From Porticoccaceae bacterium (GTDB lineage: Bacteria > Pseudomonadota > Gammaproteobacteria > Pseudomonadales > Porticoccaceae), in the NCBI GenBank assembly GCA_029250825.1, contig JAQXEN010000056.1, positions 1-64,000 of the forward strand: a DNA stretch of 64,000 nt. The letters run 5' to 3'. Within the stretch, counting starts at the first letter, position 1. Every line of letters starts with the position of its first letter. Below the pieces are notes generated by a model. That model did not search any database and had not been told where the DNA came from. It saw only the letters and a program-made list of their open reading frames with translations. Position numbers and translations under genes: made by a program. This document shows, one piece after another, positions 1-64,000 of this stretch.

Positions 1-1121
1 CCATTTCCAGGAAATACGCCAAATGGGCCAAAAAAGTCACCGAACAAATCACTGCGATCTGCACCACCAAAAGCGGTAGGCGCATTATTTAAGGTCGCGC
101 GATCTGCCTGACAGGCGTCAGTTAATTCATAACCATAAAAAGTCGCACTAGTACCGTCCGACAGTAAATACTCGTCCAGATCGCTGTAGCTCAAGATTGC
201 AGTAACATCGACACCCTCTCGATCCCAGTCTGCTTTGATCGAAAACTCAGTGGTTTCCTGCTCATTTTCACCTGGCACATTATTCGAGAAGATAAACTCA
301 TGCTCGTTGACATCTTTAAAGAATGTGGGGCCAAAACCGGCAGCAAATGCTGGAATCGCAAATACCGCATTAAAGTTAATCGCACCACCACTCACTTCAC
401 TCATACCACCGCGAAAATCTAACGACAACTCTTCATTGACATCCCAAATAAGACGCCCGCGAACAGTGGTGTCCTCAAGAAAGTCTACCGAACTCGCACC
501 GGTCAGAGCGTTACGATAATGACCATCAGTTTCACGTTGACTAACGCTGACACGACCCAACAGACCCTCGGCCAAACCACCGCTTAGGGTTAGGCTAGAA
601 TTGGTCGAACCATTGTTACCGGCGCCGACTTTAATCTTGCCTTCAAACTCTTCATCAGGGCGATTTGTGGTGACAATAATCGCACCAGCCACCGCGTTGC
701 GGCCATAGAGTGCCCCCTGAGGACCTTTTAGAACTTCAATCTGACTCACATCCATCAGCTCTTCATTAAAGCCATTGGGGTTAGTGACCAGCACACCATC
801 CACCACATAGGCAAAGGTGGATTCCGCATCACGGGTTGAAACAATACCGCGAATACTGACCTGAGTATCACCCACGTTAGCGGAGTCAACCATAGTCACA
901 TTGGGCATCAGGCTAATAAAGTCAGCTGGACGCTGAATACCGGCACTCTCAATTTGAGCTTCGGTAAAGGCGGTTACCGCAATAGGCACTTCCTGAAGGT
1001 TTTCCGCACGTTTCCGCGCTGAAACCACAACCTCTTCGATAGTTATCTCTGCCACCGAGGTGGTGGCTAAACTGGCCATTACGGCCATTGCCATAACATT
1101 TCTACTGTTAATTGCTTTCAT
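1..1121 (-). CDS. TonB-dependent outer-membrane receptor, N-terminal part (cut by window edge)
   Basis: I translated this from the minus strand; the frame stays open to the left edge, so only about 373 N-terminal residues are visible. It starts with a signal peptide ending near ATTSVA, followed by a TonB-box-like stretch (EEVVVSA), the plug-domain pattern RKRAENLQEVPIAVTAF, then VSIRGI and QIEVLKGPQGALYGRNAVAG, which are the classic plug signatures. The barrel is beyond the window. The ATG at 1121 has a purine-rich ribosome site (GAGGGG) about 7 bases upstream. It should sit in the outer membrane and import a scarce or bulky substrate using TonB energy. It lies 97 bases downstream of hyuB on the same strand, so it probably supplies the substrate for the adjacent hydantoinase-type cluster; that link is inferred. 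The substrate cannot be read from the sequence. Confidence 0.93.
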   Translation of the reverse strand, partial: MKAINSRNVMAMAVMASLATTSVAEITIEEVVVSARKRAENLQEVPIAVTAFTEAQIESAGIQRPADFISLMPNVTMVDSANVGDTQVSIRGIVSTRDAESTFAYVVDGVLVTNPNGFNEELMDVSQIEVLKGPQGALYGRNAVAGAIIVTTNRPDEEFEGKIKVGAGNNGSTNSSLTLSGGLAEGLLGRVSVSQRETDGHYRNALTGASSVDFLEDTTVRGRLIWDVNEELSLDFRGGMSEVSGGAINFNAVFAIPAFAAGFGPTFFKDVNEHEFIFSNNVPGENEQETTEFSIKADWDREGVDVTAILSYSDLDEYLLSDGTSATFYGYELTDACQADRATLNNAPTAFGGADRSDLFGDFFGPFGVFPGN

Positions 1122-1218
1122 ACTATTTCCCCTCTTCCACTATTTATGGTTTTACTTCTTTATTTTTAGTATTTATTTTTAATATTTATCTTTCTGATTT
1201 TTTAATAGGTTTAGTTAA

Positions 1219-3102
1219 TTACTTTGCCCCCACAAACGTCGGCTTCACCGGCGCTGGCAAATGGGTTTCCGCTTCACAGCGACTGCGAATATCTTCTAGT
1301 TCACCACCAAAGTTAAACAGCGCACTGTTATCGCCACGCGCCGCAATCAACTCCGCGCGAAGCACGTCAGTCGCCGCTTGATCAACCGTTTCATCCGCCG
1401 CTATCACTACACCGTAGCGCTTGGCACCTTCAACGGAGACCAATCGACGCGCCACGTCCTGACGCACCAACTGAGGATCGCGGGCAAAGGGATCACCCCA
1501 ACCACCGCCACCCCAGGTATTGAAATAGAGCACATCACCGGTTTTTACCTTGATACCTTCAACCTTGGCCGCCAACCATTCCTCAGAACCATCGGCACGG
1601 ACTAACTTTTTGGTTGAACGCAGTCCAGTTTCTCCCCCGAGCACACCCCATGGATGAGTCAGCCAGCGATCATCGTGAATACCAATATCGCCATCACAGA
1701 GAAAGCGATAGGCGACACTTAAACCATTGCCGCCACGGTGCAGCCCCGCACCCCCGGAATCCGGAATGGTTTCGTAGCGCTCAATACGCAACGGGAAATA
1801 GGACTCGATAAACTCATTGGGCACATTGGTAAAGCCGGGCCATAGGCTGTGGCCATCGGGACCATCGCCCACAGGGCGACCGGGAACACCACCAAAACCA
1901 ATCTGGAATAGCTGGAACCATTCATTGCCCTTGCCTTCGCGGCTATCATAGCCCGAGAAAAACAGGTGCGGCGAATCGGAGAAGCCCGCTGCATTGAGCA
2001 TCATCTCTGGCGCGCCCATACCCAGTAGCGCACCCAGTACATCAAAAATACGACCCAGAGCATGGGTTCGGCCAGACAGTGCCGCAGGGTAATTAGGCTT
2101 TAACAGCGTGCCTTGAGGAATGCGCACATCCACCAGATCATAAAATCCATCGTTAAACACAATCTGCGGATCCACAACATTGATAGTGAAAGAGCCAAAG
2201 AACATTTTGAACATATCTTCGTTAAGGAAGAAGTTCACCGAACTCTGTGCTTGAGGATCAGTTCCGGCAAAATCAAAGATCGCCTTCTCCCCTTCCCGCC
2301 ACATGGTGCACTTGATTTTATAGGGTCCCATGCCCATACCGTCATCGCAGATATAGTCTTCAAACTCGCGTGGCTCTTCGGGAATAAACATACCAATAAT
2401 ATGTTTCATCGCCTCGTAGTTACGCTGCAACATAATATCCATGGTCGAGAACAGCACATCATCACCAAAGCGCACCGCCAACTCGACACAACGCTTGGCT
2501 GCCGTATTACAGGCTGCCACCAGTGCATTGAGATCAAAGCGGTTCCACTGAGGCGTGCGAACATTGTGCAGAATCAGCTCTAGCAGATCCGCCTGCAGCA
2601 CACCTTTCTTATATAGCTTGGTGGGAGGAATACGAATTCCTTCTTGGAAGATAGTCGTTGCCTGAATAGGAATCGATCCCGGCACCATACCGCCGTTATC
2701 TGACATATGACCGAACATAGCCGACCAAGCTATATGGCGGCCATCTTTAAAGATTGGCACCAATACTACCCAATCCGGCAGGTGAGAGACCGCCGCATTA
2801 CACATATAGGGGTCGTTGGTAAGGATAATATCCCCCTCTTCAATCTCTTCATCGTAGGCTTCTAAAAAGGGTCCGATAAATGAACCAAATTGGCCCACGA
2901 CCATCTTACCTTCTTTATTGGCAATCATAGGGAAGCAGTCACCCTGCTCTCTGATACCTGGAGACATTGCCGTTCTAAACAGCACCGCATCCATTTCTTC
3001 CCGAGCATTACGCAGTGCATTCTCAATAATATCGACCGTAACGCCATCCACATCAATACGCTTTAAGGGATCATTGTTGGTTTCTAATAGTCTTGCCGTC
3101 AT
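1219..3102 (-). CDS. hyuB: Hydantoinase B/oxoprolinase family protein (HyuB-like subunit)
   Basis: 627 residues, the size of the HyuB/AcxB/ApcD large subunits. Family features: an N-terminal region with VDIIENALRNAREEMDAVL, the NDPYM segment, SHLPDW, and a GHMSDNGG segment where many relatives have HHADIGG, followed by a glycine-rich C-terminal part (GGGGWGDP). Partner of HyuA, whose stop lies 2 bases upstream, so the two are translationally coupled. The family includes N-methylhydantoinase, 5-oxoprolinase, and the ATP-dependent acetone and acetophenone carboxylases; the sequence alone does not say whether this one hydrolyses a cyclic amide or carboxylates a ketone. The CoA-transferase and HMG-CoA-lyase neighbours favour an organic acid or ketone route, which is inference. 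Confidence 0.92.
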   Translation of the reverse strand: MTARLLETNNDPLKRIDVDGVTVDIIENALRNAREEMDAVLFRTAMSPGIREQGDCFPMIANKEGKMVVGQFGSFIGPFLEAYDEEIEEGDIILTNDPYMCNAAVSHLPDWVVLVPIFKDGRHIAWSAMFGHMSDNGGMVPGSIPIQATTIFQEGIRIPPTKLYKKGVLQADLLELILHNVRTPQWNRFDLNALVAACNTAAKRCVELAVRFGDDVLFSTMDIMLQRNYEAMKHIIGMFIPEEPREFEDYICDDGMGMGPYKIKCTMWREGEKAIFDFAGTDPQAQSSVNFFLNEDMFKMFFGSFTINVVDPQIVFNDGFYDLVDVRIPQGTLLKPNYPAALSGRTHALGRIFDVLGALLGMGAPEMMLNAAGFSDSPHLFFSGYDSREGKGNEWFQLFQIGFGGVPGRPVGDGPDGHSLWPGFTNVPNEFIESYFPLRIERYETIPDSGGAGLHRGGNGLSVAYRFLCDGDIGIHDDRWLTHPWGVLGGETGLRSTKKLVRADGSEEWLAAKVEGIKVKTGDVLYFNTWGGGGWGDPFARDPQLVRQDVARRLVSVEGAKRYGVVIAADETVDQAATDVLRAELIAARGDNSALFNFGGELEDIRSRCEAETHLPAPVKPTFVGAK

Positions 3103-3104
3103 GA

Positions 3105-5201
3105 TTATTTACCCCCCTGTTGGCTTGAAGACTGAGTAGCTGAGGTGCCTGGATTAATCAGCAAGTTGCCAACCTTATCTACAGTGGCTACATAGCCAGG
3201 TAGTACCACGGTAGTGGAATCCATCTCTCCGACAATAGCTGGGCCAACCACCTCTAACCCTGTACTGAGTTTATTGCGATCGTAGATAGTGGAGTCGTAC
3301 CAGTCCCCCTCGTAGTAGAAACGGTTGGTGGCAATCTTGCACTCTTCAAGACTCATGCCGGTCTCACCAATTTGGCGCTCGGCAATGGCTTTGGCTTTAG
3401 CCTTAGCTAACGCACGAATCATTAGAATCTCGTGACCATCATCCAACTTAAAGGTAAACAGCTGCTCGTGCTCGGCATCAAACTGGCCGGTCAATAGTGC
3501 AACGCCCTTCTCTTTAAGCTCTGCTTCGGTGAAGTCGATGGTGATTTGGAAGGCCTGACCCGCGTAGCGCAGATCAGCCTGATAGGAAATTTCATGCTCT
3601 GAAGTGGGAATACTGTCTTTTAACAGTGCATCCCCAGCCCGCACCTGCAACTCCATCAGATCCGCCGTCAACTGCGCATCAGTGAGATCGCCAGCCATCG
3701 TCAAATAGGTTCGTGCTGCCTCATCCTGCACCTGAGTAGTGGCGTCTCCATAGGCACAGAGCACACCGGGGCCCGGGGGAATAATCACTGGCCAGGCATC
3801 GGTAAGAACACCCAGCGCGTTGGCATGCAAGGGGCCTGCACCGCCAAAGCCCACCAGAGCGAAGTCTCGGGGATCATAGCCCTGCTCCACTGACACTAGA
3901 CGCAGAGCGCCAAACATCGATTCGTTAGCAATCTTAATAATGCCTTCCGCCGCGGCCATCAGATCAATACCCATCGCATCGGCAACCGACTGCACTGCCG
4001 CCACTGAAGCCTCGCGATTGATCTCCATCTTGCCACCGAGCTGCACATCCGAGGGCAGATAACCCAGTACCACATTGGCATCGCAGACAGTGGGCTGGAC
4101 GCCACCTTTCATATAACAGGCAGGACCGGGAACCGCACCGGCTGACTCGGGACCAACACGCAATGCTTTGGTTAGCTCTGGCACAAATGCAATGGAACCG
4201 CCGCCGGCACCCACGGTACGCACATCAACTGAGGGAGCACGCACACGCACATCCGCAACAATGGTCTCGCGACGCACCCGAGCACGGGAATTTTGGATTA
4301 ATGCCACATCGGTAGAGGTTCCACCCATATCGCAGGTCAAGATATTGTCGTAACCCGCGCGACTACAGAAATAGATGGCCCCAGAGACACCCCCAGCCGG
4401 ACCAGACATCAACATATTCACTGGCGACTCCGCCGAGGCGCGAGCCGAGGCCAGACCACCATCGGAACGCAGGATCGATAGCTGAGTATCAGCACCCATT
4501 TTATCGTCTAATGCGGCCTGCAAATTACTCACATAGCTGGCTACTTCAGGACGCACATAGGAGTTCACTACCGTCGTTTCTGTACGCTCATACTCCTGCA
4601 TCTCCGGCACCACATCGCTGGAGATCGAAATCGGTGTATCGGTAAAAATCTCAGCGGCAATTTCACTGGCGCGCTGCTCATTGGCGCCATTAATGTAGGC
4701 ATTGATAAAGCAGATGGTTAAGGCTTCCACCTCACCTGTGGCATGCAGCGCTGTCAGATCTGCCCGCAGCTGATCCTCATTCAACTCTCTAACCACCTTA
4801 CCATCGGCACTCATGCGCTCATGGGCACCAATGGTTAATTCGAGAGGCGCCAAAAGAGGCTTCTTCACAAAGCTCACCCAGCCGCCCAGCCCGCCGGGGC
4901 AGAAGGATCGCGCCACCTGCAAAGTATCTTCATAGCCCGCAGTGGTTACCAGACCTACCTTGGCACCCCGACCAGTGAGCACGGCGTTGGTCGCGACTGT
5001 AGTGCCGTGCATCACCCTACTGACGTCCGCCGGGTTAATACCCGACTCGTCACAGATGCGGGCAATACCATTGAGTACGCCGATAGAGGAATCCTCTGGC
5101 GTGGAAGGCACTTTGGCGGTGTGGGTTTCCCCGGTCCCCTCATTGATTAACAGAAGGTCCGTGAATGTTCCCCCTACGTCTACCCCTAGTCTGTAACTCA
5201 T
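3105..5201 (-). CDS. hyuA: Hydantoinase/oxoprolinase family ATPase subunit (HyuA-like)
   Basis: 698 residues, typical for HyuA. It has the ASKHA-type phosphate-binding motifs DVGGTFTDLLL at residues 7-17 and CDMGGTSTDVAL in the central domain, and the SGPAGGVSGA and GFGGAGPLHA segments characteristic of the family. It binds and hydrolyses ATP to drive chemistry shared with HyuB. ATG at 5201 has GGAG 7 bases upstream. It is preceded by a 92-base gap after the HMG-CoA-lyase gene, in the same operon direction. Relatives act on hydantoins, 5-oxoproline, acetone or acetophenone; which applies here is unresolved. Confidence 0.93.
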   Translation of the reverse strand: MSYRLGVDVGGTFTDLLLINEGTGETHTAKVPSTPEDSSIGVLNGIARICDESGINPADVSRVMHGTTVATNAVLTGRGAKVGLVTTAGYEDTLQVARSFCPGGLGGWVSFVKKPLLAPLELTIGAHERMSADGKVVRELNEDQLRADLTALHATGEVEALTICFINAYINGANEQRASEIAAEIFTDTPISISSDVVPEMQEYERTETTVVNSYVRPEVASYVSNLQAALDDKMGADTQLSILRSDGGLASARASAESPVNMLMSGPAGGVSGAIYFCSRAGYDNILTCDMGGTSTDVALIQNSRARVRRETIVADVRVRAPSVDVRTVGAGGGSIAFVPELTKALRVGPESAGAVPGPACYMKGGVQPTVCDANVVLGYLPSDVQLGGKMEINREASVAAVQSVADAMGIDLMAAAEGIIKIANESMFGALRLVSVEQGYDPRDFALVGFGGAGPLHANALGVLTDAWPVIIPPGPGVLCAYGDATTQVQDEAARTYLTMAGDLTDAQLTADLMELQVRAGDALLKDSIPTSEHEISYQADLRYAGQAFQITIDFTEAELKEKGVALLTGQFDAEHEQLFTFKLDDGHEILMIRALAKAKAKAIAERQIGETGMSLEECKIATNRFYYEGDWYDSTIYDRNKLSTGLEVVGPAIVGEMDSTTVVLPGYVATVDKVGNLLINPGTSATQSSSQQGGK

Positions 5202-5218
5202 CTTTATCTCCGAGCTTT

Positions 5219-5239
5219 GGTCTTTTAATGATTAAGACC
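5219..5239. other. Short hairpin in the gap between the lyase gene and hyuA
   Basis: An inverted repeat GGTCTTTTAAT / ATTAAGACC with a minimal loop lies just upstream of the hyuA start. On the plus strand it is followed by an AT-rich run, but no plus-strand gene ends here. On the minus strand it lies in the leader of hyuA and could set relative expression within the operon. Purely structural evidence. Confidence 0.25.
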
Positions 5240-5293
5240 TTATATTTTTTAGTATTCTAATTATTATTCAACGTTGCGTCGCAGTTGTACTCT

Positions 5294-6211
5294 TTAACTC
5301 GCCTGCTTGGCCAAATAGCCCTGCAGCCAAGCCTTTGAACGACCTCCCGGAGCCGTGCCCGTCAAGACCTGCGCCAAATCGGAGGCCTGCATTAATTTAT
5401 CCAAATCGACGCCGGTTTCAAAGCCCATCTGTTGCAACATCATGACTATATCATCAGTCGCCACATTACCGGATGCACCGGGTGCGAATGGACAGCCACC
5501 AAGACCGGCAATGGAACTATCAAAGCGCCGGATACCCGACTCCACTGCGGCATAGACATTGGCCAACCCCATAGCGCGGGTATCGTGAAAATGGCAGCCG
5601 AGCCGCTCGGCACCATGGTTAGCTACCAGCGCCGCGGTTAATTCACGCACCTGCTGGGGATGAGCTGCACCGATGGTGTCGGCTAGCACTAGTTGGTCGG
5701 CACCGGCAGCAAGAAACTTAGCCGCTATCGTTTCTACAACGGCAGGATCCGTGGGCCCATCAAAGGGACATTCAAAAGCCACAGCAATCGTTGCTATAAC
5801 CTCTATCCCATCCTGCTTGGCTAACCGGAGAATCTCTAAAGTGACCTCCTCAGCTTCAGCCATGCTCATGGCGACATTCTTTTGCGCCATACCGTCGCTG
5901 GCATAGAGCACCATAGTCACGGTTTTAACGCCAGCGCCCCGCGCCAGCTGATAACCTTTCATATTGGGAATCAAGGCAATAGTGGAGGTCTTAAAGCCAG
6001 TTGACTGCAGGGAGCCAAAAACCTGATCGGTGCCCGCCATCGCCGGAACGGCTTTGGGAGAGACAAAACTACCCGCCTCTATCTGTGGCAGGCCAGCAGC
6101 AGAGAGAGCCTCTATCAATGCGATACGCTGCTCTAACCTAAGGACTTTCGGTTGATTCTGCAGGCCATCGCGCGGCCCCACATCGGTAATAATTATCTGC
6201 TCAGGTGTCAT
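5294..6211 (-). CDS. Hydroxymethylglutaryl-CoA lyase family protein
   Basis: 305 residues, a single TIM-barrel DRE-metallolyase domain. Diagnostic motifs are DVGPRDGLQNQ near the N terminus, EAGSFVSPKAVPAMA, the metal-binding HFHDTRAMGLAN, and GLGGCPFAPGASGNVATDD holding the active-site loop cysteine. HMG-CoA lyase cleaves 3-hydroxy-3-methylglutaryl-CoA to acetoacetate and acetyl-CoA, the last step of leucine breakdown. Its start overlaps the end of the CoA-transferase gene by four bases (ATGA), so it is cotranscribed with that gene and not with liuRABD on the other strand. It may serve as the missing LiuE, or cleave a related 3-hydroxy-3-methyl-acyl-CoA made by the CoA-transferase. I see no second copy in the window. 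Confidence 0.93.
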   Translation of the reverse strand: MTPEQIIITDVGPRDGLQNQPKVLRLEQRIALIEALSAAGLPQIEAGSFVSPKAVPAMAGTDQVFGSLQSTGFKTSTIALIPNMKGYQLARGAGVKTVTMVLYASDGMAQKNVAMSMAEAEEVTLEILRLAKQDGIEVIATIAVAFECPFDGPTDPAVVETIAAKFLAAGADQLVLADTIGAAHPQQVRELTAALVANHGAERLGCHFHDTRAMGLANVYAAVESGIRRFDSSIAGLGGCPFAPGASGNVATDDIVMMLQQMGFETGVDLDKLMQASDLAQVLTGTAPGGRSKAWLQGYLAKQAS

Positions 6212-7452
6212 TTGATGATTCCCTGCTCTTTCATTTTATCTATTTGATCTACGCTCAAATTAAGTAATTGGGTCATTACCTCATCGGTATGCTGCCCCAG
6301 AGTAGGAGCCGCGGTAAACACTTCATCACTGCTACGAGACAGCTTAATTGGATTGCCCGGCCCCTTGGTGGAACTGCCATTGGGATGTTTTAAATCAATC
6401 ACCATATTGCGGTGTAACACCTGAGTATCAGAGAGTGCCTGACTGAGGCTATTGACCGGTGCACAGGGAATACGCTGCTCCTCAAATAACGCCAGCCAAT
6501 GGGCGCAGGTATTCAACACCAATAACTCATTGAGTTTGGTATTGATCATTTGACGATCTTCCCAGCGACCCGGCTGGGTATCGTATTTCGGATTATCAAA
6601 TTCAGCACAGTTTAATAGCTGCTTTAGGTTGTACCAGAAATTGTCGGTAATCACCGCAATCACTATTGACCCATCGGAACAGTTAAAGGTGTCGTAGGGT
6701 ACATGTACAAAGTGACTATTGCCTATGGGATAGGGATCCTCTCCGGAGAGAAAATGCATAGTCGCCATATAATTCAGCATCGAGATCTGACAGTCCAGCA
6801 TGGCTATATCCACATGTTGCCCCATCCCGCTGCGCTCACGCTCATAGAGTGCCGCCAAAATACCCATCACCCCAAACATGCCTCCGCCGAGGTCCCCTAT
6901 AGGAATGCCCGCGCGCACCATTGACTCGGGACCCGGCCCGGTAATCGACATACCACCGCCCATGGCCTGGGCCACTTGATCAAAAGCTGGCCGTTTGCTG
7001 CCAGGACCCTCTGAGCCAAAACCCGACACCGTGCAGGTGATAATGCGCGAATTAACCTCAACAAGCGAAGCGTAGTCGATACCCAAACGTTCAGGCACAC
7101 CGGCACCAAAATTACTGATTACAACATCAACCGTTGCCACCAGACTTTTAAACAGCGCCAACCCCTCAGGGGTCTTGAGATCCATGGCAACACTTTTCTT
7201 ATTACGGTTGAGGGTAATGTAATAGGCACCCATGCCATCGAGAGAATTTTTCGGGTCAGTGGCCAAGAGTTTTCGCGTGCCCTCGCCATAACAGGGCTCA
7301 ACTTTAATCGTCTCGGCACCCAAATCAGCAAGAATCATACTGCCATAGGGGCCGGAGAGCATATGAGTTAGATCGAGAACACGTATTCCAGCAAGAGCTT
7401 GGTTAGGAAGATCTTGTTCAGGAAGAGCTTGGTTAGAGTGAGCCTGGTTCAT
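6208..7452 (-). CDS. CaiB/BaiF (class III) CoA-transferase
   Basis: 414 residues. Class III features include IRVLDLTHMLSGPYGSMILADLGAE near the N terminus (GPY and DLGAEV-type core), KSVAMDLKTPEG, and the catalytic-aspartate-bearing segment PIGDLGGGMFGVMG in the middle. These enzymes move CoA between carboxylic acids, for example from succinyl-CoA to a catabolic acid. The first 20 residues are four imperfect 5-residue units (NQALP-like) encoded by a 15-base tandem repeat, so the N terminus extends beyond the family core; the ATG at 7452 overlaps the gst stop. It lies between a GST and an HMG-CoA-lyase-like gene with 4-base overlaps on both sides, so the three products are probably needed together. 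The acid substrate is not known. Confidence 0.92.
   Translation of the reverse strand: MNQAHSNQALPEQDLPNQALAGIRVLDLTHMLSGPYGSMILADLGAETIKVEPCYGEGTRKLLATDPKNSLDGMGAYYITLNRNKKSVAMDLKTPEGLALFKSLVATVDVVISNFGAGVPERLGIDYASLVEVNSRIITCTVSGFGSEGPGSKRPAFDQVAQAMGGGMSITGPGPESMVRAGIPIGDLGGGMFGVMGILAALYERERSGMGQHVDIAMLDCQISMLNYMATMHFLSGEDPYPIGNSHFVHVPYDTFNCSDGSIVIAVITDNFWYNLKQLLNCAEFDNPKYDTQPGRWEDRQMINTKLNELLVLNTCAHWLALFEEQRIPCAPVNSLSQALSDTQVLHRNMVIDLKHPNGSSTKGPGNPIKLSRSSDEVFTAAPTLGQHTDEVMTQLLNLSVDQIDKMKEQGIIK
7393..7452 (-). repeat. 15-bp in-frame tandem repeat at the 5' end of the CoA-transferase gene
   Basis: Four consecutive 15-base units directly after the start codon encode MNQAH/SNQAL/PEQDL/PNQAL. 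The units differ at a few bases, so they are not a recent expansion. This is the same style of short tandem iteration found after several genes in the window. Confidence 0.8.
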
Positions 7453-8156
7453 GCAACGTTCTCCTCTAGAGCCAGACAGTGCAGCAAACCCTGATCAGGG
7501 TAGGCATCTAGTTTGCCAGTCACTGGCAGCCATTCCACAGTGGCTAGCAGCATTTCATTCACAGAGTGCAGCAGCGACGGATTGCTCTGAAGATTGTGGT
7601 GCCACCAATCCACCAACAGCGGAAAGTCCTCGAAAAGAGATGTATGGCCGCAAAGCTCATAGAGCGCCTGAACATAAGACAGTGAAATCACCGCACAGAA
7701 ATCACCAATATGGACTTCTCGTTCTCGGTAATCAGGTTGACTGATAATTAACTGGTTGAATTTTGTTAACTGCTCGCGCACAGACCTCGCGGAATCCCTC
7801 GGGGAACTGGAACCCGATATCTTCGCCCTGCGCATAATCTCTGTCACCGTGGACGCCAAATGAGTGTCGGACCAGCGCAGCATCATATTGGCTCTAGCCT
7901 TATCCAGTGCTGACTCCCCCCGGAGAGGACGCTGGGGATAAACCTCCTCCAAATAATTGAGAATCACTGTGGACTCCCCGAGCAATTCACCCCCTGCAAT
8001 CTCCAGTACAGGAAGCTGCCCTAGGGGAAAGGTATTTTTTAACGCCTCTCCCCGCAGCTCTGGCGGACTGACAAATTTGATAGGAAGACCCTTGTAGCGA
8101 ATCTGCGCCCGGACTCTTGTGGAATAGGGTGAGTGATTTAACGTATATAATTTCAT
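7449..8156 (-). CDS. Glutathione S-transferase family protein
   Basis: 235 residues. The N-terminal thioredoxin-like domain has NHSPYSTRVRAQIRYKG (active-site serine position), the cis-proline LPVLE and the glutathione-binding ESTVILNYLEE; an all-helical C-terminal domain follows. It is the first gene of the minus-strand cluster, diverging from the GntR regulator with 177 bases between the starts. Bacterial GSTs in catabolic operons conjugate, isomerise or dehalogenate substrates; this one may process a pathway intermediate. The ATG at 8156 is preceded by GGAT. Exact class and substrate are unknown. Confidence 0.9.
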   Translation of the reverse strand: MKLYTLNHSPYSTRVRAQIRYKGLPIKFVSPPELRGEALKNTFPLGQLPVLEIAGGELLGESTVILNYLEEVYPQRPLRGESALDKARANMMLRWSDTHLASTVTEIMRRAKISGSSSPRDSARSVREQLTKFNQLIISQPDYREREVHIGDFCAVISLSYVQALYELCGHTSLFEDFPLLVDWWHHNLQSNPSLLHSVNEMLLATVEWLPVTGKLDAYPDQGLLHCLALEENVA

Positions 8157-8250
8157 TTAAATCCATGAAAGAGTAGTGATGCGGGTCTGTAGAGAAAAGC
8201 ACTATCAAGACTTTATTTTGCCCTGTAGACTAAGGTTAACCAAAGGGTCA

Positions 8251-8278
8251 TTCGACACTCCCTCAATAATGGTATAAT
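8251..8278 (+). promoter_or_regulatory. Sigma70-type promoter of the gntR gene
   Basis: TTCGAC at 8251-8256 and a perfect TATAAT at 8273-8278 are separated by 16 bases. They lie 56 bases upstream of the gntR start, in the divergent region between it and gst. Confidence 0.55.
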
Positions 8279-8297
8279 GTTATATCAAAGTATCATT
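8276..8297. promoter_or_regulatory. Candidate GntR operator, palindrome overlapping the -10 box
   Basis: Half-sites AATGTTA and TATCATT form a gapped 22-base inverted repeat (AATGwTA...TAwCATT) that covers the end of the -10 box. The position fits autorepression by the GntR/HutC protein and control of the divergent operon. There is no experimental support. Confidence 0.35.
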
Positions 8298-8333
8298 AAT
8301 TCGCAACACTAATCGATAATTAAAGAGAGTTCT

Positions 8334-9116
8334 ATGAAGGCCCACACAGGCGCAGTACTGTTTAGCAAAAGTCAGCGCAATAAAGTTTCGGAAGACTTGC
8401 CCTCGCCTCTCTATTACCAACTCTACAGCCTAATCAAAGGCTACATTATCGATGGCACATTTCATCTCGGTGAAAAACTCCCCAGCGAAAAACAACTGGC
8501 TGATGCCTTTGAGGTTTCGCGCATTACGGTTAAAAGAGCCGTCAATGAACTGGCCGCCGAAGAATTGGTTGAACGGGCGCGGGGAAAAGGTACTCATGTC
8601 ACCTACAAATACACCCCCAAACCTGTGCAGGCGCCGCTGCTAGGTGTTCTTGAAGAGATAGACAGTATCGCCCGAGACTCCGTAGCCAAAATGCTCGACT
8701 GTCGCGTGGTAGTGCCGCCACAAAATATTCGTACCGAATTTTCCCTCGGCAACAATGACTCGCTATTTCATTTAGTGCGCAAGCGGGAGCGTGCCGGTGC
8801 TTTCTTCGGCTATTTTGATAGCTGGAGTGCGGGTATCGATATGCCCAAGAATACCGATATCTTTATCAACCAGTCGCGCCACCAGTACTTTCGTGAAAGT
8901 GGCATGGCAGTGAGCCATATCAACCAGACAATCAGCGCAGTGCCGGCCACCGAAGTTATTGCCGCCCACCTGCAAATCCCAGTGGGCTTTCCCCTACTCA
9001 GCCTAGTGCGTCGCTCCTTTTATCAGGATGACGACAGAGAAGTGTTGGTGGACTACCTAGTCGCCCTCTATAACACCGAGTTATTTCAGTATCAGATGGA
9101 TCTTAAGCTGGACTAA
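8334..9116 (+). CDS. GntR family transcriptional regulator (HutC/UTRA type)
   Basis: 260 residues. The winged helix-turn-helix lies at about residues 25-90 (LGEKLPSEKQLADAFEVSRI, TVKRAVNELAAEELVERARG), followed by a UTRA ligand-binding domain of about 150 residues. HutC-type regulators respond to small catabolic effectors and usually repress the adjacent operon. It diverges from the GST/CoA-transferase/lyase/HyuAB operon, so it is the obvious candidate controller; a TATAAT promoter and a palindrome lie in the gap. An ATG with GAGAG 6 bases upstream (8325-8329) supports the start. Confidence 0.93.
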   Translation: MKAHTGAVLFSKSQRNKVSEDLPSPLYYQLYSLIKGYIIDGTFHLGEKLPSEKQLADAFEVSRITVKRAVNELAAEELVERARGKGTHVTYKYTPKPVQAPLLGVLEEIDSIARDSVAKMLDCRVVVPPQNIRTEFSLGNNDSLFHLVRKRERAGAFFGYFDSWSAGIDMPKNTDIFINQSRHQYFRESGMAVSHINQTISAVPATEVIAAHLQIPVGFPLLSLVRRSFYQDDDREVLVDYLVALYNTELFQYQMDLKLD

Positions 9117-9192
9117 CAGCCACCTCAACGTCCCCTACTCTTAACCCGATAGCCAAAGCAGAATCAGAATCAAACCAGCAATGCAGCTTACG

Positions 9193-9222
9193 TTGACGTA
9201 AACGTTAGATATTAACTATACT
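9193..9222 (+). promoter_or_regulatory. liu promoter with LiuR-like operator
   Basis: TTGACG (9193-9198) and TATACT (9217-9222) are spaced by 18 bases. The -35 box is part of the imperfect palindrome TTGACGTAAACGTTAG (9193-9208), with two ACGT half-site cores 6 bases apart. A MerR-family protein bound in a promoter spacer is the standard arrangement, and liuR starts 34 bases downstream of the -10 box. Confidence 0.55.
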
Positions 9223-9255
9223 GCCGATCTATCCTTTACCTCGATCGACCTCTCA

Positions 9256-9660
9256 ATGGAAAAAGCTCATTCAGACATCGGCACCGAATACAGCATCTCG
9301 CAACTCTCAAAAGAGTTCGATATCACCACCCGCAGTATTCGTCACTATGAAGATATAGGCCTGCTATCCCCCGCCCGCCGCGGCCAAACTCGCATCTATA
9401 GCCAGGCAGACCGAACCCGACTGCGGCTTATATTACGCGGCAAGCGACTCGGACTCTCTCTTGAAGACTCCCGGGAAATCATCGATATGTATGAGCCGGG
9501 TAAAACCAATATCGACCAGCTGAAAAAACTTATCGACGCCATACAAGTTCAGCGTGGCAAGCTCAATCAACAGCTCAACGACATCAGCAAACTACTCAAA
9601 GACCTCAATCAGGCCGAAGCGGACTGCATCGACGCCCTAAAAACCAACGGAAGGCAATAA
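9256..9660 (+). CDS. liuR: MerR family regulator of leucine/branched-chain acid catabolism
   Basis: 134 residues. The MerR helix-turn-helix and wing are at about residues 12-80 (YSISQLSKEFDITTRSIRHY, GLLSPARRGQTRIYS), followed by a dimerising coiled coil (about 85-125) and no metal-binding cysteine cluster. LiuR in gammaproteobacteria controls isovalerate/leucine genes, and this gene is first in the liuRABD operon, with 3 bases between its stop and the liuA start. It probably represses the operon until a pathway acyl-CoA is present; the effector is inferred from the family. Confidence 0.92.
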   Translation: MEKAHSDIGTEYSISQLSKEFDITTRSIRHYEDIGLLSPARRGQTRIYSQADRTRLRLILRGKRLGLSLEDSREIIDMYEPGKTNIDQLKKLIDAIQVQRGKLNQQLNDISKLLKDLNQAEADCIDALKTNGRQ

Positions 9661-9663
9661 GCC

Positions 9664-10830
9664 ATGAACACCATCTACCCCAGCTTAAATTTTAATCTCG
9701 GCGACGACATCGACATGCTTCGGGACAGCGTTTTCCAATTCTGTCAGGCCGAGATAGCCCCCCGAGCCGCCGAGATCGATCAAAACAATGAATTCCCTAT
9801 GGATCTTTGGCGCAAATTTGGCGATATGGGCCTATTGGGCATTACTGTGGACGAAGAGTACGGCGGTTCTGGAATGGGTTATCTGGCCCACTCCGTAGCC
9901 ATGGAAGAAATCTCCAGAGCCTCCGCCTCGGTGGGTCTATCCTACGGCGCCCACTCCAACCTCTGTGTTAATCAGCTCGCCAAAAATGGCACCGAGGAGC
10001 AGAAACAAAAGTACCTGCCCAAACTCTGTTCCGGGGAACATATAGGTGCCCTCGCCATGAGCGAACCCAATGCCGGATCCGATGTGGTGAGCATGAAACT
10101 CAGCGCCACCAAAAAAGGTGACAGCTACCTGCTCAATGGCAACAAGATGTGGATCACCAATGGTCCCGATGCTCAGACCTATATTATCTACGCCAAAACT
10201 GACACCAGCGCCGGCTCCAAAGGCATCACCGCCTTTATTGTGGAGCGGGATTTCCCCGGATTTTCCCGCCATCAAAAACTCGACAAACTCGGCATGCGCG
10301 GTTCCAACACCTGTGAACTAGTCTTCCAAGACTGTGAAGTGCCAGCGGAGAATATACTCGGCGGTGAAGGCCGCGGAGTCGCCGTGCTGATGTCCGGACT
10401 CGACTATGAACGCACAGTACTGTCCGGTGGCCCAGTGGGGATTATGCAAGCCTGTCTGGATGTAGTGCTGCCCTATATTCATGAGCGCAGCCAGTTTGGT
10501 CAGGCGATTGGAGAATTCCAGCTAATGCAGGGCAAGATCGCCGATATGTACGCCGATCTAAACGCCTCCCGCGCCTACCTCTACGCCGTCGCCCGAGCCT
10601 GTGACTTAGCCCAGGACTCACGCAAAGACGCCGCCGCAGTCATTCTATTTACCGCTGAAAAAGCCACTCAGATGGCCCTACAGACAATTCAGGCACTGGG
10701 AGGCAATGGCTACACCAATGAATATGCCGCAGGGCGCTTACTGCGAGACGCCAAGCTCTATGAAATTGGCGCCGGCACATCAGAAGTGCGGCGCATGCTG
10801 ATTGGCCGGGAACTATTTGCCCAGAGCTGA
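9664..10830 (+). CDS. liuA: Isovaleryl-CoA dehydrogenase
   Basis: 388 residues, a full-length acyl-CoA dehydrogenase. Signatures are [20 protein letters not shown] (FAD/substrate site), [20 protein letters not shown], and the C-terminal [20 protein letters not shown] and [17 protein letters not shown]. The catalytic glutamate sits in [15 protein letters not shown], the position used by isovaleryl-CoA dehydrogenases rather than the C-terminal position of medium-chain enzymes. It oxidises isovaleryl-CoA to 3-methylcrotonyl-CoA and passes electrons to ETF. Located directly between liuR and the carboxylase subunit genes. Confidence 0.95.
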
Positions 10831-10837
10831 TGATTTA

Positions 10838-10907
10838 TCGCTTTTAAGAGGTGGCTTTTAACCAACGACTTTTAGCAAATGACTTTTAGCAAAGAGCTTG
10901 TAACAAA
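10838..10907 (+). repeat. 14-bp tandem repeat, five diverged units, in the liuA-liuB gap
   Basis: Five consecutive 14-base units (consensus TGACTTTTAGCAAA) begin 8 bases after the liuA stop and end 18 bases before the liuB start. The middle two are nearly identical and the outer ones have diverged. The repeat fills almost the whole intergenic spacer. Confidence 0.8.
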
Positions 10908-10925
10908 TCGAGGATCGAGAAACCT

Positions 10926-12533
10926 ATGCCGATTATCAAAACCAAAATAAACAGTAAAAGCGCTGACTTTGCCGTCAATGCCGATGCCATGCAGGCCAAG
11001 GTCAATGATTTAAATAGCACTTTGACAGTGATACGCCAAGGCGGCGGTGAAAAAGCCTGTGCACGGCATATAAGCCGGGGCAAATTACTCCCCCGAGAGC
11101 GCGTTGAAGCACTTTTAGATCCAGGCTCGGCATTTTTGGAACTCTCCGCCCTCGCCGCCCATGATGTTTATGGTGAATCGGTTCCAGCCGCCGGCATTAT
11201 CACCGGCATAGGACGGGTCAGCGGTCAGGAGTGCATGATTGTTGCCAACGACGCCACAGTCAAAGGGGGCAGCTATTACCCCCTCACAGTAAAAAAACAC
11301 CTTCGCGCTCAGGCCATCGCCGCCGAAAACAACCTACCCTGCATCTATCTAGTGGACTCCGGTGGTGCCAACCTGCCCCGTCAAGATGAGGTGTTCCCGG
11401 ATCGCGATCACTTTGGCCGTATCTTTTTTAATCAAGCCAACATGTCGGCACAGAACATCCCCCAAATTGCCGCGGTTATGGGTTCCTGCACCGCGGGCGG
11501 TGCCTATGTTCCCGCCATGGCCGACGAATCGATTATCGTCAGAGATCAGGGCACCATTTTTCTCGCCGGACCGCCGCTGGTTAAAGCCGCCACCGGCGAA
11601 GTGGTCAGCGCAGAAGAACTCGGCGGAGCAGAAGTTCACTGCCGCACCTCCGGCGTCGCCGACCATCTGGCCAACAATGACCATCATGCCCTTGAGTTAG
11701 CGCGCAATGCCGTGGCAAGACTCAACCGAAACAAGCCCGTTAATGGCGACCTAAAAGCCGCCCTCGAGCCACTGTATAACAGTGATGAAATCGGTGGTGT
11801 AATACCCAGTGATTCGCGCAAGTCTTACGATGTTCGCGAGATCATTGCCCGCATAGTCGACGGCTCTGACCTTGATGAATTTAAAGCTCTCTATGGCACC
11901 ACGCTAGTCTGTGGTTTCGCTCGAATATTTGGCTATCCAGTTGGCATCGTGGCCAACAACGGCATCCTTTTCGGCGAGTCAGCCCAGAAAGGCGCGCACT
12001 TTATAGAACTCTGCGCCCAGCGCAAAATCCCCCTAGTATTCCTGCAAAATATCACCGGTTTTATGGTGGGAAAACAGTATGAAAATAATGGCATCGCCAA
12101 GCATGGAGCCAAGATGGTCACCGCTGTGGCCACCGCCAATGTACCCAAGTTCACAGTATTGATTGGCGGCTCCTTTGGCGCCGGCAATTACGGCATGTGT
12201 GGCCGTGCCTATGACCCAAGGTTTATGTTTATGTGGCCCAATGCGCGCATCTCCGTAATGGGTGGCGAGCAGGCGGCTGGAGTATTGGCTCAGGTGACTC
12301 GCGATAAATACGAGCGCGACGGTGTTGACTGGAGCGCCGATCAAGAAGCGCAATTCAAGCAACCCATAATCGACAACTATGATCATCAGGGGCACCCCTA
12401 TTACGCCTCGGCAAGACTATGGGACGATGGCGTGATTGATCCCGCGGATACCCGCATGGTTTTGGGACTATCCATTTCGGCGAGTCATAATCGGGTTATA
12501 GAAGAGACTAAGTTCGGGGTCTTTAGAATGTGA
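10926..12533 (+). CDS. liuB: Methylcrotonyl-CoA carboxylase, carboxyltransferase (beta) subunit
   Basis: 535 residues, the usual length of MCC beta. The two crotonase-like halves are present: N-terminal [22 protein letters not shown] and [17 protein letters not shown], then C-terminal [20 protein letters not shown] and [10 protein letters not shown]. It transfers carboxylate from carboxybiotin on LiuD to 3-methylcrotonyl-CoA, giving 3-methylglutaconyl-CoA. Downstream of liuA and 93 bases upstream of liuD. The GAGGATCGAGAAACC leader supplies the ribosome site. Confidence 0.96.
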
Positions 12534-12626
12534 CGCCCCTGCGGGATCACAGCTTGAATCCAGAAGCCCGAAACCTAAAATAACCAAGACAGATAGACTC
12601 CAACCCGCAACCAATGGACTGAAAAA

Positions 12627-14540
12627 ATGTTTAGCAAAATATTAATTGCCAACCGCGGTGAAATCGCCTGTCGTATTATTCGCACAGCGAAAAAAATGGG
12701 CATCGCAACCGTCGCCGTCTACAGCGCTGCCGACCGCAACGCCCTGCATGTAAACCTCGCCGATGAAGCCATTTATATAGGTCCATCCCCCTCCACCGAA
12801 TCCTATTTGGTGATCGACAATATTATCCAAGCGGCACTCAGCACCGGCGCTCAGGCAATACACCCCGGTTATGGTTTCCTCTCTGAAAATGCCGACTTCA
12901 GTCGTCAGTGCGATGCCAATAAGTTAGTTTTTATCGGCCCGCCGGTGGCCGCTATCTTGGCTATGGGATCTAAATCCGCCGCGAAAAATATTATGGCAAA
13001 AGCCAATGTGCCACTGGTTCCCGGCTATCATGGTGATAACCAAAATCCCGCTATCCTCAAACAGTCTGCAGACGAAATGGGCTACCCCGTGTTGCTTAAA
13101 GCTGCCGCCGGTGGTGGCGGAAAAGGCATGCGCGCGGTGTATCATGGCGATGAATTTGATCAGGCTTTAGCCGCCGCCAAACGTGAGGCCACAAACAGCT
13201 TTAACGATGACATCATGCTGGTGGAAAGATATCTGCAGCAGCCCCGCCATGTGGAAATTCAAGTATTTTGTGATCAACACAACAATGCCGTGCATCTCTT
13301 CGAACGCGACTGCTCCCTGCAGCGCCGCCACCAAAAAGTGATCGAAGAGGCACCGGCCCCCGGAATGACCCCAGAGCTACGCCAGCGCATGGGTGAAGCC
13401 GCTATTCGCGCCGCCAGCGCAATCAACTATCAGGGCGCTGGCACCGTGGAATTTTTGCTCGACAGCAGTGGCGAGTTTTTCTTTATGGAAATGAATACCC
13501 GTCTTCAGGTCGAGCACCCAGTTACCGAAATGATCAGTGGTCAAGACCTTGTAGAATGGCAGCTCAGAGTCGCCAATGGCGAACCCCTGCCCTGTACCCA
13601 AGCACAGTTAAATATTCGTGGCCACGCCTTTGAAGCTCGAATTTATGCGGAAGATCCCGAGCATGACTTCCTGCCCTCCACAGGCCAGCTAACGCAGCTG
13701 CGAGCGCCTCGAGAAACCTCCCATGTGCGCATCGACAGTGGCGTTATTGAAGGCGATGAAGTGTCGGTTTTTTACGACCCCATGATCGCCAAGTTAGTGG
13801 TTTGGGACAGCGACCGGGATCGTGCCCTAGAGCGTTTAACTGACGCCCTCAGCGAATATCGTATAGCCGGCGTCACCACCAATATCCCATTTCTTTACAA
13901 CCTAGCCAGCAGCGGCCCATTCCGCCGCGGCGATGTGGACACGGGCTTTATCGATGAACATCAAGCCGAAATATTCCACCGCCGCAAAGAAGATCTCGAC
14001 TACGCCGCACCACTGGCAGCTCAGGCAATTTTAGCGGCGCAAAATCAGTCCGCTCAAAAAGTCGCCGAGCAATCCAGCGAACCCAACTCCCCCTGGCATC
14101 TGATGAATCATTGGCGCAATAGTAATAGCAGCCCACAGCAGCTAAGAATCAATATTGGCGAGCAGCAGGTTAAAGTGACTGCAGAAACCCGACAACTGCC
14201 CGCCAATATAAAAGTTGTCAGGGATAAGGCCGGCTTTAATCTGTTTACTCCCCAAGGGGTTTTTCACTGCAGCAAAAGTCAACCGGATCTCGGTCTCGAC
14301 CAGAACCAAGACGGCAGCGGCAACCTAAATGCACCGATGAATGGCACAGTGGTTACATTGCTAGTCGAAGTAGGCGCAGCAGTGATAAAGGGCGAAACTC
14401 TGCTGGTTATGGAAGCAATGAAAATGGAACACAGCATCACCGCTCCCAATAATGGCAGGGTAAGAGAATTCTTTTATCAGCCTGGGGAGTTAGTGGATGG
14501 TGGTGCTGAGCTGTTAGCTTTCGAGATGGAAGGCTCTTGA
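12627..14540 (+). CDS. liuD: Methylcrotonyl-CoA carboxylase, biotin carboxylase/carrier (alpha) subunit
   Basis: 637 residues. Domains in order: biotin carboxylase N-terminal part (MFSKILIANRGEIACRIIRT), ATP-grasp with glycine loop AAAGGGGKGMR, catalytic EMNTRLQVEHPVTE, the BC C-terminal domain, a divergent BT linker (about 460-560), and a biotin carrier domain with the lysine motif VMEAMKMEHS near the C terminus. It carboxylates its own biotin using ATP and bicarbonate. Last gene of the operon; liuC (methylglutaconyl-CoA hydratase) and liuE do not follow. Confidence 0.96.
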   Translation: MFSKILIANRGEIACRIIRTAKKMGIATVAVYSAADRNALHVNLADEAIYIGPSPSTESYLVIDNIIQAALSTGAQAIHPGYGFLSENADFSRQCDANKLVFIGPPVAAILAMGSKSAAKNIMAKANVPLVPGYHGDNQNPAILKQSADEMGYPVLLKAAAGGGGKGMRAVYHGDEFDQALAAAKREATNSFNDDIMLVERYLQQPRHVEIQVFCDQHNNAVHLFERDCSLQRRHQKVIEEAPAPGMTPELRQRMGEAAIRAASAINYQGAGTVEFLLDSSGEFFFMEMNTRLQVEHPVTEMISGQDLVEWQLRVANGEPLPCTQAQLNIRGHAFEARIYAEDPEHDFLPSTGQLTQLRAPRETSHVRIDSGVIEGDEVSVFYDPMIAKLVVWDSDRDRALERLTDALSEYRIAGVTTNIPFLYNLASSGPFRRGDVDTGFIDEHQAEIFHRRKEDLDYAAPLAAQAILAAQNQSAQKVAEQSSEPNSPWHLMNHWRNSNSSPQQLRINIGEQQVKVTAETRQLPANIKVVRDKAGFNLFTPQGVFHCSKSQPDLGLDQNQDGSGNLNAPMNGTVVTLLVEVGAAVIKGETLLVMEAMKMEHSITAPNNGRVREFFYQPGELVDGGAELLAFEMEGS

Positions 14541-14672
14541 GTTAGCAAACACCTAAAACAAATAAGGAACAGACCCGGAGACTAAAACTTACCCTGCAGC
14601 CTCGCCAAACCCTTGGCACTGCAGGCCAGTAAGCTATACTAGCGCCCTTTCAACCCCTTCGGAGTAGGCTCC

Positions 14673-15431
14673 TTGACCGCATTTCGTCCATGTATTGACC
14701 TTCACCAAGGGCAGGTAAAACAAATTGTCGGCGGCAGTCTCAGTGACGCTGGCGCCAAAACCAACTTTGTTAGCACCCACAATGGAGCCTACTATGCCAG
14801 TCTCTATAGACAGCAGGGTCTCACCGGCGGCCATGTCATAGCACTGGGTCCCAACAATCAGCAGCAGGCTCTAGAGGCCCTCGCCGCCTACCCCAACGGC
14901 ATGCAGTTTGGCGGTGGCGTCAATCTTGAAAATGCGACAAGTTATCTTCAGGCTGGCGCCTCGCACATCATTGTCACCTCCTATTTATTTGAAAACAGTG
15001 ATTTTTCTTGGTCGCGCCTAGAAAAAATAAAAGCCGAAGTGGGTGCCGACAAATTAGTTCTCGACCTAAGCTGTCGCAAAACTCAAGATGGCTGGATGAT
15101 CGCCACGGACCGCTGGCAAACCATCACCACTATGCAAGTTAACCAACAAACCATTGCCGAACTGGAAAGCCACTGCGCCGAGTTTTTAATTCACGCCGCA
15201 GATGTAGAAGGACTTCAGGGAGGAATCGACAGCGACCTTGTAAGCCTGCTGGGGGACTGCTGCACCCTACCCACCACCTATGCCGGCGGTGCCCGCTCCC
15301 TCGCCGATCTCGAGCTAGTGCAGACACTCTCCAAGGGCAAAGTCGACCTCACCATTGGCAGCGCCCTCGATATCTTTGGCGGCACTGGGGTCACACTTGA
15401 TGAATGTGTGAAGTGGAATCAACAGCCCTGA
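14673..15431 (+). CDS. HisA of the eukaryotic (yeast HIS6) type: ProFAR isomerase homologue
   Basis: 252 residues. The sequence follows yeast HIS6 rather than ordinary bacterial HisA: CIDLHQGQVKQIVGG at the N terminus, then KTNFVSTH, HVIALGPNN, QFGGGVN, IVTSYLF, VLDLSCRKTQDGWM, FLIHAADVEGLQGGID, TYAGGARSLADLE and GKVDLTIGSALDIFGG. HisA isomerises ProFAR to PRFAR in histidine synthesis. No other his gene is nearby. It starts with TTG (14673) preceded by GGAG 8 bases away; no ATG fits. It might replace the bacterial hisA or act beside it, which would need the rest of the genome to tell. Confidence 0.9.
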   Translation: MTAFRPCIDLHQGQVKQIVGGSLSDAGAKTNFVSTHNGAYYASLYRQQGLTGGHVIALGPNNQQQALEALAAYPNGMQFGGGVNLENATSYLQAGASHIIVTSYLFENSDFSWSRLEKIKAEVGADKLVLDLSCRKTQDGWMIATDRWQTITTMQVNQQTIAELESHCAEFLIHAADVEGLQGGIDSDLVSLLGDCCTLPTTYAGGARSLADLELVQTLSKGKVDLTIGSALDIFGGTGVTLDECVKWNQQP

Positions 15432-15495
15432 GCCGATAAAAAGCCCTGAGCCGATAAAAAGCCCCAAGCAGGTCAAAAGCCCCAAGCAGGTCAAT
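15424..15495 (+). repeat. 18-bp tandem repeats (2 + 2 units) at the end of hisA
   Basis: Two exact copies of AGCCCTGAGCCGATAAAA are followed by two near-exact copies of AGCCCCAAGCAGGTCAAA. All four units share the AGCCC start and an AAA-rich end. The first unit covers the hisA stop codon. Confidence 0.85.
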
Positions 15496-15527
15496 GGGCA
15501 CCCAACTTAGATGTCACAAACAGCAAT

Positions 15528-15562
15528 GAGATCCCTCGTCGCTTCGCTCTGTCGGGATGACA
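15528..15562 (-). repeat. Dispersed element A, half copy
   Basis: Matches the left half of the ~64-bp element (GTCATCCCGAC...CGAGGGATCTC), here on the minus strand. Confidence 0.8.
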
Positions 15563-15682
15563 GTAGTCGTGTGTTTTTTTGGCGGGGAAGTTGAAAGTCC
15601 TGAGACCGCAGACATCAGGCACAATCATAAAAATCTCGCCAGACCCATATCAAAACAATGTTAGCACTACGATAGTCCAGAT

Positions 15683-15836
15683 AGACTCTGAGGATAGTCT
15701 TGCGATCAATCAGGGCCTGCTTATGGGTGGCATTATTTTCAGGAAAAGAGAGCACTTGTCTGAGCGTCAGCGAGTTGTGGGAACGCTGAAAATAATGGCA
15801 GTCATGGGACCGATCGCAAGGCTATCCTCAGAGTTT
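15683..15836. repeat. Long-hairpin element B, copy 1
   Basis: A 154-base imperfect inverted repeat. Outer arms read ACTCTGAGGATAGTCTTGCG and CGCAAGGCTATCCTCAGAGT; a second paired segment is ATTATTTTCAG / CTGAAAATAAT; the core contains AGAGAGCACTTGTCTGAGCG and TCAGCG...CGCTGA. No coding potential and no transposase. Confidence 0.85.
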
Positions 15837-15869
15837 ATTGGCGCCCAACTTAGTGCCACAAACAGCAAT

Positions 15870-15905
15870 GAGATCCCTCGTCGCTTCGCTCTGTCGGGAT
15901 GACAG
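15870..15905 (-). repeat. Dispersed element A, half copy
   Basis: Same sequence and orientation as the copy at 15528, exactly one 342-base period later. Confidence 0.8.
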
Positions 15906-16024
15906 TAGTCGTGTCTTTTTTTGGCGGGGAAGTTGAAAGTCCTTAGACCTCAGACATCAGGCACAATCATAAAAATCTCGCCAGATCCATATCAAAGCAA
16001 TGTCAGCACTACGATAGTCCAGAT

Positions 16025-16178
16025 AGACTCTGAGCATAGCCTTGCGATCAATCAGGGCCCGCTTATGAGTGACATTATTTTCAGGAAAAGAGAGCACTTG
16101 TCTGAGCGTCAGCGAGTTGTGGGAACGCTGAAAATAATGACAGTCATGGGACCGATCGCAAGGCTATGCTCAGAGTCT
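16025..16178. repeat. Long-hairpin element B, copy 2
   Basis: Second copy, one 342-base period after copy 1. In the outer arm GAGGATAG of copy 1 is GAGCATAG here, and the opposite arm changes from CTATCCTC to CTATGCTC, which keeps the pairing. Confidence 0.85.
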
Positions 16179-16212
16179 ATGGGCGCCCAACTTAGATACC
16201 ACAAACCGCAAT

Positions 16213-16248
16213 GAGATCCCTCATCGCTCCGCTCAGTCTGGATGACAG
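16213..16248 (-). repeat. Dispersed element A, diverged half copy
   Basis: Third A copy in this block, with a few substitutions (TCATCGCTCC, AGTCTGGATGAC). It closes the A-B-A-B-A array 63 bases before the end of the DUF3422 gene. Confidence 0.75.
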
Positions 16249-16311
16249 TTACAGAGTTTCGGAGAACGTTGAAAACCCAACCCAACTAGATACAGGGCAA
16301 CGTTCTCAAAC

Positions 16312-17571
16312 TCACTTATCCAACTTATTGCGAATTCTCTTCACCAACATCAGCGCCCCAGTAAAGATAAACGGCGTAATAATCGCCAGCGCCATAGTCT
16401 TAGAAATCAACAAATATTGTTCGATAGGCAATGGCGCAATCAGCAGCTTAATCAGATTCATACTGTAGTAGGTCATAGCCACCACCGATAAACCCTCCAC
16501 CGTCTGCTGCAGACGCAACTGCAAAGCACTGCGCTTATCCATTGAAGCCAACAGACGCTGATTCTGTAACTCCAGCGATAACTGCAACCGCGAATTCAAC
16601 AGCTCAGTCGTCCGACTGATCCGTTTCGACAAATCCTCCTTGCGCTTAACCACCGACATACAGGTGTGAAACGCCGGAATAAAACGCCGCACATGAAATT
16701 GCTTTAACGTACGAAAGGTCGGCAGCTTCTGCTCTCGCAACATATCCAAACGACTCTCAGTCAAACTAAAGTAAGCCTGAGTCGCCGAAAAGCGAAAATT
16801 ATGATCCGCAACCAACTTCTCCAACTGAGTCGCCTCCTCAATCAACTCAGTCATCAACCTCTGCTCATCCTCCACCGTCTCCAGCAAATTGAGCTTCGCA
16901 TTGGTGCCCACCAACTGCCCCTCCAACTTAGTCACCGCTGGAATCAACTCACGGGCTATAGGCAGTGCCAGAAGCGTCATAGCCCGATAAGCAGCGATCT
17001 CCAACAGATTGCGGATCGCCCGACCGGCCTGCAATGCATCAATACCCTCATCCACCACCAGAGTGCGAATAAAGCCATCCGCATCATCCCGCACCGAAGT
17101 CCACACCGTCGCCAAACCATCATAAATCTTGCTGCCGACCAAACGCTTGCCATCAAAATAATCCTCCAACTGTTGCGGACTCAGGGAAGTCGGACGCAGA
17201 TCAATATGATTGGCCGCAATCACCTCACCGGACATCCCATCCAACCACTCAGCATCAATTAATGAAAACAGATTGCGGCACAGCTCACCCTCGGGCTGAC
17301 GCTGACAGATCACCGTGTAAGTTGAAAATTCATTGTGCCGTTCCCAGCGAAAATCAAACTCTTTAAAACTCTGGTAATAACAGCTTTCACCGGGCTGAGG
17401 TGGCGCAACATTGTCCCTGTTGGCTAGATCTGTGAGTCGATCGATTTCTGACTGGCGGTCGCCAGGATTGAGAAGCACCAGGCTAGAAACCTGAGCGGGT
17501 AAGTTTACCACCGGAAAATTACGGTTGTGAAGTTCTTTAATTAATGTATTTTTTTGTGGGTGGAATTTCAT
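16312..17571 (-). CDS. DUF3422 family membrane-anchored protein
   Basis: 419 residues. The N terminus fits the DUF3422 pattern (HPQKNTLIKELHNRNFPVVN, then RWERHNEFSTYTVI). The middle (about 210-350) is rich in heptad-like helices with many Leu/Glu/Arg, and two hydrophobic segments near the C terminus (about 355-410) would anchor it in the membrane, ending in a basic KRIRNKLDK tail. The family is widespread in proteobacteria and has no established function. It stands alone, with repeat DNA on both sides. Confidence 0.85.
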   Translation of the reverse strand: MKFHPQKNTLIKELHNRNFPVVNLPAQVSSLVLLNPGDRQSEIDRLTDLANRDNVAPPQPGESCYYQSFKEFDFRWERHNEFSTYTVICQRQPEGELCRNLFSLIDAEWLDGMSGEVIAANHIDLRPTSLSPQQLEDYFDGKRLVGSKIYDGLATVWTSVRDDADGFIRTLVVDEGIDALQAGRAIRNLLEIAAYRAMTLLALPIARELIPAVTKLEGQLVGTNAKLNLLETVEDEQRLMTELIEEATQLEKLVADHNFRFSATQAYFSLTESRLDMLREQKLPTFRTLKQFHVRRFIPAFHTCMSVVKRKEDLSKRISRTTELLNSRLQLSLELQNQRLLASMDKRSALQLRLQQTVEGLSVVAMTYYSMNLIKLLIAPLPIEQYLLISKTMALAIITPFIFTGALMLVKRIRNKLDK

Positions 17572-17620
17572 CTTGACTACCCCATTTATTATTTTTTTAA
17601 AATACAGTTCCTTTTTATAA

Positions 17621-17662
17621 CAAACTAATCTCTACAAGCTAATCGCTACAAACTAATTATTG
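17621..17662. repeat. 14-bp tandem repeat, three units
   Basis: Three 14-base units of the form CAAACTAATCTCTA lie just upstream of the DUF3422 start, in a 211-base gap with no gene. The third unit has diverged at its end. Confidence 0.65.
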
Positions 17663-17781
17663 CGGCGACTTAATACAAGCTTTTAACAACAATTTTAACC
17701 GCCAAAGTCCTAAAAAGTGCGACCACCAGTTCAATCGAATGGCAGCCGCACTTGATTCTCACTAAGACAACAGTCTATCAA

Positions 17782-18960
17782 TTACTCAGATTCAACAGTA
17801 AAAGTCAGACCTGCATTGGCCTGCAAGCGCTCAATCAATGCATTACCCATCGCCGGAGCCGAAGTCCAAATGCCACCGGAAGCCAACTCAGGATTGAGCA
17901 CCAAACAAACCGCACTCTCGGCAATCATCTTTGAAGTGGAACCGTAACCTGGGTCCATATCGCCTTTGACACTGACCCGCACCGAGCGACCATCGCTAGC
18001 TTCACCGATCAACAGCACATCATAATGGCCATTAACACGCTCATCGAGATCTGGGCCTTCGCCAGGTTGACGTGGATCATCCGCCATAGAGGTATCTTCA
18101 GTCACCGCCTTAGCAATAGCTTCACCGCGCTCACCGGGGCCGGTGATCAACATCTCATCGTAGACAAAGTCAGTGCCATAAGCATGACCCATCAACATGT
18201 TTGAACGATGAATATTCTTAGTGTTAATGCTTGCCATTACAAAGGGCGCAATCCAACTCTGCAGCGCCTCATCAAACTCAGGCTTATTACCCAGAGGCTG
18301 ATCAGCGCCAACAAAACCTTCAGTCAACGAAAACGGGTTGCGCAGCACATTGATCAGCTCGCGATCTTTGCCCGCCGCCGCCATAGTGGCGCGAAAACTC
18401 GCCAGCGTGCCGCCAGAAAAAGTACCCTTCATTGAACGTACACGACCCTTGGCACGAGGCACCATAGCACCCAATTTCTGCTCCGCCGTCTGCTGTAAAA
18501 ACAACACCCCCAGATCAAAGGGAACCGAATCAAAACCACAGGAGAAGACAATCCGTGCACCGCTGGCCTCAGCCGCTGCAGAGTGCGCCGCAATCATCTG
18601 ATGCATCCAGGCAGGCTCGCCACAGAGATCCACGTAATCAGTACCATGTGCAGCACAGGCTGCAACTAACTCATTGCCATAAAGCTGATAGGGACCCACA
18701 GTGGTCAAAATAACCTTACTGCTCAGCACCATTGCATCTATCGATGCCAAGTCAGCGGCATCCGCAACAACCAGCGGCACATCTGCAGAGATACCCATCT
18801 CGTCACGCACGGCCTCCAGTTTGGTCTGACTGCGTCCCGCCATAGCCCACTTAATCTCGCCATTGACACCGTATTGGTTATTCAGGTATTCCGCGACCAG
18901 CCGGCCAGTAAAACCAGTGGCACCGTAGACCACCAAATCAAAATCTCTGTTATTCTGCAT
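17782..18960 (-). CDS. Saccharopine dehydrogenase-like oxidoreductase (SCCPDH / trans-acting enoyl reductase type)
   Basis: 392 residues from the ATG at 18960. A Rossmann fold starts at once with FDLVVYGATGFTGRLVAEYL, followed by WAMAGRSQTKLEAVRDE, VILTTVGPYQLYGNELVAAC and YVDLCGEPAWMHQMI, all typical of the saccharopine-dehydrogenase-like family that includes mycobacterial trans-acting enoyl reductases. It is not a lysine-pathway enzyme by length or domain content. An upstream start at 19056 would add 32 residues unlike the family, so I prefer 18960. It diverges from the fadB-like gene; a role in lipid or acyl metabolism is possible. Confidence 0.85.
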   Translation of the reverse strand: MQNNRDFDLVVYGATGFTGRLVAEYLNNQYGVNGEIKWAMAGRSQTKLEAVRDEMGISADVPLVVADAADLASIDAMVLSSKVILTTVGPYQLYGNELVAACAAHGTDYVDLCGEPAWMHQMIAAHSAAAEASGARIVFSCGFDSVPFDLGVLFLQQTAEQKLGAMVPRAKGRVRSMKGTFSGGTLASFRATMAAAGKDRELINVLRNPFSLTEGFVGADQPLGNKPEFDEALQSWIAPFVMASINTKNIHRSNMLMGHAYGTDFVYDEMLITGPGERGEAIAKAVTEDTSMADDPRQPGEGPDLDERVNGHYDVLLIGEASDGRSVRVSVKGDMDPGYGSTSKMIAESAVCLVLNPELASGGIWTSAPAMGNALIERLQANAGLTFTVESE

Positions 18961-19148
18961 TGTTATTATTATCCCGTTGGAGTAAATGTTAAAATCGCTG
19001 TCGCAAAAGTATATCAGCCAACAGCGCAGAGGGGCTTGGAGAAAGTGACTGAGCAACCACCGACTTGGCTGAGCAGCTAAAAACGAGATAGATAAAAAAA
19101 GCAGCAGTAAAAAAAACTATTAATAAAAAATACTAATTGGGGAAAATT

Positions 19149-21248
19149 ATGTCAGTCACAAGCTATGAAGTGCGCGGTGAGATCGGAATCATCTGGATCA
19201 ACAACCCACCTGTCAATGCTCTATCTCAAGCCCTCCGCGATGGCATCTATGGCGCTGTCAATGCCGCACAGAATGACGCCACTAAAGCCTTAATACTGAT
19301 CTGTCAGGGCCGCACTTTTATTGCCGGCGCCGATATCTCCGAGTTCGACAAAGCCCCCACCGAACCTTCCTTCAACCATATTCTCGAAACCATTGAACAG
19401 TCATCAAAACCTGTTATTGCAGCCATACACGGCACCGCGCTGGGCGGCGGCTTAGAAACTGCCCTCTCCTGCCACTACCGCTGCGCGGTTAAATCCGCAA
19501 TGGTCGGTCTTCCAGAAGTTAAACTCGGCCTCCTGCCGGGTGCCGGTGGCACCCAGCGTGCACCGCGCCTAACCGGTGTTGAAGCCGCCATTAAACTGAT
19601 TACCAGTGGCAACCCCATTAAAGCAAAGGCCGCAGTGGGCCTAAACCTGATCGACCATATTATTGAAGGCGATGACCTGCTTGAAGGCGCCCTAGCTTAC
19701 ACCCAGCAGTTGCTCGCAGAGAACGCACCGCTGCGTAAAGTGCGCGATATCAATATAGATCCAGCCTCCTTTGACCCAGCTATTTTCGACAATTCACGTA
19801 AGCAGCTGAGCCAGCGTGCCCGCGGGCAATTGGCACCTCAGCGTATTGTCGACTGTATTGAAGCCGCAGCCACAGAGTCATTTGATGAAGGCTTGGCCAC
19901 TGAAGGACGCCTTTTTATGGCGCTCAAAGACGGTAGCCAGTCAGCGGCTATGCGACATATGTTTTTCGCCCAGCGTGAAGCCAACAAGATTAAAGGCATA
20001 GGTAGAGAGACCGCCAAGCGCCCCATAGAGTCTGTAGCGATTATCGGCGGTGGCACTATGGGCGGCGGTATTGCTATGAACTTTGCCAATGTCGGGATTC
20101 CCGTCACCATGCTCGAAATCAACGACGAAGCTCTGCAGCGCGGCTTGGGCATTATCGACAAAAACTATTCCATGACAGTGAAAAAAGGTCGACTGAGCGA
20201 AGAGCAAAAACAGGGTTGCATGAGCCTGATCAGCGGCACTACCGACTATCAGGATCTGGCCAATGCAGATCTCGTCATCGAAGCAGTATTTGAAAATCTC
20301 GAGATCAAACAGCAGGTTTTTGCCAAGCTTGATAAAGTTTGCAAACCCGGCGCAATTCTCGCTAGCAACACCTCCTATCAGGATGTCAATGCCATTGCGG
20401 CCGCGACTCAGCGACCCGAAGATGTCATTGGCCTGCACTTTTTCAGCCCTGCCAACATTATGAAACTGCTGGAAATTGTCCGCGCTGATAAGACTTCTGA
20501 CGAGGTCATTGCAACCTCTATGGCCGTGGCTAAAGCGATCGGCAAAGTACCGGTTCTGTCTGGCGTCTGCTTCGGCTTTATCGGTAACCGCATGTTCAGT
20601 GAATACGGACGCGAAACTCAGTTATGCCTGATTGAAGGTGCCAGTGCCGAGCAGATCGATCGCGTAATGGAAGGCTATGGCATGGCTATGGGCCCCTTGG
20701 CAGTCAGTGACCTCGCCGGCATTGATATTGGCTACAAAGTTCGCGAAGGACTATCTGAAGAGGAAAAAGGTGATCCACGAAGCTTCTGCGTCGCCGATGC
20801 CCTCGTGGAACAGGGCCGCTTGGGACAAAAGAGCGGCGCCGGCTTCTATCAGTATGACCCCCAGACCCGCGCCCGCATTAGCGATCCAGAGGTCAGCGCA
20901 CTGATCGAAGCCAAAGCTGCCGAATACGGTGTTAGCCGTAGAGACTTTAGCGATGAGGAAATTCGCGATCGACTGCTGTTACCGCTTATTAACGAAGGCG
21001 CCAAGATTCTTCAAGAAGGTATCGCCCAGCGCTCCGGTGATATCGATGTAGTCTACGTTTTTGGCTACGGCTTCCCGGTCTATCATGGCGGGCCAATGCA
21101 ATATGCCGATCACCTGGGTCTGGAAACGGTCTATAACAAGCTCAACGCCCTGCACCAGCAGAGCGGCCAAGACTATTGGCAACCCGCTGACTTAATCAAG
21201 ACACTGGCCGAGAGCGGCAGCAGTTTTGCCAAGTGGTCACAGGATTAA
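19149..21248 (+). CDS. Bifunctional enoyl-CoA hydratase/3-hydroxyacyl-CoA dehydrogenase (FadB/FadJ or peroxisomal type)
   Basis: 699 residues from the ATG at 19149, which has GGGGA 5 bases upstream; the TTG at 19137 would add four residues. The N-terminal crotonase domain has AGADISEF, HGTALGGGLETALSCHYRCA and GLPEVKLGLLPGAGGTQRAP, giving both catalytic glutamates. The central NAD domain has VAIIGGGTMGGGIAMNFAN. The dehydrogenase part has the catalytic His in GLHFFSPANIMKLLEIVR and CFGFIGNRM. It hydrates trans-2-enoyl-CoA and oxidises the 3-hydroxyacyl-CoA in beta-oxidation. The order and the SPANIMKLLE wording resemble peroxisomal bifunctional enzymes. No thiolase (fadA) follows, so the partner lies elsewhere. 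Confidence 0.93.
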   Translation: MSVTSYEVRGEIGIIWINNPPVNALSQALRDGIYGAVNAAQNDATKALILICQGRTFIAGADISEFDKAPTEPSFNHILETIEQSSKPVIAAIHGTALGGGLETALSCHYRCAVKSAMVGLPEVKLGLLPGAGGTQRAPRLTGVEAAIKLITSGNPIKAKAAVGLNLIDHIIEGDDLLEGALAYTQQLLAENAPLRKVRDINIDPASFDPAIFDNSRKQLSQRARGQLAPQRIVDCIEAAATESFDEGLATEGRLFMALKDGSQSAAMRHMFFAQREANKIKGIGRETAKRPIESVAIIGGGTMGGGIAMNFANVGIPVTMLEINDEALQRGLGIIDKNYSMTVKKGRLSEEQKQGCMSLISGTTDYQDLANADLVIEAVFENLEIKQQVFAKLDKVCKPGAILASNTSYQDVNAIAAATQRPEDVIGLHFFSPANIMKLLEIVRADKTSDEVIATSMAVAKAIGKVPVLSGVCFGFIGNRMFSEYGRETQLCLIEGASAEQIDRVMEGYGMAMGPLAVSDLAGIDIGYKVREGLSEEEKGDPRSFCVADALVEQGRLGQKSGAGFYQYDPQTRARISDPEVSALIEAKAAEYGVSRRDFSDEEIRDRLLLPLINEGAKILQEGIAQRSGDIDVVYVFGYGFPVYHGGPMQYADHLGLETVYNKLNALHQQSGQDYWQPADLIKTLAESGSSFAKWSQD

Positions 21249-21372
21249 GCCTACCCAGCCTTAATCAATGGAAGCAAGCCCGACATGGATTAGTCGGGCA
21301 GTTTGGCAGCGAACGTGAAACAGCCATCCCAGCTACCGTAGAGGCTTGTTAGCCCCAATATCCAGTTGGCCC

Positions 21373-21448
21373 AGTGCCCAGCTTATTGAGTGCCCAGCTT
21401 ATTGAGTGCCCAGCCTATTTAGCGCCCAGCTTATCGAAAGCCCAGTTC
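21373..21448. repeat. 16-bp tandem repeat, four to five units, after the fadB-like gene
   Basis: Units of AGTGCCCAGCTTATTG repeat from 21373 with period 16; the first two are identical and later ones drift (AGCGCCCAGCTTATCG). It occupies the centre of the 298-base gap before the ABC importer genes, which otherwise shows no gene. Confidence 0.85.
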
Positions 21449-21546
21449 ACCACCACCCCTAATCACTGATACAATCGCCGCGCCGGCACAGCACCAGCCT
21501 ATTTCTCGTGGCCACAGACCGAACTATCTATTAAAAGGACCTCTCT

Positions 21547-22440
21547 ATGCGGATTCAGCTACTGCGCTCTTTTATCGCGCTTACTCTGCTGTTTATAACC
21601 TCTATTTCCACTGCCTCATCCCTCGAATCAAGCACCAAGACATTTGTCTTTAGCGCCATCCCCGATCAAGATGAAGCTAATCTGCAAGAGCGCTTTGATA
21701 AAGTAGCACGCTACTTAGAGAATCAACTGGGCATCAAGGTTCGCTATATTCCGGTTAAAAGCTATGCCGCAGCGGTCACCGCCTTTCGCAACAACCAAGT
21801 CCAGCTGGCCTGGTTTGGCGGACTCTCCGGCGTTCAGGCACGCCGTCTAGTCCCCGGCAGCCAAGCCATTGCTCAGGGCACAGAAGACCCCTTTTTCACC
21901 AGCTATATTATTGCCCACAGCAGCAGCGGACTGGCACCAAGGGAAGACTTTCCAGCCGCTATCGCAGGAAAAACCTTCACCTTTGGTTCCAAGGGCTCAA
22001 CCTCTGGACGACTGATGCCCGAATACTATATCCGTGAAAATTTAGGCGATACCCCCGACAACCTATTCAGTAAGGTCGGCTACAGCGGCGATCACAGCCG
22101 TACGATTGCCCTAGTACAATCCGGCGCCTATCAGGTTGGCGCGGTCAACTATAAAGTCTGGGACAAGCAATTGGCCGCTGGAAAAATCGACAGGGATAAA
22201 GTCAAAGTGATTTGGCGAACGCCCAGTTACCCCGACTATCAGTGGACAGTGCGCGGTGATGTAAACGACAGCTGGGGTCCCGACTTCCAGGCGCGCCTAA
22301 CTCAGGCTCTGTTACAAATGGACGACCCGGATCTGCTGGCAAGCTTTCCCCGCAGCGGTTTTATTGCCGCAGACAACCAACTCTACCAACCGATTGTCGA
22401 TACCGCGATTACCGTCGGCATTATCGATGCGGACCAATAG
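21547..22440 (+). CDS. PhnD-like periplasmic substrate-binding protein of an oxyanion ABC importer
   Basis: 297 residues with a cleavable signal peptide (about residues 1-24). The mature part begins KTFVFSAIPDQDEANLQERF and contains VKSYAAAVTAFRNNQVQLAW, FGGLSGVQARR and FGSKGSTSGRLMPEYY, which is the PhnD-type binding-protein fold. The wording closely resembles the subgroup often annotated as putative selenate-binding proteins, so the ligand may be an oxyanion such as selenate, phosphonate or phosphite. AAGGA lies 7 bases before the ATG. First gene of a three-gene transporter operon; no selenium or phosphonate enzyme is adjacent. Confidence 0.88.
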   Translation: MRIQLLRSFIALTLLFITSISTASSLESSTKTFVFSAIPDQDEANLQERFDKVARYLENQLGIKVRYIPVKSYAAAVTAFRNNQVQLAWFGGLSGVQARRLVPGSQAIAQGTEDPFFTSYIIAHSSSGLAPREDFPAAIAGKTFTFGSKGSTSGRLMPEYYIRENLGDTPDNLFSKVGYSGDHSRTIALVQSGAYQVGAVNYKVWDKQLAAGKIDRDKVKVIWRTPSYPDYQWTVRGDVNDSWGPDFQARLTQALLQMDDPDLLASFPRSGFIAADNQLYQPIVDTAITVGIIDADQ

Positions 22441-22449
22441 GCACTGCCT

Positions 22450-23133
22450 TTGAACGACAGCCCAACGCCGCCACCAGCGCTGTTCCAGTTTCGTCAGAAA
22501 AGCCTACAGTACGAGGGCCGCAGCGTACTGGACAATGTCTCACTGAGCATTGCCGCCGGTGAGCGCGTGGCGCTGATCGGCGGCAGCGGTGCGGGCAAAT
22601 CTACCCTGCTAAAAGCCCTGCGCGAGCAGCGTCCCGATACGGTTGCCTGGTGTCCTCAGCAGCCAGGCTTGGTGCCCATACTCAGCACCTTTCACAATAT
22701 TTATATGGGCGCACTAGAGCAACATTCTCTGCCCTACAATCTGCTCAACCTGATCAAACCCCTGGCTGGGGCGCGGAGTATTGTCGAACCTATCGCTCAG
22801 CAGTTGGGACTTGAACAGCAGCTTTTCAGCTCCATCGACAAGCTCTCTGGGGGCCAACAACAGCGCACCAGTATTGGCCGCGCACTGATTCAACAGCGCG
22901 CCATTTTTCTGGGTGACGAGCCAGTCGCCAATGTCGATGAATATCAGGGTGAAGCGCTGCTAAAACTAATCTGCCAACGGCACCAAACGGTGGTGTTGGC
23001 ACTCCACGATATAATCCAAGCCCTGTCTGTATGCACACGTATTATCGGCTTGCAAGACGGCGCCATTGTCCTCGACGCCCCCAGTGAGCAACTGCAGGCC
23101 AGTGATCTTGCCGGCCTCTACGGGGCCAGTTGA
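22450..23133 (+). CDS. PhnC-like ABC transporter ATP-binding protein
   Basis: 227 residues, TTG start at 22450, 9 bases after the binding-protein stop. Walker A is GGSGAGKST, the signature is LSGGQQQR, and Walker B is AIFLGDEP; the switch His is in VLALHDI. It powers uptake with the adjacent binding protein and permease. It is a little shorter than typical PhnC. The stop TGA overlaps the permease ATG by one base. Confidence 0.9.
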   Translation: MNDSPTPPPALFQFRQKSLQYEGRSVLDNVSLSIAAGERVALIGGSGAGKSTLLKALREQRPDTVAWCPQQPGLVPILSTFHNIYMGALEQHSLPYNLLNLIKPLAGARSIVEPIAQQLGLEQQLFSSIDKLSGGQQQRTSIGRALIQQRAIFLGDEPVANVDEYQGEALLKLICQRHQTVVLALHDIIQALSVCTRIIGLQDGAIVLDAPSEQLQASDLAGLYGAS

Positions 23134-24704
23134 TGGCCCTGTCAGCCAATCGCAGCATAGCTAGCTCAGCCAGCGCCCTGCGCAATATCAGCCTCTGGTT
23201 TGCTGTCTCGGCACTGCTCTGCCTTGTGCTGGTGGATATCCAGATTAGCAGTGCCGATCCCTGGGCGGAACTGGCCCGGATGACCGCTGGCGCTCTGAGC
23301 CCCTCGGTTTGGTCGTGGCCGACGTTACTAAGCGGCCTCGCCAATACCTTTGCCTTTGCCCTGCAGGGTGTAACCCTCGCGGCGATAGCTGGGTTTGTTC
23401 TGGCTTTGGGCTATCGCTTTGCCCTGATTCGGGCATTCTGTGCCTTTGTACGCTCCATTCATGAGCTGTTCTGGGCGCTTTTGTTTATGCAGGTGGCAGG
23501 ACTCTCATCCCTGACCGGTCTGCTGGCTATCGCCATTCCCTACGCCGGCACATTGGCAAAAATATATGGCGAACTGTTTGAAGAGGTGGATCCGGCACCG
23601 GCCAATAACCTGCCCCACCGAGAACCTGGATTAAGTCATTTTTTCTATGCTGTGCTGCCCCTAGCATGGCGCTCTATGGCCACCTACACCAGCTACCGTT
23701 TTGAATGCGCGATCCGCTCCAGTGCGATCCTTGGGTTTGTCGGCCTGCCAACCCTCGGCTTTCATCTGGAGACCGCCCTCAGCGATGGCCACTACAGCGA
23801 AGCAGCAGCGTTCTTTTATGCCCTGTTGCTGCTTATCGGCACTCTGCGCCTGTGGCTGCACAAACGACTGCTGCCGGTTTATCTAGTGGCTGTGTTCTAC
23901 TATCTTCCCCCCCAGGCAACAATTTCTTGGCAGCTGCTGGTGCGCTTTGTCAGCGAAGATATAGTGCCGGCACCACTGCGCGGCGAGGCCCTGTGGAACG
24001 GCGAAACCATAAGTCATTTTGCACAGTGGTTTAACCTGTTATGGCAACAGCAGATCTGGCCCGGCCTGTTCAATACAGTATTACTCGGGCAAATAAGCTT
24101 GGTATTTACCGGCCTATTGGCACTGGCCTTACTGCCGCTCAATTCGCCGCTTTTTATGCGCCCCAGGCGCTTGATTAGCCGCGGGCGCTTTATGAGCCAC
24201 GGGCGCTTGATGGACAGAAACTGGAAACGCGGCATCGGTGACTCAATCCTGATTCTGCTGCGCACACTGCCCGAGTATCTGCTGGCCTTTATCGGGCTAC
24301 TGATATTCGGCCCCTCAATGTTGCCAGCCATCTTGGCTTTGGGTATTCACAATGGTGCAATTATCGGCCACCTGCTCGGCCGCTATACCGAAGAACTCAG
24401 TCTCCGCGCCGACGCCAACTCTGGCGTTACATTGTATTTCTATGAAGTGCTACCGCGAATTTATCGGCAGTTTTTAGCTTTTCTGTTTTATCGCTGGGAA
24501 GTGATTCTGCGGGAAACCGCGATTCTCGGCATTCTCGGCATTGCCACACTGGGCTTCTATATCGATTCCGCCTTTGAGACCTTTCGCTTTGATATTGCCC
24601 TATTACTGATTTTGGTCAGTGCCGCCCTGAATATTAGTGTCGATCAATTTGCCCGCTATCTGCGCCAGCGCCTGCAACTCAAGACGGTGCCTGAGTCGCT
24701 TTAA
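23133..24704 (+). CDS. PhnE-like ABC permease, two permease domains fused in one chain
   Basis: 523 residues, about twice a single PhnE. Two similar halves each carry a PhnE-type transmembrane core: the first has FVRSIHELFWALLFMQV and FECAIRSSAILGFVGLPTLG, the second LRTLPEYLLAFIGLLIFG and WEVILRETAILGILGIATLG. The EA-type coupling loops recur in both. Between them is a basic cytosolic linker containing an 18-base in-frame repeat. A single chain therefore supplies both pore domains. The 3' end overlaps the convergent hydrolase gene by 26 bases. Confidence 0.88.
   Translation: MALSANRSIASSASALRNISLWFAVSALLCLVLVDIQISSADPWAELARMTAGALSPSVWSWPTLLSGLANTFAFALQGVTLAAIAGFVLALGYRFALIRAFCAFVRSIHELFWALLFMQVAGLSSLTGLLAIAIPYAGTLAKIYGELFEEVDPAPANNLPHREPGLSHFFYAVLPLAWRSMATYTSYRFECAIRSSAILGFVGLPTLGFHLETALSDGHYSEAAAFFYALLLLIGTLRLWLHKRLLPVYLVAVFYYLPPQATISWQLLVRFVSEDIVPAPLRGEALWNGETISHFAQWFNLLWQQQIWPGLFNTVLLGQISLVFTGLLALALLPLNSPLFMRPRRLISRGRFMSHGRLMDRNWKRGIGDSILILLRTLPEYLLAFIGLLIFGPSMLPAILALGIHNGAIIGHLLGRYTEELSLRADANSGVTLYFYEVLPRIYRQFLAFLFYRWEVILRETAILGILGIATLGFYIDSAFETFRFDIALLLILVSAALNISVDQFARYLRQRLQLKTVPESL
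24165..24218 (+). repeat. 18-bp in-frame repeat in the permease linker
   Basis: Three 18-base units encode RRLISR, GRFMSH and GRLMDR in the region joining the two permease halves. The same length class occurs in the non-coding repeats of the window. Confidence 0.75.
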
Positions 24705-25614
24705 GCTGCAGAGTTTCAACCTTATCCATGTGTCCACGCATCCGCGAGATCAACTCCGGCAATACAGTCTCCGGCATGTTGTGACCCATATCCTCCAGCA
24801 ATACAAATTCCGAGCCCTGAATTAACTCAGCCGTATGCACACCGTGTAGCGGCGGCACCAGAGTATCATCGACCCCGTGCAGAACCAGAGTGCTGGCCTG
24901 AATACCAGCCACATCCTCAGAGCGATCACCGGTCTTAAAAATCGCCATCAGCTGTCGCGGCATTGACTCGGGAAAGAAACCCCGAGCGCGCATCATCGCA
25001 TCTCGTTTAGCCGCCGCATCACCTGCCGCAAGCTCCCGCAAATTGCCCTCAGCTCCGCGGGTTGGCCTAGGCAAATGACGAGCCCCAGTTGAAGACATAA
25101 TCGAAATCAAACTGCGGGTGTGCTGCGGATATTGCGCGGCCACAACCTGAGCGATCATACCGCCCATAGAAGTGCCAATAATATGTGCGTCTCGATAACC
25201 CAGATGATCCATCAGTGCCACCGTATCAGCCGCCATATCATCGAGGGTATAGGGCGCATTGACCGGCAAACCAAGCTTTTGCTTAATCAGCTGCAACCAC
25301 AGAGTTGGCTGACCCCAATCATCAAAACGGGTGGAACCGCCGACATCGCGATTATCAAACATCAGCAGCTCATAGCCCCCCTCCACAAGGCCCTTGACCA
25401 GAGTATCGCCCCAGACAACATTAGAACCACCGAGGCCCATAATAATCACTACCTTAGGGCTTTCTGGGTTTTTCCCAACCACCCGATAGGCCATCTCAAG
25501 GCCGTTTACCGAAGCCGTCTGCAGTGGGTAAGACTCGATATAGGTGCGGGTATACTCGGCACTTACCAGAGGTGCTGCCAGCGTTAACAGAAGGCCTAAA
25601 ATAATTTTTTTCAT
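24679..25614 (-). CDS. Secreted alpha/beta hydrolase
   Basis: 311 residues with a signal peptide (MKKIILGLLLTLAAPLVSA). Alpha/beta-hydrolase core: oxyanion-hole segment IIMGLGGSNVVWGD, FDNRDVGGSTRFD, nucleophile serine in GTSMGGMIAQV, acid in HGVDDTLVPP and histidine in LEDMGHNMPE. It should be a periplasmic or exported esterase or lipase-like enzyme; the substrate is unknown. It lies downstream of the TauD-type gene on the same strand after 61 bases of repeat, so it may be the last gene of that operon. Confidence 0.9.
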   Translation of the reverse strand: MKKIILGLLLTLAAPLVSAEYTRTYIESYPLQTASVNGLEMAYRVVGKNPESPKVVIIMGLGGSNVVWGDTLVKGLVEGGYELLMFDNRDVGGSTRFDDWGQPTLWLQLIKQKLGLPVNAPYTLDDMAADTVALMDHLGYRDAHIIGTSMGGMIAQVVAAQYPQHTRSLISIMSSTGARHLPRPTRGAEGNLRELAAGDAAAKRDAMMRARGFFPESMPRQLMAIFKTGDRSEDVAGIQASTLVLHGVDDTLVPPLHGVHTAELIQGSEFVLLEDMGHNMPETVLPELISRMRGHMDKVETLQLKATQAPS

Positions 25615-25630
25615 AACCGTTTCCTTAATA

Positions 25631-25677
25631 CGTTCTCTATTGCGCTCTCAAACATGTTCTCAATCATATTCTCAATC
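25631..25677. repeat. 12-bp tandem repeat, about four units
   Basis: Units like ATGTTCTCAATC and ATATTCTCAATC with two more diverged units fill the 61-base gap between the dioxygenase and hydrolase genes. Confidence 0.65.
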
Positions 25678-26653
25678 ATGCGACCAGCGAAGCCAATACA
25701 GCCCGCTGCCCCTCAAAAGGACGCCGCCCATGCATGACTAAAAAATTATCCAAGATGGCAACATCACCGGACTGCCAGGGAATATCAAAAGTCAGCGTGT
25801 CGGCTAACTCAATGGCCACAGCCATATGGCTGCTGTCGATAGCGGAGCCATCACCAAAACAGATCGATTTTTCACCGCTGTTGCGGGCGTCTTTCCAACC
25901 ACGAAAAGCGGCGATCAGCTGATTAAAAAACACCGTCCGGCCATCATGCAGTTGCCGTACCGCAGGCAGAACAGGCGTTATCACACACAGGGATCCCTCT
26001 CCCTGCCACTGCCAGTCGTAATTCAGACTATCAAGCTTGCTCTGCGCCTGTTCGCGACTCTCAGCACTGAGAGTACTTTTCCAACTGCGACCCTGACCTG
26101 AGGCTAAATCCTCTTCTAACGGCATGGTCTGGGAATAGCGCACACCTTTCTCTTCACAGTCCCTAACAAAATCCGGCAGTTGTTCACGCAGCTGCTGAAG
26201 CAAAATATCGGACCGGCAAATAGGTGTAGCGCCGCCCTCTTGCGCCGCATGCTCACAGAAGAAAAATAGCTTTGAGGGATACACCGGCGTCTGCGCCATC
26301 TCGTGATGTAAAAAAATCGATACCGATGGCGGCGCCTCATTGGCGGTAAACACCAACTCAGTGCGATTGCGCCTTACCGCATTGGATAGAGATTCGGCAT
26401 AGGTAAAATTTGGCCAGTCAAAAGCGCGAATAAAGTGGTCAAAGTCGCGATCATCTTTAAGACCAAAACCGCGAAATAAAATCGCCCCGGTGAGCGCCAA
26501 TTGATCTTCAATAGCCTCGCGGTTCCCGGCGATCCAATCGGCTATAGCGGATTGACTAGAACCTGTATCCCCACTAAATACCAAAGGAAAGTCACCCTCT
26601 CCATATACCTGCTGTTGAGCTACTTTGATCGTTTCTACTTTTAGTTGCGGCAT
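25676..26653 (-). CDS. TauD/TfdA family Fe(II)/2-oxoglutarate dioxygenase
   Basis: 325 residues. The jelly-roll core has the iron-binding HxE in FLHHEMAQTPVYPSKLFFFC, the distal His and 2-oxoglutarate Arg in NFLVMHGRRPFEGQRAVLAS, and a TGAILFRGFG segment near the N terminus. It should hydroxylate a small substrate using oxygen and 2-oxoglutarate. It is 5 bases downstream of the aldo/keto reductase gene, so it belongs to the symporter/Gfo/AKR operon. The wording resembles the clavaminate-synthase/TfdA branch more than taurine dioxygenase, so taurine is not implied. Confidence 0.9.
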   Translation of the reverse strand: MPQLKVETIKVAQQQVYGEGDFPLVFSGDTGSSQSAIADWIAGNREAIEDQLALTGAILFRGFGLKDDRDFDHFIRAFDWPNFTYAESLSNAVRRNRTELVFTANEAPPSVSIFLHHEMAQTPVYPSKLFFFCEHAAQEGGATPICRSDILLQQLREQLPDFVRDCEEKGVRYSQTMPLEEDLASGQGRSWKSTLSAESREQAQSKLDSLNYDWQWQGEGSLCVITPVLPAVRQLHDGRTVFFNQLIAAFRGWKDARNSGEKSICFGDGSAIDSSHMAVAIELADTLTFDIPWQSGDVAILDNFLVMHGRRPFEGQRAVLASLVA

Positions 26654-26658
26654 AGTTA

Positions 26659-27651
26659 TTAATCGTAAATAGAGTGAAAAGTATTAAACGCAGCTTCACA
26701 GAACTGCGCCGGATCATTAAAGCGACGGTTTTGATTAAGAGCTGAAATAGCCTCCATCTCCTCATCGTTTAAAGTGAATTCAGTGAGGCTTAAGTTTTCT
26801 ATTAAGCGCTGGGGATTATTGGTTTTCGGAATCACCGCCGTGCCCCGCTGAATGCCCCAGCGCAACACCACCTGAGCCGCCGTAACCGCGTTGCGCTGTG
26901 CCGCCGCCAACACCGAAGGATCGGTTAATACCGTGTCATTGGTACTGGCCATATTCAGTGCCACATAGGACAGAGAGCCGAGGGGCGAGAACGCCGTGAC
27001 TGCCATATTGTAGGACTGCGCAGTACGCAATAAGGCTTCCTGAGTCAGGTAGGGATGAGATTCAATCTGCAACATGGCCGGTTTAATACGCGCATAGCTC
27101 ATCAGATCGTGGAGCAAGCCAGCATTGTAATTACAGACGCCGATTTGACGCACCAAACCCTTTTCAACTAACTGCTCCATCGCCCCCCAGGTTTCACTCA
27201 GAGGAACCTGATCAAGCTCCATACCCGGGTTCTCTGCGCTGGGATCATGGATCCACTCCGCCGGATAGCGATCATTAAAATCCACATAACAGAGAGCAAT
27301 CGGGAAATGCACTAAATAGAGATCGATATAATCCAAACCCAGATCATCCATTGATCGGCGACAGGCTGCCTCAACATGCTCTGCCCGGTGATAGGTATTC
27401 CACAGTTTGCTCGTTACCCACAGCTCTTCACGGCTGCAGAGACCATCGGCGATAGCTCTGGCGATGCCCTCACCGACCCGCTGTTCATTGCCATAATCTG
27501 CGGCACTGTCGAGATGTCGATAGCCCACCTTAATTGCCTCATAGACTGCATCTGCAGCGCTGTCTTGATCGATCTTCCACAGACCCAAACCCACTGCGGG
27601 CATAGATTTAGACGAGACTTTAATAACCGGGACCTGTATAGCTTGAGACAT
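26659..27651 (-). CDS. Aldo/keto reductase
   Basis: 330 residues from the ATG at 27651. The AKR TIM barrel has MPAVGLGLWKI, the catalytic tetrad Asp/Tyr in LDSAADYGNE, Lys in WVTSKLWNTYH and His in YLVHFPI, plus the NADPH-binding VIPKTNNPQRLIENL. It resembles plant- and yeast-type aldose and xylose reductases. An earlier in-frame start at 27759 would add 36 residues that overlap the upstream gene and are unlike the family. It overlaps nothing after trimming and lies 7 bases after the Gfo/Idh stop. Likely reduces or oxidises the carbonyl of a sugar-like substrate. Confidence 0.9.
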   Translation of the reverse strand: MSQAIQVPVIKVSSKSMPAVGLGLWKIDQDSAADAVYEAIKVGYRHLDSAADYGNEQRVGEGIARAIADGLCSREELWVTSKLWNTYHRAEHVEAACRRSMDDLGLDYIDLYLVHFPIALCYVDFNDRYPAEWIHDPSAENPGMELDQVPLSETWGAMEQLVEKGLVRQIGVCNYNAGLLHDLMSYARIKPAMLQIESHPYLTQEALLRTAQSYNMAVTAFSPLGSLSYVALNMASTNDTVLTDPSVLAAAQRNAVTAAQVVLRWGIQRGTAVIPKTNNPQRLIENLSLTEFTLNDEEMEAISALNQNRRFNDPAQFCEAAFNTFHSIYD

Positions 27652-27658
27652 AATATTC

Positions 27659-28888
27659 CTAATCGTTGGTGTAATGGGCCAAACCATTGGCCGCCATAAA
27701 TTCATTAATATCCACTGCCTCGCCTCGGGCCATTGAAGCCTGAGCGGCACTGGCAACAATCATTGACCAGAGTCCCTGAAGTGGCGTCGCCGCCGACACA
27801 GACTTATCTTCAAGCTGATCGACAAAGGCAATATGTTCAAAATAGGTGGCACCGTGATGACCGCTCTGCTCTATCAGTGCAGGGTAAGTCACATCCATTG
27901 TTTTTGATGGCCCCAGCTCACCGGCCTCAATTGCCAGAGTCGCTTTGGAGCCCTGCTGCTGATGAAAATTAAACAGTTCTTTGGCGGTTAGACGACCGCG
28001 ATCGCCACTGACAATTAGCTCTTCACTAAAGTCATGACAAAACATATTGAGAGTAAAATTAGCCCGAGTGCCATTGGCATAGTCAATCACCACAAAGGCA
28101 TGATCATCGATATCAGACTTTTTGCCAACCCGCTGGAAGTCCACAAAGTTAACCCCCTGCCCACCACTGGCATAAACCTTGATCGGCTGAGACTGTGCCA
28201 GCAGATTAATCAGATCAAAGTAATGGCAGCACTTTTCCACCAAAGTGCCACCGCTGGTAATATTAAATTTATTCCACTGCTCGACCTTATCCAAAAACGG
28301 CGGTCGGTATTCACTCAGGCTAATAGTTTTGATTTCACCCAGAGAGTCTCTGCCCAAAGCCTCGTGGAAGGCTTCTATATACTGAGCCTTATAACGGTAT
28401 TGCAAACCGATCTGGATAAACGAAGAGTAGGCTCGGGCCATCGCCTCTATAGCTGCGGCATCTGCTAAATCCGTGGCCATAGGCTTTTCTAAAAAGATCG
28501 CCTTGCCCGACTTAATGGCGGTTTGCAGAATATTGAAATGGGTATAGTTGGGCGTGCAGATAAACAACGCATCCACCGCCGGATCATTGCACGCGGATTC
28601 CAAGTCCGGGTAGCGCAGCAGCGACTTATCCGAGTAACCGGCGAAATTCGCCTCGGCAATATCCATGCTGTGTTCTTGAGCATCGTAAATACCATGGATT
28701 TGAGCGCGACCCAGCAGCGTCGCTACACGCATGTGCTCTTGCCCAATAGTGCCAGTGCCAATCACCACCAGATTATGGCGCGCTGTTGGACGCTGATATA
28801 GGTACTGATCGGCTGCAGTTATATGCTGTTGACCCGGCGCATCTTCGAAGAAGCGCAGTCTCGGCTTGTATAGGCTATTTTTTTTCAA
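27659..28888 (-). CDS. Gfo/Idh/MocA family oxidoreductase
   Basis: About 409 residues from a TTG at 28888 (GGAT 8 bases upstream); no ATG is available and a TTG at 28969, inside the symporter gene, is the other option. The NAD fold has LVVIGTGTIGQEHMRVATLL, the EKP motif in AIFLEKPMATD, and the typical GGTLVEKCCHYFDLINLL segment with the catalytic His. About 45 residues precede the Rossmann fold, which is longer than usual. These enzymes oxidise or reduce sugars and inositols. It is between the symporter and the aldo/keto reductase, so its substrate is probably what the symporter imports. Confidence 0.88.
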   Translation of the reverse strand: MKKNSLYKPRLRFFEDAPGQQHITAADQYLYQRPTARHNLVVIGTGTIGQEHMRVATLLGRAQIHGIYDAQEHSMDIAEANFAGYSDKSLLRYPDLESACNDPAVDALFICTPNYTHFNILQTAIKSGKAIFLEKPMATDLADAAAIEAMARAYSSFIQIGLQYRYKAQYIEAFHEALGRDSLGEIKTISLSEYRPPFLDKVEQWNKFNITSGGTLVEKCCHYFDLINLLAQSQPIKVYASGGQGVNFVDFQRVGKKSDIDDHAFVVIDYANGTRANFTLNMFCHDFSEELIVSGDRGRLTAKELFNFHQQQGSKATLAIEAGELGPSKTMDVTYPALIEQSGHHGATYFEHIAFVDQLEDKSVSAATPLQGLWSMIVASAAQASMARGEAVDINEFMAANGLAHYTND

Positions 28889-28926
28889 TCGAGGATCCGC
28901 ATTTGTTATATTTTTTAGTGTGTTTT

Positions 28927-30672
28927 TTATTCTGTTCGTGCGAATTTCTGTCTGCCGGCATTCCACCAAGACAGTATATTAATGCCAACTAGCGTTAATA
29001 TCAGTGGCCAAAATGCCACGCTGATACCATCCACCAAACCAATCGGCGAAAATAGCAGATACAGCCCTGTCACCGATGAAGCCAGAGTCAGCGCACAGGG
29101 CATGGCATAACGCCAGCTCCGTAAGTCTAATTTGTCACTGCGCTCAAAGCTCCACGCCTTATCACGAGGATAGAGCTGACCAATCACCAGCATCATCGCC
29201 ACTTCAATCACAAATAGGATCGCATATAAGTGCAAGAAATGAATTGTCACCCAGTCATCGAAAACAAACTTCAACAGTCCATAGGCGATCACATGAAACA
29301 CAATCGCCAACTTAGCCGCCAGGGCCGGAACACGGCGGCTAAATAAGCCAACAATCACTATCGCGATCACCGGAATATTATAGAAGCCGGTAAAAATACG
29401 GATAATCTGCCACAGCCCCTCGGGGGCGAATTGCAACATCGGCGCCACCACAAAGGAGAACAGAGCAATCACCACCGAGGCTCGCTTGGCCACCTTGACC
29501 AGCTGCTTGTCCTCCACTGCTGGAGCACCCTGGCGCTCTTTTAGCGGAAGGTAAATATCCAAACAGAACAGTGTCGCTGCACTATTTAGTAGGGAATTAA
29601 ACGAGCTAAATACCACGCCCAACAGAACCGCTAAAAAGAAACCCATGGCATAGGTAGGCAGCACATCTCTGACCAGCTGAGGGTAGGCCAGATCAATAGA
29701 AGGCAGACCGCCCTCCGAGCCAACCGGGCCGTAGAGATGAAAGGCAACAACGCCGGGAATCATCATGATAAAAGGCACCAGGACTTTAAAAAATCCTGAG
29801 AGCAGCACACCCTTTTGTCCCTCGGCGAGGTTTTTCGCCGCCAAGGTTCGTTGAATAACATATTGATTGGTGCACCAATAAAATAGATTGGCAAAGATCA
29901 TGCCGGTAAACAGAGTGCCAAAAGGTGTTGGGTCGCTGGGCCCACCAATGGCATTGAGTTTCTCGGTGTGGCTATTAGCCACTATATGCAGCCCATCGCC
30001 AACACTGCCATCACCGAGAGCAGCCAGTCCCAGCAGAGGTACTGCAAAACCGACTAACAGCAGACCGATACCGTTTAAGGTGTCTGACACCGCAACCGCT
30101 TTAAGGCCGCCAAACACTGCATATAATCCGCCGGTGCTGCCGATCATCACAATTGTCAGGGTCAGTGCCTGGCTGTAAGGCAGATCAAACAGTTCCGGAA
30201 CATCGAATAGCCGCAGCACTGCAATAGAACCCGAATAGAGCACCGAGGGAATCGTCACCAAACCGTAACCAAACATAAATAGCAGCACGGTTAGGCGTCG
30301 AACATCATTGTCAAAGCGGCTGTTTAGAAACTCAGGCAGTGTGGAAAAAGCTCCGGCCAGATAGCGTGGCAGAAAGATAAAGGCCATACAGATCGTCGAG
30401 ATCGCCGCCGTAACTTCCCATGCCATGCTACTGAGATTAAAACCATAGGCCGAGCCATTGAGGCCGACCAACTGTTCCGCAGAGAGGTTAGTCAGCAGCA
30501 GAGAGCCGGCGATAAATACCGCCGTCAGTCCGCGACCAGCGAGAAAATAGCCATCACGGGTGGCCACCTCGCCCCTGCTCTTGCGATAGGAAACCCAAGC
30601 CACCAGCAGCATAAAGAAAAGGCAGCTGAGTAGTGTTGCGCTCAAATCCGATGTATTGATAGCGTCCCCCAA
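28927..30672 (-). CDS. Sodium:solute symporter (SSS/SLC5 family, YidK-like)
   Basis: 581 residues, about 13-14 hydrophobic segments. It shares long stretches with E. coli YidK: DGYFLAGRGLTAVFIAGSLL, LTNLSAEQLVGLNGSAY, FLPRYLAGAF, EKLNAIGGPSDPTPFGTLFT, FYWCTNQYVIQRTLA and KNLAEGQKG. The family uses the sodium gradient to import sugars or other polar solutes. The start is TTG at 30672; no ATG occurs close by. First gene of the minus-strand operon that continues with Gfo/Idh, AKR and dioxygenase genes, so it is the likely importer for that pathway. Confidence 0.9.
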   Translation of the reverse strand: MGDAINTSDLSATLLSCLFFMLLVAWVSYRKSRGEVATRDGYFLAGRGLTAVFIAGSLLLTNLSAEQLVGLNGSAYGFNLSSMAWEVTAAISTICMAFIFLPRYLAGAFSTLPEFLNSRFDNDVRRLTVLLFMFGYGLVTIPSVLYSGSIAVLRLFDVPELFDLPYSQALTLTIVMIGSTGGLYAVFGGLKAVAVSDTLNGIGLLLVGFAVPLLGLAALGDGSVGDGLHIVANSHTEKLNAIGGPSDPTPFGTLFTGMIFANLFYWCTNQYVIQRTLAAKNLAEGQKGVLLSGFFKVLVPFIMMIPGVVAFHLYGPVGSEGGLPSIDLAYPQLVRDVLPTYAMGFFLAVLLGVVFSSFNSLLNSAATLFCLDIYLPLKERQGAPAVEDKQLVKVAKRASVVIALFSFVVAPMLQFAPEGLWQIIRIFTGFYNIPVIAIVIVGLFSRRVPALAAKLAIVFHVIAYGLLKFVFDDWVTIHFLHLYAILFVIEVAMMLVIGQLYPRDKAWSFERSDKLDLRSWRYAMPCALTLASSVTGLYLLFSPIGLVDGISVAFWPLILTLVGINILSWWNAGRQKFARTE

Positions 30673-30898
30673 AGTGGCTGGCTAGCAGCCGAATACTGAT
30701 TATTCTAATTATCCTGCCATTCTAGCCTATCTAAGCCAAACAATAACCGTTGAATTGAGCAGTGTCAGTGTTGGACTAGGTTAAAAAATCCTACCTGACT
30801 GACATTAGAAATATAGAGCATAAAGCATAAGGAACCAATGCTATTCTCTTTATTTAAGTTCTGGGTTAATATGCTTCATACCTTAAAAGGATCCAACA

Positions 30899-31423
30899 AT
30901 GAAAAACTTCAACACACTAATTACGCTAGCATTAATGACTATCTTCTTATCTGGCTGTAGCCTCTGGCCCGGGTCTGACGAGTCTACTTCATACCAAGAA
31001 GAATCACGAAAAATTATCAGTTACCTGCTGGCTGATATGCCCCTGCCTGATGAAGCTGAGATTCAAAAGACGCCGACAGTGATCCTCGGAACGGGCGCTG
31101 GCATAGCCGGTCGCATTGTCTTGACCTCCAATGTCAGCCCAGCAACAAACTTGATTTTCTTTAGTGACGCAACACTGGGAACGGGCTGGTCGCTTATTTC
31201 TTCTACTGTTGCTGAAGAGATTGTCCTGATCTACACCAAAGATGGCCGTTACGCGACCATCGAAATCGTCAAGACCAGTGAATCAAGTGGCTGGTTTGGC
31301 AGCGAAAGCAATAGCCAGATCAATATCTCAGTTGTCCACCCAAGTGCGATTCAACAGCAAAATCCGTACATGAGTTTAAAGCCTGCTAGTGCGGCTGATA
31401 GCTTTGTTGTACAGGGTGATTGA
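30899..31423 (+). CDS. Small lipoprotein of unknown function
   Basis: 174 residues with a type II signal sequence: charged start, hydrophobic core, lipobox LSGC with Cys at residue 20. The mature protein is rich in Ser, Thr, Ile and Val and looks beta-stranded; I recognise no family. AAGGAT lies 6 bases before the ATG. It is a single gene between divergent operons, closed by a clear terminator. Confidence 0.82.
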   Translation: MKNFNTLITLALMTIFLSGCSLWPGSDESTSYQEESRKIISYLLADMPLPDEAEIQKTPTVILGTGAGIAGRIVLTSNVSPATNLIFFSDATLGTGWSLISSTVAEEIVLIYTKDGRYATIEIVKTSESSGWFGSESNSQINISVVHPSAIQQQNPYMSLKPASAADSFVVQGD

Positions 31424-31453
31424 TTCACTGAAGTAGCTGATTTTAGACTTTTA

Positions 31454-31482
31454 AAAAGCCTCGATTTATCGGGGCTTTTTTT
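31454..31482 (+). terminator. Rho-independent terminator of the lipoprotein gene
   Basis: Stem AAAGCCTCGA / TCGGGGCTTT with loop TTTA, one G-T pair, followed by a T run, 30 bases after the stop codon. Confidence 0.85.
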
Positions 31483-31561
31483 CGCCTGTTATTTAGAGCT
31501 TTGTTTTTCCTAGGGTTGTTCTACTGCTGTTTAATTTTTCATACCGATAGAGTCGTTTTAT

Positions 31562-31710
31562 ATCATCTCGACAGAGCCTCCATGTGTCATCTCGATAGAG
31601 CCTCTATATGTCATCTCGATAGAGCCTCTATATGTCATCTCGACAGAGCGCAGCGACGAGAGATCTTATGCCACTTACTACAAGATCTCTCACATGCGTT
31701 CGAGATGACG
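31562..31710 (+). repeat. Element A with three extra iterated ends
   Basis: Three 24-base units starting (G/A)TCATCTCGA(C/T)AGAGCCT run directly into a full element A whose left half is at 31634 and whose right end, TTCGAGATGAC, is at 31699-31709. The units look like repeated copies of the element's left end. Confidence 0.8.
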
Positions 31711-31748
31711 AGGAAGTGGTTCGAGATAACAAACAGAGCCCCTTTTAT

Positions 31749-31783
31749 GTCATCCCGACAGAGCGCAGCGACGAGGGATCTCT
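31749..31783 (+). repeat. Dispersed element A, left-half copy
   Basis: GTCATCCCGACAGAGCGCAG followed by CGACGAGGGATCTCT. It ends 53 bases before the giant propeller gene. Together with the preceding array it fills the 412-base gap; no gene seen there. Confidence 0.85.
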
Positions 31784-31835
31784 AACCCTCCATAACAACG
31801 CAAATCCTACCAGACAACCCACCAGCAAGACGCCA

Positions 31836-34800
31836 CTACAAAGCCGGCTTTAGGCTCTCAATCTTCGCCTCAATATCCGCTGCAGAAGATCGGCTTGCAT
31901 TATCTGCCACTACGCCATCAATCAACGTCTCCCCTCGCAGACCAAATAGATAGCGCAACACCACAAGCCCGTCAGTCAGAGCATCTGCATTCCCATCGCC
32001 GTCTATATCGATCAGCTCGCCGAGCATATCTATTCTTGCAATCACCGCTTCGGACGTGGAGTGGACTGCACCCGCACCTATCGCATTGCTGATCAGCGCA
32101 GAGTCGGAGAGCTCAAACATCGCCCTCAAAAGCAACAAACCATCGGTGAGAGCGTCGTAATTACCGTTTCCATCTATATCCAATGAACCTGCAGGAATAG
32201 TGTCTGCGAAAAACTCATCGAGAGACGAGACACCGTCGCCATCCTGATCAGCTGCAGCATCTTCAGAATCATTTGGATCCAAACCATAATTGATCTCCCA
32301 AATATCCGGCATGCCATCAGCATCCGAATCCTTGGTGTACAGGGCATTCTCCGGAAATGCATCAGCATTATTACCAATGCCATCAAGATCAGTATCCAGT
32401 GTCTCAGAGGCATCCAGAGGGAAGGCATCCATCGGCAGAGAGCTTGCATCAAGTCCTTCATAATGTGTTACCCAAGCGACATTATCGAGGCGATACACTA
32501 TCTCCGTATCCTGCCCCTCAAGCAAATGACTAATCGAAAATGGAGACTGCACAAAGAAAAAACCAAACTGTGGCTCAAACTCATAGAGCGGGATAGTAAT
32601 AGTGGACCAGACTCCAACCTCCTCAACAGTGAAAGGCTTCGGCTGAAAGCCAAAGTCCTGCAGCAGGTTAAGACTGAATAGGTTATCAGTTGGCGCTTCA
32701 ATCACCTTGATATCAAATCTAATAAAGCCATTGGTGATGCTACTCAGGTTTTGAGACGCCGTAGCAGCTATCAGCAGCATCGATCCCTCACCCGTCTCAT
32801 AGGGCTGATGACGGACTTCTAAAACACTGCTGCGATCACCATCAGCAACAAAGTTCCAGTCAAGCTTGGTGCAATCTAGACCTACAGCCTCCCCTACAAC
32901 ATAGCCACAGGGCTGAGTATTACCGGAACTGTCATTTTCAAGACCCAGCAATCCAAAATCCCATCTACTGGAAAGATCACCCTCCCTCAAGACGATAATT
33001 TCAGAAAAATCTCCAGCACCATCGTTATCATCATCGGGATCCGCGTTATTGCCTATACCGTCTGAGTCCGTATCCAGAGTCTCTGTTCCATCGAGGGGAA
33101 AAGCATCCGCCACTTCGGTAAGGCGATAAATTGCAATGCGGCCCGCCTGCTCGAAGCCACCAATGGCCCCAGTTGCAACAATTTCTCCATCATCAGACAG
33201 GGACTGGGACCAGCCGTTATAATCGGCCATCATGGTGCCAGAAATAGATTGCCCCTGTTGAATCCAGCCTTGTGCCGCGCCATCCCAATCGTAGATCTCC
33301 ACATAACCCATACCGGGTCCCAAGGCGCCTTGGAAGGCACCAATTGAGATTCTAGACCCATCAGCTGAAAGACTGGTTGACCAACCGAAAAAATCCCCCT
33401 CAGCAACACCGTCAATATCCTCTCCCCGCTGCACCCATCCAGCAGAGTTATCATAGGAATAAATCCGCACATGGCCCGCGCCAAAGCCAGTGGCATAGCT
33501 ATTATTGAGGAACGCACCGACCGCGACAATCGATCCATCATCTGAAATCGACACCGAACTGCCACTTCTATCGCCAGCAGCCTCGCCATTAATATCCTCG
33601 CCACGCTGAATCCACAGCTGATTGATTTCACTCCAGGCATAGACACGCAGATGACCCGCATCAAGACCACTTGCATCGTTACCCTGCCCGCCCACCGCCA
33701 TAAAAGATCCGTTAGCGGTTAGATCAAAGTCATAGCGACCAATTAGATCACCCGCCGCTTCGCCATCTATAAATTGGCCACGCTGAAGCCAACTTTCACC
33801 ATCCCAACGATAAACCCTAACCTGTCCCGCATCCTCAGCATTGCCCTCATCGCCGTCATAAAAAGGCGCTGCAATCGCCAAAATACTGCCATCTGCGGAT
33901 AACTTAGTGCCATTCCCGGTGCCATCCCCGAGTGCCTCACCGGCAATATCGTCGCCCCGCTGGATCCAACTTTCCCCATCCCAAGCGAAGACACGAATGA
34001 CCCCCGCAGGCACCTCACAATCGAGACAGGCCCCGCCAAAGGCTAGAACAGACCCGTCACTGGAGAGTGATGGAGAGAAACCAATACGCTCAAGTTCAAC
34101 CTGTCCAAAAAGGCTTTGACCGCGCTGAACCCAAGCTTGGCCATCAAAGGCATAGACACGAACCCGACCCGTATCAATGCCGTTTTCATCGTTGCCCATA
34201 GCGCCAATGGCAATAATAGAGCCATCGGCTGATAGGGTTACTCTGCCCGCAAGGTCTTCGACATTCTCGCCACCAATATCCCCACCCAATTGCACCCAGC
34301 GACTTATATCCGGCACACCATCGTTATCATCGTCGAGATCAGCATTATTGCCCACCCCATCTAGATCCGTATCTACAGTCTCATTGACATCCAGAGGGAA
34401 CTCATCCAACTCATCGACAACACCGTCGCCATCATTATCCGGATCGGCATTATTGCCTATGCCATTTAAATCCGTATCCAGAGTCTCTGTCGCATCCAAG
34501 GGAAAGGCATCCGCTGGGCCAAGAGCATAAACTGCAACCCGGCCTGCCAATTCAGCGCCACCGGTCGCCCCAGTTGCAACAATTACACCATTGTCAGACA
34601 GAGACTGAGACCAGCCGTTAAAGTCGATCTCACTAGAGCCAAATATCGATTGCCCCTGTTGAACCCAGCGCTGCGCCGCCCCATCCCAGCTGTAAATAGC
34701 TACATAACCCAAAATCAATTCCGTACCGCCTTGGGTGGCGCCAATTGAGATCCTCGAGCCATCAGCTGAAAGACTGGTTGACCAACCGAAAGAATCCCCG

Positions 34801-37406
34801 GCACCAGCGCCATCAATATCATCACCCCGCTGTACCCATCCAGCAGAGGTATCATAGGAATAAATCCGCACATGGCCCGCATCTAAGCCATTGCCATCAT
34901 TGAGGAATGCCCCCACTGCGACAATCGATCCATCATCTGAAATCGACACTGAACTGCCACTTTCATCGCCAGCAGCCTCACCGTCTATATCTTGACCACG
35001 CTGTATCCACAGTTGATCATTTTCGCTCCAGCCATAGACACGTAGATGTCCCGCATCAGGCCCACTTGCATCATTGCCCTGACCGCCAATCGCCAAAAAG
35101 GATCCGTCAGCGGCTAAATCAAAGTCATATCGACCAATGCGGTCACCCGCCGCCTCACCTTCTATATATTGGCCGCGCTGAAGCCAACTTTCACCATTCC
35201 AGCGGTACACTCTAACCTGCCCCGCATCCACAGCAGTGCCCCCATTGGTGTCGTAAAAAGGCGCTGAAATCGCCAAAGTGCTGCCATCTGCGGATAACTT
35301 AACCCCATTGCCGACACCATCACCGAGAGTCTCACCGGCAATATCGTCGCCCCGCTGAATCCAACTTTCCCCATCCCAAGCGAAGGCGCGAACAACCCCC
35401 GCAGGTACTTCACAATCGAGACAGGCCCCGCCAAAGGCCAGAACAGACCCATCACTGGAGAGAGACAAAGAGAAACCTAAGCGCTGAATTTCGGCCTGCC
35501 CATAAAAGCTTTGGCCACGCTGAACCCAAGCCTGACCATCAAAGGCATAGACGCGAACCCGACCCGATTCAGCGCCGTTTTCATCGTTGCCAATAGCGCC
35601 GACGGCAATAACAGAGCCTTCAGCTGAAACCGTTACTCTGCCCGCTAAGTCTCCGACATTCTCGCCACTAATATCCCCACCCAGTTGCTCCCAGCTGCCG
35701 GTATCAGCCACACCATCATTGTCATCATCAGGGTCGGCATTATTGCCCACCCCATCTAAATCCGTATCGACGCTCTCGCTGGCATCCAAGGGAAACTCAT
35801 CCAACTCATCGACAACACCGTCACCATCATTATCCGGATCAGCATTATTGCCTATGCCATCTGAATCCGTATCCAGAGTCTCTGTCGCATCCAGGGGAAG
35901 GGCATCCGGCGCTCCTGTATGGGCATAAATTACAACCCGGCCTGCATATTCGACGCCATCAGCGAATCCAGCGGCGCCAGCGGCAATAATTTCTCCATCA
36001 TCAGACAGGGACAGGGACCAACCGTTTAAATTGTTCTCGGCGTTGCCAAATATAGATTGGCCCTGTTGAATCCAGCGCTGTGCCGCGCTATCCCAGCTGT
36101 AAATATGCACATAACCCACACTTAGTACCGTGTCGCCTTGAATGGCGCCAATTGCGACCCGAGATCCATCGGCGGAAAGACTGGTTGACCAACCGAAGGA
36201 GTCACCGGCACCAGCACCGTCAATATCATCACCCCGTTGCACCCATCCAACAGAGGCATCATAGGAATAAATCCGCACATGGCCCGCGCCAAAGTCACTG
36301 CCATTATTGAGGAACGCACCGACCGCGACAATTAATCCATCATCTGAAATTGATACCGAACTGCCACTTCCATCGCCATCAGCCTCACCCTCAATACCCT
36401 CGCCACGCTGAACCCAAAGTTGATTGATTTCACTCCAGGCGTAGACACGCAGATGACCCGCATCAAACCCACCTACATCACTACCCTGTGCGCCAATCGC
36501 CAAAAAAGATCCATCAGCGGTTAAATCAAACTCATAGCGACCAAGTCGGTCACCCGCCGCTTCGCCATCTATATATTGGCCACGCTGAACCCAACTCTCA
36601 CCGTCCCAACGGTAAACCCTAACCTGTCCCACATCCTCAGAATTGCCATCATCGCCGTTATAAAAAGGCGCTGAAATCGCCAAAATGCTGCCGTCTGCGG
36701 ATAACTTAGTGCCATTGCCGGTGCCATCCCCGAGTGCCTCACCGGCAATATCCTCGCCCCGCTGGATCCAACCTTCCCCATCCCAAGCGAAGACTCGAAT
36801 GACCCCCGCAGGCATCTCACAATCGAGACAGGCCCCGCCAAAGGCTAGAACAGACCCGTCACTGGAGAGCGAAGGAGAGAAACCAATACGCTCAAGTTCA
36901 ACCTGTCCAAAAAGGCTTTGACCGCGCTGAACCCAAGCTTGACCATCAAAGGCATAGACACGAACCTGACCCGTATCAATGCCGTTTTCATCGTTGCCCA
37001 CAGCGCCAATGGCAATAATAGAGCCATCGGCTGATAGCGTTACTCTGCCCGCCAGATCTTCGGCATTTTCGCCATTGATACTCTGCCCCAACTGCTCCCA
37101 GCTACCCGCATCAGGCACACCATCGTTGTCATCATCGGGGTCGGCATTATTGCCCACCCCATCTAAATCCGTATCCACAGTCTCACGGGCATCCGAGGGG
37201 AAATCATCCAGCTCATCGACAACACCGTCGCCATCAGAATCAGTGTCCGAGTTTGCAGGCTCCAAAAGACTAGACCCATTAGGATCTGCATTGATAACAT
37301 AAGACGCAAGGTCGTTATCAAGGGCAGGGGTTAACCCAGATAGCGTCAGAAAATACAGGCTGAAGAGTAATTTGGGTAAGTGGCTTCTTATAGTTAGAGC
37401 TTTCAT
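31836..37406 (-). CDS. Giant secreted triple beta-propeller (integrin-alpha/FG-GAP-like) protein with TSP3 and dockerin-like repeats
   Basis: 1856 residues with a signal peptide (about 1-29). Three near-copies of a ~465-residue unit (starting near residues 54, 522 and 987) each have a Ca-binding TSP3 segment (DGDGVVDELDEFP) and then six to seven blades of the type LSADGSxxAIGA...GHxRVYxWDG...WVQRGxDIDGEAAGD. A fourth TSP3 segment (~1440) precedes a jelly-roll-like domain (~1475-1640), more TSP3 (~1660-1735), and two dockerin-like EF-hand duplexes (DIDGNGNYDALTDGLLLLR, DIDGDGNADALTDGLVVLR). Likely a cell-surface or released Ca-dependent adhesion or scaffold protein. No C-terminal anchor is evident. 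Alone in its operon. Confidence 0.88.
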   Translation of the reverse strand: MKALTIRSHLPKLLFSLYFLTLSGLTPALDNDLASYVINADPNGSSLLEPANSDTDSDGDGVVDELDDFPSDARETVDTDLDGVGNNADPDDDNDGVPDAGSWEQLGQSINGENAEDLAGRVTLSADGSIIAIGAVGNDENGIDTGQVRVYAFDGQAWVQRGQSLFGQVELERIGFSPSLSSDGSVLAFGGACLDCEMPAGVIRVFAWDGEGWIQRGEDIAGEALGDGTGNGTKLSADGSILAISAPFYNGDDGNSEDVGQVRVYRWDGESWVQRGQYIDGEAAGDRLGRYEFDLTADGSFLAIGAQGSDVGGFDAGHLRVYAWSEINQLWVQRGEGIEGEADGDGSGSSVSISDDGLIVAVGAFLNNGSDFGAGHVRIYSYDASVGWVQRGDDIDGAGAGDSFGWSTSLSADGSRVAIGAIQGDTVLSVGYVHIYSWDSAAQRWIQQGQSIFGNAENNLNGWSLSLSDDGEIIAAGAAGFADGVEYAGRVVIYAHTGAPDALPLDATETLDTDSDGIGNNADPDNDGDGVVDELDEFPLDASESVDTDLDGVGNNADPDDDNDGVADTGSWEQLGGDISGENVGDLAGRVTVSAEGSVIAVGAIGNDENGAESGRVRVYAFDGQAWVQRGQSFYGQAEIQRLGFSLSLSSDGSVLAFGGACLDCEVPAGVVRAFAWDGESWIQRGDDIAGETLGDGVGNGVKLSADGSTLAISAPFYDTNGGTAVDAGQVRVYRWNGESWLQRGQYIEGEAAGDRIGRYDFDLAADGSFLAIGGQGNDASGPDAGHLRVYGWSENDQLWIQRGQDIDGEAAGDESGSSVSISDDGSIVAVGAFLNDGNGLDAGHVRIYSYDTSAGWVQRGDDIDGAGAGDSFGWSTSLSADGSRISIGATQGGTELILGYVAIYSWDGAAQRWVQQGQSIFGSSEIDFNGWSQSLSDNGVIVATGATGGAELAGRVAVYALGPADAFPLDATETLDTDLNGIGNNADPDNDGDGVVDELDEFPLDVNETVDTDLDGVGNNADLDDDNDGVPDISRWVQLGGDIGGENVEDLAGRVTLSADGSIIAIGAMGNDENGIDTGRVRVYAFDGQAWVQRGQSLFGQVELERIGFSPSLSSDGSVLAFGGACLDCEVPAGVIRVFAWDGESWIQRGDDIAGEALGDGTGNGTKLSADGSILAIAAPFYDGDEGNAEDAGQVRVYRWDGESWLQRGQFIDGEAAGDLIGRYDFDLTANGSFMAVGGQGNDASGLDAGHLRVYAWSEINQLWIQRGEDINGEAAGDRSGSSVSISDDGSIVAVGAFLNNSYATGFGAGHVRIYSYDNSAGWVQRGEDIDGVAEGDFFGWSTSLSADGSRISIGAFQGALGPGMGYVEIYDWDGAAQGWIQQGQSISGTMMADYNGWSQSLSDDGEIVATGAIGGFEQAGRIAIYRLTEVADAFPLDGTETLDTDSDGIGNNADPDDDNDGAGDFSEIIVLREGDLSSRWDFGLLGLENDSSGNTQPCGYVVGEAVGLDCTKLDWNFVADGDRSSVLEVRHQPYETGEGSMLLIAATASQNLSSITNGFIRFDIKVIEAPTDNLFSLNLLQDFGFQPKPFTVEEVGVWSTITIPLYEFEPQFGFFFVQSPFSISHLLEGQDTEIVYRLDNVAWVTHYEGLDASSLPMDAFPLDASETLDTDLDGIGNNADAFPENALYTKDSDADGMPDIWEINYGLDPNDSEDAAADQDGDGVSSLDEFFADTIPAGSLDIDGNGNYDALTDGLLLLRAMFELSDSALISNAIGAGAVHSTSEAVIARIDMLGELIDIDGDGNADALTDGLVVLRYLFGLRGETLIDGVVADNASRSSAADIEAKIESLKPAL
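33000..37250 (-). repeat. Three ~1.4-kb intragenic tandem repeats
   Basis: The segment coding for DELDEF recurs at about 37204, 35797 and 34402, giving periods of 1407 and 1395 bases. Long stretches are nearly identical at DNA level between units 1 and 3, suggesting duplication followed by gene conversion. Confidence 0.85.
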
Positions 37407-37803
37407 TTTGAGAGAAACCCCAAATGCATGATAAAAAAGTATAACCCATGCTAATTTATTTTAATATTGCCAGAAAACACTGTAATAGAAGCGTAATTAT
37501 CCCCCTATTTTAAACTCTCATTCCAACCTCTCAAACTAAAATCCGAGTAAGGGTATTACAGCCCATACCAAATAAGGAAAAATTCAGTAGCATCTTAGTA
37601 GCACTCGAGTAGCAGCCGCCCTCCTGTTAACCCAACCCCGCCAGCCTAGTTTTTATCTCCTCCCACCCCAGCGACAAGGGGCTAAAGCTCACCTCCAGCA
37701 GAAGACATTTTGACAGGGCAGCAACAAGCGCAGCACGCGATTATTACTTGAATTGCCCGAAATCAAAGAGCACACTGAAATATTCAACCCAAAGGGGCAA
37801 TGC

Positions 37804-37968
37804 ATGACAGTCAGATTCAGAGTAACCGCTTCCAGGCAATCCTGTGGCGCTAGTATAGAAGGCTTAGACCTATCCCAACCACTGGATGACGCAACCATAA
37901 AAGGGATTCGCGCAACTGGCGGCTATCAGGGTTATGAGCGAGTATTGCATCGCACGGTGGTTGGCTGA
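37804..37968 (+). pseudogene. Remnant of a TauD/TfdA-type dioxygenase gene
   Basis: The frame from ATG 37804 starts with a TauD-like N terminus (GASIEGLDLSQPLDDATIKG, about residues 18-37) and then jumps to what looks like the family's C-terminal end (GYERVLHRTVVG) before a stop. About 220 residues, including the iron ligands, would be missing, consistent with a large internal deletion. The call rests on two short motifs. The rest of the 831-base gap from 37407 to 38237 holds only AT-rich DNA and a short tandem repeat. Confidence 0.5.
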
Positions 37969-38023
37969 ACCCGTTCTGAATTGAGCGACTGTCAGTTGAA
38001 ATAACCTTGCCTTATAGGTTGAT

Positions 38024-38059
38024 ATGTAGGCTGTAATGTAGGCTGTAATGTAAGCTCAG
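38024..38059. repeat. 12-bp tandem repeat, three units
   Basis: ATGTAGGCTGTA twice, then ATGTAAGCTCAG, soon after the TauD remnant. Confidence 0.75.
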
Positions 38060-38237
38060 TAAAAACACTTAGATTAACTTTCAAAGGTTAATCAACAGGT
38101 AACCAACGTCAACTAAAAGCATCGAGCGCCGTTGAAGTTGCAGTTAGCCATAGCACTAATGATTAAAAGTTCCAAAGATCATAAGCACCAAGATCAACCA
38201 AAAAATAATAATAAATCAACAGTGGGGAAATAAAGCA

Positions 38238-39698
38238 ATGGCCAATACTGAGCTATCGCGCCGACGGTTTCTAAAAAAATCCTCACAGCTTTCACTGGCT
38301 ACCGCCGCTGCGGTCAACTCTATGGGTATGCTCGGGCTGCTCGGAGCCAGCCAAAGTCTCGCCGACTCCACTGATCACAAAGCCCTAGTGTTTATTATGC
38401 TGACCGGCGGCAATGACTCCTACAATATGCTGGTGCCCACTGGCGACAATCAATTGCGCCGCAACTATGAAAACCATCGCGGCGTAGTCGCCCTGCCAGA
38501 AGCCGACCTGCACAGCCTGCAACTTGCCAGTCCGGCCGCGGTTTATACTGGTAACGATAGCCCCCCTACCAGCTCAACTGAATTTGCCATGCATCCAGCC
38601 TGCCCCGCTATGGCCGAACTATTTAACAGTGGTGAACTGGCAGTAATTTGTAATACCGGAAATCTCATTGAGCCTACCAGCAAAGTACAGTTCGACAACG
38701 GCGGTGTTGCGCTGCCACCGCAGCTGTTCTCTCACTCTGACCAACAGCGCCAGTTACAGAGTGAACCTAGCAATCCGTTCCGCTATGGTTGGGGCGGCCG
38801 CATGGCCGAGCTACTCAGCGATTACAATTTAGATAACAATGTATCACCATTAATTGCCGTGGGCGGACTCAACTCCTTTCAAGTAACCCAAGACGGTCTT
38901 ATCAATAGCTACAGCCTTGGCAACAGTGGTGCACCCTCCCTCTATGGATACTACGGCGCGAGTCAGCAGATACTGGAAGCCTCGATGCAGTCAATTGATG
39001 CACAGGCCCATCTTATGGCACAAAAATATCGCAGCACCTTTGACTCTGCCATTAAAGCGCAAAGCATTGTTCAAGGTGCTTTTGCTCAAGCCGAGTCACT
39101 GGGTGTCGACTACGATGGCATCTTTGCAGCAGCCGGCGCCGTCGCGACAAACAATTCCACTAAACGGCTTATCACCGTTGCCAAAATGATCGCCGGACGC
39201 TCGCTGACCAACAATCAGCGACCGGTGTACTTTGTTGAAATACCCGGTTTTGACAATCACCAAAACTTGCTCAGCGACCATCATGATTTAATGGCCGAAC
39301 TCAATGCCGCACTCAAGGGTTTTCACGATGTACTCGTGGCACAGGGTGATTTTGATCAGGTACTCACCCTAGTCGGCTCTGAGTTTGCCCGCACCTTTAC
39401 CCCCAATGGCGAAGATTCAGAAGCCGGCACCGATCACGGCTGGGGAGGCCACAGCATGGTGATGGGCGGCATGATCAATGGCGGTCAACTATTTGGCACC
39501 CACCCAGATCTGGCCTTAGATCAGGGACTCGATACTGGACGCGGACGCTGGATACCCACCACCACAAATTCCCAGTGCTCAGCGGTTGTGGCTCACTGGA
39601 TGGGCATTCCACAAAACCAGATAAACCAGCTGTTTCCCTCCCTAGAAAATTTTGCCAGCCCGTTTGATGCCACCTCTAACCTCGACTTTATTACCTAG
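38238..39698 (+). CDS. DUF1501 family protein with Tat signal
   Basis: 486 residues. A twin-arginine signal (SRRRFLKKSSQLSLATAAA) marks export in folded form. The body has the DUF1501 features FIMLTGGNDSYNMLVP, FAMHPACPAM, VICNTGN, and EFARTFTPNG followed by DHGWGGHSMVMGG. The fold is related to the alkaline-phosphatase/sulfatase type. Family members almost always sit beside a DUF1800 gene, as here, 13 bases apart; their joint function is unknown. GGGGAA lies before the ATG. Confidence 0.92.
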   Translation: MANTELSRRRFLKKSSQLSLATAAAVNSMGMLGLLGASQSLADSTDHKALVFIMLTGGNDSYNMLVPTGDNQLRRNYENHRGVVALPEADLHSLQLASPAAVYTGNDSPPTSSTEFAMHPACPAMAELFNSGELAVICNTGNLIEPTSKVQFDNGGVALPPQLFSHSDQQRQLQSEPSNPFRYGWGGRMAELLSDYNLDNNVSPLIAVGGLNSFQVTQDGLINSYSLGNSGAPSLYGYYGASQQILEASMQSIDAQAHLMAQKYRSTFDSAIKAQSIVQGAFAQAESLGVDYDGIFAAAGAVATNNSTKRLITVAKMIAGRSLTNNQRPVYFVEIPGFDNHQNLLSDHHDLMAELNAALKGFHDVLVAQGDFDQVLTLVGSEFARTFTPNGEDSEAGTDHGWGGHSMVMGGMINGGQLFGTHPDLALDQGLDTGRGRWIPTTTNSQCSAVVAHWMGIPQNQINQLFPSLENFASPFDATSNLDFIT

Positions 39699-39711
39699 GA
39701 CTTTAGCCAGC

Positions 39712-42393
39712 ATGCTTAGATTAAATCAGTGCGGATTATTACTCAGCGGTTTTTTACTGATCAGCTGCGGCGGTGGCGGTGGCGGTGGCAGTGGCGGTTC
39801 TTCAGAGCCTATAGCGCAACCGAACCCGCCACCAGAAAAACCCACAGTCTCACTTAGCTCAGTCACAGAGCAAGCTTATGAGAAGAGCAATCAGATCGCC
39901 AAATTTAAGCTTGAGCGCAGCAGTTCAACATCTCAATTAAGCATTAAATACAGCATTAGCGGCGACGCCGATATCACCAAGGGCTCTGCCAGCAGCAATG
40001 ACTACCAACTCATCTATAGCGACGACAACAGTGCCGTGGGTGCCAACTTTGAAATCGGTGCCAACCAAACCTATCGAATTATTGAAGTGATACCGGTCAA
40101 TGACAGCCAGCACGAAGTGCCGGAGAGATTGATTTTTACACTGAGTGCAGATTCTGCCTACAGCATTGCCAGCGACCGAGAGAGCGTCAGTTTAACCATT
40201 AGCGACGCCGATAACTCCATTGCCAATGGCAGAGTTTTTATTGGCTCATTTGCACCTCAGGGCGGCGCCACCACTATCGGCAATGGGCAGCTCAGCTTTA
40301 TTCTACAGGGCGACAACGACAATGGCCTGCTGAGTTACAGTTTCTCCAATCTCGGCAGCCAACAGACCGATCAGCATATCCATCTAGCGCCCTCCGGCAC
40401 CATGATTAAAGATATTGAGACCCTCGGCAATCTGTCTAACTTTGACTGGGATTTAGCCCCAGGGGGTATTTTTCGCACTGAACAGGAAATGCTCGATACG
40501 CTGTTTGATGGCAGTTTTTATGTCAATATCCACAGCGCCAACTACCCCTCTGGAGAGATCTCTGCCCCGCTCTCCTATCAGGCCTCAGTGATCCCGGAAA
40601 CCCCTACCGAGCTCAGCGCAGAAGAAGTCGATCAGGATATACTGCGTTTTTTAAATCAAGCAACCTTCGGCGCGACACCGCAGCAGTATCAGCAGCTAAG
40701 AGCTCAGATAGATAGCGACGGCGACAACCGACTGGTGGTTTACCAGCAGTGGATTGATCAACAGATCGGCACGCCTCAGACTAGCCTGTTGGCGCTGACC
40801 GACGCCACCCTCGAAAAATTTGGCAACGATGATATTAGCGTCACTCGTGATCGCGATGAACCGGGTGAGAATATTCGCAGCGATAGCTTCTGGCCCATCG
40901 CACTCTATGGCCGCGACCAACTGCGCCAGCGCATGACCTTTGCCCTCAGTGAAATTCTAGTGATCAGCGACCAGGATGCAGGTGTCCGCAGAGCCTACCG
41001 AGGCACCGCAGACTACTGGGATATGTTGGCCAGAAATGCCTTTGGCAGCTATAGCGAGACCCTCGAGCAGGTGACTCGACACCCTATAATGGGAACCTAT
41101 CTAAGCCACCTCAGCAACCAAAAAGCGGATCCGGAGAGCGGCTATTATCCCGATGAAAACTATGCCCGCGAAGTGATGCAGCTGTTCACCTTTGGTCTTG
41201 TTCAGCGGCGTCAAAATGGATCAATTATCCTCGGTGAGAACAACCTGCCGATACAGACCTATGACAATAGCGTGATCAAAGATATGGCTCGAGTGTTTAC
41301 CGGCTTATCCTTCAGTCACATAGCCAATAGCAGTGGTGAAAAGGTCGCCAATAATAATTTCTTCCGCGGCAACAATGCCAATGACTATCAATTTCGCTGG
41401 ATAGAACCGATGAAGTTTTTTGCCGACTATCACGACTATGAGGCCAAGGTACTGTTTTCCGACAATGGCAACAGGCTGACTATTGCCTCTGGGGACCCAT
41501 CGGATCCCAGTTCCGCAGACAGTGAATTAACCGGTCTAATGAACAATCTGGTGGCCCACAGCAGCACCGCGCCCACCATTGCCCTCAAGCTAATCCAGCG
41601 CTTTGTCACCTCCAACCCCAGCCCTGAGTATATAGAGCGAGTAGCCAATGCCTTTGGCACCGAAGGAGATCTCAACGCCACCATCAAAGCCATACTCCTA
41701 GATGCCGAAGCGCGCAATCCCGCGGTCGCCAGCTCACTGACCTTCGGCAAAATCAAAGAGCCAATTTTAAAGTTCAGTGCACTGTTGCGACTACTCCAAG
41801 CCGGCTCATACATACCCCTGGGCAGTTCTAACGACGACGCCATCAATGGCTTAAATTACTCTCAAGCCGACCAGTTTGATGATGGCGCAACCCTGCTCCG
41901 CGCCGGCACACCGGCACTTGGGCAGCGGGCCTTAGCCGCGCCATCGGTGTTCAATTTCTTTTCCCCCGACTTCTCGCCATCTGGCGCTCTGTCGCGCAAT
42001 GCATTGGTCTCACCAGAACTTCAGTTAACCACCGAAAGTCAGCTTTTTGATAGCTTTAATAGCCTGTTTTTATTGCTCGACGATCGCTTCTATCGCGACA
42101 ATGCCTTTGTAAAGTTCAATACAAACTTCAGCCTAGAGCAATTGATAATACGTTTGGACTTCAGCCGTTTAGACAATATTTGGAACAGTACCCAGGGTTC
42201 CGACAGTGACAGAGCCACTGCAGTGGTAGATTATTTAGACTTCTACCTCAATGCCGGCCAACTGGCTGCCGCAGGCAATAATGTCACTCGGGAAGCAATG
42301 ATCAGTAATATCGCCGCGGTAAGCGATGAGTATCGTTACGGCTTGGCGGTCTATGCCGCGGGCAACACCGCTGAGTTTCAATTGCAGAAATAA
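39712..42393 (+). CDS. DUF1800 lipoprotein with Calx-beta-like and CHRD domains
   Basis: 893 residues from the ATG at 39712; an earlier start at 39652 would overlap the DUF1501 gene and spoil the signal. Lipobox LISC (Cys 19) is followed by a polyglycine run, a Calx-beta-like domain (about 40-175), a CHRD domain (about 180-295, with DQHIHLAPSG and FYVNIHSANYPSGEISAPL), and a DUF1800 domain (about 315-890, starting FLNQATFGATPQQYQQL, with NYAREVMQLFTFGL). It is coupled to the DUF1501 gene. Probably an outer-membrane or surface lipoprotein; DUF1501/DUF1800 pairs have no settled role. Confidence 0.9.
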   Translation: MLRLNQCGLLLSGFLLISCGGGGGGGSGGSSEPIAQPNPPPEKPTVSLSSVTEQAYEKSNQIAKFKLERSSSTSQLSIKYSISGDADITKGSASSNDYQLIYSDDNSAVGANFEIGANQTYRIIEVIPVNDSQHEVPERLIFTLSADSAYSIASDRESVSLTISDADNSIANGRVFIGSFAPQGGATTIGNGQLSFILQGDNDNGLLSYSFSNLGSQQTDQHIHLAPSGTMIKDIETLGNLSNFDWDLAPGGIFRTEQEMLDTLFDGSFYVNIHSANYPSGEISAPLSYQASVIPETPTELSAEEVDQDILRFLNQATFGATPQQYQQLRAQIDSDGDNRLVVYQQWIDQQIGTPQTSLLALTDATLEKFGNDDISVTRDRDEPGENIRSDSFWPIALYGRDQLRQRMTFALSEILVISDQDAGVRRAYRGTADYWDMLARNAFGSYSETLEQVTRHPIMGTYLSHLSNQKADPESGYYPDENYAREVMQLFTFGLVQRRQNGSIILGENNLPIQTYDNSVIKDMARVFTGLSFSHIANSSGEKVANNNFFRGNNANDYQFRWIEPMKFFADYHDYEAKVLFSDNGNRLTIASGDPSDPSSADSELTGLMNNLVAHSSTAPTIALKLIQRFVTSNPSPEYIERVANAFGTEGDLNATIKAILLDAEARNPAVASSLTFGKIKEPILKFSALLRLLQAGSYIPLGSSNDDAINGLNYSQADQFDDGATLLRAGTPALGQRALAAPSVFNFFSPDFSPSGALSRNALVSPELQLTTESQLFDSFNSLFLLLDDRFYRDNAFVKFNTNFSLEQLIIRLDFSRLDNIWNSTQGSDSDRATAVVDYLDFYLNAGQLAAAGNNVTREAMISNIAAVSDEYRYGLAVYAAGNTAEFQLQK

Positions 42394-42396
42394 AAA

Positions 42397-42425
42397 GCGG
42401 GCAAATATCTGTAGATATTGCCCGC
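42397..42425. terminator. Bidirectional terminator between the convergent DUF1800 and sulfatase genes
   Basis: Stem GCGGGCAAATATC / GATATTGCCCGC with a TGTA loop. On the minus strand it is followed by TTTTT, ideal for ending the sulfatase transcript. On the plus strand it begins 3 bases after the DUF1800 stop. Confidence 0.85.
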
Positions 42426-42484
42426 CAAAATAAACTTTTCCCACCCTCGACTATCACTCACAGTGGACTCTCGCTCACAATGGA

Positions 42485-44746
42485 TTAATTAAAACTCGGA
42501 TCCATCTGCCCTTTTAAACAGCCCATAATGTAAGGGTAAGCGTCGATAACAAAATACCCATAGACGCCACTTACCTGCATACCATTGCATTCGTCGAGAT
42601 CACCGAGACCCTCAACATACTCATAGTCATCCCTAAAAGTGCCATCATAATCACCGCTTGGTGTCGTATAACCGCCTATGGCCTGACGAGCACCGGCCTT
42701 TAGCCTATAGCTCGACAGGGCTTTTCGCACAGTGCCATTATCATCAAACCAGCTGCCAAAAATTGGAAAGCCATCGGCGGCAAAGCCGACTACTGGAGAC
42801 TCCACAGCGGTATCCTTAGCAAACATTGCATTCGGCGTGCCATGATAATGATAACTGCCATTGGGCTGAACATGGGCATTGTGACTGTCCACCCTAAAGC
42901 CATTAGCCGCAAACATAGGATCAAAACGCCACGGCTGTGACATATCGCCACAGCCGGTTTTTTCATCGCCGACAGCAAAACAGGCCGCTGCAAGCAGATC
43001 AATTTTGACCCCATTCAGCATAAGTCCGTTGTCATTGCCAATGGCCAGCGCGGTATTGGTGCTGGCAAATACTGGGCTGGTGGTTATCTGGTAGTTATAA
43101 GCTTGCTCACTCAGATTGGTCGGAAAGCTCTGCTGCCCATCATTAAAATCATGATTGGGTACACCGTTTGACTGTAGCCGGCATTTTCCTGCGCTAGTTG
43201 AAATCGTCAGATTGCCGGAAAACAGCACAGAGCGAAAAACATCCATAGCGGTCGATTGGTAGCTGGCAATATAGTCCTCGCAGTTAGCGCTGCGCTGAGT
43301 AAATATATCCCCGGTAATATCGATCGCCAGAGTTTCCCCATCGCCCCCGGTATCGGTATCGGTATCACGAATCACCGTAGCCACCGCCGCAAGCTGCTCA
43401 ACAATAGCTGAATAGTCGCTGGAACCGCCAACCAAGTTATCAGTTTCAAGCGGATCAGAGAGCATATCATAGAGCTGCATTTGCCCATCGATAGTGGCGA
43501 TCAGCTTGTATTGAGCGTCACGGATTGCCCAGCCGGAAGCCGATTCAGCCTCAAAATCACTGTATATATAGTCTCTTTGATCAGCGTCAGCATTGGTCAG
43601 CAAGCCTTTAAAGCTCTGACTGTCCTCTAGAGCAGTGATACTGCTGCCGGCTAAATTGGCGATGGTGGCAAAAAAGTCGCTGCTATTAATTAGCGCAGTT
43701 TCGCGAACATTCAGTCGCGACACACCGGCCCCAGAGACCACCATGGGCACCCGCAGTCCGCCTTCTGTCAAACTGCCCTTGCTGCCATTGCCATAGACTG
43801 AGGCATCCACCACCCGCCGTGGAGTGCCATTATCGCCAATATAGAGAATAATCGTATTGTCTAACTCAGCCTCAGTCAGAGTTCCCAACAGGCGACCAAT
43901 TTCACTGTCCATCGCTTCAATGGCCGCTAGATAGTAGGCACGTGGATTAGCCTCAATATCTGCTTCCGTTCCCGATAGAGTCTGAGTATGCAGCGCAGCC
44001 GGGGGCAGGTGAAAAGGACTGTGGGGAGCCACATAGGCGAGCCACAAAAACCAAGGCTGAGCCTGATCATCTATCCAGTCGATCGCCAAGTCGGTTATGG
44101 CACTACTGTGATACTCAGTGGAGACAGTCGTCTCGCCGTTAATCGTCAGATCCCACTGATTGTAATCACTGATCGCCCCAAGCAGATTACCGGCAAAATA
44201 ATCAATACCCACCGTTGCGGGATGACTGGCATCCGGCGGCGTGCCACTCAGATGCCACTTGCCAATCACAGCGGATTGGTAGTTATCGGTATTTTCGTCA
44301 CTGGCGAGAAAGCGTTGCAGGGTCAGGGCGTCGTCGGGCAATTTGTCGCCCACATCAAGCACCCCAGAATTAACCCCATACTGACCAGTAATCATGGTAC
44401 TGCGTGTTGTGGTACAGGCCGGAGTCGCCCAGGCGTTGTCAAAGATAATACCCTGAGATGCCAGCTGATTAAGCGTTGGGGTAACCGGAAGATCAGAGCT
44501 AAGGGCGTATTGCGCCGAGGCATCGAGACCCTGATCATCAGCAATAATCAGAAGAATATTGGGCTGGTCTGGAGTCGTATCGGTCTCTGGGTTACTGCCA
44601 CTATTATCGCCGGTCAAATCCCCATCCGTTATCGGGTCCCCTTGGCCAACAGATCCACTTCCACTTCCACTTCCACTTCCGCCTCCGCCACAACCCAATA
44701 GTAATAATGACAGTAACGTAACCACTAACGGAGCTGAAGTAATCAT
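42485..44746 (-). CDS. Sulfatase-YHYH fusion lipoprotein
   Basis: 753 residues. Lipobox LLGC (Cys 19) plus a Gly/Ser run marks a lipoprotein. The sulfatase domain (about 62-465) has ILLIIADDQG, VIGKWHLSG, APHSPFH, LYIGDNGTPRR and KGSLTEGGLRVPMVVSG. The formylglycine site reads CTTTR (Cys 111), with Thr where the usual CxPxR has Pro. The C-terminal part (about 480-753) is a YHYH domain (NGSYHYHGTPNAMF, GFAADGFPIFGSWFD). It should remove sulfate esters outside the cytoplasm, perhaps from marine polysaccharide, but the altered site makes activation uncertain. AAGGAT lies before the ATG. Confidence 0.9.
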   Translation of the reverse strand: MITSAPLVVTLLSLLLLGCGGGGSGSGSGSGSVGQGDPITDGDLTGDNSGSNPETDTTPDQPNILLIIADDQGLDASAQYALSSDLPVTPTLNQLASQGIIFDNAWATPACTTTRSTMITGQYGVNSGVLDVGDKLPDDALTLQRFLASDENTDNYQSAVIGKWHLSGTPPDASHPATVGIDYFAGNLLGAISDYNQWDLTINGETTVSTEYHSSAITDLAIDWIDDQAQPWFLWLAYVAPHSPFHLPPAALHTQTLSGTEADIEANPRAYYLAAIEAMDSEIGRLLGTLTEAELDNTIILYIGDNGTPRRVVDASVYGNGSKGSLTEGGLRVPMVVSGAGVSRLNVRETALINSSDFFATIANLAGSSITALEDSQSFKGLLTNADADQRDYIYSDFEAESASGWAIRDAQYKLIATIDGQMQLYDMLSDPLETDNLVGGSSDYSAIVEQLAAVATVIRDTDTDTGGDGETLAIDITGDIFTQRSANCEDYIASYQSTAMDVFRSVLFSGNLTISTSAGKCRLQSNGVPNHDFNDGQQSFPTNLSEQAYNYQITTSPVFASTNTALAIGNDNGLMLNGVKIDLLAAACFAVGDEKTGCGDMSQPWRFDPMFAANGFRVDSHNAHVQPNGSYHYHGTPNAMFAKDTAVESPVVGFAADGFPIFGSWFDDNGTVRKALSSYRLKAGARQAIGGYTTPSGDYDGTFRDDYEYVEGLGDLDECNGMQVSGVYGYFVIDAYPYIMGCLKGQMDPSFN

Positions 44747-44883
44747 GGAATATCCTTGCCATGCAGTTTTTATAGGTTTTTAGCTTCAGCGATACAACGC
44801 CACAGTCTAGATAGGGTTGACCCAGAAATAGAGTATTTTATGACAGGGAATAGCAGCAATAGTCTTGGCTGAAACAGATTAAA

Positions 44884-44975
44884 GAGATCCCTCGTCGCTG
44901 CGCTCAGTCGGGATGACAGGTTAAGAGGCTCAGTGGGGACGACAGGTTAGGAGGCTCAGTCGGAATAACCTGACA
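44884..44975 (-). repeat. Element A half copy with iterated 26-bp ends
   Basis: A minus-strand element A (44884-44919) is extended by 26-base units GTCGGGATGACAGGTTAAGA... at 44907 and 44933 and a decayed third at 44959. The unit is the reverse complement of that at 51146. Confidence 0.75.
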
Positions 44976-45035
44976 ACAAGCTCTGGCGTAGTAGCATTAA
45001 ACAATAATAGCTCCAGCAGTACCGCAATAATCCCT

Positions 45036-45192
45036 ATAGACCCTTGCCATACCCTTGCGATCAATTAAGGCCCGTTTATGGGAGTCATTATTTTCAGAAA
45101 AAGAGAGCACTTGTCTGAGCGTTAGCGAGTTGTGCGAACGCTGAAAAGAATGGCACCCATGGGACCGATCGCAAGGGTATGGCGAGGGTCTA
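45036..45192. repeat. Long-hairpin element B, copy 3
   Basis: Arms GACCCTTGCCATACCCTTGC and GCAAGGGTATGGCGAGGGTC enclose the same core as copies 1 and 2 (AAGAGAGCACTTGTCTGAGC). Outer-arm bases differ from the other copies on both sides together, so the hairpin is kept. Part of a 657-base gene-free stretch (44747-45403) that holds only repeats. Confidence 0.85.
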
Positions 45193-45205
45193 TTCGCGCC
45201 CAGTT

Positions 45206-45268
45206 CAGTCAGTCAGTCAGTCAAATACGAAATCCCTCGTCTCGACCCTCAGTCGGGATAACCTGACA
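45206..45268. repeat. CAGT microsatellite and decayed element A
   Basis: Four CAGT units (45206-45221) adjoin a degenerate minus-strand element A (45230-45268). Confidence 0.6.
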
Positions 45269-45403
45269 AGAAACTCCAAAGGAATAACAAGATAGACGAC
45301 ACTGGCGGAATGCCAGGTAAGATACCACCCCGCAAAGATCCAAAGCGGCGACCGCTCACGTAGAGATGACATTGGATACTCTAGTGAATAATGGAAAGCG
45401 GTT

Positions 45404-45766
45404 ATGACCAATTTGAAAAAGGCGCTATTACCCTATGGCACCACTTCCAGCTCGCCATCCATAGTCCTACCTGATACCGCATTATTCCTCTCCGAGCGCG
45501 GCTCCTTAACGAAAAATTATTTCGAAAATGCAGTCGAATTACTCAACCGAGAATATGAAGCTATAAGAAGCCTTGCCGCCCTAAATGAGCTTATCTACAA
45601 CGCCTCATATAACTTCGTGCCCCGGGTCGGGCAACGCTATCATCTCTACAGAAAAGTCGATGGAAGCTACCTATTAAGCATGATTGAAAGCTGGACAGCA
45701 TATGAATTTGTCGTCTCGGTAGAATATACCGCCGACAGTGTCTGGAAAGATATTACCGCGCTTTAA
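45404..45766 (+). CDS. DUF2452-like protein
   Basis: 120 residues, no signal peptide or membrane segment. The C-terminal half has the pattern of the DUF2452 family: IYNASYNFVPRVGQRYHLYR, DGSYLLSMIESW, then YEFVVSVEYTADSVWKDI. The N-terminal half contains a helical stretch with NREYEAIRSLAALNELI. Function unknown. GGAAAG lies before the ATG. It is isolated between repeat DNA and the giant HYR gene, which runs toward it. Confidence 0.75.
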   Translation: MTNLKKALLPYGTTSSSPSIVLPDTALFLSERGSLTKNYFENAVELLNREYEAIRSLAALNELIYNASYNFVPRVGQRYHLYRKVDGSYLLSMIESWTAYEFVVSVEYTADSVWKDITAL

Positions 45767-45909
45767 GCAACAGTCAGAAAAACCACAGACAGCAAAAAAG
45801 CGCGACTTAGCGCACCACCCGATTGAGCCCCCAACCTAATTTTGCCTAGACAATAGAGCGCAACAAGAGTTTGCACGCGCCAAACATTCCTTACCCTGAT
45901 TGCAACTGA

Positions 45910-45931
45910 CCGACTACCCTGCGGTAATCGG
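45910..45931. terminator. Possible terminator hairpin between convergent genes
   Basis: Imperfect stem CCGACTACC / GGTAATCGG with loop CTGC (one mismatch), in the 214-base gap between the DUF2452 gene and the HYR gene. No T run, so weak. Confidence 0.3.
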
Positions 45932-45980
45932 CCAGCTCAAATCAATCAGCCTGTACTGTTAAAACCTTCTTAGCAATAGG

Positions 45981-48900
45981 CTAAAGCTTCAACACTCTTC
46001 TTCTTAGAATCAACCCAAGTCCAATCATCATCAACAACAGCAATGAGATATCAGGAGACTGATTCACCGCGACAGTACAACCACCGCCACCACTCGACTT
46101 ATTAATGGTCAAAGAACCAGAGGTTTTAGTTGTTGAATCAATACCATCACTAATCGTTGCCGTAACAGTCAAACTACCACCCGTTTTACCCGGTGTAAGC
46201 GTTGCGGTATAGACGCCCTCGCCCTGCTCAGTAAAGCTGCTTACTACCGCGTCAGCAATAGTTGAGGTTGCAGTAACATTCATACCTAACAATGAACGAC
46301 CATCGGAATCCACCGCTGTCACAGTTACAGTAGCAGTTGTAGAAGAACCCGCATCCAACTCAATTGCACTTAGCTCAATCGAGCTATCGCTGCTTGGAGG
46401 ACCAAAGTACAGCGTGGCTAAACCACTGGGATCAGTAAGAGTGCCATCGGCAGCACCGTCAGCATCGTTCGGACCACCGTCTTCGATCTGCAACTGAATG
46501 CAGTTATCGCCGGCGGTCAAACCATCGACGTAGAGCTCACTACCGGGTGCAGGACAGGCTCCGTCAGAGGCTGCTGCTGACGCGATAGCATTGGTTGCAT
46601 CGACAACAAACTCCTGCCAGCCAATAACCTCATCAATAAACTTCCTGTACTCAGCGTTAGCGGGAATCGCACTCTCAAGGGGCAGCACGAGATTGTAAGA
46701 GGCTCCATCAAGATCACCTGACAGGGTAAAGTCAATCAGACCGCCGAGGTAGTCATAGTCAGCATCAGCTACTCCGCTTAAGGCCACCAACTGATCTTCA
46801 TCAATCCCTACCGAGCTAGCACCTGAACAGAACGCCGCATTACCCAGAGCAATGCTAGTCCCTACCGGCGCCTGCATTACTCGTGACGAATCAGCATCCA
46901 CCGACGCGAGATTGGATTGAGCAATAGCATCTAGATAATCAGCAATACCATCAGCATCAGAGTCACCTAAGCCCTCTGCAGCGTCAAAGATACCGTCACC
47001 ATCTGTATCCACTGTTGCCGAGAGAACCGGCTGCGACGCCACCACTCGAAGCATCACTGCTTTAGAGGCAGCTAATAGCCCAGTACCATCATCGGTAACA
47101 GTAGCCCCAACCAGTGGGCACTCGCCAGATATCGCACTAGGATCAAATGTCAGCACCTTGTCAGTGATAGAGACACCGGCAAGATCATTAGCGCTAGGAT
47201 CCCACTCAAAGGTATGGCTATCACCTGGATTTTGATCCGTATAACTTGCGGTCACGGTAACCAGACCACTGTCAGCAGCGACAGTCCGTCCACCCTGCTG
47301 ATTTTGCGTTACTGCAAAGGTCAGCTGCGGAGCAAGATTTTCTTCCACAATATTAAGGGTACGATCTGCCACAGAACCTCGCGCGGCGTTGGTTGGCTCA
47401 CCCAGAGTGATAACGATAGTCTCCGGCGATTCAGGTTCACTATCAGCTGCAATCTCGACCATTACCGATCCCGAAGTCCCTTCAGCAATCTCTAGACTGG
47501 CACCAATCGCAGTGAAGTCAGAGGGCGCCGACGCAGTTCCGCTGACAGTGAAAGGAATAGTCACTGGGTAGTCAGGGGCGTTGCCACTCATAACAAAGCT
47601 GACCTCGACCTGGCTACCTTCAGTGGTCACAGAGGATGGCGTTAAGTTAACCAATGGCAGGACTTTCACAGACTGATCTTGCGACTCCGTATTACCCGCC
47701 GCATCGGTTACAGACCAAGTATTGATGTAATCCCCTGATGCCAGTGGCCCCTGCAAAGTAGAAGTTGGAGTCAACTCACCATCTTTGTTATCGATAGCAG
47801 AAGCTTGCATATCAGCGTCAAAATCAACAGTGGTCATAAGACCCGTTGCAGACACAACAATATCATCAGGAATGGTTAACGCAGGTGCCAACTCGTCCGC
47901 ATTGGGATTTGTACCGGCAGTGTATTCATCAAGATTAGACACACCGTCGCCATCTAAATCAGAGTCGCCATCGGACGGGTCATTCGGGTCAAGACCATCG
48001 GTATTATCTTCATAGAAGTCAGGCATACCGTCATTGTCTGTATCCAGAACCGCAACCGACACTACAGCCGTTTTAGACGTCGAATTTGACGCGGCATCGG
48101 CTACTGTAAAGGTCACCTCGGTATTTCCTATAGGAAACTCAAGTGGACGGTTATCAGTGATACTGCCACTAATATCGCCATCCTTATTATCACTGGCCGC
48201 CAGTGCAGCAAAGAAAGCAGTCAACCTGTCGTCATCCGCAGCCACCACATCACCAGGCATAGCCACAGTCAGGCTAATCGCTCCCGGAACCGTCAACTCA
48301 GGCGCTATTACATCCAAACTGACGGTTACCGCGGTCTCAGCTGTCGCCTCATTACCGGCTGCATCAGATACAGTAAAAGTCAGTGTAGACGTACCAAAGG
48401 GGAAGTTTGCCGGTGCATTGTTAGTGATGCCAGAAACAGCGCCATCAACATTGTCAGTTGCGGAAGCCGAGGCAATCAATCCGGCAATCGCGTCTACTGA
48501 AGCCGCTACGCCCGCCTCTGTGCCAAGCACCGAAAGCGTTGCAGGCACAGTGATCACTGGCGCCGTCTGATCCGCCACTGTCAGGGTTGAGGTTGCTGTT
48601 GCAGCATTGTTGCCAGCAGCATCTACCGCGCTAAACGTAATCAGATTATCGCCAAGGGCGAGAGTCGTTGCTGCGTTATTGGTTACCGTGACCGAACTAT
48701 CAACATTATCGGTACCGCTGGCAGCGGCTAAGAACGCTGCAACTGCGGCATTGGCCTTAGGCGTTCCTGTGTCATCCACAGCGGCAACCGTGATCGGCGC
48801 TGGTGCGGTTAATGCGGGTCCAGCCTGGTCAGTCACCGTAACGGTGGTGCTTGCGGTATGAGACAAACCCATCGCATCCGTCGCGCTAAAGGTTACTACA

Positions 48901-50684
48901 GTAGCACCCAGCGGGAAGACATCCGGTGCATCATTGGTCAGAGTCAGACCCGTGTCGAATGTAGAGACATTATCCACTGCGGAGGCTGCCGCCAAAATAG
49001 TCGCCACAAGGTTATTACTCGACGCTGTGCCATCGGCATCAACAGCCGCAACTGTGGTATCTGCTGGTGCGGTAACAACTGGAGCGGTTTGATCCACAAC
49101 CGAAATTACTGCTGTTGCGGTGTCAGTGTTACCGGCCGCATCTGTCGTTGAAAAAGTCACTGTGGTATTACCGAGGGGCAACTGACTTGGCGCATTACTG
49201 CTTACCGAAACAGCGACATCAACATTATCTGCGGCGAAGGCACTGTCGATCCAAGCGGCTATCGCAGCATCAGATGCTGCTGTGCCCGTAGCATCAACCG
49301 CTGCCACTGTCAGTGTGCCGGGAGCCGTTATTACCGGTGCTGTCTGGTCGCTGACTGTCACCGTCGAATTGGCCGCGCCGAAATTACCCGATGAATCGGT
49401 AGCACTAAAGGTCACAGTAGTAACACCGGGGGAGAAGAAGCTATTAGCATTGTTAGAAATATTGATAGAGCTATCGACATTATCAAGACCCGAAGCACCA
49501 TTTAAATAGGCAGCAATGGCGTCGACAGAAGCAAGGGTACCCGACGCATCGGTTGCCGCGACTTCTATGCTTGCGGGAGCAATAATTGCAGGAGCCGTAA
49601 TATCTTTAGTAATCGTTGTTTGCGTAGTAACTTCGTCGAGACCGCTCTGACCCTGTGCACTGACGGTAACAACACCCTCAGGTAAGGCGCCAGCATCAAG
49701 ACTGTTCTGAGCCCAAACACCATCAACACAGGCGGTCGGTGTTGCCGCAGAATCTGATATGTCGCCACTCGATATAACAACAACAACTGCCACTCCGGCA
49801 CGGTTACAGGTCCCTGAGACAGAATAGCTGTCGTTATTATTGGCTATATTGATCAACGGTGCTGAAGTGATCGCCAACACCAGAGGCTCTTCCCGCTCGA
49901 TGACTAAGTCATAAGAGGTTGAGTCAACACCGTTTTCAGCAACGATAGTGATTTCAAAGGTATTTGTGCCCACGTCCAGCGCAAGATTATTGTCATCGAC
50001 CGGGTCTCCATCGAGACTAACCTGAGAGGATGCCAGTGCGTCTGTCAACGACAGTGCCAGGTCAATCTCTGCTAGTGCATTATCGACGCTCTCAGAATAG
50101 CTATTGCTATCCGCATCGAAGCTTGGCACCAGGTTATCTTGTAGCAAATCGGAACTCAGGGTCAGAGATGCTAGTGACGAGTTATTGCCGGGTGCTCTAT
50201 CCAACGCGACCGCATCCGCCACAAATGTGTAGCCTGCCGCATTCGAGGACTTGGTAAAGTTAAACTGAGTGCCGACAAAGCCACTCTGGGCGGTGAAAGG
50301 CGCGGAAAAGAGGGTCGCAGGCTGAGCAACGCCACTGGGCCAAGCACCACCGAAAGGATCAGACCAGATTGCGTTAATAAACTTGTCCGTCTCGATGTCA
50401 CCATCGTAATCATTGGTATCAGCTTGCACTACAACCGCAATCCTACCCACGCTGAGTTCATCGGCAAAATCACCAATCGCCACCTGAGAGCTATCAAAAT
50501 GCACTCTCAAACCCAGTCCGGTAGTCAGAGCATCATCTGTCGCCGCATAGTTAACAGTGAGATTTACAGTATCCCCAACGGACACTTGCCCTTGAGACAA
50601 CAGGCCAGTAACCGTTTGATTCTGAGCTGAGGCAAATCCTGACAGTGATGACAGCAAGACCAAAGAAATTATAAAACGACGCAT
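45981..50684 (-). CDS. Giant HYR-repeat surface protein with C-terminal sorting tail
   Basis: 1567 residues from the ATG at 50684, which has AAGGTG upstream; the signal peptide is about 1-21. Order: a cohesin-like domain (about 22-165, with GLRVHFDSSQVAIGDF), a cadherin-like beta-sandwich (about 175-265), an Ig-like domain, about eight HYR-type repeats of ~80-90 residues (APAxITVAAVDxTGT...DNVDSSVxVTNNAP...GxxxVTFSATDAAGN), a TSP3 segment (DSDLDGDGVSNLDEYTAGT), a Calx-beta domain (EGTSGSVMVEIAADSEPESP), then Ig-like domains. It ends SSGGGGC, about ten residues later PDISLLLLMMIGLGLILRRR: a Cys/Gly motif, hydrophobic helix and basic tail resembling JDVT-CTERM sorting signals. Probably an adhesin-like surface protein. 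Confidence 0.88.
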   Translation of the reverse strand: MRRFIISLVLLSSLSGFASAQNQTVTGLLSQGQVSVGDTVNLTVNYAATDDALTTGLGLRVHFDSSQVAIGDFADELSVGRIAVVVQADTNDYDGDIETDKFINAIWSDPFGGAWPSGVAQPATLFSAPFTAQSGFVGTQFNFTKSSNAAGYTFVADAVALDRAPGNNSSLASLTLSSDLLQDNLVPSFDADSNSYSESVDNALAEIDLALSLTDALASSQVSLDGDPVDDNNLALDVGTNTFEITIVAENGVDSTSYDLVIEREEPLVLAITSAPLINIANNNDSYSVSGTCNRAGVAVVVVISSGDISDSAATPTACVDGVWAQNSLDAGALPEGVVTVSAQGQSGLDEVTTQTTITKDITAPAIIAPASIEVAATDASGTLASVDAIAAYLNGASGLDNVDSSINISNNANSFFSPGVTTVTFSATDSSGNFGAANSTVTVSDQTAPVITAPGTLTVAAVDATGTAASDAAIAAWIDSAFAADNVDVAVSVSSNAPSQLPLGNTTVTFSTTDAAGNTDTATAVISVVDQTAPVVTAPADTTVAAVDADGTASSNNLVATILAAASAVDNVSTFDTGLTLTNDAPDVFPLGATVVTFSATDAMGLSHTASTTVTVTDQAGPALTAPAPITVAAVDDTGTPKANAAVAAFLAAASGTDNVDSSVTVTNNAATTLALGDNLITFSAVDAAGNNAATATSTLTVADQTAPVITVPATLSVLGTEAGVAASVDAIAGLIASASATDNVDGAVSGITNNAPANFPFGTSTLTFTVSDAAGNEATAETAVTVSLDVIAPELTVPGAISLTVAMPGDVVAADDDRLTAFFAALAASDNKDGDISGSITDNRPLEFPIGNTEVTFTVADAASNSTSKTAVVSVAVLDTDNDGMPDFYEDNTDGLDPNDPSDGDSDLDGDGVSNLDEYTAGTNPNADELAPALTIPDDIVVSATGLMTTVDFDADMQASAIDNKDGELTPTSTLQGPLASGDYINTWSVTDAAGNTESQDQSVKVLPLVNLTPSSVTTEGSQVEVSFVMSGNAPDYPVTIPFTVSGTASAPSDFTAIGASLEIAEGTSGSVMVEIAADSEPESPETIVITLGEPTNAARGSVADRTLNIVEENLAPQLTFAVTQNQQGGRTVAADSGLVTVTASYTDQNPGDSHTFEWDPSANDLAGVSITDKVLTFDPSAISGECPLVGATVTDDGTGLLAASKAVMLRVVASQPVLSATVDTDGDGIFDAAEGLGDSDADGIADYLDAIAQSNLASVDADSSRVMQAPVGTSIALGNAAFCSGASSVGIDEDQLVALSGVADADYDYLGGLIDFTLSGDLDGASYNLVLPLESAIPANAEYRKFIDEVIGWQEFVVDATNAIASAAASDGACPAPGSELYVDGLTAGDNCIQLQIEDGGPNDADGAADGTLTDPSGLATLYFGPPSSDSSIELSAIELDAGSSTTATVTVTAVDSDGRSLLGMNVTATSTIADAVVSSFTEQGEGVYTATLTPGKTGGSLTVTATISDGIDSTTKTSGSLTINKSSGGGGCTVAVNQSPDISLLLLMMIGLGLILRRRVLKL

Positions 50685-51067
50685 CGGAACACCTTCAAGT
50701 TTAGAGCAGCAAGTTTTTGACACACATTGACCCTATAGTATTCAAGAAAGAATCAATTGTCCAAGCAAAAACGGGGTTTAGATACTAAAATTAAGCTTTG
50801 CAGTGCTTGTTATATTATTGAATTACACTGCTATTAAAGTGTTATTAATGGCGTGATTGACTATCTTTCGCCGACAGTTAAGGCGGGGTGTCGGACTTAT
50901 AGAAGTTTGATGAGGGAGTAGAGTATTAATCGATAATGTAAATACTCTTGTATATGAAGGTGAAATTTTAGACTACTTTGTTTTATACAAACTGTGAGCT
51001 ACCATTAATAGCGTAATAGGCTGTATAGAGAGAGTTTATCGTTCTAGAACAAAATCTTTCTACTATG

Positions 51068-51130
51068 GTCTCGACTGAGTATGGAGACGCCGGATCTCTT
51101 GAGATCTCTCACATTCGTTCGAGATGACAG
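51068..51130 (+). repeat. Dispersed element A, diverged full copy
   Basis: The right half (GAGATCTCTCACATTCGTTC, then GAGATGAC) is well kept; the left half has diverged. From 50685 to 51067 the DNA is AT-rich and I see no gene or clear signal. Confidence 0.7.
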
Positions 51131-51145
51131 ACTTCGTATATCATT

Positions 51146-51232
51146 GTCATCCCAGCTGAGCCTCCTAACCTGTCATCCCGGCTGAGCCTCCTAACCTGTC
51201 ATCCCGACTGAGCGCAGCGACGAGGGATCTCT
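51146..51232 (+). repeat. Iterated 26-bp ends followed by element A half copy
   Basis: Two 26-base units (GTCATCCCAGCTGAGCCTCC... and GTCATCCCGGCTGAGCCTCC...) run into a left-half element A at 51198-51232. Confidence 0.85.
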
Positions 51233-51308
51233 CACCCACCCTTAAATAACAGCATTAAATTGGATTGCGACAACCCATAAAAACCGACTATCACACTTCA
51301 AAACGTCA

Positions 51309-51743
51309 TTACTCAGCAGCTAATAGTGGCTGTCTCTGAAGAACATTAGCTCTGTAAAAGGTAGGAATTGGAATAGACTTTCGCGTCTTGGGGTCGACAA
51401 ATACCTGAGTCACACCGCCTTTCGCCAACAGGGTCCCATCGGCACTATTATACAGCTCAAATACCGCATCAGCGCTCGACTTACCTAGCCGCGAGTAACC
51501 CACAGCCACCCTAACCTCACTGTTACCCCCAATTTCATTGAGATAATCACAGTGAATATTCACGGTAAAAATCAGACAGGGTGCAACAAGCGGATCCATA
51601 ATATCTAACCCCAGCGCCTCCATATAGGCACCCAGAACCTCATCCCCATAGACTAAGTAATTGGCAAAATAGAGATGCCCCTGAGCATCCAAATCTCGGA
51701 ACCTGACAGTGACACTATCGCTGAAGGGTAATTGGCTATGCAT
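51309..51743 (-). CDS. Acyl-CoA thioesterase (4HBT/YbgC-like hotdog fold)
   Basis: 144 residues, one hotdog domain. The family active-site region is TVRFRDLDAQGHLYFANYLV, with the catalytic Asp position in RDLD, followed by the long helix carrying YMEALGLDIMD and the strand VNIHCDYLNEIG. It should hydrolyse acyl-CoA thioesters in the cytosol; chain specificity is unknown. Single gene after a repeat array. Confidence 0.88.
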   Translation of the reverse strand: MHSQLPFSDSVTVRFRDLDAQGHLYFANYLVYGDEVLGAYMEALGLDIMDPLVAPCLIFTVNIHCDYLNEIGGNSEVRVAVGYSRLGKSSADAVFELYNSADGTLLAKGGVTQVFVDPKTRKSIPIPTFYRANVLQRQPLLAAE

Positions 51744-51867
51744 TGAACTCGTATCCTTTAAAAATGACCAAAAATAAATCTTGAGACCAGTCTACGGCAT
51801 AGAAAAAAACCTGTAAATCAGACGCGACAACTGACGTTCACCGACCTACTTCCAAGCTCCTCAACCC

Positions 51868-52503
51868 TCAACTGTGACTGGAATGCCCTAAGGTTTCAGA
51901 GTTCAAATATCTAATCAGACCAAGATATAGAAGCGGCGTCAGAATTAACCAAGGCAGCTGACTTCCCAGCCTGATACTGCGTTCACCAAACTGAAATAGA
52001 ACAGGATCGAACCAGGGTCCTGCAGGTGACAGAGGCGCCCAGGAAAGCTGCTTTCCCTCGGCCAACTGATCATGATAGAGAAACATTTCAACAATGATAT
52101 TTTGACCGATAAAAAGAACCAATAGCACAGCGAATACCTGCCAGCTCCACTCTCTATACAAAGAGTCGCTACGCCCCATAAGCAGCCAAACCAGCAATAA
52201 ACCTCCGCAACAAATCGTTCCTGCATCAGCCAGGGAATTGAGCAATCCATTAATATGCAGAGGGATTAACTGATTTAAGATATCCACCCGCCGAAGACTG
52301 ACACTGTCGCCAGCCACCAAACCATAATTAAACCAAAGCTCCCAGCCCAGTGCGCAGACCACAAACATCGCCATGTAAAAGCCCAGCACCCAAGATGGAA
52401 TCAACTTTCGACTGTGTAAAATAGGAATAAGAATCAGCGGTGCCAATGCAGACACATAGACAACAATCACCAATCGCAGTTGCTCATAGGTTAATAAATC
52501 CAA
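51868..52503 (-). CDS. Multi-pass membrane protein of unknown function
   Basis: 211 residues with about five hydrophobic segments (near 8-28, 37-57, 93-110, 122-140 and 182-200). I recognise no domain. Conserved-looking polar features are WELWFNYGL and HINGLLNSLADAGTICC between helices. It begins with ATG at 52503 and stands alone, followed by the thioesterase gene after 124 bases. Confidence 0.7.
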   Translation of the reverse strand: MDLLTYEQLRLVIVVYVSALAPLILIPILHSRKLIPSWVLGFYMAMFVVCALGWELWFNYGLVAGDSVSLRRVDILNQLIPLHINGLLNSLADAGTICCGGLLLVWLLMGRSDSLYREWSWQVFAVLLVLFIGQNIIVEMFLYHDQLAEGKQLSWAPLSPAGPWFDPVLFQFGERSIRLGSQLPWLILTPLLYLGLIRYLNSETLGHSSHS

Positions 52504-52636
52504 AACAGGCCTCCATTAATTCGGGGATCAATTGACGATTTCCCGAGCAAAATACTAACTCAGAACCATCAGACAAAACAGCATAGGCAAAATCTCTCCG
52601 CGCAATCCACTTTCGCCATTTGGGAGTAATAGACAT

Positions 52637-52831
52637 ATGGCTATTAGCGAACGTTTACTCAAATACTTTAATCGGAAGAAGTCAGACTCGACCGATAAAA
52701 ACCATACCCGTTACAGAAATGATATCTGCAACCACTGGGATTTGGATTATATGTCCCTCGAAGAAATCGACAAGATGCTTGAAGATGGCGCCATTGAAAC
52801 GACTGTGGTGCGAAAAAAAAAGGACCGTTAA
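52637..52831 (+). CDS. Small hypothetical protein
   Basis: 64 residues, highly charged, no signal or membrane segment; it has LSLEEIDKMLEDGAIE-like acidic helix content near the C terminus (residues 40-53) and a basic end. GGGAG lies about 11 bases before the ATG, farther than ideal. Its stop is 57 bases before the esterase-SGNH gene. I recognise no family; it may be a real small gene or a chance frame. Confidence 0.4.
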   Translation: MAISERLLKYFNRKKSDSTDKNHTRYRNDICNHWDLDYMSLEEIDKMLEDGAIETTVVRKKKDR

Positions 52832-52888
52832 GGCGTGGCTCCGGCAAGAGCGGGAGCAACTGACTCAACAAAAAAGCGAAAACGCACT

Positions 52889-54445
52889 ATGAAGCTAGTC
52901 ATTGCAATCTGTCTGTTTGTCCTGAGCGCCTGTGGTGGCGGTGGCGGCAGCCAAGCTGGGCAGAACCCACCGCTTCAGACTTCTGAATCCATCCAAACAG
53001 CTCCTGAGGCATCAACAGGTGCGTCACCAGATACTACAACAAACACTACAACAGAAGCTCAGGAAACCATCACTCAGACAATCGATGGCGAGCTCGTTAG
53101 CCGCAGCTACCATCTGCGTTACCCTGCCAATCCCACAGAGAGCAGCTATCCAGTGGTGTTCTTCTTTCACGGTGCCGGTGGTAATCGAACCGATTGGTTA
53201 GAACAGAACCCGAGCATCGCCGAGCTAATCGATGCCGGTGAATTTATTGGCGTCTTCCCCCAGGGCTATCAACAGCGGTGGAATGTCAGCAATGAGACCA
53301 ATGCCGATGATGTAGAATTTATCAGCCTTATTATTAACAGTCTCGACCCTTCAGGGTTATTCGATCTAAACAGGGTCTATGGTGTTGGCGTTTCCAATGG
53401 CGCCGGCCTAGTCAATAGAATTGCCAAAGAGACAACAATTTTCAACGCCATAGCTCCTCTGATCAGCCAACAGACTCTGGCGCTAGGTGATGTGGTTCCC
53501 CCTAGGGCAGTTTCGGTTTTCCAAGTCAGCGGTGCCGATGACAACCAAGTTCCATTAAATGGTGGGTCTGGCGCAGCTGACACTGTCTTTTTATCGGCTC
53601 AGAGCAGCGCCGAAAATTGGGCATCCAATGCCAATTGCAATGCGACCCCCACCAGCACAAGCGAGCTTTGGGGTGATTATAGCGTTGATAAAGCGTCCTT
53701 TAATGGCTGCCTAGACAACACAAGAATTCACGCCATTATTGTCAGAGGCTCAGGGCACAGCCTTTCATTTGGCGACAGCTTCAATTTGTACAGTGAAATA
53801 TGGTCATTCTTCCAAGCAACCGAGACCAGCGGCCCTCAAAATTTTAAACTCTTAACCCTAGGAGATAGCTACACCATCGGACAAGGCGTCTGCGACAACT
53901 GCAGCTTTCCAATGCAACTTAAAGAGAGCTTGCAATTACAGCTGTCGGAACAAGACAGCCTTGATGTGCAGATTATTGCCGAAACTGGCTGGACCACAAC
54001 CAGCTTAAAAAATGCTCTGACCACTCAAATGCCCGCAAATGATTTTGATCTCGTCACCCTGCTTATTGGGGTCAACAATCAGTACCAGAACCGACCCTTT
54101 GGCCTCTATGAAACGGAATTTGTCGAACTGGTGAACTCCGCGATTACCTTTGCCGGAGGTGACCCCAGCAAATTGATCGTAATCTCAATACCCGATTATG
54201 CCTATACGCGATTCGGTCAAGGCAGCAATCCAGAAAAAATCAGTGCAGACATCGAGCTGTATAACACCTTTGCCGAGCAATACAGTGACGAAAATGGTCT
54301 TTCATTTGTATCTATAACCGATATAACCCAGCAGGGATTAGAAAACCCAGAACTGATTGCAGAGGACGGTCTGCACCCCTCTGAACTTGCCTACAGTCAG
54401 TTTGTAGAACGTTTACTGCCCCTGGCTATTGAAAAACTCAAATAG
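52889..54445 (+). CDS. Lipoprotein fusing a PHB-depolymerase-like esterase and an SGNH hydrolase
   Basis: 518 residues from the ATG at 52889; an upstream start at 52835 would bury the signal. Lipobox LSAC (Cys 15), then polyglycine and a Thr/Gln-rich linker. The first domain (about 70-310) is an alpha/beta hydrolase of the feruloyl esterase/PHB depolymerase type: PVVFFFHGAGGNRTDW, GVFPQGYQQRWN and nucleophile GVSNGAG, with His in VRGSGHSLSFG. The second (about 325-518) is SGNH: block I LTLGDSYTIGQG, block III LIGVNNQY and block V DGLHPSELAY. Two esterase activities on one surface lipoprotein suggest cleavage of an acylated polymer. The substrate is unknown. Confidence 0.88.
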   Translation: MKLVIAICLFVLSACGGGGGSQAGQNPPLQTSESIQTAPEASTGASPDTTTNTTTEAQETITQTIDGELVSRSYHLRYPANPTESSYPVVFFFHGAGGNRTDWLEQNPSIAELIDAGEFIGVFPQGYQQRWNVSNETNADDVEFISLIINSLDPSGLFDLNRVYGVGVSNGAGLVNRIAKETTIFNAIAPLISQQTLALGDVVPPRAVSVFQVSGADDNQVPLNGGSGAADTVFLSAQSSAENWASNANCNATPTSTSELWGDYSVDKASFNGCLDNTRIHAIIVRGSGHSLSFGDSFNLYSEIWSFFQATETSGPQNFKLLTLGDSYTIGQGVCDNCSFPMQLKESLQLQLSEQDSLDVQIIAETGWTTTSLKNALTTQMPANDFDLVTLLIGVNNQYQNRPFGLYETEFVELVNSAITFAGGDPSKLIVISIPDYAYTRFGQGSNPEKISADIELYNTFAEQYSDENGLSFVSITDITQQGLENPELIAEDGLHPSELAYSQFVERLLPLAIEKLK

Positions 54446-54642
54446 ACTTTGGCGACAAGAGAAACCGTCTATAGCAGAGGCAGCAATTAAATAGTGCCTG
54501 TTCAAGGCATTGGCATACCAGCTTTGCAGATTCACGAAGCCAAGGCGGCGAACTCACCCCTTAAGCAGAAATACCGTACGAACTGCGCTACTCTATTGCC
54601 TTAATGGCAATAATAGACTGCATACTAAGGGTATTTCTCAAT

Positions 54643-55551
54643 ATGGATCAATTAAGAGCGCTGCGATATTTCAGCAAAGTAGTGGAAACAGGCAGCTTTA
54701 CCCGGGCAGCTAAAGCCTTTGATGTGCCCACGTCCTCCCTGTCAAGACGCATTGCCGACCTCGAGAAGACCCTCGGCGCGAACTTACTAAAGCGCAGTAC
54801 TCGAGTGGTACAGGTGACCGAGATTGGTCAGCTCTACTACAAGCAAGTTCAGGATATTTTGCATCAACTTGAACAGAGCGATGAAACCGTGCGCAGCTAT
54901 CAAACCAAGCCCACAGGTTTCTTGCGCATCAGTGCCATGGTCAGCTTTGGTGAGCGCCTCTTACTGCCCCTGATGGACGAGTTTAAAACCCTTTACCCAG
55001 AGATTATTCTGGATATTAGGCTTAGCGATGAGTTATCCACTCTATCCCGGGACGATGTCGATATTGCCATTCGCGGCGGCTATGCGCCTAACGAGCGAGT
55101 ACAGGCAGTGCGCCTGATGGATAATGAATTTATACCAGTGGCCGCGGCCAGCTATCTAGCGGATCGTGGCACCCCCAAACAGGCTCTTGAACTAAAGCAT
55201 CATCAAGGCTTATTTTTCCGCACACCAGCAGGCCCCAATCCCTGGCTCTGTGAGCTCAATGGCCAGTGGTTAGACGTGTCGGCCTCCCCTGTTGCCATTT
55301 CAAATAACGGTAAATGGTTGGGCGAGCAAGCTATAGCCGGCCGCGGCATTATGATGGCGCCAAGATGGTTGATGCAGGACTATTTCAAGAGCGGTGAATT
55401 GCAGGAATTATTTATCGAGCCAACACTGAAAGTCAGCCAAAACCCGCAACTGGCCATTTATCTGCTCTATCAAAAACAGCAGTATCTGGTACCGAAAGTA
55501 AAAGTTGCAGTGGACTTTTTGGTCACGCAGTTTGCCAACGCTGAGATCTAG
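54643..55551 (+). CDS. LysR family transcriptional regulator
   Basis: 302 residues from the ATG at 54643, where the LysR N terminus begins (MDQLRALRYFSKVVETGSFT); an earlier start at 54604 adds 13 unrelated residues. The helix-turn-helix is at about 3-60 (FDVPTSSLSRRIADLEKTLG), and the LysR substrate-binding domain spans about 90-295. It belongs to the CrgA/DsdC-like subgroup by wording. It is convergent with the MDR reductase gene and has no divergent partner, so its target is unclear. Confidence 0.9.
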   Translation: MDQLRALRYFSKVVETGSFTRAAKAFDVPTSSLSRRIADLEKTLGANLLKRSTRVVQVTEIGQLYYKQVQDILHQLEQSDETVRSYQTKPTGFLRISAMVSFGERLLLPLMDEFKTLYPEIILDIRLSDELSTLSRDDVDIAIRGGYAPNERVQAVRLMDNEFIPVAAASYLADRGTPKQALELKHHQGLFFRTPAGPNPWLCELNGQWLDVSASPVAISNNGKWLGEQAIAGRGIMMAPRWLMQDYFKSGELQELFIEPTLKVSQNPQLAIYLLYQKQQYLVPKVKVAVDFLVTQFANAEI

Positions 55552-55632
55552 CTCGGCATTGGCTTATGGAGACGCAGGGGTTCTATCAACTTACCCCCCT
55601 GCTCTCTATATATCAGCCGCTTTTGCCCTAGA

Positions 55633-56721
55633 TCAAAGTGCCTTTGGCACAATCAGCACCTTGCCATTTCTTCCGCCGGCAGCAGCTCGAGAAACTGCCT
55701 GAGTGATCTGGTCAACGGTAAAACGTGAATCCACATCCGCTTTTAGAACCCCCTGAGCAATCAAAGGAATAATCTGCCCAAAAGCCGCCTGCTTGGTTTT
55801 CATATCGGCGGTCTGGTACCACTTATACAGCCAAAAGCCCCGCAGACTAATATCGTTAAAGATAATCTTCCCGGTATTCAAAGACGCAGGCTGTCCCGAC
55901 AGTACCCCATAGGCAACCAGCGTTCCGCCGTAACCAAGACTATCTGCCAGACGAGTGTAAGTCTCACCACCTACGGGATCGAGGGCCAGCACAACCGGCG
56001 CATTGCCCGTTGCTTTAGCAATTTGTGCGGCAAGATCCGGACCATCGATCAACACCACATCGGCACCCTTGGCGAGCAACTCCTCGGCCAGCCCTTCGCG
56101 GCGCACAACATTGACCGTCTTAATACCACGCTGTTTTGCCAGCTGGATAACATAGCCGCCAACCGCTGAATTTGCAGCGCTCTGCACGATCCACTGCCCC
56201 TCTTCGAGATCGGCAAAGGAGTTGAGCATCAGCAACGCGGTGAGAGGATTCACCGCTGACATGGCCAGCTGTTCAATCATTGCAGCGTTGAGTGGTCCAA
56301 GGTTAGGCAGCGGCAGAAAGCCGGCAGCCGGGGCAACTATTTCTTCACTCCAGGTGCCACCGCCGGCGAGCAGCACCAACTGACCCACCGCCAAATGTTT
56401 TACCTCAGCGGATACCTCGAGCACTCGACCCACACCCTCACTGCCGGGTCTGTAAGGTAGCACTGGGTCAACGCCGTATTTGCCGGCAATCTGCAATAGA
56501 TCTGATGGGTTGATCGGCGCGGCTAAGACTGCCACCCTCACCTCACCGCTCGCAAGCGCTCGAGCACTTTCCTGCTTTATCTGGAGAACCTCTGCCGGGT
56601 TGCCGATCTGACTAAACTCGATATATTTCCGACTGCCTTCCCCGGACCCGTCCCCCGCAACCGCGAGAGAAATAGAGCTTAAAAACAACGTCAAAATTGC
56701 AATAATAGAGAAATTTTTCAT
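55633..56721 (-). CDS. Medium-chain reductase (MECR/quinone-reductase-like) with an apparent signal peptide
   Basis: 362 residues. The MDR fold has VAVLAAPINPSDLLQIAGKY, the PGSEGVGRVLEV segment and the NADPH site IVQSAANSAVGGYVIQLAKQ with NVVRR, close to 2-enoyl thioester reductases. There are no zinc ligands. Before it is a stretch typical of an export signal (MKNFSIIAILTLFLSSISLA, cleavage after AVA), in frame and with no internal start near the family's usual beginning. An NADPH enzyme outside the cytoplasm would be unusual, so the signal may be real, or the stretch may be a retained membrane tether. Confidence 0.85.
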   Translation of the reverse strand: MKNFSIIAILTLFLSSISLAVAGDGSGEGSRKYIEFSQIGNPAEVLQIKQESARALASGEVRVAVLAAPINPSDLLQIAGKYGVDPVLPYRPGSEGVGRVLEVSAEVKHLAVGQLVLLAGGGTWSEEIVAPAAGFLPLPNLGPLNAAMIEQLAMSAVNPLTALLMLNSFADLEEGQWIVQSAANSAVGGYVIQLAKQRGIKTVNVVRREGLAEELLAKGADVVLIDGPDLAAQIAKATGNAPVVLALDPVGGETYTRLADSLGYGGTLVAYGVLSGQPASLNTGKIIFNDISLRGFWLYKWYQTADMKTKQAAFGQIIPLIAQGVLKADVDSRFTVDQITQAVSRAAAGGRNGKVLIVPKAL

Positions 56722-56832
56722 GGTCTTAATCCGTTACCTATTTTGTTTTTTTATTGAATTACTCAACGCAACCTAACCTGAGGCCATAGACCCGAGGTTT
56801 AGTTGGTGAGTGACATATTGTCAGTGACAAAG

Positions 56833-58209
56833 TTATACAGAGCTATGGTTTTCTGTGCCGGCCATAGCGGCTTTATTCTGGTCCTGAATCTGAACCGATG
56901 AAACATTATCATCCCGTTCAAACCAGCGACCCAGATAGACTCCAACTAGGGACCAGAGCGCGGCTATGCCAGCCCCCACCAGAGCCACTGCAGCCAAACC
57001 TAAACCCAGGCCCTGGGTCAAACCAGTGAACAACCAAGCCATCAGCATATCGCCACCGCGATAAGCGACAATATCGATAACCGGCTTAGCTTTAAAGCGC
57101 GTTTCCCGATCAACCCGGGTAAATAACATTTCCCGAGCAGGGCGAGTGACGGCATAGTTGCCAGCACGGCGGATTACCTGCAGCGCCACCACGGCCCCTA
57201 ACAGAGGAGAAACTGCCAGCACCAGCAGACCGATACAGATCATCAGCGGCACTAGGGCGATAGTGGTGGGCATACCAAATCTGCTGACAATACGGCTTGT
57301 GGCAAATAAGCCTGTGGCGATGGAGAGAATATTTACCGCCAGATCCATTTGCGCCCACACCGCGGTGCGCTCTGGACGGCTCAATATGCTGAGTAGATTC
57401 TTTAACTCGAAATAGACAAAAGAGCTGATGCCGGTGTAGAGAAAAATAAACAGGCCGATGGCGAGTAAATAGGGGTTTGAGAAAAACATTTTGAAACCGG
57501 CGAAAGGATTGCCACCAATGGTTCCGCTGGAGGGCTGGTGCTCTCTATCACTAGGTTTTCTATCACCAAGCTTTCTATCGCCCTGCTCTCGCGATTTCAG
57601 CGCCTGCAGATAGAAGATAATTGGAATCGGGATCAGCAGCATCAGACTGGCGATCAGCATAAGATTATCGGTACCCAGAGATGCGGAAAAAAATGACGGT
57701 ATAGAGGGCCCAATAAGACCGCCGACACTGGCGCCTACGGCAATAATACTGAACAGTCTGCCAGCCTGCTCCCTACTGAACAGATCCGACATAAAGCTCC
57801 AAAACACAGAGAGATGGAACAGACTAAAGACACTGACCCAGACATAAAACGACTTATCGATTAATGTCCGCTCTTGAGAGTTTGACGCCAGCAGAAAAAA
57901 CACCACAAAGGTCAGGGCAAAAATGGCGTACATGGCCGGCACCAAAATGCGGAAGCGAAAGCGTGAAACCGCGATGCCATAGACTGCAACCACCGCCGTG
58001 CTAATAAAAAAGTTGAGCGTCCACAGCCAGCTCACCTCAGCATCGGTCCAATCACTGGCCATCGCATCGCGCACGGGACGTAGAATGTAGTAAGCAGACA
58101 TAAGCACCACTACAAACAGGAAAGAGCTAGCGACAGCTTTTCCTTCCGAAGCCTCGACCTTTGAGACTCTGATTAAAAAGTTAGCAAGCGGGTTGTTGCT
58201 GGCGGACAT
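56833..58209 (-). CDS. ADP/ATP-carrier-like (NTP/NDP exchange) or MFS-type transporter
   Basis: 458 residues, about 12 hydrophobic segments. The N-terminal FLFVVVLMSAYYILRPVRDA and the WSFMSDLFSREQAGRLFSII segment are typical of the Npt/TlcC-like group annotated as NTP/NDP exchangers or MFS in free-living proteobacteria. The late part holds RRAGNYAVTRPAREMLFTRV and RFKAKPVIDIVAYRGGD. The true substrate in free-living bacteria is unknown; ATP import seems unlikely. A central cytosolic loop contains a 15-base in-frame repeat. ATG at 58209; no operon partner. Confidence 0.82.
   Translation of the reverse strand: MSASNNPLANFLIRVSKVEASEGKAVASSFLFVVVLMSAYYILRPVRDAMASDWTDAEVSWLWTLNFFISTAVVAVYGIAVSRFRFRILVPAMYAIFALTFVVFFLLASNSQERTLIDKSFYVWVSVFSLFHLSVFWSFMSDLFSREQAGRLFSIIAVGASVGGLIGPSIPSFFSASLGTDNLMLIASLMLLIPIPIIFYLQALKSREQGDRKLGDRKPSDREHQPSSGTIGGNPFAGFKMFFSNPYLLAIGLFIFLYTGISSFVYFELKNLLSILSRPERTAVWAQMDLAVNILSIATGLFATSRIVSRFGMPTTIALVPLMICIGLLVLAVSPLLGAVVALQVIRRAGNYAVTRPAREMLFTRVDRETRFKAKPVIDIVAYRGGDMLMAWLFTGLTQGLGLGLAAVALVGAGIAALWSLVGVYLGRWFERDDNVSSVQIQDQNKAAMAGTENHSSV
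57538..57582 (-). repeat. 15-bp in-frame repeat in the transporter's central loop
   Basis: Three units encode GDRKL, GDRKP and SDREH between transmembrane segments 6 and 7. Confidence 0.75.
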
Positions 58210-58480
58210 TAGTCTCTCCGAGGCTGAAAATGGTTGGGGCTCATATTCAACCTATTAATATTTCTATTATTCCCTAGGCGCAGGGGCATAGGCGCTAGTT
58301 TTAGGCGGTGCATTATTACTCTGTTTAAGGCTGGGATAAATGCCGAGATATGGATATCTTTGTTGCTTTAAAGGCAATAGTCTGGGAATTAGTGTCTCAG
58401 TTTAGGTTGGTATACCAAAAATGGCCAGTCATAGCAGAGCGCTTGCCAATACCCTCAATTCACCCTCCCACCCCAGCTAT

Positions 58481-58544
58481 GTCATCCCGCAAGAGTGAAG
58501 TGACGAGGGATCTCGAGATATCTCACATGCGTTCGAGATGACAG
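58481..58544 (+). repeat. Dispersed element A, full copy
   Basis: GTCATCCCGCAAGAGTGAAG at the left and CATGCGTTCGAGATGACAG at the right, with a 64-base span. Part of a 918-base gene-free stretch (58210-59127). Confidence 0.85.
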
Positions 58545-58623
58545 GGTTAATAGCAGGGACAGGCTTAGTACTTTTTACAGAGTTGGTAGTTGGCACCGGG
58601 CCAGTAGCTGCCACTCCAGCTAT

Positions 58624-58687
58624 GTCATCCCGACTGAGCGCAGCGACGAGGGATCTCGAGATCTCTCACATGCGTTCGAGATGACAG
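58624..58687 (+). repeat. Dispersed element A, best full copy
   Basis: 64 bases beginning GTCATCCCGACTGAGCGCAG, with a central GATCTCGAGATC palindrome, ending CGTTCGAGATGACAG. The ends GTCATCCCGA and TCGAGATGAC are imperfect inverted repeats. Confidence 0.88.
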
Positions 58688-58754
58688 GCTTAGTAGCAGA
58701 GACAGGCTTAGTAGCAGGGACAGCTTAGTACTAGGGACAGGCTTAATAGTAGGA
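58684..58754 (+). repeat. 18-bp tandem repeat, four units, adjoining element A
   Basis: Units of ACAGGCTTAGTAGCAGRG begin inside the last bases of element A; related units also occur at 58541-58577 after the previous A copy. Confidence 0.8.
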
Positions 58755-58819
58755 ACAGAGTCAGCACTTTTTACAGGGCTGGTAGTCGAGATAGGGCCAG
58801 TAGCTACCACCCCATCTAT

Positions 58820-58853
58820 GTCATCCCGACTGAGCGCAGCGACGAGGGATCTC
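58820..58853 (+). repeat. Dispersed element A, left-half copy
   Basis: Third copy in this 370-base stretch; stops at GGGATCTC. Confidence 0.85.
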
Positions 58854-58916
58854 ATACACAGGCTACAGCCACCCTTACAACAAAACCACCCATCCACAAA
58901 CCCCCAGACAAAAAAA

Positions 58917-58934
58917 GCCCTGCGTTAACAGGGC
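58917..58934 (-). terminator. Rho-independent terminator of the AraC-type regulator gene
   Basis: On the minus strand the stem GCCCTG / CAGGGC with loop TTAACG is followed by TTTTTT. It lies 194 bases beyond the regulator's stop; the space between has no gene. Confidence 0.75.
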
Positions 58935-59127
58935 CTTTTAGAGGGGGAGTGTAAACGTGTATTTTCTTTGGGGAAGAATCATGCACATATACTAAGACCG
59001 CTGTTTTCGGAAAAGTTCACCCGCTGATAGTTTTTTTTCATTTACATACTCGCCCCAGAAATATCCTGCTATCCCACGGATATCCACAACAGCTCCTAAC
59101 CGAAAAAAACCTTGCCCGCAAAGGTGG

Positions 59128-60129
59128 TTAAAGCGCCCTGATAATATCTTTAGTCTGTCGAATACTCGCCGGTGTGGTTCCAGACCAGCGCTTAAATGAA
59201 CGGCGGAAATTAGCTGAGTTATTGAAACCCAGCAGCGCGGCAATTTCTGAGGCCGGCAAATCTGTACCCTGCAAATACTCGAGTGCAAGGCGATACCTCA
59301 CCTGATCCAAGAGTTGCTGAAAGCGACTGCCCTCTTTCGCCAGCCGCCGCTGCAAGGTACTTTCACTCATGTACATCTGCTCCGCCACAGTCGCAGCAGT
59401 GGGAAAATCGGAGCGCGACAACAGCAGCAACTGCACAACCCGCTCACTCACGGCGCCAGAGTAACTATCGTTGGCCAAAATACGATCGCACTCACGGCGA
59501 AATACATCCTGCGCAACAGGATCCGATGTGGATATGGCCACTGCCAAACTCTGCGCATCAAATATCAGCCCACAGCGACTCGAATTAAAGTCAATGGCGG
59601 ACCCAAATACCGACTCATAGAGTGCCCGGTCTTGGGGCTGGCCGTAGTTCAACTCCAGGGTGGCACTGGGCACGTGATTGTCGGTAAGCAATTTCAGATT
59701 AGTCACCAGACCAGTATAGAGCGCGTCTTTGTAAAACTGCTCCAAGGCCTGAGGAAGATGAGGCGCGGCGCTGCGGAACTCAACAGATCCCTCCCTAGGT
59801 ATTAGCTCAATGCGCATGCTTGGCAGCAGCGCACGCTTGTAACGCACCAACAGTTTGAGCACATCATCCACTGTGGCACTGGTCATCAAGGCATAACCCA
59901 AAATGCCCAGAGAGACCATATCCAATCGGGTACCCAACTTAATGCCCAATAAACGGTCACCGGAGAGCGCAATCGCTTTACCGCAAACCTCATCCCCTTC
60001 CGCGGCATTAAAAAAATGCGCTTTGCTCAGATCCAAGCCCTCTAAGCCGGTGTTTTCCAATAACTGAGTTTTAGAGATGCCCTGCTCCCGGAGCAGATCG
60101 ATCAATACAGGCAGTACAAAAGAAATCAT
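59128..60129 (-). CDS. AraC family regulator, probable activator of alkB
   Basis: 333 residues: an N-terminal arabinose-binding-type effector domain (about 20-205) and a C-terminal double helix-turn-helix (about 230-330) with ATVAEQMYMSESTLQRRLAK and ASEIAALLGFNNSANFRRSF. The layout matches OruR/AlkR/ArgR-type AraC proteins. It diverges from alkB with 187 bases between the starts, the same arrangement as alkR-alkM in Acinetobacter, so it most likely senses alkanes. The effector is inferred from position. Confidence 0.9.
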   Translation of the reverse strand: MISFVLPVLIDLLREQGISKTQLLENTGLEGLDLSKAHFFNAAEGDEVCGKAIALSGDRLLGIKLGTRLDMVSLGILGYALMTSATVDDVLKLLVRYKRALLPSMRIELIPREGSVEFRSAAPHLPQALEQFYKDALYTGLVTNLKLLTDNHVPSATLELNYGQPQDRALYESVFGSAIDFNSSRCGLIFDAQSLAVAISTSDPVAQDVFRRECDRILANDSYSGAVSERVVQLLLLSRSDFPTAATVAEQMYMSESTLQRRLAKEGSRFQQLLDQVRYRLALEYLQGTDLPASEIAALLGFNNSANFRRSFKRWSGTTPASIRQTKDIIRAL

Positions 60130-60229
60130 AAACCCCTCAACACTGTGACGTTAAACCCATACAAAGCCCTTAAAAGATCCCTGAAAGGCCAATAAAAAGC
60201 CATAAAATTGATGGCAAATGACTCCCTTA

Positions 60230-60267
60230 TTGACTGCATTTGACACTCCGAAATAACTCATTGTCAA
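60230..60267 (+). promoter_or_regulatory. Direct repeats upstream of alkB, possible AraC-type site
   Basis: TTGAC occurs at 60230-60234 and 60240-60244, one helical turn apart, and inverted as GTCAA at 60263-60267. AraC regulators bind such phased direct repeats upstream of the -35 box. No strong promoter boxes are visible nearer alkB, which fits dependence on an activator. Confidence 0.35.
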
Positions 60268-60316
60268 CTACAATCTTGGAAAACATTCTCATAAAACCTA
60301 AAACAAGGAGAATCTA

Positions 60317-61543
60317 ATGGCAACTTATACCCTTGAGCACCCTGACAAAGGTCTGATCACCTACACCGACAAGAAACGGTACCTGTGGCTAATATCCATG
60401 TTTATGCCAGCATTCCCGCTAATGGGCGTGGCGATTTTTTATCAAACAGGAATGCAGTGGACGCTTGCTCTGCCCCTGGCGATAAACTATCTGGTACTGC
60501 CCTTTGCCGATTACCTGATCGGCAGCGATATCAACAACCCACCCGAAGAACTGGTGCCTCAACTAGAGGCTGATCGTTACTATCGTATTCTGACCATGCT
60601 TACGGTGCCCTTGCACTTTGTCGTATTAGGCGCAATAGCCTATGTGGTCGGTACCAATGACCTCAGCCCGTGGGTGGTCTTGGTGATGGCAATTATTGCC
60701 GGCGGCTACAGTGGTCTGGGCATTAACACCGCCCATGAGTTAGGGCACAAGCAAACCGCCCTTGAGCAGTTACTCGCTAAACTAGCCCTGACGGTTCCCG
60801 CTTACGGACATTTCTGTGTCGAACATAATCGCGGTCACCACGTGCTGGTGGCGACGCCTGACGATCCTGCCAGTTCGAGACTGGGTGAATCTATCTATGC
60901 CTTTACCCTCCGTGAAATCCCCGGCACCTTTGTACGCGGCTGGAATCTCGAAAAAACGCGACTTAATAAACAGGGCAAGGCAACCTGGTCGGTGCACAAC
61001 GATATTTTACAGTCCTACCTTATAAGCCTTGTATTGCAGGGTACCCTAATCTACTTGTTCGGTTGGATTATGCTGCCATTTCTGGCGGTACATAACTTCT
61101 GGGCCTGGTATCAGCTGACCTCGGCCAACTATATTGAGCACTATGGCCTGCTGCGCAAGAAAAACGATAATGGCCGCTACGAGCGCTGCCAGCCACACCA
61201 CTCTTGGAATGCCAATTACATAATGAGCAATCTGGCACTGTTTCATCTGCAGCGCCACTCCGACCACCATGCCAATCCTATCCGCCGCTATCAGAGCCTG
61301 CGTAATTTTGACGATATACCGGAACTGCCAAATGGCTACTACGGCATGTACCTTCTCGCCTACATTCCATGGCTGTGGTTTGCAGTAATGGATAAGCGCG
61401 TATTGGCACTGCCCCATATCAATGGTGATCTGACCAAGGTAAATATCCTGCCCTCAAAGCTCGAAGCGACCTATAAGCGATATGGCCAGGATCAGGAAAT
61501 GCCACAGCAAGACTATCCCGCTCAAAAGTCGGCAAGAGCTTAA
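60317..61543 (+). CDS. alkB: Alkane 1-monooxygenase
   Basis: 408 residues, about six transmembrane helices. All diagnostic histidine boxes are present: HELGH (H140-H144), EHNRGHH (169-175) with VATPDDPASSR after it, the NYIEHYGL motif, and LQRHSDHHANPIRRYQSLR. AlkB is a di-iron membrane enzyme that hydroxylates medium-chain n-alkanes at the terminal carbon using rubredoxin electrons. AAGGAGAA gives a strong ribosome site. The rubredoxin, rubredoxin reductase and alcohol dehydrogenase genes are not adjacent. Confidence 0.96.
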   Translation: MATYTLEHPDKGLITYTDKKRYLWLISMFMPAFPLMGVAIFYQTGMQWTLALPLAINYLVLPFADYLIGSDINNPPEELVPQLEADRYYRILTMLTVPLHFVVLGAIAYVVGTNDLSPWVVLVMAIIAGGYSGLGINTAHELGHKQTALEQLLAKLALTVPAYGHFCVEHNRGHHVLVATPDDPASSRLGESIYAFTLREIPGTFVRGWNLEKTRLNKQGKATWSVHNDILQSYLISLVLQGTLIYLFGWIMLPFLAVHNFWAWYQLTSANYIEHYGLLRKKNDNGRYERCQPHHSWNANYIMSNLALFHLQRHSDHHANPIRRYQSLRNFDDIPELPNGYYGMYLLAYIPWLWFAVMDKRVLALPHINGDLTKVNILPSKLEATYKRYGQDQEMPQQDYPAQKSARA

Positions 61544-61567
61544 TTTTGCGCTTTAAACCACAGGAAA

Positions 61568-61860
61568 ATTGATAAGAGCGTTTATATTGTTGCCACATTC
61601 ATCATTCACGATCCCAGCGAATATGACCGATATGAGAATGGTTTTGCTGAGATCTTCGCGATGTTTGACGGCAAGATTTAAGCGTTGAGGAGAACCCAAT
61701 GGTGCTGGCTGGAGACTGGCAGGCCACAAGGTCAGTCATCATTGAGTTCCGATCACAACAGCGCGCCCTAATTTCGACCACGTCTGACGAATATCAGGCC
61801 ATTGCCGAAGATCGCAATGCCGGTAGCACAGTCACATCCAGATTGGTTAAGGGCTTATAA
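61568..61860 (+). pseudogene. Frameshifted DUF1330 gene
   Basis: Two frames together give a DUF1330 protein. The first reads SVYIVATFIIHDPSEYDRYE and FAEIFAMFDGKI, then a stop; shifting by one base gives LSVEENPMVLAGDWQAT, RSVIIEF and DEYQAIAEDRNAGS to the end. The shift sits at ATTTAAGC near 61676, where one T appears to be missing from a T run. No ATG precedes the first frame, so the start may also be lost. DUF1330 proteins are about 95 residues, the same as the combined frames. Directly downstream of alkB. A sequencing error is the main alternative. Confidence 0.75.
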
Positions 61861-61909
61861 TAAGTTATTGATAAACTGCAAGCCCAGCCCCACAGGGCCC
61901 TCCTAAACC

Positions 61910-64000
61910 TCAGAAACGATAGCGAATCTTAGCAATAACCGACTCAACCTGAACACCATCCCAGCCCTCGCTAATCAGCGTTCCCGGACCCTCATCGCCA
62001 TTGTCACTGGCGAAGTAACCGCCGCGGCTATAGACCAGAAATATATTCGACAAGGGGGCTAACTGATAGCGGTAACGCAGCTGCAGCGCGGTGTCACTGA
62101 GACTGAAGTCAGAAGCGGAACTAGCGGATAAGGCCAGACTGCCGTCGCCATTGAGCTGATAACTATCGACCTGCTCGGCGTCTATACCCACCCACTGAAA
62201 TTTTAATCGCACTTCTTGACGAGCCGATGGGTACCAATCAAAACTCAGATCGGCATTAAAGCGGTCGGCATCAAAACCAGCCAACTGGACTGTATCGAAA
62301 TCCCAGATTAACCATTCCTGTAAGTTTTTATAGCTCAGGTCGCCGCCCAGGGTCACTGTTTCGCTGAGATAGAGCTGGGCACTGAAGCCAAGACTTAAGG
62401 TATTTTTTTGAATTTCATCATATTTAATCTTGGCCTCAATACTGTAGGTAAAATCATTCCCTCTCGGGCTTGAGTATTCTGTCTCTAACCAGTAACGGGC
62501 CGGTTTGGCAAACAGGCCATTGCCGCGGGTCAGTCGATCGTCCCAGCTGGATGCCGAGGTGCCGGCTTTGAGGCCAAGCTTGCGCGTGGATTTATAGGTC
62601 CAGGTATGGTCAAAATTAGCGCGCAAATCAAGGCGTTGTCCCTGAGTATTTTCAGTCATGCCATATTCAAATACGCTGCTACTGGAGAGAATATTTGAGT
62701 CCGCTTGATACTCCAGACGATCATGGCGAGTGCTACCCGAGAACTCTCGATAATCATTGCGCTTCATAAAGCCCATATCATTCATATCAAATTGATCCCC
62801 ATAATGGGAGAGATAAAGGCTGTGGTACCACTCATCATTGGGTGCATAAGACCAGCTCGCCCAGCCGGCAAAATCTTGGTTGTCGATTGACTGCTGATTG
62901 TTAGCGCTATTGCCTTGCTGCTGAACATCCGCGTGGAGAACCTGGCCGCGAAATTCAGTGGTTTCATTTTTACGCCAGATCATATCCAGCACCTGAACTG
63001 TCGCTTCTCGGTTCAGACTAGATCGCTCGGCATAGGTCAGGCGATGCCCAAGGGTCAACCCATCGGTCGTGTACTGAACCCTACTGGATAAAAAATCCCC
63101 GCCAAAACTGCCCTCAGAATCATCTTCTCTGACAACAAAAAGGCCTAGGTCGGTAGCCTCGCCGAAATGGGTCACCTTGGCGGCCAAATCAATATCTACT
63201 AGGCCACCGCCCTGCCCCGCTGGACCCGCGCCAATCCGCCGCGTGTAGAGGGTTTGATCACCATTGGGGATATTGCTACTAAACAGCGATTGATTTTCGG
63301 TAAAAAAAGGCCGTTTTTCGGTTACAAATTTTTCAAACGCAGAGAAGTTAACCACCAAATCATCACTTTCCACCTGACCAAAATCAGGATTGATCGCACC
63401 GGTCAGCTGGCTGCTGCTATTGGGTCGCCAGATAAAATCCAAGCCCCCATTAAACTGCTCGCTGGAAACCCCCGGCGCACTGCTCTGAAGATCACTGCTG
63501 TAACTGAGGAACGGAAACCAATCGAGTGTTGAGGTAGATACCTGCTCCACTTCTAATGGCTGCCAGTCCTCCATAAAGGTTGGCCGCGAGTAATAAGCAT
63601 TGGGAAAGGCAAAACGCAGCGATTCATCAAACACCACTCTGGAGAACCACAGAGCAATTTTCTTGCGGCCATCTCCGGCATCTGTCATTGGCGCGACAGT
63701 CCAGGGAATATGCATTTCACTGTACCAGTAGTCTTTATTCGACGAGGTCTGCGAGTACCAGGTGCCGTCCCAATCCCCGGAGTAATCTCCTGGCGTAACG
63801 ATACCGTCCTGCTGCGAATTAGCCGAACCCACGGTAAAGTCATAGCCTGCAAGGGCAGTGCTATCGAAGTCGATGCTAACGATATTTCGGTCTGCTTCAA
63901 TCTGTGAATCGCGAGGAAATTGGCGATTTACACGCTTTACCGAAGCTGGTTGATAGTTGCTAAAACCAACAAATATACCCTCGGAATTGGTGATCACACG
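61910..64000 (-). CDS. DUF5916 family outer-membrane protein, C-terminal part (cut by window edge)
   Basis: About 697 residues visible; the frame runs through the right edge, and the GTG at 63997 is internal. The first part is a CBM9-like beta domain (DFTVGSANSQQDG, DYWYSEMHIPW), then the DUF5916 core with LDFIWRPNSSSQLTGAINPD, FGQVESDDLVVNFSAFEKF and TEKRPFFTENQSLF, and a long series of amphipathic strands ending in RIRYRF, the terminal-aromatic signature of outer-membrane barrels. Function unknown; members are surface-associated in marine bacteria. Relation to alkB is only positional. Confidence 0.9.
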   Translation of the reverse strand, partial: RVITNSEGIFVGFSNYQPASVKRVNRQFPRDSQIEADRNIVSIDFDSTALAGYDFTVGSANSQQDGIVTPGDYSGDWDGTWYSQTSSNKDYWYSEMHIPWTVAPMTDAGDGRKKIALWFSRVVFDESLRFAFPNAYYSRPTFMEDWQPLEVEQVSTSTLDWFPFLSYSSDLQSSAPGVSSEQFNGGLDFIWRPNSSSQLTGAINPDFGQVESDDLVVNFSAFEKFVTEKRPFFTENQSLFSSNIPNGDQTLYTRRIGAGPAGQGGGLVDIDLAAKVTHFGEATDLGLFVVREDDSEGSFGGDFLSSRVQYTTDGLTLGHRLTYAERSSLNREATVQVLDMIWRKNETTEFRGQVLHADVQQQGNSANNQQSIDNQDFAGWASWSYAPNDEWYHSLYLSHYGDQFDMNDMGFMKRNDYREFSGSTRHDRLEYQADSNILSSSSVFEYGMTENTQGQRLDLRANFDHTWTYKSTRKLGLKAGTSASSWDDRLTRGNGLFAKPARYWLETEYSSPRGNDFTYSIEAKIKYDEIQKNTLSLGFSAQLYLSETVTLGGDLSYKNLQEWLIWDFDTVQLAGFDADRFNADLSFDWYPSARQEVRLKFQWVGIDAEQVDSYQLNGDGSLALSASSASDFSLSDTALQLRYRYQLAPLSNIFLVYSRGGYFASDNGDEGPGTLISEGWDGVQVESVIAKIRYRF

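What the first reader, a model, noticed from the sequence alone, without database searches (positions are those of the whole stretch)
15683..45192. Element B: ~155-bp dispersed hairpin whose arms co-vary between copies
Copies at 15683-15836, 16025-16178 and 45036-45192 share an almost fixed core (GAGAGCACTTGTCTGAGCG) while the outer stem changes on both sides together: GGATAG/CTATCC, GCATAG/CTATGC, and a CCATAC/GTATGG version in copy 3. Compensatory change implies selection on the folded form, in RNA or as a DNA cruciform. No transposase is encoded, and I do not recognise a described family. It could be a non-autonomous mobile element, a structured RNA, or a binding site for a nucleoid or transposase-like protein.
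Basis: partly seen in the sequence, partly recalled or inferred. Interest (0 to 1): 0.8.

Follow-up and report, generated by a model that had tools for sequence, protein, structure and literature searches.

The report
Widespread folded hairpin element, function unknown
Short stretches of DNA scattered between genes of marine bacteria keep the same folded hairpin shape although their letters change, which points to natural selection on the folded single strand; what makes or uses the fold is not known.

Summary
The three copies are real; the genome has seven. A covariance model finds the element in 22 of 50 genomes of the genus. A core model matches 36 of 390 genomes of the order, 30 of them outside the genus, in 10 other genera. 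Pairing is overwhelming: 96.7% of cells pair and 34 of 57 pairs show changes on both sides that keep the pair; in other genera 36 of 40. G-T pairs outnumber A-C mismatches 269 to 52, so the strand written in the window is the folded one. Unpaired motifs are nearly fixed: bulge ARTCA in 85 of 91, bulge GYTT in 82 of 91, cap GCGAGTT in 83 of 91. At the hisA-like/DUF3422 junction 7 genomes carry it and 18 have a short empty junction: it was inserted, then kept. Its right end faces the 3' end of a gene in 73 of 90. No Rfam match above threshold. In this genus it fails the REPIN tests I could run. Best reading: a non-autonomous hairpin element moved in trans, its folded strand under selection. A multicopy RNA is a serious rival; transcription is untested.

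The parts
15678..15841 (+). Element copy 1 (hairpin), model positions 1-164
   Evidence: R1 covariance match, 168 bits
16020..16183 (+). Element copy 2 (hairpin), model positions 1-164
   Evidence: R1 match, 178 bits; fold z -10.1
45033..45196 (+). Element copy 3 (hairpin), model positions 1-164
   Evidence: R1 match, 177.6 bits
16050..16054 (+). AATCA bulge on the 5' arm of copy 2, a near-fixed unpaired motif
   Evidence: read; at the aligned columns A[AG]TCA in 85 of 91 copies of the genus and AATCA in 26 of the 33 copies of other genera that reach these columns
16061..16064 (+). GCTT bulge on the 5' arm of copy 2, second near-fixed unpaired motif
   Evidence: at the aligned columns GCTT or GTTT in 82 of 91 copies of the genus and 24 of 33 elsewhere
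16098..16118 (+). Apical cap TTGTCTGAGCG-TCA-GCGAGTT of copy 2 (GAGC/GCGA with a GNA or GNNA loop)
   Evidence: 3' half GCGAGTT in 83 of 91 copies at the aligned columns; TG[TC][CT]TGAGC somewhere in 86 of 91, TGT[CT][TC]GA in 33 of 33 elsewhere; loop counts
16006..16019 (+). Short upstream flank that belongs to the element in part of the copies; -10-like hexamer ending just before the stem (copy 2 shown)
   Evidence: >=4 of 6 matches to TATAAT at offset -7 in 26 of 63 non-redundant copies, z 5.5 against other offsets, no -35
15870..15903 (+). REP-like palindrome GAGATC..GGATGACA downstream of copy 1, same orientation as in other copies
   Evidence: read; within 150 nt downstream in 32 of 91 copies in this orientation and 0 of 91 in the other
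16213..16246 (+). REP-like palindrome downstream of copy 2
15512..16153 (+). 342-bp tandem duplication that holds copies 1 and 2
   Evidence: the repeat finder family D9, 96% over 300 bp
14673..15431 (+). Upstream neighbour, His_biosynth family protein (hisA-like), convergent with the next gene
   Evidence: Pfam PF00977, E 6.5e-27
16312..17571 (-). Downstream convergent neighbour, DUF3422 protein; its 3' end faces the right end of copy 2
   Evidence: Pfam PF11902, E 3.5e-128

Best explanation
The element is a non-autonomous, hairpin-based dispersed element, similar in behaviour to a REPIN or MITE but with a different and much larger fold. SHOWN: the strand written in the window folds alone into a stem of about 57 pairs with two near-fixed bulges and a near-fixed cap. 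Stem sequence changes freely but pairing is kept. It was inserted at a junction that is short and empty in relatives, and copies are then inherited at the same places. Its right end mostly faces the 3' end of a gene. INFERRED: a protein (or protein-RNA complex) supplied in trans recognises bulges and cap on the folded single strand and has copied it to new places. In at least one genome of another genus (G540) a RAYT-type HUH nuclease may carry it inside a REP pair. In the window's genus I found no mobiliser common to the hosts, so the fold is probably kept by a second use in the host, such as protein binding or shielding of 3' ends. Whether the recognised strand is ssDNA or RNA is open.
For: Covariation: 34 of 57 pairs and 36 of 40 pairs in other genera, both far above shuffled and slid controls. 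Strand asymmetry: GT 269 against AC 52 in 91 copies; GT 47 against AC 13 in other genera. Insertion: 7 filled (one cut by a contig end) and 18 empty hisA-like/DUF3422 junctions among 27 genomes with the DUF3422 gene; in 2 the neighbour was not found. Retention: 23 locus groups shared by 2 to 6 genomes, 11 groups in one genome only. In 30 non-overlapping orthologous pairs, 132 pairs changed on both sides against 23 expected, 121 of them still pairing. Mobile-element habits: tandem arrays, outward-pointing inverted pairs (12 of 12 listed), 3'-end preference (73 of 90), flanking REPs. In G540, 6 of 8 examined copies lie between inverted GGGGAC..GTCCCC palindromes, 1 between degenerate ones; one such palindrome lies in a Y1-transposase locus of that genome.
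Against: No mobiliser tested is shared by the hosts. Among 22 element-bearing genomes of the genus (several incomplete), Y1 transposase is in 5, reverse transcriptase in 1 and TnpB in 0. No target-site duplication of 7 nt or more was seen (3 of 64, chance 2.0), and there is no conserved terminal repeat: the outer stem is the most variable part. Long retention with an intact fold in genomes without a detected Y1 gene is more than a passive mobile remnant should show. How common the GGGGAC palindromes are elsewhere in G540 was not counted.
Confidence: 0.5

Rival explanations
1. It is a multicopy functional RNA: each copy is transcribed from its own -10-like element at the foot of the stem, and the RNA acts in trans, for instance as a protein-binding or protein-titrating RNA.
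For: Single-strand asymmetry favouring G-U. Near-fixed unpaired motifs in this genus and in others of the order. Kept at orthologous places with compensating changes. A -10-like hexamer at a fixed offset in 26 of 63 copies.
Against: No -35, and no such hexamer in the other 37 of 63 copies. Terminator-like sites downstream in only 6 of 91. Not found in 28 of 50 genomes of the same genus. Four-base loops are GNYA in 41 of 48, not the GNRA that stable RNA loops prefer, although a competing CUG/YAG pairing could also favour Y there. No transcription data were available.
Confidence: 0.3
2. It is a true REPIN: a REP pair moved by the genome's own RAYT.
For: REP-like palindromes flank many copies. 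In G540 most examined copies lie between inverted palindromes, one of which is also in a Y1 locus; in G479 of the same genus a Y1 locus holds three related ones. Inverted pairs occur. GTAG/GTGG is somewhat frequent at the right foot (16 of 64, control 7).
Against: GTAG/GTGG foot on both arms in 1 of 64 copies, left foot 3 (control 3). Strict cap in 0 of 28 fetched Y1 loci. No Y1 gene detected in 17 of 22 host genomes of the genus, including the single-contig G023 with 17 listed copies. The conserved part is inside and the variable part outside, the reverse of a REPIN as defined in the passages I saw.
Confidence: 0.1
3. The arms stay complementary through a copying error process (template switching inside a palindrome) without selection on the fold.
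For: Long stems, apparent in-place inversions, and distant orthologues with many double changes and few broken pairs.
Against: Close orthologues (>=90%) show more broken single changes (35) than kept double ones (18), as expected for mutation followed by compensation. The process should erase the near-fixed bulges and could not make GT exceed AC by five to one.
Confidence: 0.07

Closest known systems
REP / REPIN elements of RAYT (TnpA-REP) transposases
   Same: Non-coding, dispersed, intergenic, hairpin-forming, often flanked by or paired with REPs, no own gene (definition seen in passages of PMC3686654, and PMC8049555).
   Different: Core of about 130 nt with near-fixed unpaired motifs and a variable outer stem; GTAG/GTGG on both feet in 1 of 64; no Y1 gene detected in 17 of 22 host genomes of the genus.
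MITEs (non-autonomous DNA transposons; definition recalled)
   Same: Small, no gene, inserted at a site that is empty in relatives.
   Different: No conserved terminal inverted repeat and no detected target-site duplication of 7 nt or more.
Dispersed structured RNAs such as HEARO and IMES (names recalled, not fetched)
   Same: Covarying structure, many copies, conserved unpaired motifs.
   Different: No Rfam 15 match at the gathering score in the window. In six loci of the genus (E<=10) and eight of other genera (E<=1) the only matches over the element are microRNA-type ones far below threshold, such as mir-3036 28.2 of 70 bits and MIR1437 51.3 of 168.
Integron attC sites (box motifs recalled)
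   Same: Imperfect single-strand hairpin with unpaired signature bases.
   Different: The two box motifs occur together in 0 of 64 copies on either strand.

Membership tests
REP/REPIN | 5'-terminal GTAG or GTGG tetranucleotide at the palindrome foot (both arms for a REPIN) | tested here: not met
   both arms in 1 of 64 non-redundant copies; left 3, right 16, controls 3 and 7
REP/REPIN | Same sequence flanks the cognate RAYT gene | tested here: not met
   strict cap in 0 of 28 fetched Y1 loci: all 9 of the genus and 19 fetched of the 45 others listed. In G540 a flanking palindrome, not the hairpin, lies in a Y1 locus
REP/REPIN | RAYT present in the host genome or its close relatives | tested here: inconclusive
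   Y1 family in 5 of 22 element-bearing and 3 of 28 other genomes of the genus
MITE | Conserved terminal inverted repeats | tested here: not met
   the outer stem varies most, 19 of its 27 pairs with double changes; stem starts fall in many types
MITE | Target-site duplication | tested here: inconclusive
   direct repeats >=7 nt in 3 of 64 flank pairs, 2.0 by chance; shorter ones not tested, and copies look old
Known Rfam RNA family | Score above the curated threshold | tested here: not met
   window at gathering score: 0 matches; 14 loci at E<=1 or 10: nothing above threshold over the element
omega-RNA of TnpB/IscB | Adjacent or resident TnpB-like nuclease | tested here: not met
   PF07282 in 0 of 22 element-bearing genomes of the genus; IscB not searched separately
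Integron attC | RYYYAAC and GTTRRRY boxes at the two ends | tested here: not met
   0 of 64 on either strand
Trans-acting small RNA | Own promoter, terminator and transcript | tested here: inconclusive
   -10-like site in 26 of 63, terminator-like sites in 6 of 91; transcript not testable with these tools

The most novel reading that the evidence does not exclude
An order-wide class of structured nucleic acid, with near-fixed AATCA and GYTT bulges and a tandem-GA cap, that spreads as a copied hairpin through an unrecognised trans-acting machinery and is then kept by host selection; its recognised form may be a folded single DNA strand rather than RNA.
Probability: 0.3. Interest if true: 0.85.

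Novelty: new variant of a known kind. Interest (0 to 1): 0.62.

Why it matters
To my knowledge (recalled) few bacterial repeat families combine such covariation with near-fixed unpaired motifs across several bacterial families. If the fold is recognised by a protein, that protein should be widespread in the order, and the three enzyme families tested here (Y1 transposase, reverse transcriptase, TnpB) do not fit in this genus. The element also offers a natural test of how dispersed hairpins pass from mobile to host-maintained, because empty, filled and apparently flipped versions of the same junctions exist in relatives.

Tried and rejected
RAYT/REPIN: rejected for the genus. Reverse transcriptase as common mobiliser: PF00078 in 1 of 22 genomes of the genus. 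TnpB: 0 of 22. attC: 0 of 64. DNA cruciform as sole form: against the GT/AC asymmetry. Lagging-strand ssDNA transposition: not supported. The folded strand has the negative GC skew in 26 of 39 clear cases (4 unclear), 12 of 16 in G023 and 7 of 10 in G018, so it is rather the leading-strand template; this is confounded with the antisense-to-gene orientation, and loci shared by relatives were not removed. Kink-turn reading of the cap: the tandem G-A pairs fit but the neighbouring pair does not (by eye); not pursued. Plasmids and phages: no match to one g47 copy. Viral contigs: no match to the core word. An Alcanivorax small-RNA paper (PMC9788540, passages only) had nothing usable; its sequences were not compared. 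Literature: six exact cap words occur in 4 papers that look unrelated by title; the listings show no description of this element. The main text of a REP survey (PMC12306157, passages) does not hold GAGCG. PMC library only.

A mistake and its repair: one search took window copy 3 as if it lay at the hisA-like/DUF3422 junction; one search repeats the count without it, and only one search is used for totals. One search counted bulge motifs anywhere in a copy; one search counts them at the aligned columns and replaces it for the bulges. In one search, 72 of 163 rows are the same places read on the other strand; I used the 91 true copies and dropped the 72 (of the stored alignment's 150 rows, the first 91). 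Some 'orthologous' pairs may be separate insertions at one junction.
Full report
What was checked. The three copies are present as described. They share the core word exactly, and their arms differ on both sides together. Copies 1 and 2 are parts of a 342-bp tandem duplication, so the window itself offers two independent units. Copy 2 folds far better than shuffled sequence (z -10.1).

How many and where. blastn finds 6 copies in the own genome and a covariance model a seventh. In the genus, 22 of 50 genomes have matches at E<=1e-3 (14 of 30 good ones); many genomes are incomplete. In the order, the core model R2 has matches in 36 of 390 genomes, 11 of 142 genera; 6 of the 36 are of the own genus. 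Only 8 candidates per genome were scored there, so copy numbers are lower bounds. I read copies with both bulges in six other genera (g47, g328, g58, g4, g74, g82). Those I read in g20, and one in g27, share mainly the cap; g59 and g332 were not read. In the class search 12 of the 368 other genomes match at E<=1e-4, the best at 62 bits and the rest at 46 or less.

Anatomy. From the foot: a variable stem of 27 pairs, the AATCA bulge on the 5' side, a short helix, the GYTT bulge, a second variable stem, an internal loop, then a cap TGTYTGAGC-loop-GCGAGTT. At the aligned columns of the 91 copies of the genus, the first bulge is A[AG]TCA in 85, the second GCTT or GTTT in 82, and the cap's 3' half GCGAGTT in 83. 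Of 38 copies from other genera and families, 33 reach the bulge columns: AATCA in 26, GCTT or GTTT in 24. TGT[CT][TC]GA is in 33 of 33 full-length ones. The helix between the bulges changes between genera and stays paired (helix 2, 99.4% paired).

Covariation. On 36 copies, 96.7% of 2040 cells pair, against 82.2% when shuffled and at most 39.9% when slid; 34 of 57 pairs have double changes and the score is 0.421 against 0.141. On 38 rows from other genera the values are 95.1% against 63.6%, 36 of 40 pairs, 0.668 against 0.163. [quoted passage not shown] Rows are related, so the shuffles are not probabilities.

Which strand. If both DNA strands folded, G-T on one strand would be as frequent as A-C. 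In 91 copies the counts are GT 269, AC 52, other mismatches 144, Watson-Crick 4668 of 5133 cells; GT exceeds AC in 39 pairs and is lower in 9. One near-fixed T-G pair supplies 55 of the 269. With that pair left out the asymmetry holds in all four gene contexts (96 to 21, 65 to 24, 37 to 4, 12 to 1), and it holds in other genera (47 to 13). So the + strand alone is the selected form, as RNA or as single-stranded DNA.

RNA or DNA. For RNA: the -10-like hexamer at a fixed distance in 26 of 63 copies. Against: no -35, terminator-like sites in 6 of 91, and loop statistics. Of 48 four-base loops 41 are GNYA and 7 GNRA; 31 more are GNA three-base loops, 3 copies have a two-base match and 9 did not fit the pattern. 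GNRA is the common stable RNA loop, while d(GNA) loops are very stable in DNA (PMC5815330, passages; PMC11101458, passages and reference titles). That GNNA is a stable DNA loop is recalled. A competing CUG/YAG pairing could also explain the Y, and the copies are related. I leave the question open.

Insertion and retention. The hisA-like and DUF3422 genes are convergent. Among 27 genomes with the DUF3422 gene, 7 carry the element there (one cut by a contig end), 18 have a short junction of 15-93 printed bases without it, and in 2 the hisA-like gene was not found in the fetched stretch. So it entered one lineage. 80 fetched stretches plus the window (joined by hand to its group) fall into 23 locus groups shared by 2 to 6 genomes and 11 found in one genome only. 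In 30 non-overlapping orthologous pairs: 121 double changes that keep the pair, 69 single changes that keep it, 63 that break it, 11 double that break it; 132 double changes against 23 expected if sides were independent. Close pairs show more broken singles (35) than kept doubles (18), distant pairs the reverse (28 and 103). That fits mutation followed by compensation. Some distant pairs may be separate insertions at one junction.

Neighbourhood. By a simple ORF rule, the gene to the right reads towards the element in 73 of 90 copies (one more has no such neighbour); the convergent arrangement is commonest (39) and the divergent one rarest (4). With duplicates removed and both neighbours at least 130 aa, it is 31 of 37. 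Twelve inverted pairs within about 1.3 kb can be read from the listings, and all twelve point outward; those listings are incomplete. Orientation appears flipped between relatives at some loci. REP-like palindromes lie within 150 nt downstream in 32 of 91 copies, always one way round (0 of 91 the other), and upstream in 19 and 18; the background is 72 and 41 of 1936 windows (related copies not removed).

Mobiliser. Y1 transposase is in 8 of 50 genomes of the genus, 5 of them element-bearing; none was found in the single-contig G023, which has 17 listed copies. Reverse transcriptase: 1 of 22. TnpB: 0 of 22. In 20 chosen genomes, 17 of them outside the genus, 16 have a Y1 match. None of the 28 Y1 loci fetched (9 of the genus, 19 of the 45 others listed) carries the strict cap. 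In G540, 6 of 8 examined copies lie between inverted GGGGAC..GTCCCC palindromes, one between degenerate ones and one without. One of these palindromes lies in a Y1 locus of that genome, about 1.1 kb from the match, and a Y1 locus of its relative G479 holds three related ones. No background count was made. So a RAYT may carry the hairpin there as REPIN cargo; this is inference from position.

Verdict. A real, strongly selected hairpin family found in several families of the order, which I could match to no described family in Rfam or in my literature searches. It works like a REPIN or MITE in dispersal but fails defining tests of both that I could run. Its partner and its polymer (RNA or DNA) are unknown.

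Noticed in passing
window 31633-31791, 51197-51240, 58480-58862: Dispersed REP-like palindromes, for example TGTCATCCCGACTGAGCGCAGCGACGAGGGATCTC (family D11), share the GAGCGCAGCGA tip with the element's cap.
   Followed up: partly
window 44883-44969 and 51146-51232: 87-nt inverted repeat, 91% complementary, built of these REP-like units, about 6.2 kb apart.
   Followed up: no
window 31836-37406 (-): 1856-aa ORF with repeats of about 177 nt and three large repeats about 1.4 kb apart (families D1-D6, D8, D10).
   Followed up: no
window 42485-44746 (-): Predicted protein joining a sulfatase domain with a YHYH domain.
   Followed up: no
G264, G304, G352, G420, G443: The cap word occurs in these other genomes of the class in 9 listed inverted pairs about 180-330 nt apart, all pointing outward, in other hairpins; the listing is partial.
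   Followed up: partly
L049-L053: Y1-transposase genes of the genus have GGGGTCAGA- or TCTGACCC-type words at one or both flanks.
   Followed up: no
L357 (G540) around 1527-1673: The hairpin core looks inverted relative to its own outer flanks compared with sister copies, as if the arms had recombined.
   Followed up: no
L175 (G030 contig C26 end): A copy whose pairing runs on for 28 more bases to the contig end; possibly an assembly fold-back.
   Followed up: no
3' end of the hisA-like gene in G057, G069, G000: Tandem repeats of about 18 bp derived from the end of the gene lie between its stop and the element.
   Followed up: no
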